Origin: a virus | DNA length: 32,599 bases | Reading direction: 5' to 3' (one strand) | Virus record (IMG/VR): IMGVR_UViG_3300000115_000101 | Span: 1 to 32,599 of that record | In this document: piece after piece, positions 1 to 32,599 of the stretch | Layout: the number at the start of each line of letters is the position of its first letter | How positions within the stretch are numbered: position 1 is the stretch's first letter | Position numbers and translations under genes: made by a program | Notes under the pieces: generated by a model | What the model was told of the DNA's origin: nothing | What the model saw: the letters and a program-made list of their open reading frames with translations, nothing else | Database searches by the model: none

Positions 1-675
1 TTTTTCACCTATTATACCTTGTATACCTTGAGCGCCTTGTAAACCTGTTATACCTTGTAAACCTTGTAGACCAGTATCACCTTGTAAACCTTGTATACCT
101 TGAGCGCCTTGTAAACCTGTTATACCTTGTAGACCTTGGACACCAATAATACCTTGGATTCCTTGAGCTCCTTTTTCCCCTATTATACCTTGTATACCTT
201 GTAAACCAATATCACCTTTTATACCTTGAATACCTTGGGATCCTTTTTCACCTATTATACCTTGTATACCTTGAGCGCCTTGTAAACCTGTTATACCTTG
301 TAGACCTTGGACACCAATAATACCTTGGATTCCTTGAGCTCCTTTTTCCCCTATTATACCTTGTATACCTTGAGCCCCTTTTTCACCTATTATACCTTGT
401 ATACCTTGGGATCCTTTTTCACCTATTATACCTTGTATACCTTGAGCGCCTTGTAAACCTGTTATACCTTGTATACCTTGAATACCTTGTTCACCAGTTA
501 TACCTTGTAAACCTTGTAAACCAATATCACCTTTTATACCTTGAATACCTTGATTACCAGTAATACCTTGGATTCCTTGAATACCTTGTAAACCAATATC
601 ACCATTTATACCTTGGATACCTTGAGTACCAGTAATACCTTGAATACCTTGAGCTCCTTTATCACCTGCATCACC
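1..675 (-). repeat. Collagen-like Gly-X-Y coding repeat, distal tract
   Basis: This is a tandem array of 9-base units (sense CAAGGTATT-like, one Gly-X-Y triplet each), broken by charged units such as G-E-K-G-S and G-D-I-G-L. It holds higher-order direct repeats: bases 88-201 are identical to 259-372 (114 bases, offset 171), and the segment starting at 241 recurs at 412 with the same 171-base offset. Bases 1-58 match the segment starting at 244. All offsets are multiples of 9, so the protein register is preserved. Confidence 0.92.
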
Positions 676-1530
676 CGTTACTTGAAAAGAAACTATTATG
701 TCATCTCCATCAGCAAATGGACTCGATGCTGAAGATGCTTCTGAGGCTATAGTTAAAATGTACCAGGTATCTGTATCTTGTCCTGCTACTGTTGTAATTT
801 GATATAATATAAAATCGTCAGTATTACCTTTTTCTGATATTCTAACGTGTCCTTTTATTGTAGAAGTAGCATTATCAATAGTTGTCATGAACTGAACAAT
901 GCTGTTTCCATTGTCATCCGTGGCATCTAAATATAAGCTTGTTGCGGCATTTTGAGTTGAATTATTTAATTGAACAATCCCTGTGGGTGGGTCTGTTGGT
1001 GGAGAAGGTACTGTTGTACTAAATGTATAATCAAAAGAAGCACCTCCAAAATTACCTGCTGTACCTTGAGTACCTTGTATACCTTGAATACCTTGAGTAC
1101 CTATTATACCTTGAATACCTTGAGAACCTATTATACCTTGAATACCTTGAGAACCTTTAGGACCTACTTCTCCTACACCTGTTGTACCTTGAATACCTTG
1201 AGAACCTATTATACCTTGAGCGCCTTTTAAACCAGTATTACCTGTTACACCTTGAGCACCTTTTTGACCTTTAATACCTTGAATACCTTGTGCACCTTGT
1301 TCACCAGTAATACCTTGAATACCTTGAGCACCTGCTCCAGATATATCTATCCATTGTGAACCTGATACTGTAGAAGATAGAACTTGACCTAGTACTCCAG
1401 GTGATTCATCTGTATCGTATATTGATTTTGAGACTAAAAGAGACCCACTAATATTTGTATCGTTATCTACCCCTAAGGTTTCAAGTAAAGCGTTTGATCC
1501 ACTTACTATTACTTCTCTCCAATTTGCCAT
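1..1530 (-). CDS. Collagen-like tail fibre protein, 3' end cut by window edge
   Basis: The frame opens at the ATG ending at 1530 and has no stop through base 1, so 510 codons are visible and the C-terminus is outside the window. Order: N-terminal motif MANWREVIVSGS (residues 1-12) followed by a short linker; collagen-like Gly-X-Y repeats (about residues 65-159); a non-repetitive globular domain of roughly 125 residues (about 160-285); then a second collagen-like tract (about 286-510 and beyond) that begins at GDAGDKG. The triplets are mostly G-I-Q, G-I-T, G-A-Q and G-E-K, with Gln/Thr rather than Pro, as in phage trimeric fibres. The N-terminal motif matches the 700-residue fibre gene nearby and probably docks to the baseplate or another fibre segment. 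I infer a distal trimeric fibre or host-recognition fibre. Which receptor it binds cannot be judged because the tip is missing. Confidence 0.88.
   Translation of the reverse strand, partial: MANWREVIVSGSNALLETLGVDNDTNISGSLLVSKSIYDTDESPGVLGQVLSSTVSGSQWIDISGAGAQGIQGITGEQGAQGIQGIKGQKGAQGVTGNTGLKGAQGIIGSQGIQGTTGVGEVGPKGSQGIQGIIGSQGIQGIIGTQGIQGIQGTQGTAGNFGGASFDYTFSTTVPSPPTDPPTGIVQLNNSTQNAATSLYLDATDDNGNSIVQFMTTIDNATSTIKGHVRISEKGNTDDFILYQITTVAGQDTDTWYILTIASEASSASSPFADGDDIIVSFQVTGDAGDKGAQGIQGITGTQGIQGINGDIGLQGIQGIQGITGNQGIQGIKGDIGLQGLQGITGEQGIQGIQGITGLQGAQGIQGIIGEKGSQGIQGIIGEKGAQGIQGIIGEKGAQGIQGIIGVQGLQGITGLQGAQGIQGIIGEKGSQGIQGIKGDIGLQGIQGIIGEKGAQGIQGIIGVQGLQGITGLQGAQGIQGLQGDTGLQGLQGITGLQGAQGIQGIIGEK
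88..372 (-). repeat. Exact 114-base direct duplication (88-201 and 259-372)
   Basis: The two copies read identically base for base, including third positions, at an offset of 171 bases (19 collagen triplets). The identity suggests a recent duplication or slippage event inside the fibre gene rather than protein-level selection alone. Confidence 0.88.
1054..1338 (-). repeat. Collagen-like Gly-X-Y coding repeat, proximal tract
   Basis: About 95 residues with Gly at nearly every third position, starting at G-A-G-A-Q-G and ending at G-T-A-G-N-F. One interruption reads G-V-G-E-V-G-P-K-G. Units are dominated by G-I-Q, G-T-Q and G-I-I. Confidence 0.88.
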
Positions 1531-1546
1531 ATTTTATTATATATAA

Positions 1547-1556
1547 TGATAAATAT
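1547..1556 (-). promoter_or_regulatory. Degenerate copy of the late-gene motif
   Basis: The sense strand reads ATATTTATCA, one mismatch from the ATATTTATAA motif found upstream of six structural genes. It lies 16 bases before the start of the left-edge collagen-like fibre gene, in the same relative place as the exact copies. Confidence 0.35.
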
Positions 1557-1569
1557 TAAAAGAATATGG

Positions 1570-1764
1570 TTAATCAACTTCTGTAGGTGAAGGAGTGGGT
1601 TGAGAATTTAGATGTTCTTCGATTTGTGTTATTTGATTTTGGAGTTTAATTTGTAAAGTCCCAATAAACATAGCGTCTATTCCCTTAATATTAATTTCTT
1701 TTATTCCTACCAACAATGCCTTTACTTCTCTTAATGATAAGTTTTCTAATGTGTATATGTCCAT
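1570..1764 (-). CDS. Small conserved-looking protein of unknown function, 64 aa
   Basis: I do not recognise this protein. The start is ATG, two bases after the stop of the 67-residue gene, and the reading order matches the fibre genes, so it is probably co-transcribed with them. Residues 7-45 look helical and amphipathic (LENLSLREVKALLVGIKEI followed by a second helix around residues 28-50). The C-terminus is Pro/Ser/Thr-rich (PTPSPTE). There is no signal peptide or membrane segment. Placement between two fibre genes suggests a chaperone or attachment accessory, but that rests on position alone. Confidence 0.6.
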   Translation of the reverse strand: MDIYTLENLSLREVKALLVGIKEINIKGIDAMFIGTLQIKLQNQITQIEEHLNSQPTPSPTEVD

Positions 1765-1766
1765 AA

Positions 1767-1970
1767 CTATTTATTTTTAAATTTCTCTAAATCAAGATAC
1801 ATTTTTTGTAGTTTTAAGGTTAAATTATAAATTTCCTCCATTTCTCCCCCTGTAAAGGTTGATTTACGGATAATATTTAACATAAAAAGTATCTCTTCTC
1901 TAGTAAGAATTGGCAGACCCATTGCTGGGTCTGCCTTTCCTATTATTGTACTTCCTGATTTGAAACCCAT
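1767..1970 (-). CDS. Small protein of unknown function, 67 aa
   Basis: Not recognised. It starts at an ATG 10 bases after the end of the 700-residue fibre gene. An N-terminal glycine-rich stretch (residues 1-20) is followed by LPILTREEILFMLNII and a second predicted helix ending in a Lys-rich tail (LEKFKNK). The tight spacing on both sides makes it a likely member of the fibre operon. Small genes beside fibre genes in T4-like phages are sometimes fibre assembly chaperones. Nothing in the sequence proves that here. Confidence 0.6.
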   Translation of the reverse strand: MGFKSGSTIIGKADPAMGLPILTREEILFMLNIIRKSTFTGGEMEEIYNLTLKLQKMYLDLEKFKNK

Positions 1971-1980
1971 TTACATATTC

Positions 1981-4083
1981 TTATGAATAAATAAATATAT
2001 CTTCATTATCTCCTATGAAAATGTTACCTTTCTTCTGGAATTTAGAAACTACTGCTGTTGGAACATCTATTCCGGTTGCACCTTCTACTACCAATGACAT
2101 AAATGAGTCTGGTGTATAAGCTTCTGTACTTGGATCAAATGAACCTGTTGTACTCCATCTAGTTGTTGCTGCATCGTAAGCAAACGCTTCACCATTTGCA
2201 GGACCATCTTGTTGTACTACAATACCACCATCTCCAACTGCTGTTGATCCAGATGCCATTCTGATAAATCTATCAGCTACATCTAAATTCTGAGTGTTTT
2301 GGAAACTTGCTGTACCTGCAACTGTTAAGTTACCTGATACTACTGCGTTTCTTCCAATTTGAACATCTCTTGTTACAGTTAAATCTTGTCCAATTGTTAC
2401 ATCATCTGGTAAACCAATTGTTAAAGCAATGTTTCCACCAATTGCTTGAGCGGAAGTATCTGATACTGTAATTTCATTTGTTGTACCTGCAAATGTTGCA
2501 GTTGTATCTCCTTCTACTGCCGTGTTAGCAGTTGAGCCATAATCTACAGCTATTGTTGGAGTTGAACCTTCACCAGTATTGGATCCAATTGTTACACCAG
2601 TTCCAGATCCAAGTGTAGCAACATAGTTACCTGTTGTATCTGTTCCTAAAGCAACTGAATTTGCTGCAACACCTGCTGCTGTAGTTGCAGTAGCGGCGTT
2701 ACCTGTTGTATTTTGATTAAAGGTTGGGAAAGTGTTTCCTGCACCCGTTAAATCTTTATTTGTTAATGCTTGTGTAGCAGCTAATTGAACAATATTACTA
2801 TTTGTAATACTTGCTATTTTAGTAGCTGTATCAGCATTACCTGTTACATCACCAGTTAAAGCACCTACAAATGCTGTAGAAGTTACACTTGATAATCCTG
2901 CTAATGTTGTAGCCGTTGCTCCTAAATCTACTTCTGTAGAACCAATAGTTACACTATCGTTTGTAAGTGCACTATTTGGAATTCCAGATAAGTTAGCTTC
3001 AACTACGGATATACCTCCTGATGCTACAGATATTGTATTATCTGCTGCTTCAACTGAAACTTGTATACCTGCTGTTCCTCCATTATAAGAAAAATCTGCA
3101 ATACCATTACCATCTGTTAGTGGGTTAGGAACCGCATCAGATCCTGATACTACTCCTGAACCAGATAATATTGTAGCTGCTGTTATTGATCCTCCTAATG
3201 AAACATCAGTACCTGCAATTGTAATACCATCATTTGCTAACATTGCATTACTAATACCACCTGCTTTTACATTTATGGTATCTGTAGTAATTTCAAGTGA
3301 AGTACCATCTACATTTACTGCTAATGCTGATCCAGCACCACCTGATAAACCTGCTCCTGCTACTGCTGATGCAATTTGAGTTGCTGTAATTCCAGCATCT
3401 GCTACTTTTACTCCTGAAGCACCTACTGATAATGTAGATCCATCTGCTTCTACTGCAAATGTTGCTGCTGCTGCTCCATCGTAAGGACCACCTGTTAAAC
3501 CATTACCTGATGTTAAATCTGGTAGATTAGATGTTCCTGAAAATGAACCACTAAATGTACCTGTTGCTGTAACACCTGTAAGTGTTAAACCTGCTAATGT
3601 AGTTGCAGTTGCACCTAAATCTACTTCTGTAGTACCTAGTATTACACTGTCATTTACTAATTGTGAATTTGCTACACCTGTTAAAGCACCACCTAATGTG
3701 ATTACTGGATCAACAGTATCTCCATCTGAAGTTAATGTTAAACCATTTTCTGTTCCAGTTGCTGATACAGTTTGTACTGTACCTGAACCTAAACCTGTTG
3801 CAGCGATACTAATACCACCTGCTGTGTTTGTTACCGTAATATTTGATCCACCAGTAATAGTTCCTAATACAGGATCTGCTCCTGTGGAACCAATTATTAA
3901 TTGACCGTTTGTAGCTTGAGCAAGAGACGTAAGTGCTCCTGTTCCACTACCTACGACTAGGGCGCCGTCTGTAAAGGTTGCCCCTCCTGTACCACCCGAT
4001 TCTACGGGTAATGCTGTATCTAGGGTTAAGCTAGCTAATGCTGCTGATGATCCGGATACAATTACTTTTTTCCATGTTGCCAT
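1981..4083 (-). CDS. Tail fibre / structural protein, 700 aa
   Basis: It opens with MATWKKVIVSGSSAA, sharing the MAxWxxVIVSGS motif with the left-edge collagen-like fibre. The body is low-complexity beta-type sequence rich in Gly, Thr, Ala, Val and Asp. It includes the fibre phrases GSNITVTNTAGGISI (about residues 78-92) and a repeated segment ending TEVDLGATATTLAGL, seen near residues 140-170 and again near 372-400. The last 170 residues change character: DVTIGQDLTVTRDVQIGRN, a predicted stem repeat, then LDVADRFIRMASGS and a C-terminal domain ending FIGDNEDIFIYS. I infer a trimeric fibre or fibre-tip protein. It follows a copy of the late-gene motif at 4133-4142. There is no enzymatic motif. 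Confidence 0.8.
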   Translation of the reverse strand: MATWKKVIVSGSSAALASLTLDTALPVESGGTGGATFTDGALVVGSGTGALTSLAQATNGQLIIGSTGADPVLGTITGGSNITVTNTAGGISIAATGLGSGTVQTVSATGTENGLTLTSDGDTVDPVITLGGALTGVANSQLVNDSVILGTTEVDLGATATTLAGLTLTGVTATGTFSGSFSGTSNLPDLTSGNGLTGGPYDGAAAATFAVEADGSTLSVGASGVKVADAGITATQIASAVAGAGLSGGAGSALAVNVDGTSLEITTDTINVKAGGISNAMLANDGITIAGTDVSLGGSITAATILSGSGVVSGSDAVPNPLTDGNGIADFSYNGGTAGIQVSVEAADNTISVASGGISVVEANLSGIPNSALTNDSVTIGSTEVDLGATATTLAGLSSVTSTAFVGALTGDVTGNADTATKIASITNSNIVQLAATQALTNKDLTGAGNTFPTFNQNTTGNAATATTAAGVAANSVALGTDTTGNYVATLGSGTGVTIGSNTGEGSTPTIAVDYGSTANTAVEGDTTATFAGTTNEITVSDTSAQAIGGNIALTIGLPDDVTIGQDLTVTRDVQIGRNAVVSGNLTVAGTASFQNTQNLDVADRFIRMASGSTAVGDGGIVVQQDGPANGEAFAYDAATTRWSTTGSFDPSTEAYTPDSFMSLVVEGATGIDVPTAVVSKFQKKGNIFIGDNEDIFIYS

Positions 4084-4132
4084 TGACTAATTGTTTTTTT
4101 TGATTATTGTTAAGTTTTGAGAATTTTCTCGT

Positions 4133-4142
4133 TTATAAATAT
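4133..4142 (-). promoter_or_regulatory. Late-gene motif ATATTTATAA, 50 bases before the 700-aa fibre gene
   Basis: An exact copy of the 10-base motif in the 97-base gap between the 336-residue and 700-residue genes. It is the most distant copy from its start codon (about 49 bases) and leaves room for a real 5' leader. Confidence 0.5.
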
Positions 4143-4180
4143 GCAACCTGTTTTGTTTATTAATATTTTTCTAATTTTTT

Positions 4181-5191
4181 TTAAGTACCTTCAAACCCAA
4201 AAAACACAGATTCAGTTGTAAAATACATATGCCCTGGTTCAGGAGTTGGTTCAAAACCATCAGGTTGAACTCTAAATATAGCTATACCTTCACTATCTAT
4301 TTTAAATAGACTTTGTGTTATCGCAGTTGTATTATTTATTAAGAAATTCTCATTAGTATCTAATGATACAATACTACTACCTGTTACACTTAAACTTCCT
4401 GTTATTTGAGCTGATCCTGTATAAGGAAAAACTGCAGATTCTGATATTAAGGTTGCGAATACTGAGGCTACTGCTGTTTGGTAACCTGCTAAACCTAATG
4501 CTTGAGTACTTGCATTTAAATCACCTCTACCAGCAATTGTTATTAAATTATTTTCAATTTGAGATACAAGTAAAGTACTAGCATTTGATGTAATTTGATG
4601 ACCTTCGTCTTCTATAAATGAAGGTAAATAATCGCTTGCAGTTGCAAAGAAATTGATATTTTGTGAAGAATTTCTACTTTGGATTTTAGTAATTTTATAC
4701 TGACCATATAAACCCTTAATTTCTGAAGATACACTACCTGTATAAGCTAGTTGGGCAGCTATACCCCATGCTGGTAAACTTTCATCATAATCTGCATCTT
4801 CTGAACCTGTAATTGCTCTTGCATCAGCAGGATAACCATCTCCAACTTTTGTAAAAGAAGCGGAAATGAATAAATATTGTCCCTTAGGGGGTCTAATTCT
4901 TCCTGTACCATTACCATTTCCAATCGCGTTTTGATCAACTGTTATGATATCTGCTGATATGTCTGTAATAATAGCATCACCCGTAAGTTTACCACCAGCC
5001 ACTATAACCATACCAACCATTAAGTCAGAGAATACTAGTGGGCCTTGTGAAATAACACAATTTTGTATTGTAGGTTGTCCTGAGGTAAAAGTACCAGTAA
5101 TTCTAATATCATTTATGTTGTTTTCAAATGAAATAAAATCATTAGAACCGTCATATCCTAGTGAGGCAAAATTTATTGTTGGTGTAGCCAT
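4181..5191 (-). CDS. Phage structural protein, probably fibre or baseplate decoration, 336 aa
   Basis: Not a family I can name. It begins MATPTINFASLGYDGSND. The N-terminal half has short beta-strand-like segments (RITGTFTSGQPTI, MVIVAGGKLTGDAIITDIS). The middle contains the segment GLYGQYKITKIQSR (about residues 160-173). The C-terminal third holds ITGSLSVTGSSIVSLDTNENFLI and ends with a compact aromatic-rich tail (MYFTTESVFFGFEGT). Such SLSVTGS phrases are usual in phage fibre proteins. It lies between a collagen-like fibre and another fibre and is probably part of the same host-contact assembly. No catalytic motif is visible. Confidence 0.65.
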   Translation of the reverse strand: MATPTINFASLGYDGSNDFISFENNINDIRITGTFTSGQPTIQNCVISQGPLVFSDLMVGMVIVAGGKLTGDAIITDISADIITVDQNAIGNGNGTGRIRPPKGQYLFISASFTKVGDGYPADARAITGSEDADYDESLPAWGIAAQLAYTGSVSSEIKGLYGQYKITKIQSRNSSQNINFFATASDYLPSFIEDEGHQITSNASTLLVSQIENNLITIAGRGDLNASTQALGLAGYQTAVASVFATLISESAVFPYTGSAQITGSLSVTGSSIVSLDTNENFLINNTTAITQSLFKIDSEGIAIFRVQPDGFEPTPEPGHMYFTTESVFFGFEGT

Positions 5192-5223
5192 TTATGCTTT
5201 ATTTTTTTTTATTTATTTAATTA

Positions 5224-7077
5224 TTAAAACCTCATTGTCATCATTACCTCACTAAAATTACCAACTCCTGATAATCCTATTTGGTTAAAGTTAGACCCTA
5301 AACTGTAAGAAGTACTAATACCAATATTACCTGAATTTCCTGTACCATCAAAGTTTTTACCTTCTACTGTAACTAAATTTATACTTTGTTTATCACTATA
5401 CCCACCTGCTCCTTCATTTAATCCCGCTGGGACTGTTACTGAATAATCAGTTTGTTGTTTATCTCCTGCACCCGATCCTCCAGACAATACTGTTAAATTA
5501 TTTAATTGAGATGAACCATTTAATCCTCCTGGTGCTACTATTGTTATAGCTGTAATATCATCTGCAGTTGCGGTAACATTTACGCTAAATAGGGTTCCAT
5601 AAACAGCCTCACTACCTGAAGTTCCACCTGTATCTGCACAAGTAAAGGTAAATGTGTTTGATGTTACTGCTGTAATATCGGCTATTTGATAATCTACATT
5701 AGCTGCTCTAAGTACTACTTTATCCCCAACACTTAATCCATGAGAATTAAAAGTAACAACCATACTAGTTGATGTTCTAACCCATGCTGCTGTAAATAAA
5801 TTTGTAGTGGAAGTCATATATACTTCATAATTGTTACCATCAGAATCAGCTAAGTATCTATATTGTGTGTTATATACATTTCCTGATCCACCACCTGAAC
5901 CTTCAGCACCTGTTATACCTTGTATACCTTGTGTACCCGTTATACCTTGAATACCTTGAGAACCTGCACCTATTATACCTTGTACACCTTGAGTACCCGT
6001 TATACCTTGAATACCTTGAGAACCTATACCTGTTATACCTTGTATACCTTGTATACCTTGATCACCAGTAATACCTTGGATTCCTTGAATACCTTGATCA
6101 CCAGTAATACCTTGGATTCCTTGAATACCTTGATCACCTGCACCTTCTATACCTTGTATACCTTGTATACCTTGTATACCTTGTGTACCAGTAATACCTT
6201 GAATACCTTGAGAACCTGCACCTGTTATACCTTGTATACCTTGTATACCTTGATCACCAGTAATACCTTGTATTCCTTGGATTCCTTGTGAACCTGCACC
6301 TGTTATACCTTGTATACCTTGAGTACCTTGTAAACCTGTTATACCTTGGATTCCTTGTGAACCTGCACCTGTTATACCTTGAATACCTTGAGAACCTTGA
6401 ATACCTGTAATACCTTGTATTCCTTGTGAACCTGCACCTTCTATACCTTGAATACCTTGTGTACCTATTATACCTTGTATACCAGTAATACCTTGTATTC
6501 CTTGAATACCTTGACCACCTGCACCTGCTATACCTTGTATACCTTGTATACCTTGAGCAGCTTGATATCCTTGAATACCTTGAATACCTTGTATTCCTTG
6601 TGAACCTGCACCTGTTATACCTTGAATACCTTGAATACCTTGACCACCAGCGCCTGTTATACCTTGTATACCTTGAGTACCTAATCCACCCGTTACACCT
6701 TGAGTACCTTGTATACCTTGTATACCTTGAGCAGCTGCATATCCCTGAATACCTTGTGAACCAATTATACCTTGTAGACCTTGAGAACCTTGTGATCCTC
6801 CTGCTGAGGCTCCTCTAAAAAGTTCTCCATCAGGTTTTATTAATACCATTGGGTAAGCTTGTTCTCCTGGTGTTGTTGCTTCGTTTGCGTATGTTCCCTT
6901 TAAAGTTACATCTCCTGTAGTTTCAAGAGACCCAGACAACTTTGCTGATCCTGAAAGGTTATATTTTGTAAATCTGGTATATGTGAAAGCATCAACAATT
7001 TGTTTTACTTGTGAAGCCTCTACTGTTTCTCCTGTTTGTATCCCATTAGGGTCTAATTCTGTTGGTTCAATTGCCAT
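5224..7077 (-). CDS. Collagen-like tail fibre protein, 617 aa
   Basis: Three parts are visible. Residues 1-93 form an N-terminal domain (EASQVKQIVDAFTYTRF, then SGSAKLSGSLETTGDVTLKG). Residues about 94-393 are almost unbroken Gly-X-Y triplets, dominated by G-I-Q, G-I-T and the spacer GITGAGSQGIQ. The C-terminal 220 residues form a non-repetitive domain that includes SHGLSVGDKVVLRAANVDY and NTFTFTCADTG, a beta-sandwich-like module common in phage structural proteins. The extreme C-terminus (FSEVMMTMRF) is probably the exposed tip or trimerisation end. It differs from the left-edge collagen gene in lacking the MAxWxxVIVSGS anchor, so it probably attaches elsewhere. A late-gene motif lies 21 bases upstream. 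Confidence 0.85.
   Translation of the reverse strand: MAIEPTELDPNGIQTGETVEASQVKQIVDAFTYTRFTKYNLSGSAKLSGSLETTGDVTLKGTYANEATTPGEQAYPMVLIKPDGELFRGASAGGSQGSQGLQGIIGSQGIQGYAAAQGIQGIQGTQGVTGGLGTQGIQGITGAGGQGIQGIQGITGAGSQGIQGIQGIQGYQAAQGIQGIQGIAGAGGQGIQGIQGITGIQGIIGTQGIQGIEGAGSQGIQGITGIQGSQGIQGITGAGSQGIQGITGLQGTQGIQGITGAGSQGIQGIQGITGDQGIQGIQGITGAGSQGIQGITGTQGIQGIQGIQGIEGAGDQGIQGIQGITGDQGIQGIQGITGDQGIQGIQGITGIGSQGIQGITGTQGVQGIIGAGSQGIQGITGTQGIQGITGAEGSGGGSGNVYNTQYRYLADSDGNNYEVYMTSTTNLFTAAWVRTSTSMVVTFNSHGLSVGDKVVLRAANVDYQIADITAVTSNTFTFTCADTGGTSGSEAVYGTLFSVNVTATADDITAITIVAPGGLNGSSQLNNLTVLSGGSGAGDKQQTDYSVTVPAGLNEGAGGYSDKQSINLVTVEGKNFDGTGNSGNIGISTSYSLGSNFNQIGLSGVGNFSEVMMTMRF
5899..6798 (-). repeat. Collagen-like Gly-X-Y coding repeat
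   Basis: About 300 residues of continuous Gly-X-Y coding, built from 9- and 18-base units such as sense CAAGGTATTCAAGGTATA. Glycine is written almost only as GGT, and many units are identical at the base level. The same unit sequences recur in the left-edge gene, giving the two genes extensive short homology. Confidence 0.9.
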
Positions 7078-7098
7078 GATGTATTGGTATTTATTTTA

Positions 7099-7108
7099 TT
7101 ATAAATAT
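7099..7108 (-). promoter_or_regulatory. Late-gene motif ATATTTATAA before the 617-aa collagen-like gene
   Basis: An exact copy in the 39-base gap between the 352-residue gene and the collagen-like fibre, 21 bases before the start codon. It continues TAAAATAAA in the sense direction, close to the sequence after the copy at 27414-27423. Confidence 0.55.
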
Positions 7109-7116
7109 ATAAAAGG

Positions 7117-8175
7117 TTATTGTCTATCAATGTTTACTAAAATTGTTGTATCAGTAGTTCTTGATGTAGGAAGAGGTTGTGCCATTTTCCCAATTGCTAC
7201 TAATTCATTATTATTATTATATAAGCCTACTGTTGTAACATATGGGGAAAAATATGATCCCGTGGCATATGCATAAACAGTACCGTCATTACTAGAACCT
7301 GATATAGTGGAAGGATTTAGTGTATAGTTAAATTCACTTTCTCCTATTGTACATTTATATTGCGTCTCATAAATAGTAAAAGAAGATGAAAATTCTAAAG
7401 TTATATTAAGAGTATCTATAAGATTTTCAACATCATTATTTCCTACTGTTCTTCCACCATATATACCGTTTCCATATTCCGCACTACCCCAATACCCTTC
7501 TTCTCCAATTCCTTCTTTTCTGCTTCCACCAGTAAAAACAATCATACCTTGTCCGTAAATAACATTACCTACTACGGTTATAGTATCGTTTATATTTGTT
7601 CTTATTAGTTTACCTTCACCATCATCATAATAACTTCCACTTGGAGTAGTAATATTAATAGAACTAGGTAAAATATAATCTCCAAACAAAGATTTAGGTA
7701 TTGATATTACTCCTATAGTAGGATCAATTTCTGAGGATTCACCATAAAGACCCTCTCCATATATAATACCTCCCCATAAAGGACCATCTAATATTTGAGT
7801 TATATAAGAACTAGTTGGCCAATATTTTTCTGGGTTTAGATCAGTTTGATCAAAATTTTCAAAGGCATTTGAATCTATTATACCATGAGTAGTACCATCT
7901 GGGTAAATTGATTGTGTATTAGCTATTTGTACCTCACCATTACTACTTGAGATATAATTTGAATAATATAATTGTTGAGCAGAATAATATACAGAAGACT
8001 GTGAATATTCTGTTATATACCCCGTAGCACTAGAAGTTTTGAATTTGTTCCCTAAAAAACGATCAATCCCTACATCAGAAGTAGTTAAAGCATCTCCAGT
8101 AAATGAAAATCCTTTAGTTAGTTCTAAAGGTGATATTATTATATCTTGTGAGTTTAATGTTTTGTACGCCCCCAT
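7117..8175 (-). CDS. Phage structural protein with a C-terminal SEFNY-type domain, 352 aa
   Basis: The N-terminal region (GAYKTLNSQDIIISPLELTK) is followed by a Tyr/Ser/Gly-rich body with several GxGIYGG and YGEGLYG turns. The last 85 residues hold TQYKCTIGESEFNYTLNPST near residue 280, then YVTTVGLYNNNNELVAIGK. This C-terminal segment is clearly homologous to the end of the adjacent 344-residue protein. The domain is a recurring element in structural proteins of marine T4-like phages. I infer a baseplate- or fibre-associated virion protein whose C-terminal domain acts as a common docking unit. The gene follows its neighbour by 6 bases with no separate motif, so the two are co-expressed. Confidence 0.7.
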   Translation of the reverse strand: MGAYKTLNSQDIIISPLELTKGFSFTGDALTTSDVGIDRFLGNKFKTSSATGYITEYSQSSVYYSAQQLYYSNYISSSNGEVQIANTQSIYPDGTTHGIIDSNAFENFDQTDLNPEKYWPTSSYITQILDGPLWGGIIYGEGLYGESSEIDPTIGVISIPKSLFGDYILPSSINITTPSGSYYDDGEGKLIRTNINDTITVVGNVIYGQGMIVFTGGSRKEGIGEEGYWGSAEYGNGIYGGRTVGNNDVENLIDTLNITLEFSSSFTIYETQYKCTIGESEFNYTLNPSTISGSSNDGTVYAYATGSYFSPYVTTVGLYNNNNELVAIGKMAQPLPTSRTTDTTILVNIDRQ

Positions 8176-8181
8176 TCATTC

Positions 8182-9216
8182 TTAAAAGTCTAATTTAACC
8201 CTTACTAAAGCTTCTTTTGTAAAATCTTTGTTTAAAGGTTTTGATAATTTAGCTACTGCTAACAATTCATTACTGTCATTATATAATCCAATTGATGTCA
8301 TATATGTTTGAGGGTTATTAATAAAGTAATTATAAATAACTTCTCCAGTTGATCCTGAAATATATGATGGGTTTTCTGAATAGTTGAATTCTGAGTTTCT
8401 TGCTCTAATAAATACAAAATCTGAAGTAATTGTTTCTTCTGAGTTTAATCCAAATGAAGAACCTGTTATAAAACTGTTAAGTAATTTTACTGGGTTAGTG
8501 GGATCGGAAATTGAGTTTACGTCTTGGTTTGTATCTAAAGATATTCCTCCATCTGCTCCAGATAAATCTAAAGCATCTCCATTAAATAATATTGTTCCAA
8601 TATCTGGTAAAAATAAACCATATGAACCACTTTTTTCTGTATATCCTGTACCACCTGAACCTGAGTTATATGAAAAACCATCAGATCCACTAATTACTTC
8701 ATATGCTCTCATTGTACCATAAAAAGTTGGTACAGTAACCATATTTGAATTATCAGTTAAAGTTACTTGTTGGTTTGTAGGACCAGTTAATATTACATTT
8801 AATGAACCAGGGAATAAAGATTGTTTATAAGCTGATCTTTCTACACTAACAGCATAAATTGAACTACCTGTAACACCCCCAAATACAAAAGATCCATTTT
8901 CATCTTCTAACACTAGTGTTCTATATTGCCCATAAATTGTAGAAGCTGGAGATACATTAGGCACTGCTGGTTGATTATAAGCAAGAGCTCCTCCTCCCGT
9001 TTCATTACCATAAGCAATTTCAAATTGGGCTTTTGACCCTGCCTCAGCCTGATCAAGGTTATATACTGCTGTATAATATTTTCCTGATTCTGCTACTACT
9101 TGACCTGATCTTGTAAAGAAGGTTGTAAGTACTGGTGCGTTATTTGTCCAACAGGTGGCAGTTTGTGCTTGTGCACTTACTACAAAATCATCTGCTTCTA
9201 ATCTTTTAAATCCCAT
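8182..9216 (-). CDS. Phage structural protein with a C-terminal SEFNY-type domain, 344 aa
   Basis: It begins MGFKRLEADDFVVSAQAQTA. Residues about 20-140 include FFTRSGQVVAESGKYYTAVY and STIYGQYRTLVLEDENGSFV, a conserved type of virion-protein segment, and YKQSLFPGSLNVIL follows. The C-terminal 80 residues (ARNSEFNYSENPSYISGS, then YMTSIGLYNDSNELLAVAK) match the end of the neighbouring 352-residue protein. I infer a baseplate or fibre-connector component. It starts 10 bases after the 221-residue gene and is probably on the transcript that begins at the motif at 9912-9921. There is no catalytic motif or membrane segment. Confidence 0.72.
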   Translation of the reverse strand: MGFKRLEADDFVVSAQAQTATCWTNNAPVLTTFFTRSGQVVAESGKYYTAVYNLDQAEAGSKAQFEIAYGNETGGGALAYNQPAVPNVSPASTIYGQYRTLVLEDENGSFVFGGVTGSSIYAVSVERSAYKQSLFPGSLNVILTGPTNQQVTLTDNSNMVTVPTFYGTMRAYEVISGSDGFSYNSGSGGTGYTEKSGSYGLFLPDIGTILFNGDALDLSGADGGISLDTNQDVNSISDPTNPVKLLNSFITGSSFGLNSEETITSDFVFIRARNSEFNYSENPSYISGSTGEVIYNYFINNPQTYMTSIGLYNDSNELLAVAKLSKPLNKDFTKEALVRVKLDF

Positions 9217-9226
9217 ATCTTTTTTA

Positions 9227-9892
9227 TTATGTTGTTGATTTAGTTATTGTTATTGGAATAGTAATTCTTGCCCCACTATCTAAACCTGTAAATGTTAAAG
9301 TACTTAATAAAGTTGCATTTGCCCCAAACAATGTATTTACTGTAGTTGCTCTTAATGTAACCTGTGTACCTGTTATAGTTGAAGAAACATTTGTTCCTAA
9401 AGTTGTTGTTGAATTAACATTAGCAGTTGTTGCTGATGCTGTATTAATACCAGTTGCTTCAAAAGTATTTAATAAACGAACATCTGCAATAGTTACACTA
9501 TAACCTGATGTTTCAAACACTTGATCATTACCTAAGTAATTTAATGTTTGAGGGGTAATTGCTAATGTAGCACCTTGTTGAAGTGTTACTGCATTATACC
9601 CAACATTTAATACTGGTAATTTAGCTGTACCTCTTGGTAGTGTTGCTAATTTATATTTCATTATTTGTGATTCAAGAGGAAATGCTTCTAATAAAGGCAT
9701 TCCATCTATAGCTTCACCATAAAACTGTGAACCAGAAGGGTGTGATGGATTATAAAGTGTATAATCTATTTCATCATCTGCTAAAGCAAATTGTGTGATT
9801 CTAAATGAACCGTCGTTAGCTGCTAACAATTCTCTACCTTTTGTTGTTAAGATAGCATCAACTGTTATTACTGAATTGTTTAAATATCCCAT
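9227..9892 (-). CDS. Conserved virion structural protein, 221 aa
   Basis: The N-terminus MGYLNNSVITVDAILTTKGRELLA, followed by FRITQFALADDEIDYTLY, is a recognisable opening of structural proteins in T4-like environmental phages. It occupies residues 1-48. The middle carries LPRGTAKLPVLNVGYN and a QTLNYLGNDQVFETSGYSVTI segment. Residues 140-221 are Thr-rich beta-type sequence resembling an Ig-like decoration domain (GTQVTLRATTVNTLFG, DSGARITIPITITKS). The protein probably sits in the baseplate or neck-to-fibre connection, but its position in the particle cannot be read from the sequence. A late-gene motif lies 19 bases upstream. Confidence 0.7.
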   Translation of the reverse strand: MGYLNNSVITVDAILTTKGRELLAANDGSFRITQFALADDEIDYTLYNPSHPSGSQFYGEAIDGMPLLEAFPLESQIMKYKLATLPRGTAKLPVLNVGYNAVTLQQGATLAITPQTLNYLGNDQVFETSGYSVTIADVRLLNTFEATGINTASATTANVNSTTTLGTNVSSTITGTQVTLRATTVNTLFGANATLLSTLTFTGLDSGARITIPITITKSTT

Positions 9893-9911
9893 TTGTGTTT
9901 ATTATTATATG

Positions 9912-9921
9912 TTATAAATAT
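9912..9921 (-). promoter_or_regulatory. Late-gene motif ATATTTATAA before the 221-aa structural gene
   Basis: An exact copy in the 30-base gap between the 1555-residue and 221-residue genes, 19 bases before the start codon. It is followed in the sense direction by CATATAATAATAAACACAA, another A/T-rich stretch. Confidence 0.55.
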
Positions 9922-9922
9922 G

Positions 9923-12900
9923 TTAATCTATTAGTTTGTTGTCCCTTAGTTGCCTTAATGCTTCATCTGGTGTAAGTTCTATTTCTTTTATTGGGAAATT
10001 TGGAAATAAGAAACCAGAAGGTGTGTTATTTTTCTTTAATAAAGGTGAATATGACGTTATAATACTTCCAGATTGTTCTTGTGAAGTAAAGGACCCAGTA
10101 GCATTTTGTGGTGTTGCTACAATTCCACCTTGATCAGTACCATATACTAAATCTTGATTTTGTGATGGTATAAATTCTCTTTTTATCGGTAATTCAGCAT
10201 AAGGAAAAGTTTGATTAATTATTATTGATGAAGGTTCAAAATTCCATCTTCTTAATAAAAAGAAATCTTTATTAATAGAAGGATCAACTGGTCTGTCTAA
10301 TAATAATAATAATTGAGTATCAAAAGCTCCTCTTTCTTCTGGTGTTTGTATCGCCAGAACATTATATACCTTAGTTTCATCATTAACAAATCGTATTTGA
10401 TCACCTACTTCTACTGTCCATGGGATGTTAAAATTAGGTATTACAGTATCCTCTGGTTCAAACCCACCTGGAAATCTTGAACTTGGTCCTGGAAAATAAT
10501 TTAAAGATTGTTGTGATCTACCTGAATTATAATAATCATTCCCAAAAGGTTGTGGAGTATATGTTGGTGGATTTGAACCATAATCGGGAACTAAATTATT
10601 TTCATCTGATAAAGATATTTGTTGGTTTAATGGGAATGGGTTTCCATTTTCATCTGTAAATTTATTTTGTGTTGCAGAAGTTGGGAATACCCAAAACGGT
10701 GTTACCATTGATCCAGCACTTTCAGCTTGACCTGCATCTTCTGTATTAGAATTAATAATACACGTTACAAATGGACCATTTACTGGAGGGTCTATTAAAT
10801 TACCTCCATCTACATTTGGTCTTGATGTTGGATTCCAATAATTTTTAGGTGCATCTACATTTTCTGCTGCATATTCTTGGTATGTTCTAATTCTATACGA
10901 AGTATTTGCTTCTATAATTTCGCTTGCAGCATTTTTTATCCCAACATCTAAAGTAGCATATTGGGCATCATAAGGACCAAAATTATTTTGCTCACCATAT
11001 ATCTTAGTATCATTTGCCCTCAGATTAATCCTAAATGTTTTAGAATTTTCTATTAATCCTACGTTTTGTGACCCAAAAGCCTGGGTTAAATTCATTGAAA
11101 ATGTACTACCACCCAAATAATGAAAAGTTAATGTCGCCTGGGTTGTTACTGTTAATGGTATTTTAGTCCAAGTTGAACCATTATATTTTTCAATATTTAT
11201 TTTAAATATACCTACGGTACCCTCATTAAAGTTAGAACTATCATTATAACCACCTGTAGATGTTCTATAATATTGTGGTGGGGTTGTTGGAAATTTTCCA
11301 CTAAATTCTATACTGTAAGGAGCGGATAAAGCATCTCCACCTGGGGATTGTGGGTCTGTAACAAATCTTATTGTACCCGCACTGTGACCACAAGCAGAGT
11401 CTGAATGAATTGGATCATCACACGTATCTGGGATTATGGTCGGACCAAAATTATTTAAATAACTAACACCAGATGCTACATTGGCATAACCCGCACTCCC
11501 TATTATATTACCAAAAGAAATAAGCTTATCGTTTGCATTTGATGAGACATATACAGGACCATTAAAAGACATACCATATTCTTCATATGGTTGAACATAT
11601 TCTGGTATTGATTGTCCTTTTAATGGTATAAAAGGTTGATAACCATTAGAAGATGTTTGAGAATATAAAACGGGTACTAATTGTTGTGCTACCTTTTCTA
11701 TTTCTTGATCCCCATTTAGAAAGTTATATGCTGTTGATCCCTCTGCTTGGTTCATTGCTACTCTACCTGTCTCTCTTGAATCTGGGTCCTCACTATTAGT
11801 TGTTTCTTTCCAAGTACCTTTAATATCAAAAGCCGTATAGGGTGATAAGTTTGGGTTATTAGCATCTCCTGAACCATTAATTAGATATTTAACATTAAAT
11901 TGTACTTTATTGTTTATTACAGGATAAGGATCTGTTATTTGTTCAGCATATGCAAAATTTGCATTTAAATAATCAACTACAGGCACATTACCATATGTAT
12001 ATTGGTTTGGTGAATTTGAAGATGAAAGATTAAAATCATTTGATGTTGATCTTGAACCAACATATCTAGGATAAATACTAGTTAGTTGTGTGTAATTTGA
12101 AGCCGGTACTGTTGATTTTAATGCCGATCCTGAAAGTATTAATTGGAAATTTGAAGGTGTATAAGGATCAACTGAATAATTTACTATTTGTATTTCTCTA
12201 TTTTCTCTTTCACCAATAACATTATTTAATAAAGGTTGACAATCAACCTCGTTATCAAATCCATTTGATCCCGAAAAGGCATTTTCTATAACTGTTGGAA
12301 CTAAACCATCTCCTTCTATTAATCCCGCAGGTGTATTAAATTCTAATTCATAATGTCTTACTACTAAAGAATTTTCTACTGAAGCAGAATTTGCTGATCC
12401 TGATGATACTTGTAATGATAAAGATAAACAATCCTTAATATTAATAGATTGGGAGGGTATTAAATAACTCATAGTAATAGCATAACCATCAACATGAATT
12501 GAATCATTTTTAAATAAAGATTCTGTTACAAAATCATTAGCTGTTGTTGGAATACTAAGTGGGTAACTACCAGTATATAATCGAATTGAAGCGGTAGGCC
12601 AAGTTGGACCATCGCCTGTTTCACCCTCTCCATATACGTCTGTGGCGTATATAGCAGATGCATATTTTGCGCCTTCATCATCGCTACCAGTCCATGCTGC
12701 TAAAAACATTGATGCTGTTACTTGTACATCATTTTGTGGTAATTGATTAAAAATATATAAACCATCTATACTAGATGATAATGATTGGGAAAATGAAATA
12801 TAAGCATCACTCCATCGAGTTGCAAATAAATCTGGGGGTATTATGTTTTGGTTATTAGCATTAGGGTTTTCTATTGTAATATTTAATTGAGGTGAAATGT

Positions 12901-14590
12901 AAGTACCATCTTGGTTTTGGCTTGTATTACTAGGGAATGTAAATCCTGTTGTTGATATTGATCCTATTTGGGCAAAAATACCTGCTGAAAAGCCTTCTGG
13001 TAATTGAAAGGTATTGGGAACTAAATCGTTAGTACTACTTGTAAAATTAACATCTATTGTTTCTTCTCCAGGGTCAGCATTATCATATGATACAGTATAT
13101 TTTACAAAATACCCATAATTTGTACATAAACCAAATTGTGTAGTCCCTACAGCATCATTAGCATTAGGAACAGTTCCAGATGTTGGGAAAAAACTACTTG
13201 TATAAGTATAATCCCCATTTCTTAAAGAATTATTAAATACTACTGGTTGTAGATTTAGAGAAGTACCTTGAGTTTGACTTATATTATTAGTTAAATTACT
13301 AAACTCAGATAAAGTAAGAGTGACAGCTTCCGTATTAGGAAGTGCAGAATATCCTGCACTTAAATTAACATTATTTACTGTTAATTTTATATAAGGATTA
13401 GCTCCAGGAACTGTTTCTAAATCTATAATATCCCATTCAACATTATTTAAAATATTTGAAAATTGTGCTACCTTTATTTTACCTGCATTTTTATTAAAAT
13501 CTTCTACTGATCCTGATAAAGTTGTTAATGTTTGGTAAAAAGTTGAACCATCACCTACATATACTTCTGTTACACTAGCAATAGTTGAATTATTATAAGC
13601 TATAGTTTCTCCAATTATTGGGGGTGATGTGCTAGTATTAAAATTATAATTTCCACTATCTGTTGTTGTAGCGTTTTCTTTATATACCCTAAATACGGCA
13701 CCTGCTGATGGTGGGTTTGCTGATATAGAAGTATACTGTGTAAAAACCCATGGACTAACACCCATTTCTTCATGAAATACTTGAAATGAACCACTTACTT
13801 GTTGGTTTACTTGAGTTACCCCATTTAAAACCCCATTGCCTAACTCATTTAATGTACCTTCTAAAAAAACATTATTTATATTTACATTACTATTAACTGT
13901 TGATGTATATACACTACCACCTAAAGGGATAAAAGGAGAAGCGGGTGCTCCTGATCCTGTTTCTGTTAGAATATAAGCTTTATAAGGTCTATGGATGTGT
14001 GGGTTATATCTATATGTATCTCCATCTCCACCATCAGTATTGTATCCTCTGTATACCCATAGCTCTTGATCGTTTCTAATTGGGATTTCAGTTGTTGATT
14101 CTACTATATTATTTGTAGTTAAAGTAATAACTATACCACTTGAAACAGCTGTAAATCCTTCAGCTAATAGTTCTGATTGTGTAAATGTTATGGTTTCTCC
14201 TACTTGATATCCTGACCCTATATCCGTAACTTGGATAGTATTTATTATTGATCCAAGAGATTTTAATCTAAATTCTGCTCCTACACCATTTATACTTCCA
14301 TTTTTTGTTATAAAAACAGTATTAAATGCAGATGTTGTAGGTTGAGTAAAGGGTAATGATTGATTTGGTATTAAATTAGTAAATTCTATTCCATTTTGTA
14401 CTACATACGAAATATTAGTCCCTAATGATGAGATTTTAGAAGTATAATTATTATTAGCTACCGTTGTAGGATCCTTAATAGAATTAAGTTTAAGATTCAT
14501 ATCTAAATTATTAGAAGAACCTGATACTAATATCTGATTAGTAGTTTCTTTAAGATAATACCTTATGTCTGGTGTTGGAGCTACTGCCAT
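9923..14590 (-). CDS. Giant baseplate/tail structural protein, 1555 aa
   Basis: The family is not recognised with certainty. The N-terminus (MAVAPTPDIRYYLKETTNQILVSGSSN) leads into a small module near residues 100-160 (GAEFRLKSLGSIINTIQVTD, then GYQVGETITF) that also occurs in the 1762-residue protein. The body is beta-rich with many Ser/Thr/Gly turns and few charged residues. The last 200 residues differ: WTVEVGDQIRFVNDETKVYNV (about 1393-1413), QLLLLLDRPVDPSINKDFFLLRRW, then a charged C-terminal helix ending DEALRQLRDNKLID. Size, position after the gp7-like gene and composition suggest a peripheral baseplate or fibre-holding protein in the place of T4 gp10. That equivalence is inferred from order only. 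A late-gene motif lies 13 bases upstream. Confidence 0.72.
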   Translation of the reverse strand: MAVAPTPDIRYYLKETTNQILVSGSSNNLDMNLKLNSIKDPTTVANNNYTSKISSLGTNISYVVQNGIEFTNLIPNQSLPFTQPTTSAFNTVFITKNGSINGVGAEFRLKSLGSIINTIQVTDIGSGYQVGETITFTQSELLAEGFTAVSSGIVITLTTNNIVESTTEIPIRNDQELWVYRGYNTDGGDGDTYRYNPHIHRPYKAYILTETGSGAPASPFIPLGGSVYTSTVNSNVNINNVFLEGTLNELGNGVLNGVTQVNQQVSGSFQVFHEEMGVSPWVFTQYTSISANPPSAGAVFRVYKENATTTDSGNYNFNTSTSPPIIGETIAYNNSTIASVTEVYVGDGSTFYQTLTTLSGSVEDFNKNAGKIKVAQFSNILNNVEWDIIDLETVPGANPYIKLTVNNVNLSAGYSALPNTEAVTLTLSEFSNLTNNISQTQGTSLNLQPVVFNNSLRNGDYTYTSSFFPTSGTVPNANDAVGTTQFGLCTNYGYFVKYTVSYDNADPGEETIDVNFTSSTNDLVPNTFQLPEGFSAGIFAQIGSISTTGFTFPSNTSQNQDGTYISPQLNITIENPNANNQNIIPPDLFATRWSDAYISFSQSLSSSIDGLYIFNQLPQNDVQVTASMFLAAWTGSDDEGAKYASAIYATDVYGEGETGDGPTWPTASIRLYTGSYPLSIPTTANDFVTESLFKNDSIHVDGYAITMSYLIPSQSINIKDCLSLSLQVSSGSANSASVENSLVVRHYELEFNTPAGLIEGDGLVPTVIENAFSGSNGFDNEVDCQPLLNNVIGERENREIQIVNYSVDPYTPSNFQLILSGSALKSTVPASNYTQLTSIYPRYVGSRSTSNDFNLSSSNSPNQYTYGNVPVVDYLNANFAYAEQITDPYPVINNKVQFNVKYLINGSGDANNPNLSPYTAFDIKGTWKETTNSEDPDSRETGRVAMNQAEGSTAYNFLNGDQEIEKVAQQLVPVLYSQTSSNGYQPFIPLKGQSIPEYVQPYEEYGMSFNGPVYVSSNANDKLISFGNIIGSAGYANVASGVSYLNNFGPTIIPDTCDDPIHSDSACGHSAGTIRFVTDPQSPGGDALSAPYSIEFSGKFPTTPPQYYRTSTGGYNDSSNFNEGTVGIFKINIEKYNGSTWTKIPLTVTTQATLTFHYLGGSTFSMNLTQAFGSQNVGLIENSKTFRINLRANDTKIYGEQNNFGPYDAQYATLDVGIKNAASEIIEANTSYRIRTYQEYAAENVDAPKNYWNPTSRPNVDGGNLIDPPVNGPFVTCIINSNTEDAGQAESAGSMVTPFWVFPTSATQNKFTDENGNPFPLNQQISLSDENNLVPDYGSNPPTYTPQPFGNDYYNSGRSQQSLNYFPGPSSRFPGGFEPEDTVIPNFNIPWTVEVGDQIRFVNDETKVYNVLAIQTPEERGAFDTQLLLLLDRPVDPSINKDFFLLRRWNFEPSSIIINQTFPYAELPIKREFIPSQNQDLVYGTDQGGIVATPQNATGSFTSQEQSGSIITSYSPLLKKNNTPSGFLFPNFPIKEIELTPDEALRQLRDNKLID

Positions 14591-14603
14591 TTATGTTATT
14601 TTG

Positions 14604-14613
14604 TTATAAATAT
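14604..14613 (-). promoter_or_regulatory. Late-gene motif ATATTTATAA before the 1555-aa gene
   Basis: An exact copy 13 bases before the start codon in the 56-base gap after the 1762-residue gene. The sense sequence continues CAAAATAACATAA, almost the same as the TAAAATAACATC that follows the copy at 27414-27423. Confidence 0.58.
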
Positions 14614-14646
14614 TTTAAAACTATTTTTTTATACTATTATTATTTT

Positions 14647-17600
14647 TTATGGATCTATAGGATCCTCTCCTTGTGTTGGTCCTCCAAAATAACCATATTG
14701 GGTATAAGCACAATAAGATTCATTTAGAGGATAATTGGTTTGATCAAAATTCTTTATAACAACTCTCCAATCTCTTTGAGTTAACTCTAAATTATCTGGA
14801 GCAGATGGACCAGGGGATGCATCACATCTAATATTAATAGTTCTATCTCCTGTATATACATTCCCGTTATTTGCTACAGTTGGATTAGGAGTAACTCCTC
14901 CACCAATTATACTAAGGAAACTTGGTGTGCCTGGATGTACTGACCAAGCACCACTTTCATCAGTCATAAAATACATTACATATTGAGTGTTAGGATTACC
15001 TCCTACACTTACTTGTGTGGTGGATGTTCTTTCAGCTGGAGTTCCAGAACTAGGAATAGTTCCAGACCCACAACTACTTATACTAACAATATCAGTAGTT
15101 CCTTGAATTTGTTGTAAATTAGGAGTTATTGTTATAGTTGAAGGTGGTGAGTATAAATTAAAAGCGGGTCCAATAGGGACTGATGATGCTGTTATATCGC
15201 CTTGATATAAAGCTAATTTTATTATTGATGGTGCCCCTCCTGTTAAAGTAGATGAAGCACTTAAAGCATGATATGTGTCATTTTTAGCATTCATAAACCA
15301 TGGTACTTCACTTGGGGTATTAGTAGCATCTCCATCAAACTCTCTTGAACCTGTGTTAAAATTTCCAAAGGTATCAGTATTAAAACTATCACCCGTTGAT
15401 ACTCTAACAAGACCACCATCATTTGTTGTTTGGAAATAATTAGCTTCATGCCATCCTTTAAAAAATGATTCTGTGGGGTATGTAGGTATTGGTGGAAAAT
15501 ACCCTTGTGCTAATGATTCTGTAAACCCTGTTGCAGGGATTACATTTGGATCTTCTCCTGAAGAGGTAGCATAGTAACTAAATACCCCACTTGCACTAAA
15601 GGTTAAATTATAAAATGAATCATCAAATGAGTTAACTGCATTAGATGAAGGTTCTTGGTTAATTATTAATAAAGTTGCATCTTCGGTACCAGGAAACCCA
15701 TCACTTTGGTTTGAAGTATTTGATATAAAATAAGATTGATATCCTTCAATTAAAATATTTAGATAGTCAGAGGCTCCTGTTAAATTAAATATTACATAAT
15801 CACTATCAGCAATAAAGGGTTGTATTGCTACACCATTAACATCAACATTAGACATTTTAATATATTTAACCTTATTAGTTACATTATAAGCAACATCCCG
15901 GGTTAATAAAGTTACAATTAAATCTTGTGTTGCGGTTGTATACCCTAAACTCTGTAATTCAGCTATAGATATTGTTATAGTATCCCCTACTTGATAACCA
16001 GAATTACTAGGAGAATTAATTACCTTAACATTTAACCATGATTGGGCAGCAGGTTGTGTTGTTGTGCTTATTCTTACTTCAGCACCTGTTCCACTACCAT
16101 CTGTTGTTATATTTGTAGTTGTTACATTAGTGTTAGATGGGTAAGGAGTGGTTTGAAAGTTTTGGGTTATATTAAGGGGGTAATTTTGTGTTAATATACC
16201 ATTTTGGTTAACTGTGTCTGCCCAAAACCATACATTTCCTTCTGTTGGGATAAAGTTAGGGAGTACAAAATCTGATTCATTTTTAGATATATTATTAAAC
16301 CATTGGATTCTAAAGAAATAATCTATAATAGCATCATGTCCAAAAAATGTTTTACAAATTTCATTAGCTCTTACTTGAATATCATTACCAAATTCTCCAT
16401 TGTAAAACTCTCTTTGGTCAATTCTAGGATAATTAACAGGAGGGAATTGATTTGATCCTGTTTGTTCTTGATGATATGGAGGTGTAATTCCTAAAGATGG
16501 AACTATTGACTCACTCCATTGTTGTACAAACTCTGGATATTGAGCATAAAATTCAGAGGCAGAAACTTCAGCTTCTGTTAAACCACTATAAGGTCCTCCA
16601 CCATTTTGAACAGATCTACTAACGGGGGCAGTAAAATTACTATTAAAGGGTTCAAATGCACCCCCAGTACCTCCACTAAATTTATATATAGCAGACCCAC
16701 TAACATTTCCATATGCAGGGAACGAACTACTGGAGTTAGGTACTTGGTAATTTCTTGGAAATGATTTAACACTACCTGAATATTCAGGAGTGGTAAATGA
16801 CATTGAAGGAGGTGCTTGTCTGTTTCTTTCTAATAAATTTTGTTTTATTACAACACCAGAAGATAAACTCGTTCTAGCAGGTGTAAAATCTTCTATCATT
16901 TTAAATAATGAATTATCGAAGAATGAAATTAACCTAATAAAATCATTTACATCATAACTATTTATATATTTTGTAAAATATGCATCTCTTAAAGCATCTA
17001 ATTGTGGATAAGAATACCCAGATTCAGATATTTGTCTAGGATCACCTATATAATCTCCTAAGTTAAACGCACCTATTTGTGCTATAATATCATCATTAAC
17101 CTGGTCTGTGGGTGAGAATGCTACTTCTAAATAATTAATACTAGGATTACTACCACTTGGGTAAATATCTTGTTGTATTGATCTATAAGGTGATAAAGTA
17201 GAACCAGAAGGTAATACTTCTTGAACTATTTTAATTTGATCACTTATCCTATTTTTAATACCTCCTGGTACTTGGTTTAGAAAAATGCTTTCTCTATTTT
17301 GTATAAATGAACCTGTTACATAAAATTCACTATCCCCGCTTGAAAAAGACTGTGTTGTTGCCCAAGATCCTGTAACTTTAGGGTGTATTGAAGTTCTACT
17401 TGATGTTATTAATTGTGTACCTAAATCTGCTCTAAAGGCTAAATCTTGAGGTGTTACATTAATTGTATTACCTTGAGTTGAATAAGGGTTAACTACATAA
17501 TCGTAAAATAAACTTTCACTTAATGCTGTATCCCAATATCTTATTTCTTGATACGCCCCAGAAAAAGGTGTTGCAGTTCCTCCATCTATAGGTACATTAT

Positions 17601-19935
17601 TTATATTTGGAAATCTTGAAGTTTGTACTGTATCCCAATATTGCCAGTTATGTGTTATATTATCTGAATCTGTGTGTCCTATTTTATCCCCAATTCTATT
17701 AGCAGCATATATATAAGCTTTATCATTTCCTGAGTAATCAACAGTAGCCATTACAGACCACCACCCACCATCAAAGAAGGGTAAATCAATACTTGCTGTT
17801 TTATCTAACCCATTATTTCCATCAGGATAAAATGTTAAAGTACCATAAGCATTAGATTCAGAAGGAGAAGACCCACTATAACTTGAAGTAGTCATTCCTG
17901 ATCCTGTATAGTTTAAAGTAATAAAGGAAGTATTACCATCACCAGTCCATAAGTTTTGGTGTATGGGTGTAGCTGTTTCTGGTATACCTGGGGTTTTAAA
18001 TCTAAATTGTAGAGATTTTGGTCTTGTTTCTTGAACATTATTAGCAAAATCATCACTTAATTGAAATGAAGAGGTTATTTGACTGTTTATACCATCAGAA
18101 TGAAAGGCATAATTAAATACATCTTTACTATAATCCCAATCTTGAAAATCGTTTCTATCTTTACCACCAAATTCGTTTATTCTTAAAATGGTACTTGGGA
18201 TTCCATAAGCAGTAATTAATGCTCTTATACCAGCTATTGTACCTTTTTTCTTAAGTAATAAGGGTATGTTATGGTAAATTCGTTTATATAATTGTTTATT
18301 AACATTGTCTAATGGGACTATATCGTTTGAAGCAGATATTTCAGTATCTACGTACTGAAACCCAGTAGGTGTATTAACTAGGGTATCGATTGACCCCGTC
18401 ATATCGGGAAAAGGAAATGTACTACCTGAGGGAGTTAATCCCAAAAATGCAGTATATAAATCATTAGAGTTAAAATTATTTGAATATAATTTAATACCAA
18501 AATCCCTAATAGCATCTGCTACTAAATCCTTAGAAATACCAAAGTCTAAACGGTTATCCGCGTCAAATCTAGTTGTTAAATTCTTAGTATATAACCATGT
18601 ATTATCATACTGTTGAGCCACCATATCAACGAATAATTCATATTTTTCGTTTTCTGAATCTTCTTTAAGATATTCTGGGATTGCATTATATAAATAATCT
18701 TGATTATTTTCATCATAATTAGAAGCAGATAAAGCTTGCCCCCCATAATAAGGACTTCCTTCATCTGTACTCCCTACCCAAGTTAATGCTTCGGTACTTC
18801 CAGTTGGAAATAAAATATAAGGAGGTTCTGTATTTTGTTTTGGGTATGATTTTTCTGAACCACTATTAAAATACATAAAATATTCCCAACCATCTAAGTT
18901 AGAAATTATTTTTTCAATACTATTACCAAGTTCAGCTTTACTAGAACTGTAAGTACCCGTATTTAAAGGTAAATTATTTATAGCATTACTTGAAGATTGG
19001 ATTAATCCTACTTTATAATAAAAATTATCTAACCTAGTATATGCGGATGAAAAATGTATAAAATTACTATATTCAGTGTAATCTACACTTATGTTAATAT
19101 CCTTTCTATTTAATAGATTTTTTATTTGGTTTTGGGAACTAGTTATATCTGAATTTATTAAAGTATTATAACTAAATTCTTGACTTGATTCTCCTGTTTC
19201 TTGTGTTACAGTAATACTATAATTTGGACCCTTTATTAATTGAATATCATTTGGTTCAAAAATTAAAGGTGGGAAAGTAACATTATATGCTTCAGGATAT
19301 GAAATTTCTTCAACTACCCATAATGTTGATTTTAAATCAAATTGAGAAGGTAAGGGCTCATATAGTTTAACTAATAATGAAGGTTCTACAGCAGTTGTAG
19401 TATCCAATCTTAAATTATTTGCTATTACCTGTTGATCATTTCCAAAATTAAGTAAAAAATCTACAAAATAATCTTGAGTTTCACGAAACCCAATAAATGC
19501 TTCACTTGAACTAATAATTAATTCACTAGGTATAGTATTACTATTTAACCTTAATTCAGTTCTATCTGAACTAATTTCACTGATATAATAATTAGTTTCT
19601 ATATCCGAAGCTATAAGCTTTCTATAAAAATTATAAGTAGCATAAAAAGTACCTTCATCATATCCTATTTCTGAAAGATCTTCATCTGGGTATAATATAG
19701 TATCTCCATTTATTACACTATAATTTGTTACAGGGATGGCTTTTGCTGATCCAACTAAGGGGAAAATAAGATTTTTACTTTCATCATAAGCATAGTATTC
19801 TATATAATCCGTGGATGAAGTAAAAGCAGTATCTAATCTTGAAGAAGATATTAAATTACTATCTTTTTCATCATACTGTTGAAATTCAAATGTTGAAGGT
19901 TCAACTTGTACTATTTTTATTTTATTTTCTTCCAT
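14647..19935 (-). CDS. gp7-like / tail-protein-I-like baseplate wedge protein with LamG-like insert, 1762 aa
   Basis: Residues 1-250 form an N-terminal region with YNFYRKLIAS and VKLYEPLPSQFDL. The diagnostic part is near residues 545-592: YKRIYHNIPLLLKKKGTIAG, then IRALITAYGIPSTILRINEFG. It matches the 'H-R-x-K-G-T ... A-I ... G' core of the P2 gpI tail-protein family, the counterpart of T4 gp7. Residues about 655-820 look like a LamG/concanavalin-type beta-sandwich (GGWWSVMATVDYSGNDKAYIY, later YQEIRYWDTALSESLFYDYV). Near residue 1315 lies a module shared with the 1555-residue protein (GYQVGDTITI). The C-terminal 150 residues are Ig-like and end in QGEDPIDP. T4 gp7 is about 1032 residues, so this is much longer. 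It follows the gp25 and gp6 genes, as a wedge protein should. The role is structural. Confidence 0.75.
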   Translation of the reverse strand: MEENKIKIVQVEPSTFEFQQYDEKDSNLISSSRLDTAFTSSTDYIEYYAYDESKNLIFPLVGSAKAIPVTNYSVINGDTILYPDEDLSEIGYDEGTFYATYNFYRKLIASDIETNYYISEISSDRTELRLNSNTIPSELIISSSEAFIGFRETQDYFVDFLLNFGNDQQVIANNLRLDTTTAVEPSLLVKLYEPLPSQFDLKSTLWVVEEISYPEAYNVTFPPLIFEPNDIQLIKGPNYSITVTQETGESSQEFSYNTLINSDITSSQNQIKNLLNRKDINISVDYTEYSNFIHFSSAYTRLDNFYYKVGLIQSSSNAINNLPLNTGTYSSSKAELGNSIEKIISNLDGWEYFMYFNSGSEKSYPKQNTEPPYILFPTGSTEALTWVGSTDEGSPYYGGQALSASNYDENNQDYLYNAIPEYLKEDSENEKYELFVDMVAQQYDNTWLYTKNLTTRFDADNRLDFGISKDLVADAIRDFGIKLYSNNFNSNDLYTAFLGLTPSGSTFPFPDMTGSIDTLVNTPTGFQYVDTEISASNDIVPLDNVNKQLYKRIYHNIPLLLKKKGTIAGIRALITAYGIPSTILRINEFGGKDRNDFQDWDYSKDVFNYAFHSDGINSQITSSFQLSDDFANNVQETRPKSLQFRFKTPGIPETATPIHQNLWTGDGNTSFITLNYTGSGMTTSSYSGSSPSESNAYGTLTFYPDGNNGLDKTASIDLPFFDGGWWSVMATVDYSGNDKAYIYAANRIGDKIGHTDSDNITHNWQYWDTVQTSRFPNINNVPIDGGTATPFSGAYQEIRYWDTALSESLFYDYVVNPYSTQGNTINVTPQDLAFRADLGTQLITSSRTSIHPKVTGSWATTQSFSSGDSEFYVTGSFIQNRESIFLNQVPGGIKNRISDQIKIVQEVLPSGSTLSPYRSIQQDIYPSGSNPSINYLEVAFSPTDQVNDDIIAQIGAFNLGDYIGDPRQISESGYSYPQLDALRDAYFTKYINSYDVNDFIRLISFFDNSLFKMIEDFTPARTSLSSGVVIKQNLLERNRQAPPSMSFTTPEYSGSVKSFPRNYQVPNSSSSFPAYGNVSGSAIYKFSGGTGGAFEPFNSNFTAPVSRSVQNGGGPYSGLTEAEVSASEFYAQYPEFVQQWSESIVPSLGITPPYHQEQTGSNQFPPVNYPRIDQREFYNGEFGNDIQVRANEICKTFFGHDAIIDYFFRIQWFNNISKNESDFVLPNFIPTEGNVWFWADTVNQNGILTQNYPLNITQNFQTTPYPSNTNVTTTNITTDGSGTGAEVRISTTTQPAAQSWLNVKVINSPSNSGYQVGDTITISIAELQSLGYTTATQDLIVTLLTRDVAYNVTNKVKYIKMSNVDVNGVAIQPFIADSDYVIFNLTGASDYLNILIEGYQSYFISNTSNQSDGFPGTEDATLLIINQEPSSNAVNSFDDSFYNLTFSASGVFSYYATSSGEDPNVIPATGFTESLAQGYFPPIPTYPTESFFKGWHEANYFQTTNDGGLVRVSTGDSFNTDTFGNFNTGSREFDGDATNTPSEVPWFMNAKNDTYHALSASSTLTGGAPSIIKLALYQGDITASSVPIGPAFNLYSPPSTITITPNLQQIQGTTDIVSISSCGSGTIPSSGTPAERTSTTQVSVGGNPNTQYVMYFMTDESGAWSVHPGTPSFLSIIGGGVTPNPTVANNGNVYTGDRTINIRCDASPGPSAPDNLELTQRDWRVVIKNFDQTNYPLNESYCAYTQYGYFGGPTQGEDPIDP

Positions 19936-19962
19936 ATTTAGAAAGTAGTGGTATTTGTAATA

Positions 19963-20430
19963 TTAAGGGTTTGTTGTTGATGGTATTGTACTAACAATAT
20001 CATTATATTCTTTATTCCCTGACAGATCTTCATTTTCTATGTTATCAGCATCTAAATCAATTTTTTCTCCTGTAAGTGCTTCAGCTGTTGCAATTTGAGA
20101 TTGTAATAAATCTCTTCTTAGTTGTGATATTTCCGCTCTTAATGCTACTATAATTTCATTATCTTGATCAAAGTTTATATAGTCACCACTGGTTTTGACT
20201 AAATATTCGTGTGAATTTGAACCTCCATAGGAAGGAATATCGTAAAATAGCTCATTATAATATTCAAAAAACTGTTGAACAGTAGTTGTTGCCTCTATTT
20301 GTTCATTTACAGAAATAACACCCAATTGTTGAAATTGAGTATCTATAATTTTAGTATAATCTGTTTTAGAATATACTTTTTTAATTAAATCTATTTTTTC
20401 TGTTTTTCTATCCATTTTACTTCTACCCAT
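19963..20430 (-). CDS. Small coiled-coil baseplate-region protein, 155 aa
   Basis: The ATG lies inside the end of the 389-residue gene (8-base overlap), so translation is probably coupled. After a basic N-terminus (GRSKMDRKTEKIDLIKKVYS), residues 25-85 contain TTVQQFFEYYNELFYDIPSYGG. Residues 96-130 form a likely coiled coil (IIVALRAEISQLRRDLLQSQI). The acidic C-terminus ends in STTNP. It is not recognised as a named family. T4 gp53 and gp8 are the small wedge proteins expected near here, but I see no motif that decides for either. It is best described as a wedge-associated helical protein. Confidence 0.65.
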   Translation of the reverse strand: MGRSKMDRKTEKIDLIKKVYSKTDYTKIIDTQFQQLGVISVNEQIEATTTVQQFFEYYNELFYDIPSYGGSNSHEYLVKTSGDYINFDQDNEIIVALRAEISQLRRDLLQSQIATAEALTGEKIDLDADNIENEDLSGNKEYNDIVSTIPSTTNP

Positions 20431-21592
20431 TAACTACTTTAAAGTAATAATTCTCATCCATCACTATGGTTTGACCCGCTATTTCAGTTTGAATCAATAT
20501 ACAATAATACCTTTCAGGTTCCAAACCATTCATATAAACAGTAAAGAAACTTCCAGTTGAATCACAACTAATATTTGTAAATTCTTTATCAAAATCTACA
20601 ACAAATTCATTAGTATCTAAATCCTTAATAGCATATAAAGATTGTGAAGGTAAAGCATAATTTGTTGTATAAACAGAAGCGGTTTGAAAACTACGAATTG
20701 GAAATTCGGGACGTACACTTAATCTAAAATTATTTATACTTTCACTGTAAAATACACCTTGGTTATTATCTAATGCTACAAATAAATCAGGAGTATTAAT
20801 AACATCTAAGGATCCTGTTTCATATACAGAATCATCCCACTTTATTTCTAATTGTGGTGGGTAGATTGTATTTGTGTCTACTGAATAATAACTTAATTGG
20901 GGAGATACTGCACTTGAAGTAATAAATTCTTTATCAGTTTCCCATTTTACTATAAATCCTTCGTTTGCTATTTCTATTTTACCTGCATTTAAACCCCTAG
21001 ATGATGAATACCATACTCTTAATGCATCTGTTACATTAACATTTAAGTCTTTGTCACTTCTTAAATTAAAGGATTGTGTAAACTCTAAAGGACCAATTCC
21101 TTCATATCCACCTGATCCTGTATACCATACTCCACCTCCTGCGTTATTACTTCCAGAAAATGAGGCTGTAATAAGTGGATTCCAACCTCCGGTTGACCAT
21201 TTATTTGAACCTGAATAATCAGAGTATACCCAACTTACACCTGTAGTATTAAAGGGTTTATCTAGATATTGACCTGATCCATTATTCCATGATCCTGATA
21301 TAGGGTAAACTTCTATGTTTGATTTTAAAATAACATTCGTTGCTTTTGATACATTCAATTTTAAACTCCCTGAAAAGTTATCCCAAGATCCTGTTACTTT
21401 TGCTATATTATCAATTACATCGTTTATCTGTGACTGATCAAATTTAACTAGAGATCTTGCTACTTGGGCTATAGGGTTTATGTCTGTTACTTTATTGTTT
21501 ACATCTAATATAGGATCCAACCCAGTATTCATTGCTGGGTACGCACTATATATTGAAGCGTCTTGGGAGGGAAATAATTTATATACTGCCAT
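20423..21592 (-). CDS. Baseplate-region structural protein with DNRLRE-like N-terminal domain, 389 aa
   Basis: Residues 1-60 (VYKLFPSQDASIYSAYPAMN, then RSLVKFDQSQI) and 190-235 (LNVNVTDALRVWYSSSRGLN, then GFIVKWET) have the layout of DNRLRE-type beta-sandwich domains, which often serve as structural or adhesion modules. Residues 265-389 form a second domain with YTTNYALPSQSLYAIKDLDT and GSFFTVYMNGLEPERYYCILI, ending in a strand (YYFKVVNG). This resembles the all-beta virion proteins of T4-like environmental phages. It lies 2 bases after gp6 and overlaps the 155-residue gene. T4 gp8 occupies a comparable position, but I cannot show homology. Confidence 0.65.
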   Translation of the reverse strand: MAVYKLFPSQDASIYSAYPAMNTGLDPILDVNNKVTDINPIAQVARSLVKFDQSQINDVIDNIAKVTGSWDNFSGSLKLNVSKATNVILKSNIEVYPISGSWNNGSGQYLDKPFNTTGVSWVYSDYSGSNKWSTGGWNPLITASFSGSNNAGGGVWYTGSGGYEGIGPLEFTQSFNLRSDKDLNVNVTDALRVWYSSSRGLNAGKIEIANEGFIVKWETDKEFITSSAVSPQLSYYSVDTNTIYPPQLEIKWDDSVYETGSLDVINTPDLFVALDNNQGVFYSESINNFRLSVRPEFPIRSFQTASVYTTNYALPSQSLYAIKDLDTNEFVVDFDKEFTNISCDSTGSFFTVYMNGLEPERYYCILIQTEIAGQTIVMDENYYFKVVNG

Positions 21593-21594
21593 AA

Positions 21595-23436
21595 TTATAA
21601 GTTTACTACTTTTCCTTTAATATCTCTATTTGGATATTTTAATTCAAAAATACTTGGATCTAAAGAAGGAAATATTGTTCCATTTTGGTTTGCACCATTC
21701 ATATCATAAGCCCATTGTGAATATCCACTATTTGTTCCTGCAATGTTACTTATTACTATAGACTTAACAGTTTGTACTCCTTCTAATGCATCTAACATTA
21801 CAAATAAATCGGGAGTAATTATAGGTTGATTAATTTGCCATTTATCAATATTAAAATAAGTTTGAAGTGAAACTATACACCTTTCAAGTACCTCATTACT
21901 GTTATAATTAGGATAAGTTACAATTTGGAAATTTATACCAAAATTAATAATAAAAGCATCTTTAATACTAATAGTATCACCAATCATTCTATACTCATTA
22001 AGATATGTTCTAACATTTTCTTTTAAAGTATCTGAGGGAGTGGTTAAATAATTGTTATTGTCTTCTGTTAGTACGTAAAGGTCTAATGTTGTATTAGCAT
22101 CATCGGCATTTGGTTTTTGTGTCCATGCTTTTGCAATTCTACCATATTTAGAAGGCATACTTAAAGCTCTTACTAAATAATCATTAGCTGTTACATTTCT
22201 TAATTGAGTAGAAAAATTTGATATACTATTTTGTCTTATTTCTTCTATTGTATCTCCATCTTGACCTCCTGAAGCTGCTTCGGGGTTGTTAGTTGCTATA
22301 GAGTTAAATATATATTGTGCTAGATTAGGATCTAATCCACCTTTTATAAATTTTATATTTGTAGTATTAACATTTGTAATAGTATTTGATAACACATTAG
22401 ATTTAACCCCACCACCAGTATAATATCTTACTGTTAGAGTAGTATTTGATGGAGAAATACCGTATGTGTTTGTAAAAACAAAATTTGTAGGACTATAAGC
22501 GGTTGTTAATTTATTTTGTTCAAAAGGTAAACCTAAACCTACATTCATTGAATTTGGAATAATTTCTTCTGTTGTACTATTTGGGTTACCAACTCCAAAT
22601 TGAAGTTGAAGTCTATTACTACTTAAAAATCTAGTTGCAAATCTAGTTTCTACTGATTTAGTTTGTAATAAATAAGGTGTATCTGTATCTAAATAAGTAT
22701 TTGGGTCATTTATATTTGTGTTTTTAATACCATCAAATATTAATTCTTGTCCTAAATAATCAACTTCATACCATTTATTTCCATCAGAATCTATTACATC
22801 AACTATACCTGCTATATTAGGTTCATTAATTTCAAGTGTAATGAAATCTTGTGGGGATCCTATGGAAAATTGAGTTTGATTAATTTTAGCTGAGAATACT
22901 TTTCTTGATTTTTTTAATAGGTAAAAAGTAGGATTACCTCCTGATATTTGACCAATTGAAACCGTAGTTGGGTCTAATGAACTGGAGGAAGTAAAATCAA
23001 TTGGATTATCTAATGTAAAAGTTACGGGTGTTGCTGAAGTTGTCGTTATTGATGTATTAGCATCTACATATAAGGCATAATCATAATCAGGAACAGATTC
23101 ATTATTAACTAGTTTAGCTGGAACTTGTTGGTATATATCTATGATAGTATTTGATAAACCTGTAACTCTAGGTTTATAACCATACATATAGGCCATATCA
23201 AATATATTACTCTGTTGTCTAGCATACTGTAAAAAGTTTTCTTGAATTTGATTATCTAAATAGAAAGATAACACATCCCCTACATACGCTGCTTGTTCTA
23301 TAAACATCATCCCCGGGGAGGTGTTTGAAAAATCTGTATAAGTCTTTGGGAAGTATGTTTGGCTATAATTAATTAGCTGGGATCTATACTCTGAAAAATC
23401 CTTATTTATATATTTTATGTCTTTTCTTACAGCCAT
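21595..23436 (-). CDS. 6: Baseplate wedge subunit gp6 / BaseplateJ-like, 613 aa
   Basis: The N-terminal 90 residues hold the typical opening of gp6-family proteins: NKDFSEYRSQLINYSQTYFP, SPGMMFIEQAAYVGDVLSFY (about 40-59) and IFDMAYMYGYKPR (about 78-90). Near residues 410-430 lies DYLVRALSMPSKYGRIAKAW, the conserved BaseplateJ stretch. The length is close to T4 gp6 (660 residues). In T4 this protein dimerises and forms the ring that holds the wedges together around the hub. The start codon overlaps the gp25 stop as TAATG, the order gp25-gp6 is the same as in T4, and coupled translation would keep their amounts linked. There is no sign of truncation. Confidence 0.93.
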   Translation of the reverse strand: MAVRKDIKYINKDFSEYRSQLINYSQTYFPKTYTDFSNTSPGMMFIEQAAYVGDVLSFYLDNQIQENFLQYARQQSNIFDMAYMYGYKPRVTGLSNTIIDIYQQVPAKLVNNESVPDYDYALYVDANTSITTTSATPVTFTLDNPIDFTSSSSLDPTTVSIGQISGGNPTFYLLKKSRKVFSAKINQTQFSIGSPQDFITLEINEPNIAGIVDVIDSDGNKWYEVDYLGQELIFDGIKNTNINDPNTYLDTDTPYLLQTKSVETRFATRFLSSNRLQLQFGVGNPNSTTEEIIPNSMNVGLGLPFEQNKLTTAYSPTNFVFTNTYGISPSNTTLTVRYYTGGGVKSNVLSNTITNVNTTNIKFIKGGLDPNLAQYIFNSIATNNPEAASGGQDGDTIEEIRQNSISNFSTQLRNVTANDYLVRALSMPSKYGRIAKAWTQKPNADDANTTLDLYVLTEDNNNYLTTPSDTLKENVRTYLNEYRMIGDTISIKDAFIINFGINFQIVTYPNYNSNEVLERCIVSLQTYFNIDKWQINQPIITPDLFVMLDALEGVQTVKSIVISNIAGTNSGYSQWAYDMNGANQNGTIFPSLDPSIFELKYPNRDIKGKVVNL

Positions 23437-23843
23437 TAGTTAAAATTTAAATTTAAAGTATCTTCAATAGCAGTATTTATAACATTATAGTATATTTGCA
23501 CTGTTACTTCATTATTGTCTGAGTTATTTAAAACATTTAATTCTTGAACATTTACAAGAGGAAATTCGGTCGCTATTTTTTGTTGTACATCTTCTCTTAA
23601 AAAATCTAAATTATCTGAATTTATTTGAGTAAATATAAATTTTCTTAAACCACCACCAAAAGTAGGATTACCTGGTCTTTCTCCTGGGTTTGTTAGGAAA
23701 TAATTAATTAAGTTATTTTTTATTGCCTGAGCAGTTTGATAATTAGGAGTGAACACACCACCTTCATTGAATGGGATGTTTACTCCAATACCAACTGAGG
23801 GTCTTAAATCATTAACAAATTGATTGGGTGCTCTAAATGCCAT
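23436..23843 (-). CDS. 25: Baseplate wedge subunit gp25-like, 135 aa
   Basis: This is a small protein of the GPW/gp25 family, the conserved wedge component of contractile tails that bridges hub, sheath and wedge. Residues 52-71 read NPGERPGNPTFGGGLRKFIF, the signature stretch (E-R followed by P-x-F-G-x-x-L). T4 gp25 is 132 residues, so the length fits. The C-terminal half is alternating strand and helix (VNVQELNVL, then EVTVQIYYNVI), as in the family. Older annotations call this family 'lysozyme-like', but its role is structural. The gene overlaps gp6 by one base as TAATG and begins one base after the 131-residue gene ends. Confidence 0.94.
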   Translation of the reverse strand: MAFRAPNQFVNDLRPSVGIGVNIPFNEGGVFTPNYQTAQAIKNNLINYFLTNPGERPGNPTFGGGLRKFIFTQINSDNLDFLREDVQQKIATEFPLVNVQELNVLNNSDNNEVTVQIYYNVINTAIEDTLNLNFN

Positions 23844-23844
23844 A

Positions 23845-24240
23845 TTATACTTTTCCTTTCATTATATTATTAATCATATCCATAGATACCTCACCTTGAG
23901 GTAATTGACCATTTGGGGATGTAGTATCCATACTACCCATTTGTAATGGCATACTATTAGTATTTGCACTTATAGTACCATTTACTCCAGGTCTCATACC
24001 ATCTAAAACACTCATCATGTTTTCTCTTAGTTTCAGTTTATCCGTTTCAGGGAGTGAAGTTTGCATTACTGGGTTCAGGGGACTAGGTGTTCCCGGATCT
24101 GTTGAAGGGGTTGCTGTTATTCTTTCGACAACGGTTTGTCTAGGAGCACGCACAGCTTCCATAAGGATGTCTTTCATCTCTTCTTGTATAGCCTCTTTCA
24201 CTGCTTCTTTTACGATTGTTTTTAATTGATTTAGTTTCAT
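23845..24240 (-). CDS. Small amphipathic-helix protein of the baseplate operon, 131 aa
   Basis: Not a named family. Residues 1-30 form one strongly charged amphipathic helix (MKLNQLKTIVKEAVKEAIQE, then a second acidic-basic turn). The remainder is Pro/Thr/Met/Asn-rich and probably disordered, with MMSVLDGMRPGVNGTI in the middle and a short C-terminal helix (SMDMINNIMKGKV). Layouts like this, a charged N-terminal helix followed by a flexible Met-rich tail, occur in virion-internal or assembly proteins. The placement immediately before gp25 suggests baseplate assembly. A late-gene motif lies only four bases upstream of the ATG, which is odd for a promoter. Confidence 0.62.
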   Translation of the reverse strand: MKLNQLKTIVKEAVKEAIQEEMKDILMEAVRAPRQTVVERITATPSTDPGTPSPLNPVMQTSLPETDKLKLRENMMSVLDGMRPGVNGTISANTNSMPLQMGSMDTTSPNGQLPQGEVSMDMINNIMKGKV

Positions 24241-24244
24241 ATGT

Positions 24245-24254
24245 TTATAAATAT
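24245..24254 (-). promoter_or_regulatory. Late-gene motif ATATTTATAA, 4 bases before the 131-aa gene
   Basis: An exact copy in an 18-base intergenic gap. The motif ends four bases before the ATG. If it were a -10 element, transcription would start at or inside the coding sequence, giving a leaderless or internal transcript. This copy is therefore the strongest test of whether the motif is a promoter. Confidence 0.45.
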
Positions 24255-24258
24255 TGAA

Positions 24259-25725
24259 TTAATCTGCTTTTAAATTGTTTTGTATTATATAAAATGCTAG
24301 TTCGTCTAGTAATATTTGATCTTCAGCACTAAATGAAGGTTCTCCTTGTAATATTATAATTCCTCCTGAATTTTTAGCTATTGCTTTTCTTTTGTATTGG
24401 TCACCTACTTTAGATTTATCTTCTTGTACCACAGATAATTCAAAACCATTTACATTAGTTAATATTGTATTACCTTGTTCTTGTGAGTTAGCTTGTATTG
24501 CTAAAAGCTCAGCATTTATTTGTTCCATAGGTATATCACCACCACAATTTTCTATTAGTTCATCAACACGTTTTAAGTATCTTAATATTATTATTAAGGA
24601 TATAACTAAAAATATAAGGGATATAAGTAATGCCTTTTTTAAATCTTCGGATATATCAACTAAATCTTTAAGTAACTCTTTAACATCTTCTAATTTTGCT
24701 ATTAAAGAATAAGGTACACCTACACCAGGAGGTGTGGCAACTGGGAAGCCTATTGCGGAAATACTACTTTTTACACCCCTTAATTGGATTGATAAGTAAA
24801 GAAATAAAGCTGCTATTGCTGTGTTTGCTGCTATTACTATCCACATTTGGTTTATTTGTTTAACTATAGAGTTTCTTCGTTTTATAAGTTCTCTTAAAAG
24901 CTCATTATTGGGGCATACTGCCGTTTCTTGTTCTTCTTTTTCTAATTTGGTAATACCAAACACAACCATTAAAGATATAGCTAAAGGAAATAATTTGTTT
25001 TGGGCTACCCCAGCAAATGCTAATATTTGAGCTTTTATGGTAATTATAGCTATTTGGACTGCTCCTAAGCCTATAAGGGCGGCAGTTTCAGCTAGCTTAT
25101 TCATTTCATCTTTTACTTGATCTGCCCTTCTTTCAGCTTCTTTATCTATATCAATTAATTTCTTTATAGGTAAAATTTGTGGTACTTCTCCCTCAAGGGT
25201 TATTAAAGATTGTTTATCTGGGGCGTATTGGTCTTTTTTATAAAGAACTGTTGGTTCTAATATAGATAATTCGGGTAAAGCTTCAATTGATACTGTTCCA
25301 AACCTAATCTCATATTCTCCATTTTCATCAGTTTTTATTTCTTTATTACCATTTTTATCATATACATATTCTTTATATTCTTCCTCTTTTTTTATTTGTT
25401 TAGGTTTACCAGTTATTCTATTTATTTTACCACTGGGGTCGTCAACTTTAATTTTTCTGGTTTTGGTTACTAATTTCATTGGAAATAAAACAAGTAAAGG
25501 TTTTACTTCAACTCCTTGAATAGGTTCACTTGTTTGTTCACTATATAATCTTCCTTTAGTAGAAAAAGTAGTAATAACAGGTTTGTATTTTTCAAGTTGT
25601 TCTTTAGTTGCTTTAAAATCATCAACATTGTCTTTTACACCTTCAGCTTTTGCTATTATTTCCTGACCTTTAGGGGTATTTAAAAATACTTTACCTAAAT
25701 CTAATAATGTTTTTTCATCTATCAT
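24259..25725 (-). CDS. Multi-pass membrane protein encoded in the baseplate operon, 488 aa
   Basis: The function is not recognised. Residues 1-50 are helical and charged. Residues 54-160 resemble a CNA-B/carboxypeptidase-regulatory-type beta-sandwich (GRLYSEQTSEPIQGVEV, later KTDENGEYEIRFGTVSI). Residues 190-213 form a charged helix. Hydrophobic segments follow at about 214-238, 244-259, 294-313 and 364-382. Residues 345-365 between them form an amphipathic helix, and the C-terminus is soluble. Hydrophobic segments in a T4-like baseplate block are unusual. Candidates are a tail-tip or tube protein that inserts in the host membrane, a tape-measure-like component, or an assembly-time membrane anchor. 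It starts one base after the hub gene ends, so it is almost certainly co-transcribed with it. Confidence 0.72.
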   Translation of the reverse strand: MIDEKTLLDLGKVFLNTPKGQEIIAKAEGVKDNVDDFKATKEQLEKYKPVITTFSTKGRLYSEQTSEPIQGVEVKPLLVLFPMKLVTKTRKIKVDDPSGKINRITGKPKQIKKEEEYKEYVYDKNGNKEIKTDENGEYEIRFGTVSIEALPELSILEPTVLYKKDQYAPDKQSLITLEGEVPQILPIKKLIDIDKEAERRADQVKDEMNKLAETAALIGLGAVQIAIITIKAQILAFAGVAQNKLFPLAISLMVVFGITKLEKEEQETAVCPNNELLRELIKRRNSIVKQINQMWIVIAANTAIAALFLYLSIQLRGVKSSISAIGFPVATPPGVGVPYSLIAKLEDVKELLKDLVDISEDLKKALLISLIFLVISLIIILRYLKRVDELIENCGGDIPMEQINAELLAIQANSQEQGNTILTNVNGFELSVVQEDKSKVGDQYKRKAIAKNSGGIIILQGEPSFSAEDQILLDELAFYIIQNNLKAD

Positions 25726-25726
25726 A

Positions 25727-27055
25727 TTAGGTAGTTTTTACTTTTTTAGATTTATAATCACCTGATTGTGCTCGGTTAGATATATTATCTAATACACCCC
25801 CAGATTGACTAAGGATATTTGCTAAAGATGAAGCAATAGGAAGAGAACCTTCTTTACCTAAAGCACTACATAAAGTTTTTAAGTTATCTATTAATGCGGT
25901 GAAATCATCTAAAAATTTATCACCCAAAATTATGGATTCGGATGCATTTTGTTTACCTAAAGATACCACACCCTTATCAGATATAATATTTACATTTTTA
26001 GTTTGAGATTGTATACCTAAATCTTCAATTGATGTTAATACAATAGACTTTTGTGAAGAAAATAATATACTATCAATATGAGTATTAAATAATAATCTAC
26101 CTGAATTTAGTATTACTTGAGGGCCATTATAAGACTTAGGGGATTTTGGTACAGGGGAAATTATATTAGAATAAGGTATAGTTGAACCTTCACCTTCACG
26201 TTTTAAAGCAACCGCTATATCAAAAGGTATTTTTTGAGTAGAAGTTAAATATATAGACGTAGGGTCATTATTTATATCTTCTGTTATAGGTAAATAACCT
26301 TCTGATGAACCACTTATAGGTTGACCATTTTTTATAATAGTAATTGGGTCTCCGTTTTTAGTATTATTACCAGCAGACCAATTATTTGTAATAGTACCCC
26401 CAGCTTTAGAAGTATTACCCAATCTAATACTATTACCAAATCTACCTTCAAGTATATTATCTCCGGCAAAGGGTAAAATAGGGTGAATATCTCCTTTTTC
26501 TTCAAAAGTACCACCACTATTACCATTTAAATTTATACTTTGTTTTTGTGTGGTAGGTCTACTTACATTTCCTGTTTCTATTGAAGTATAAGATTTATTT
26601 AAAGAGGGAGCAACATTATTATCAGTATTTAAACTTGTAGGTACAGCATTCATATGTTGGCTGTTCCATAATGAAGTAATACTTACATAAAAATTCTTTA
26701 ATTTAACCCCTATATCTGGGTTTTGATTTGATGGTCCTCGTACAATAAGTACATATTCGTTAACTAAAGGATAAGTTTTTAAATTAGGAAATAAAGGGGT
26801 TGCTAATTGAATAGTAGTACCATCCAAACTTGTATTACCTGCAGTTTTAGCCTCAGTAAAGTTAATTGTCCCAATTCCTGACCACTTACCTGTTTGGTTG
26901 AATAAATCAGAATTAGAATTAAGATTAATATCTACAACTCTTGCAATTATAAATTTTCCAATTTGTGAAGCCTCACTATCAACATCACTTATACTTGAGT
27001 TAGTATTGGGTGATGATTGAAATAATCTAGAGATTCCAGTTTTATTTACTGCCAT
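25727..27055 (-). CDS. Baseplate hub/spike protein, gp5-like OB-fold, no lysozyme domain, 442 aa
   Basis: Residues 33-45 (GKFIIARVVDINL), 84-106 (ATPLFPNLKTYPLVNEYVL) and 120-135 (a segment ending SITSLWNSQ) follow the pattern of the OB-fold of gp5-family hub proteins. Residues 189-215 (DIHPILPFAGDNILEGRFGN) continue the conserved core. Residues about 300-375 (GPQVILNSGRLLFNTHIDSI, then KNVNIISDKGVVSLGKQ) look like short repeated strands of a spike beta-helix. T4 gp5 carries a lysozyme domain between the OB-fold and the beta-helix. Here I see no such domain or catalytic Glu-containing lysozyme motif, so peptidoglycan cleavage must come from elsewhere. The ATG lies inside the end of the 119-residue gene (14-base overlap). 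The assignment is by motif pattern. Confidence 0.78.
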   Translation of the reverse strand: MAVNKTGISRLFQSSPNTNSSISDVDSEASQIGKFIIARVVDINLNSNSDLFNQTGKWSGIGTINFTEAKTAGNTSLDGTTIQLATPLFPNLKTYPLVNEYVLIVRGPSNQNPDIGVKLKNFYVSITSLWNSQHMNAVPTSLNTDNNVAPSLNKSYTSIETGNVSRPTTQKQSINLNGNSGGTFEEKGDIHPILPFAGDNILEGRFGNSIRLGNTSKAGGTITNNWSAGNNTKNGDPITIIKNGQPISGSSEGYLPITEDINNDPTSIYLTSTQKIPFDIAVALKREGEGSTIPYSNIISPVPKSPKSYNGPQVILNSGRLLFNTHIDSILFSSQKSIVLTSIEDLGIQSQTKNVNIISDKGVVSLGKQNASESIILGDKFLDDFTALIDNLKTLCSALGKEGSLPIASSLANILSQSGGVLDNISNRAQSGDYKSKKVKTT

Positions 27056-27401
27056 CTTTTTTTTCTTCGTAATTCTTATTAAGGGTTTCTAACTCTTTCA
27101 TTAATTGATCTTTTTCTTCATCTGTAATTCCAGTAGGATCATCACTAATTGAATTGTTTAAAACACGTTGTATAATTGTGGACATTTTTATTAACTGTTC
27201 GTCATTTCGAACACCAATTTCCATATATTCTTTTATAAGAGGAACAATCAAAGTAGCATCACCAATATCGTTAATTAATGGTTTTAATTCTGATATTAAT
27301 CCTCCTATTTGTTGTTGTTTTGTTTTTTGGTTATCGTATATCTCACTTAATATATCTGAGAATTTTTTACTACCAAATACTACACTATCTAATGCGCCCA
27401 T
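27042..27401 (-). CDS. Small helical protein upstream of the hub gene, 119 aa
   Basis: A mostly helical protein: MGALDSVVFGSKKFSDILSE opens it, residues 25-70 are amphipathic (LISELKPLINDIGDATLIVP) and the C-terminus is charged (DEEKDQLMKELETLNKNYEE). It is not recognised as a named family. Its coding end overlaps the hub gene by 14 bases, an arrangement typical of translational coupling, so a hub-associated or assembly role is likely. It also heads the late block, with a late-gene motif 12 bases upstream. No membrane segment or catalytic motif is visible. Confidence 0.65.
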   Translation of the reverse strand: MGALDSVVFGSKKFSDILSEIYDNQKTKQQQIGGLISELKPLINDIGDATLIVPLIKEYMEIGVRNDEQLIKMSTIIQRVLNNSISDDPTGITDEEKDQLMKELETLNKNYEEKKDGSK

Positions 27402-27413
27402 GATGTTATTTTA

Positions 27414-27423
27414 TTATAAATAT
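27414..27423 (-). promoter_or_regulatory. Late-gene motif ATATTTATAA at the head of the baseplate block
   Basis: An exact copy 12 bases before the ATG of the 119-residue gene, in the 37-base gap after the gp55-like sigma gene. It marks the point where the regulatory genes give way to structural genes, so it is well placed to be the first late promoter. The sense sequence continues TAAAATAACATC. Confidence 0.58.
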
Positions 27424-27438
27424 GGATATAAGAAGGAA

Positions 27439-28152
27439 TTAGAATTTAGCGTAACCGTTCTCTAAATAAAATATATATTGTTGTTTAAAGATACCATGGA
27501 GTTTATCTGCAATCTTTGTTATTTTTGGAGTTTTTACATCTATAATTTCACGAATGTATATATAAAGTGCTTTTTTGTTAAAAACCTCTATAGTTTCTCG
27601 TTTACGAAATAATTCTAAAATTGCATCTGCTATTTGGGCATCATTCTTTTTAGGAAATAACTCAAATATATTTGATGTAACATGATCAACAAATATGTCA
27701 ATGTATTTATCTAAATCAGTTTTAATAATTTCATCCCCCATTTTATATGTGTGGGTTGAATGTTCTCCGGTTAATACATCAACAGGTACTTTTTTTATTT
27801 TTTTACTATAATTTTTTGTATTATATAAAATTAACCAACGTTTTACAATGGTCCCAAAATACGAGTATGCTTTAGCCCCTCGTGTTGGGTCAAATAAATG
27901 AATTTTAGATAATAAGAAAACAATTATCTCATGTTGAAGATGTTCTAAATTTTCTACCTCTGTATGGTAAAATTTAAAAGTGTGAATAATATTTTGAGTA
28001 AGTTTAAAGAACGCATAGTGTATTTCTTTATCATAAATTTTACTCCTCATTTCTGAACAAGGTGTGTTGTTATATAATACGATAGCGTCTTCTGTGTCCT
28101 GAGTGAAGTAGTTCTTACTCTTAGGTCTGCGTTTTTTCTTTATTGGGGCCAT
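27439..28152 (-). CDS. 55: gp55-like late sigma factor, 237 aa
   Basis: A sigma-70-family region 2 is visible: residues 40-112 contain HYAFFKLTQNIIHTFKFYH, then LQHEIIVFLLSKIHLFDPTR and AYSYFGTIVKRWLILYN. The combination F-D-P-x-R-G, A-x-S-Y-F and I-x-x-R-x-L-I is characteristic of T4 gp55 and relatives, which direct host RNA polymerase to phage late promoters. T4 gp55 is 185 residues. The extra length here is in the N- and C-terminal extensions, and the first 14 residues are strongly basic (PIKKKRRPKSK). There is no region 4, as expected for the family. It sits directly before the first structural gene and its motif, consistent with turning on that block. Confidence 0.88.
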   Translation of the reverse strand: MAPIKKKRRPKSKNYFTQDTEDAIVLYNNTPCSEMRSKIYDKEIHYAFFKLTQNIIHTFKFYHTEVENLEHLQHEIIVFLLSKIHLFDPTRGAKAYSYFGTIVKRWLILYNTKNYSKKIKKVPVDVLTGEHSTHTYKMGDEIIKTDLDKYIDIFVDHVTSNIFELFPKKNDAQIADAILELFRKRETIEVFNKKALYIYIREIIDVKTPKITKIADKLHGIFKQQYIFYLENGYAKF

Positions 28153-28157
28153 AAATG

Positions 28158-28433
28158 TTATTGGACTTTAAATCTTGATAAATTGGTTTGTATTACCTTT
28201 ATTTGATCAAAAATCCAACCTATTTCATCATCAGCTTTGAATATACCTTTAGAATCTACGTCTTGTAAACGTTTATCTGATATTTCTAATTGTTTTGAAA
28301 ATTCTGCTATATAACTATTCTGATTGATAATTATTTCTAGCATTTTCTCATTTTTCTTTAATAGGTTGATGGTCGTATATCCTAAGACAACGACCAAAAC
28401 CCCTAAAACAATAATTACTATATTTAATATCAT
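28158..28433 (-). CDS. Small single-pass membrane protein, 91 aa
   Basis: A single hydrophobic helix lies at residues 2-24 (ILNIVIIVLGVLVVVLGY), followed by a basic KK stop-transfer and a coiled-coil-like cytoplasmic or periplasmic region. Residues 58-91 contain DVDSKGIFKADDEIGWIFDQ, a conserved-looking motif. The ATG overlaps the HD gene's stop as ATGA, and the protein ends 5 bases before gp55 begins. A spanin-like role (one helix plus coiled coil) is possible, but the conserved acidic C-terminus and the regulatory neighbours do not point clearly to lysis. Function unknown. Confidence 0.7.
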   Translation of the reverse strand: MILNIVIIVLGVLVVVLGYTTINLLKKNEKMLEIIINQNSYIAEFSKQLEISDKRLQDVDSKGIFKADDEIGWIFDQIKVIQTNLSRFKVQ

Positions 28434-29206
28434 AAGTTATCTAACATGTTTTTTAATCCTACACTAGATACTTTATTAAGTGCCTTTTGTTTAGAATTAC
28501 CTTTTTGATTTGACGTCAATGTATAATTTTTCTTTGGCGTAGCCACGCTATTCTTAGAGAATTTTGGTAACCACTCAATTTCAAATTCAATACGTGCCGC
28601 CATCATGTCAGCCTGATGTAAAATAAATGGAAGTGATGTGCGAGGTTTTTGTTCTGGCATAAATGCTTTTAAATATTTCTCATTTGCTGAGTCATATAAA
28701 CCATCATGGGTCTGGATAGCAATCATTTCATTAAAAGTATATTTAATATCATGTTGCTGAAGTAGAAATAATCCACGATCTGGAACGGCTGCGAAGGGTA
28801 ATGATTTATTAAACATATAATCTTCACCTAATTTATCACGTCTCCAATTATCTGTCTGAGGTATATATGCTTCTTCAGTATCAGATCCCATTTTACCTAG
28901 GTCATGGTTGATCGCCGAAAATACCAATTCTTCCTGGGTAAATGTCGTCATATCACAACCAAACCCCTCCCATACAGCGGACATGGACAATGCTGCCTTT
29001 ACTACTCTATTAACGTGATCTACATACCCACCTGGGAATGCTGAATGGTATTCTTTCTTATGAGCTGCTGGCATTAATATAATACGGTCCTCATATTTAC
29101 TATAAAAATCAAGTAAACGTTGTTTACGATCTCCAGTAATAAATGTCTCAATGTTAGTGTTGAATTCAATCCAATTTGATTGGAGTTGTTCTGCTGTTAA
29201 TTTCAT
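28430..29206 (-). CDS. HD-domain metal-dependent phosphohydrolase, 258 aa
   Basis: All expected HD-superfamily metal ligands are visible: His64 (GGYVDHVNRVV), His101-Asp102 (NHDLGKMG) and Asp200 (HQADMMAARIE), with His152 and His167 in between (QQHDIKYTF, QTHDGLYD). The fold of an intact, catalytically competent enzyme is therefore likely. HD proteins hydrolyse phosphate bonds in nucleotides, cyclic nucleotides or nucleic acid ends. The substrate cannot be read here. It lies in the same cluster as the membrane protein and the gp55 sigma factor, overlapping the former by 4 bases. Nucleotide-pool adjustment or destruction of a defence signalling nucleotide are both plausible. Neither is shown. 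Confidence 0.85.
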   Translation of the reverse strand: MKLTAEQLQSNWIEFNTNIETFITGDRKQRLLDFYSKYEDRIILMPAAHKKEYHSAFPGGYVDHVNRVVKAALSMSAVWEGFGCDMTTFTQEELVFSAINHDLGKMGSDTEEAYIPQTDNWRRDKLGEDYMFNKSLPFAAVPDRGLFLLQQHDIKYTFNEMIAIQTHDGLYDSANEKYLKAFMPEQKPRTSLPFILHQADMMAARIEFEIEWLPKFSKNSVATPKKNYTLTSNQKGNSKQKALNKVSSVGLKNMLDNL

Positions 29207-29224
29207 AACCTATTTTTTTTTAAT

Positions 29225-29407
29225 TTAACTAATGGTATTATCCTGCTCTATCATTGATTGTAAATCCTCTATGATATTTTCACTACTTTCAATTCTTTTA
29301 CGAAAACTAGTAGCGGTTTCTCTTGTATCACCCACCATACGTTTAAGTTCTAGTAAACCTGAAGATAATTGTAATAACTTTTTCTCAAATAAATTTTTAT
29401 TTCTCAT
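29225..29407 (-). CDS. Small coiled-coil protein, 60 aa
   Basis: Helical throughout, with a basic N-terminus (MRNKNLFEKKLLQLSSGLLE) and an acidic C-terminal half (SENIIEDLQSMIEQDN), heptad-like. It follows a 140-base leader and ends 18 bases before the HD gene starts, so it heads the HD-gp55 transcript. Not recognised. Sequence composition suggests oligomerisation or binding to a partner. Confidence 0.6.
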   Translation of the reverse strand: MRNKNLFEKKLLQLSSGLLELKRMVGDTRETATSFRKRIESSENIIEDLQSMIEQDNTIS

Positions 29408-29422
29408 AATTGTTAATTTTAA

Positions 29423-29449
29423 TAACGGGGTTATTATTTCATCCCCTGT
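29423..29449. terminator. Possible hairpin in the leader before the 60-aa gene
   Basis: GGGG at 29427-29430 and CCCC at 29443-29446 flank a 12-base A/T loop, extended by an AAC/GTT pair with one bulged base. On the plus strand the hairpin is followed by GTTTTTC, which would suit a terminator for antisense transcripts. On the gene-bearing minus strand there is no U-run directly after it, so there it may only be an mRNA leader structure. The stem is short and the call is tentative. Confidence 0.25.
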
Positions 29450-29519
29450 TTTTCTTATTATTTTGTTGCTTTATTTTGCCTATTCTTTTTATTCCCTTTT
29501 ATTTCCTAAACCTGTATTA

Positions 29520-29527
29520 CAAATCTA
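29520..29527 (-). promoter_or_regulatory. Possible Bacteroidota-type -7 element (TAGATTTG)
   Basis: The sense sequence TAGATTTG fits the TAnnTTTG -7 element of Bacteroidota primary promoters. It lies in the 140-base gene-free leader, where a promoter for the HD-gp55 cluster would be expected, about 112 bases before the 60-residue gene. I do not see a clear TTTG at the -33 position, so this is a weak call. Confidence 0.25.
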
Positions 29528-29547
29528 CGTAAAGTTTTTCTGGTATC

Positions 29548-29976
29548 CTAGTAATTTTGTATATTTCTTTTAAGTTTTTTTAGAGTTAGCAATTTTGCGC
29601 ACTTTTCATACTCCTCTATATTTTCAAAATATTGGAGTACTTTTTCTAAAATTGAAAGGAAGGGTTCCTTTTTAAAATCTAATACAGCATCTAAATGGTT
29701 TTTATCTGTAAGATCTATTTGATTAATATAAAACCAAGCTCTATTATATACAGTAAACATAGAAGCATTTTTAGTTTGTTCTATATCATAGTTAGGGTTT
29801 TCTTTAGATAAAAATTGATTAAGTTTTTTATGGAATATTTCATGATTTTGTATTAACTTAACAAACATCCCAATCTTAGATAGAGGATCTTTCATCAGGT
29901 CATCTATAGACAAGTTATCATTTTCCATTTCCTTAGAAAATAAATCAAATACTTTATCTTTATCTATCATGTTCAT
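29548..29976 (-). CDS. Helical protein of unknown function, 142 aa
   Basis: Mostly helical and charged, with no membrane segment. Notable stretches are DDLMKDPLSKIGMFVKLIQN (residues 24-43), YNRAWFYINQIDL and the C-terminal IEEYEKCAKLLTLKKL. The last resembles the Y-E-x-C/A-A-x-L pattern of UVR-type helical hairpins found at the ends of several phage proteins. A weak, one-mismatch copy of the late-gene motif lies just before the ATG. It sits between the 63-residue gene and the leader of the HD cluster. No function can be assigned. Confidence 0.6.
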   Translation of the reverse strand: MNMIDKDKVFDLFSKEMENDNLSIDDLMKDPLSKIGMFVKLIQNHEIFHKKLNQFLSKENPNYDIEQTKNASMFTVYNRAWFYINQIDLTDKNHLDAVLDFKKEPFLSILEKVLQYFENIEEYEKCAKLLTLKKLKRNIQNY

Positions 29977-29982
29977 AAATAT
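29973..29982 (-). promoter_or_regulatory. Degenerate copy of the late-gene motif
   Basis: The sense sequence ATATTTATGA, one mismatch from ATATTTATAA, overlaps the start of the 142-residue gene. It may be chance in A/T-rich sequence, and the neighbouring genes are not obviously late. Confidence 0.2.
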
Positions 29983-29985
29983 ATA

Positions 29986-30177
29986 TTATTCCTTTAGGTT
30001 TTCCAATTCTTGCTCAATATCTAATTTTATTTTTTCTAATACTTTATACTCGGACACAACATCCTTTTTATCTGGGTTTTCTGGATGGTATCTCCAAAGA
30101 TCTTCCATTACAGTAGTTGTGGCTACTAGGTCATTAACTAATTCAGTTTTTAAGTAATTGATTTCTGATTGTTCCAT
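29986..30177 (-). CDS. Small helical protein, 63 aa
   Basis: A short helical protein with no membrane segment. The central stretch LWRYHPENPDKKDVVSEYKV joins an N-terminal helix to a coiled-coil-like C-terminal helix (LEKIKLDIEQELENLKE). It resembles small conserved proteins of T4-like environmental phages that have no known role. It lies 9 bases before the 142-residue gene and 9 bases after the stop of the 56-residue membrane gene, so it is part of a row of tiny genes. Confidence 0.6.
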   Translation of the reverse strand: MEQSEINYLKTELVNDLVATTTVMEDLWRYHPENPDKKDVVSEYKVLEKIKLDIEQELENLKE

Positions 30178-30186
30178 AATTTTAAT

Positions 30187-30357
30187 TTAGTCGTTATTAA
30201 ATTCTTTTATAAATGTGTAAACTGATATTGTTAGTACTATAGGAAAGAATAAAAAATTTATTATTTTCATATCCCAGGTTAATTTTTCACCAATTAACTC
30301 GAATATATATTCCGTAAGTGCTAACCATAATACTGCCATTATTAAATATATCATCAT
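30187..30357 (-). CDS. Tiny two-helix membrane protein, 56 aa
   Basis: Read directly from the sequence: an ATG ending at 30357 (a second ATG follows immediately) and a TAA at 30187-30189. The product begins MMIYLIMAVLWLALTEYIF, has a short polar loop (ELIGEKLTWDMK) and a second hydrophobic segment (IINFLFFPIVLTISVYTF), and ends KEFNND. Two membrane helices with a charged tail make it a plausible small inner-membrane protein, for example a holin-like or host-takeover factor, but nothing specific supports either. It sits in line with its neighbours on the same strand. Confidence 0.62.
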   Translation of the reverse strand: MMIYLIMAVLWLALTEYIFELIGEKLTWDMKIINFLFFPIVLTISVYTFIKEFNND

Positions 30358-30360
30358 ATT

Positions 30361-30501
30361 TTAATTTAATTTATAATATTTAACTTCTGTTTCTGTTTCT
30401 TTAGACTCCCAGGGAATATTATTACCCATTAACTTATTTAACTCTTTAATTCTCTTACTTTCTACAAGAAAATCTATGGTATTTTGCATTACTATAACCA
30501 T
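30361..30501 (-). CDS. Tiny hydrophilic protein, 46 aa
   Basis: Read directly from the sequence: an ATG ending at 30501, with an in-frame alternative ATG ending at 30489 (42 aa). The stop is at 30361-30363. The product is MVIVMQNTIDFLVESKRIKE followed by a hydrophilic tail (NKLMGNNIPWESKETETEV...). It fits exactly between the T5orf172 gene and the 56-residue membrane gene, leaving no unexplained gap, which supports it being real. No function recognised. Confidence 0.5.
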   Translation of the reverse strand: MVIVMQNTIDFLVESKRIKELNKLMGNNIPWESKETETEVKYYKLN

Positions 30502-30502
30502 A

Positions 30503-30976
30503 TTATTTAAATTTACTACCAATTAATATAATATTATCTTTTGCCTCTTCCAAGCTAATATGAAAAAATTCTTTTCTATTATTAACTCTAAAAGATTTTA
30601 ATTTCTCATGAGTCATTCTTTCTACCATCTCACCATTAAAACATTTATAAGCCCACTCTACTTTATAAGGTGTAGGAACACCGGTAGCAGATGATATTTG
30701 AGTTGCTCTTTCTTCAGGTTTTAATTTAGTATACCCAATTTTTAGATATTCTTTAGGTAATGATGGGTTTGATAATACATATACCCATTGATCACCTTCA
30801 CCTTGATCCGCATAAAGCCCATACTTTTTTTCGGTATAATACGTTACGTCTTCCCATCCCTCACCTCGTTCACTTGGGGTGATGGTGAAAAAAGCTGCGT
30901 TTTCAATGCCGGTATTTCCATAATTTTCCTTTAGGGGGATAAATGTTTTCGATTCATGTTCTGTTATACGTTTCAT
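30503..30976 (-). CDS. T5orf172 / GIY-YIG-superfamily protein, 157 aa
   Basis: Residues 64-138 show the T5orf172 (MUG113-type) pattern: WVYVLSNPS (64-72), LKIGYTKLKPEERATQIS (78-95, with Arg90), GVPTPYKVEW (99-108), Glu119 in MVERMTH, His123 and RVNNRKEFF (130-138). T5orf172 belongs to the GIY-YIG nuclease superfamily, with the GIY and YIG elements replaced by V-Y-V-L and K-I-G-Y-T. Glu119 is at the place of the family's catalytic acid. The N-terminal 60 residues form a separate domain of unknown role (TFIPLKENYGNTG, FFTITPSERGEGWEDVTYY). It could be a host-DNA-degrading or homing-type nuclease. It sits in the small-gene cassette. Confidence 0.75.
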   Translation of the reverse strand: MKRITEHESKTFIPLKENYGNTGIENAAFFTITPSERGEGWEDVTYYTEKKYGLYADQGEGDQWVYVLSNPSLPKEYLKIGYTKLKPEERATQISSATGVPTPYKVEWAYKCFNGEMVERMTHEKLKSFRVNNRKEFFHISLEEAKDNIILIGSKFK

Positions 30977-30991
30977 ATTTTTTAAATTTTA

Positions 30992-31555
30992 TTATCTAAT
31001 AAACCAATAAATTTCTTTTTTATTATCTCCAACATGAAAATAGTCAACCCTAGTTTTAGATAAATCTTTAGTTAAATACTTTTTAGAAAATTTAACCAAG
31101 GATGAATTAGAATTTTTAGAAATAGAATTATAAGTATAATTTTTTACATATTTATCTTTTTTAAATTGCTCCCCAAAGATATCATTACCATTATATCTCT
31201 TGCCACTAAAATTAGAAAAATTATAACCAGCTATTAAATTATTATTTACATCATATCTATATTCTTGATATGGTTTATAATTTTTTAAATTATTATGAAC
31301 ATAAATAGAATCAAATTGAATATTGTCTTCTTTAAACCATCCCCCTTTAAAATTAAATTTTAAAATAGATCGATTAACAGAGTCAGTCTTAATATAAAAA
31401 TAAAAAGCTATTACTTTATTATTTAAGGTTCTAACACACCCATCAGTTAAATCATTATACTTTATATCCCAAAATTTAATAAAATCATCTGGGAGACGAT
31501 TGTGAAGGGAATTTACTAATTCTTCTTTAAAATACACTTTATTTAATTTTCTCAT
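30992..31555 (-). CDS. Unknown protein, 187 aa, coupled to lipoprotein gene
   Basis: Not recognised. Soluble, very rich in Asn, Lys, Tyr and Phe, without a signal peptide. Stretches such as FYFYIKTDSVNRSILKFNFK, EYRYDVNNNLIAGYNFSNFS and a lysine-rich C-terminal third (KDKYVKNYTYNSISKNS) look like beta-strand repeats rather than an enzyme. The start codon overlaps the lipoprotein stop as TAATG, so the two are probably translated together. Its Asn/Lys richness looks stronger than that of the structural genes, which may point to separate acquisition. I cannot say what it does. Confidence 0.6.
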   Translation of the reverse strand: MRKLNKVYFKEELVNSLHNRLPDDFIKFWDIKYNDLTDGCVRTLNNKVIAFYFYIKTDSVNRSILKFNFKGGWFKEDNIQFDSIYVHNNLKNYKPYQEYRYDVNNNLIAGYNFSNFSGKRYNGNDIFGEQFKKDKYVKNYTYNSISKNSNSSLVKFSKKYLTKDLSKTRVDYFHVGDNKKEIYWFIR

Positions 31556-32193
31556 TATTCTATAATTATTTTAAATGATTTTTCAATAACTTCTCGAGGA
31601 CCTACATCATTATTAAATGTAGTTTTAATAAATACTTGTAAGGTATCACCAACCATCTCATTATCCATAAATATTTGCTGTCTAGGATTGTAATTATATT
31701 TACTATATGTACCTAATAAGGTTTCAGCATAGGGACACTCCCAACAAAAATTCTTCTGTATCTGGTACCCAGCAATATTTAAAGGAGGCATAATTTTTAC
31801 TATATCTGATAGGGTATATTCAATTTCTCCAATAGGGATTGGATTATTAAACCCACCTCCTGTAAACCAACTTAATACTGAATAAGTGGGTACAGTAAAT
31901 CGTAAATTCTCTAATGCTATCCAATAATCAGAATCATACTGCGTTTCAATTAATGGAACATCATTAATTACTGCGTTAACTTCATCAAGTTCACCTCTAA
32001 TAGTAAAATATTTGGGACCATAATAAAAAACATGCCAATATCCATTACTGTCTTGATAAGCATCAGGTTGAACTAACTCATCTATAAAAAATTCTGCGTT
32101 GCAATCACCATCTACACAAACATTTTCTATGATCTCCTCTGGGCTACATGCCCAGAAGAGAATTACTAAAAATATATAAATTATCTTTCTCAT
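31555..32193 (-). CDS. Secreted lipoprotein with acidic post-cysteine segment, 212 aa
   Basis: Residues 1-16 form a type II (lipoprotein) signal peptide: basic MRK, a hydrophobic run (IIYIFLVILFW) and lipobox F-W-A-C with Cys16. The next residues are S-P-E-E. In Bacteroidota, acidic residues just after the lipid-modified cysteine act as a surface-export signal, so the mature protein may be displayed outside. Further cysteines at 26, 31, 150 and 153 (C-W-E-C) suggest disulfides. The body is beta-rich and aromatic (YWHVFYYGPKYFTIRGELDE). Phage-encoded lipoproteins often block infection by related phages, and this is my leading guess. It is linked by TAATG overlaps to both neighbours. Confidence 0.72.
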   Translation of the reverse strand: MRKIIYIFLVILFWACSPEEIIENVCVDGDCNAEFFIDELVQPDAYQDSNGYWHVFYYGPKYFTIRGELDEVNAVINDVPLIETQYDSDYWIALENLRFTVPTYSVLSWFTGGGFNNPIPIGEIEYTLSDIVKIMPPLNIAGYQIQKNFCWECPYAETLLGTYSKYNYNPRQQIFMDNEMVGDTLQVFIKTTFNNDVGPREVIEKSFKIIIE

Positions 32194-32599
32194 TATGCTA
32201 CAAATTCTAATGCTTTACTAAACATTTTTTTATTTACGTCTTGATCTTGCTTGAAATTCTTAATAACTCGAGCTTGACGTTTTTTTCCTGTTTTTGTAAT
32301 ATATTCGAAATTACCTTCAATAATATTTTCTTGAACTCTATTAAATACTTCCCAAAGCATATTTCCTTCATCTGCTTTACGTTGAGCTTCTAAAACTTCT
32401 TCAATTGCTTGATCATCAAAAGTATTTTCTGTATCTTCTACTCTAATATCTAAAAATGATTTGGCAAGATTAAACATTTGTTCTTCTCCTAATTCAATTT
32501 CTTTCATCTTATTCATTGCTTCAACAGTTAAAGGTAATCTTTCAACCATCTCTTTAATAGTATCTTGTAAAGTTGAAAAATCATAACCCATATGACGGA
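32193..32599 (-). CDS. DUF932-like protein, 5' end cut by window edge
   Basis: The frame is open to the right edge: before the ATG at 32591 it reads R-H in frame (RHMGYDF), so that ATG is probably internal and the true start lies outside. The visible part has a charged helix (LQDTIKEMVERLPLTVEAMN), a LEAQRKADEGNMLWEVFNRV segment and ends VNKKMFSKALEFVA. The W-x-V-F-N-x-x-Q-E-N-I-I-x-G pattern followed by a basic stretch and N-K-x-x-x-x-A matches the C-terminal part of DUF932 proteins, a phage- and plasmid-associated family of unknown biochemical function, usually 270-370 residues. It overlaps the lipoprotein gene as TAATG, so it heads this transcript. Confidence 0.6.
   Translation of the reverse strand, partial: RHMGYDFSTLQDTIKEMVERLPLTVEAMNKMKEIELGEEQMFNLAKSFLDIRVEDTENTFDDQAIEEVLEAQRKADEGNMLWEVFNRVQENIIEGNFEYITKTGKKRQARVIKNFKQDQDVNKKMFSKALEFVA

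Follow-up and report, generated by a model that had tools for sequence, protein, structure and literature searches.

A candidate T4-type late promoter with two changed bases at the heads of gene runs in a group of T4-related phages

Introduction

Which signal recurs ahead of certain genes in this stretch of phage DNA, in which direction is it read and by what? The window (the whole stretch analysed, 32,599 nt) contains six exact copies of a 10-base motif, ATATTTATAA, for which an earlier note proposed three readings, namely a late promoter that differs from that of T4 and is recognised by a gp55 homologue in the orientation of the genes, an element acting on the mRNA, or a source of antisense transcription. 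A search of open-licence PMC papers found no prior description of the motif. On the evidence of sequence comparisons, ATATTTATAA is probably the core of a T4-type late promoter that consists of a -10 element only and would be read, in the same direction as the genes, by a gp55-like sigma factor encoded at 27439-28152.

Occurrence of the motif in the window

A scan of both strands confirmed the coordinates of the six copies and their absence elsewhere; all are on the coding strand, in intergenic DNA between the main minus-strand ORFs. Taken by rising coordinate, they precede a start codon by 49, 21, 19, 13, 4 and 12 nt, in line with the 4-49 bases given in the earlier note. Dinucleotide shuffles of the whole window (n=100) contain 1.49 copies on average and five at most, and thus never reached six. 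The earlier note had named shuffled intergenic sequence as the yardstick for its motif: the 15 upstream intergenic pieces (483 bases) hold six sense and no antisense copies, and their shuffles (n=5000) average 0.10 copies and never exceed two (six in 0/5000), which rules out a chance origin. The octamer within the motif, TATTTATA, is found in sense upstream of six window genes, compared to one for the T4 late-promoter octamer TATAAATA. An EM motif search restricted to the window (13 pieces) gave no clean winner.

The six predicted late promoters, all on the minus strand, are located at 4133-4142 ahead of a 700-aa gene, 7099-7108 ahead of a 617-aa collagen-like tail-fibre gene, 9912-9921 ahead of a 221-aa gene, 14604-14613 ahead of a 1555-aa gene, 24245-24254 ahead of a 131-aa gene, where the octamer ends 5 nt before the ATG and the mRNA is predicted to be leaderless, and 27414-27423 ahead of a 119-aa gene that heads a 119-442-488 series. 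The 131-aa gene likewise heads a motif-headed unit at 14647-24240 (minus strand; 131-aa, gp25, gp6, 389-aa, 155-aa and 1762-aa genes) whose internal genes lack the motif, and the 119-aa and 442-aa genes form another at 25727-27401 (minus strand), after which comes the 488-aa gene (24259-25725). The description of the genes after the six copies as structural rests on family matches for the 617-aa protein (tail-fibre families) and on the gp25/gp6 run behind the 131-aa gene, while for the remainder it depends on context; the 700, 221, 1555, 131 and 119-aa proteins have no PHROG match.

Copies with one mismatch show no excess as a class in the window (29 observed, 27.82 expected), and near-copies therefore need other evidence. 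Two had been proposed, and both are graded as probable variants. The variant TATTTATC at 1547-1556 (minus strand) precedes the left-edge collagen-like fibre gene and is not significant alone; its variant letter recurs in one related locus (L054) at the orthologous site of the 221-aa gene. The variant TATTTATG at 29973-29982 (minus strand) precedes a gene called with 142 residues, orthologues of which show TATTTATA or TATTTATG at the same place. Among 67 distinct orthologous sequences the octamer TATTTATN stands before an in-frame ATG in 36 and is absent in 31, with a gap of 3-5 nt in 17 of the 36, 11-15 nt in 15, 0 in three and 22 nt in one. The third codon is probably the real start, 3 nt after the variant, which moves the start from 29976 to 29970 and leaves a 140-aa gene at 29548-29970 (minus strand; no PHROG match).

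Conservation and direction in related contigs

The relatives comprise 154 loci in 91 clusters, or 90 cluster representatives once a locus mostly identical to the window (L087) is dropped; this locus is also left out of the 204-site spacing set below, and kept in the orthologue, profile and immuto-block comparisons. Orthologue counts refer to distinct sequences, since loci from one contig can overlap. Among the 90 representatives, 193 of 1242 genes carry the motif upstream in sense and three in antisense, and all 52 representatives of at least 10 kb contain it. Where genes of the relatives lie on the minus strand, the motif is oriented with them (8 distinct sites), and 19 of 216 10-mers lie inside called genes.

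The motif is kept upstream of 70/70 orthologues of the 131-aa gene and 11 of 13 distinct ones of the 221-aa gene. For the 119-aa gene the 10-mer is kept in 72/80 orthologous upstreams and the octamer in 73/80 (77 of 84 distinct sequences), and for the 1555-aa gene the octamer in 16/17 and the 10-mer in 8/17. Twelve other genes have it in none of their orthologous upstreams. It is missing upstream of nine genes internal to runs, including those of the 131-aa-headed run (0/79, 0/73, 0/75, 0/56 and 0/60) and the 442-aa and 488-aa genes (0/44 and 0/30), and upstream of the sigma-like gene itself (0/64). The left-edge fibre, 700, 336 and 617-aa genes yielded no orthologous upstreams, so that the 4133, 7099 and 1547 sites are without that support; the first two are called as exact copies backed by the shuffle tests. 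The element is thus real and directional, sits at the heads of gene runs and is kept at orthologous genes.

The isolate relative is Flavobacterium phage immuto, which infects Flavobacterium sp. LMO8 and in which TATTTATA appears to stand mostly before structural genes. In its 110-160 kb region the octamer occurs upstream of genes 13 times in sense and three times in antisense, and the same counting for TATAAATA in T4 (75-125 kb) gives 11 and five. In a simple EM search the top motif of immuto is TATTTATA; in T4, TTATAAATA ranks second behind a start-codon motif. Of 26 intergenic sense octamers, 17 fall in structural blocks, which were drawn by the analyst after seeing the sites, and nine fall outside; of the 16 early-type sites (TATTTAGG) none falls within the blocks (Fisher p 1.4e-5). 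The list of gaps omits one of the 26, site 102153 (133 nt). Site 90661 precedes a gene that begins like the 221-aa gene, and site 78885 a gene adjoining the sigma-like gene of immuto, immuto26A_153. The early-type cluster has host-type TTG/TAnnTTT promoters of the form TATATTTAGG, also described as TTG/TATATTTAG: a TTG ends 22 nt upstream of 16/16 early sites and 2/26 octamer sites (six of the 26 when any spacing of 21-23 nt is counted). The late element is therefore distinct from the host-type promoters of this cluster. Terminators show no clear enrichment just upstream of the immuto octamers (5/26, against 7/56 controls) and do not discriminate as independent evidence of unit boundaries.

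Spacing to the start codon

Within the 40 nt scanned, the gap from octamer to ATG ranges from 0 to 26 nt (204 distinct sites), with 151 sites at 11-21 nt, 38 at 3-5 nt and only one at 6-7 nt. Both main classes occur at one gene, the 131-aa gene, where 34 of 77 distinct sequences have a gap of 4-5 nt and 43 one of 14-20 nt. The earlier note had held that a copy as close as 4 nt to an ATG argues against a simple -10 element with a leader, an objection that fails given that such copies form a class of their own. The short gaps fit transcription that begins at the ATG or no more than about 2 nt from it, and the copy in the window is best read as belonging to a separate spacing class with a leaderless mRNA. 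Downstream of the octamer, A reaches frequencies of 0.96, 0.92 and 0.72 at nucleotides 4, 5 and 6 (158 sites with a gap of at least 11 nt). The base profile was built on exact 10-mers and is silent on variation tolerated within the core.

The proposed promoter would consist of a single octamer resembling a -10 element (TATTTATA, non-template strand), preceded by A or C and followed by an A-rich stretch, with no -33/-35 element. Host RNA polymerase together with the phage gp55-like sigma factor would melt the octamer, and the transcript would begin about 4-6 nt past it, which would give most late mRNAs leaders of roughly 6-18 nt and leave some leaderless.

The sigma-like protein

The candidate reader is a 237-aa protein encoded at 27439-28152 on the minus strand. 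Its AlphaFold2 model (pTM 0.46) superimposes on T4 gp55 (7d7c_F) with Z 10.0 over 115 residues at 3.4 rmsd in VIA-align, whose rows are almost all sigma factors; this Z is tied with 8x6g (10.1) and 6ca0 (9.6), and the program warns that helical models reach such values more easily by chance. The model shows a sigma domain-2 fold, the predicted match being to sigma domain 2 more than to gp55 specifically. Foldseek with the model found no match at E <=0.001, PDB sequence searches found none, and the profile of the candidate gave no useful alignment with T4 gp55 alone. Against seven gp55s, hhalign returns E 6e-5 with a probability of 65. Of 51 members, 39 match phrog_234, the gp55 family, at E up to 1 (best 7e-4), and phrog_11747, a PHROG of unknown function, matches better (47/51, best E 1.2e-6).

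In the related records the sigma orthologue is the sole match to phrog_234 in 4/4 (12.7-15 bits, with a profile that also gives matches in 7/14 control genomes), and the only match to Sigma70_r2 in the two of four records that have any. A sliding clamp was sought with PF09116 (0/4; control match in 1/14, below the cut-off) and PF00712 (0/6; control matches in 11/14), and a single-subunit RNA polymerase with PF00940 (0/4, a search without positive control).

In T4, gp55 inserts the A residues at -12 and -8 into deep pockets and the A at -9 into a shallow pocket (PMC7892883). In an alignment at about 14% identity (A3), the pocket residues F86 and Y97 are kept as F87 and Y98, and N13, H95 and T99 are replaced by T17, Y96 and G100; H95 is F in the aligned cyanophages. 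This comparison, which concerns positions -12, -9 and -8, is suggestive only. The candidate is probably a relative of gp55 and probably reads the motif.

Alternative explanations

The reverse complement of the motif contains the exact octamer of T4, and TATAAATA might accordingly fire on the opposite strand as a T4-like promoter, with antisense transcripts running into the end of the gene before it. An element of this kind would not be expected to follow gene starts and gene direction in 193 sense against three antisense cases, to turn with minus-strand genes (8 sites), to stand only at the heads of runs and to carry its A-rich extension on the gene side, which together make antisense transcription barely credible. 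Of the options in the earlier note, the evidence favours the late promoter that differs from that of T4 and runs with the genes, its link to a gp55 homologue being probable. Most sites are close to start codons (151 of 204 at 11-21 nt) and Flavobacterium johnsoniae is described as using start contexts that lack a Shine-Dalgarno sequence, among them an A at -3 (PMC6847099), both of which would suit a signal for translation start, processing or stability of the mRNA rather than a promoter. Such a signal would have to work at spacings of 0-26 nt (204 distinct sites), which differ within a single orthologous gene (4-5 and 14-20 nt) against a conserved octamer, and genes within runs also need translation yet are without the motif (nine genes); the mRNA-level option of the earlier note is thus disfavoured and appears highly improbable.

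The host primary sigma factor alone could in principle read the motif as a relaxed TTG/TAnnTTTG promoter, given that ATATTTA is common to the motif and the early-type TATATTTAGG of immuto, and that the 7099 site (also an 11/12 match to an E. coli-type promoter) and the 29973 variant fit TTG...TATATATTTA. These two are the sites in the window that fit the looser TTTR form, the strict TTG/TAnnTTTG being found in none of its intergenic DNA, and E. coli-type consensus promoters number 57 in one half and 88 in the other, fewer than the 75.6 and 102.9 of the shuffles. Upstream TTG is rare at the octamers of immuto, where the base ahead is A or C in 26/26 and the bases at the T/A positions of a -7 box are T in 23% and A in 58%. 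The octamer also lacks G-5, whereas T-12, A-11, T-8, T-7, T-6 and G-5 are reported to be nearly invariant in F. johnsoniae (PMC6847099), and recognition by the host factor alone is very improbable. It is unlikely, though less remote, that the promoter is read by another phage-encoded polymerase or factor. The more distant phages Mel-JY01 and LR756508 encode the sigma homologue and show no TATTTATA signal (50 kb each and whole records), nor did de novo searches of 50 kb of each reveal a clear late promoter. Against this stand the exclusive phrog_234 and Sigma70_r2 matches of the gp55-like protein and the negative PF00940 search, made without positive control.

Comparison with known late promoters

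The T4-type late promoter favoured here resembles the gp55/gp33/gp45 system of T4 (promoter anatomy in PMC2988020) in having a -10-only octamer before late runs, A/T-rich DNA downstream, no upstream element and a sigma-2-type protein that is small and divergent. The two octamers agree at six of eight positions: between TATTTATA and TATAAATA (-13 to -6) only -10 and -9 differ, AA being replaced by TT. Since TATNNATA is palindromic outside its two central bases, this change alone mimics the T4 octamer on the opposite strand. The deep-pocket A residues at -12 and -8 are kept and the shallow-pocket A at -9 is replaced. Unlike T4, the sigma protein is only remotely similar and longer (237 aa against 185 aa), a sliding clamp is undetected and the short spacing classes suggest leaderless mRNAs. 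The cyanophages S-PM2 and Syn9 also combine a variant of the T4 octamer, NATAAATA, with gp55 (PMC2984593), although this variant keeps the central AAA, which is lost here. In Aeromonas phage Aeh1 the change lies at -13/-12, as (a/g)C, and not at -10/-9, an example of how the octamer may drift among T4-related phages (PMC2988020). Compared to the TTTG and TAnnTTTG elements of the Bacteroidota primary sigma factor, with which ATATTTA is common by way of the immuto early-type promoters, the late motif has neither a fixed TTG nor TA at -12/-11, and it does not end in G.

Implications

The most far-reaching form of the proposal is that a T4-type late sigma factor has been re-specified to the reverse-complement octamer, works without a recognisable clamp and serves a fixed subset of leaderless late mRNAs, in hosts where few mRNAs are leaderless (only 5.5% of those examined in F. 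psychrophilum; PMC9723704). This combination is possible, if rather doubtful; if true, late transcription without a clamp would not require the link to replication seen in T4. More generally, the motif supplies a predicted late-promoter code for a T4-related phage group known mostly from metagenomes, with one Flavobacterium isolate relative, and a candidate for the reader among proteins annotated as hypothetical. Transcription units in such contigs may thus be drawn from sequence alone. The natural two-base change may inform on how gp55 pockets choose bases at -10/-9, and leaderless late mRNA would become directly testable in a Bacteroidota host.

Orientation and conservation of the motif

The long open reading frames of the 32,599-base window lie on the minus strand, as do all of the exactly six copies of the 10-base motif ATATTTATAA, a number that none of 100 whole-window shuffles reaches. 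All six are situated in intergenic gaps, 49, 21, 19, 13, 4 and 12 nt from a start codon, which bears out the earlier note as to their number, positions and location ahead of genes. That note had also proposed a comparison with shuffled intergenic sequence, which its claim withstands since the motif is in excess: shuffled upstream intergenic pieces of the window contain a mean of 0.10 copies and 0 of 5000 shuffles reach six. Fibre genes with collagen-like repeats are located at 1-1530, preceded by a variant of the motif, and at 5224-7077, preceded by an exact copy.

Relatives were collected with the gp6-like and sigma-like proteins as queries, and 154 loci were kept from the best 80 of each scan. 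ATATTTATAA tracks gene direction and not one genome strand. The 90 cluster representatives together span 1.1 Mb with 1242 called genes (a locus consisting mostly of the window was left out). The motif occurs within 60 nt upstream of 193 of these genes in sense and 3 in antisense orientation, and it precedes at least one gene in 83 of the 90, including all 52 of at least 10 kb. On minus-strand genes of the relatives the motif is turned along with the gene (eight distinct sites). The same strand bias is seen in ten whole records, where gene direction is known for the sampled loci only, with counts of 25 vs 0 in a 166-kb contig, 19 vs 1 in a 139-kb contig and 8 vs 0 in the isolate Flavobacterium phage immuto; the weakest are 12 vs 2 and 10 vs 2. 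We infer the host of the window virus from its relatives.

When the 60 nt upstream of each window gene (named here by product length) are compared with those of its orthologues, the motif is found to stand at the heads of gene runs, since it is kept at the orthologous sites of four genes and is found at none of those of 12 others. It is present in 70/70 orthologous upstreams of the 131-aa gene, 72/80 of the 119-aa gene, 11/13 of the 221-aa gene and 8/17 of the 1555-aa gene, where its octamer core TATTTATA is present in 16/17. It is absent from those of the 352 (0/9), 344 (0/12), 1762 (0/60), 155 (0/56), 389 (0/75), gp6 (0/73), gp25 (0/79), 488 (0/30), 442 (0/44), 91 (0/63) and 258 (0/72) genes and from all 64 distinct orthologues of the sigma gene, as expected of an upstream regulator. 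The number of sequences with an antisense octamer ranges from 0 to 8 over these 12 genes (maximum 8/72, 258-aa gene); the left-edge fibre, 700, 336 and 617-aa genes yielded no orthologous upstreams. The motif-headed runs are 119-442-488, 131-gp25-gp6-389-155-1762, 1555, 221-344-352, 617-336, and 700 with what follows. With 193 sense against 3 antisense occurrences and this placement at the heads of runs, a late promoter read in the gene direction, the first option of the earlier note, is the likeliest prediction for the motif.

Two classes of promoter-like motif in immuto

The gp6 protein of immuto is 42.9% identical to that of the window across 100% of the query. Counting k-mers upstream of immuto genes in four stretches of its sequence, with no motif supplied, yields two classes; the same counting in T4 (75-125 kb) recovers the late-promoter octamer TATAAATA as expected, with 11 sense and 5 antisense sites. 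The first class is TATTTATA, at 26 intergenic sense places that include the upstreams of terminase, gp20-type, sheath and tape-measure genes; those at 78885 and 90661 correspond to the window copies ahead of the 119-aa and 221-aa genes, respectively. The second, GTTG-N-TATATTTAGGTATCAATAATTAAAAC, occurs 16 times between genes: 15 copies lie in a cluster at 60-77 kb where most genes are small (record 60956-76216, in the stretch 60001-110000), and one lies at 22094 in another stretch. These copies consist of a near-identical promoter-like element plus leader, mostly ahead of small genes. A TTG at one fixed spacing accompanies 16/16 TATATTTAGGTATCAATAATTAAAAC sites vs 2/26 octamer sites (6/26 if 21-23 nt is allowed), and the TATATTTAGGTATCAATAATTAAAAC class resembles the Bacteroidota -33/-7 promoter, described as TTTG/TAnnTTTG (PMC6847099, PMC9723704). 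We call this class early from its gene content and host-type appearance, not from timing. Within the structural blocks at 78-101 and 117-160 kb, which were drawn by the analyst after the sites were seen, lie 17/26 octamers vs 0/16 early-type sites.

Spacing and predicted leaderless mRNAs

Of 204 distinct sites with octamer and ATG no more than 40 nt apart, 151 have a gap of 11-21 nt and 38 one of 3-5 nt; the remaining gaps are 0-2 nt (2 sites), 6-7 nt (1 site), 8-10 nt (5 sites) and 22-26 nt (7 sites). At the 131-aa gene, 34 of 77 distinct sequences have a gap of 4-5 nt and the remaining 43 one of 14-20 nt, and among the sequences listed the protein is conserved from its first codons. The 142-residue gene (29548-29976) repeats this pattern. 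Its start was moved to 29970, probably the true one, because this third codon of the frame in the earlier note is where many orthologues start, with MID or MIN; the octamer precedes an in-frame ATG in 36 of 67 distinct sequences (31 are without). Of these 36, 17 have a gap of 3-5 nt, 15 one of 11-15 nt, 3 have no gap and 1 has a gap of 22 nt. In immuto the gaps at 25 of the 26 sites are 1, 4, 4, 4 and then 10 to 68, one of the 4-nt cases (74567) falling within a longer annotated gene. An A occupies the fourth position past the octamer at 87% of short-gap sites and at 96% of those with long gaps, which suggests a transcript start at about the fourth to sixth nucleotide; in T4 numbering the start would fall on the sixth. 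This A is the A of the ATG in 10/38 short-gap sites, and if transcription starts at the fourth nucleotide the short-gap mRNAs are predicted to have leaders of 0-2 nt.

A candidate sigma factor and the T4 octamer

Just before the first motif, as the genes are read, lies the gene for a 237-aa protein (27439-28152, minus strand), the homologue of which in immuto is annotated as hypothetical. Its AlphaFold2 model (51 sequences, pLDDT 77, pTM 0.46) has nearly all sigma factors as structural neighbours, with T4 gp55 second (Z 10.0, 115 residues) and tied with others, and hhalign against seven gp55 proteins places residues 19-129 collinear with gp55 (E 6e-5, probability 65). In six-frame searches of four whole records the orthologue of this protein is the only match to phrog_234, the gp55 family, in 4/4; the match is weak (12.7-15 bits, compared with 232.8 bits for T4), and the family has matches in 7/14 control genomes as well. 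It is also the only match to Sigma70_r2, in 2/4. The best PHROG for single sigma-like proteins is phrog_11747, of unknown function, and neither a PDB sequence search nor comparison with T4 gp55 alone gave anything useful. We take the protein to be a sigma factor, probably of the gp55 kind. A T5orf172/MUG113-type domain protein, presumably GIY-YIG-like, is encoded at 30503-30976 within the non-structural part of the window, and immuto encodes a T5orf172-type protein a few genes ahead of its sigma-like gene.

The T4 late octamer is described as spanning -13 to -6 without a -35 element (PMC2988020), and in the same register TATTTATA differs from it at -10 and -9 only. Because TAT and ATA are mutual reverse complements, changing the central AA to TT gives the reverse complement of the T4 octamer; the likeness of TATTTATA to that octamer on the other strand would need no strand swap. 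The motif is probably a variant of the T4 late-promoter kind and not a new kind. T4 gp55 is reported to insert A-12, A-9 and A-8 into pockets, in which A-12 stacks on Y97, A-9 touches N13 and H95, and A-8 is bonded to T99 (PMC7892883). In alignment A3 the sigma-like protein keeps F86 (as F87) and Y97 (as Y98) and does not keep the A-9 contacts N13 and H95 or T99; these differences are a lead only, because cyanophage gp55 proteins lack H95 as well. The gp55-like stretch reads SYF(G/Q)TI(V/A)KR vs SYFS(K/I)IAKN, with T and R in TATTTATA lineages vs I or K and N in the motif-less phages Mel-JY01 and LR756508, the negative side being two lineages only.

Distribution and coupling to replication

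Identity of the sigma-like protein is 45.4% for immuto, 43.5% for LR756508 and 39.1% for Mel-JY01. The motif is not a mark of every phage with a sigma homologue, since it is not enriched in the 50 kb examined from Mel-JY01 or in the 50 kb examined from LR756508, and in their whole records the extended octamer (4 and 5, and 1 and 0, respectively) is rare or symmetric like chance. In Mel-JY01 (PP395634.1), with the cyanobacterium Microcystis as host entry, homologues of gp6 and of the sigma-like protein sit in a neighbourhood like that of immuto; the gene upstreams of this phage are A-rich, and its recorded host deserves a check. A search for a sliding clamp with two families gave no match, which may reflect low sensitivity. 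Immuto is annotated with a family A DNA polymerase and a DnaB helicase, and the coupling of late transcription to replication may therefore differ from that of T4.
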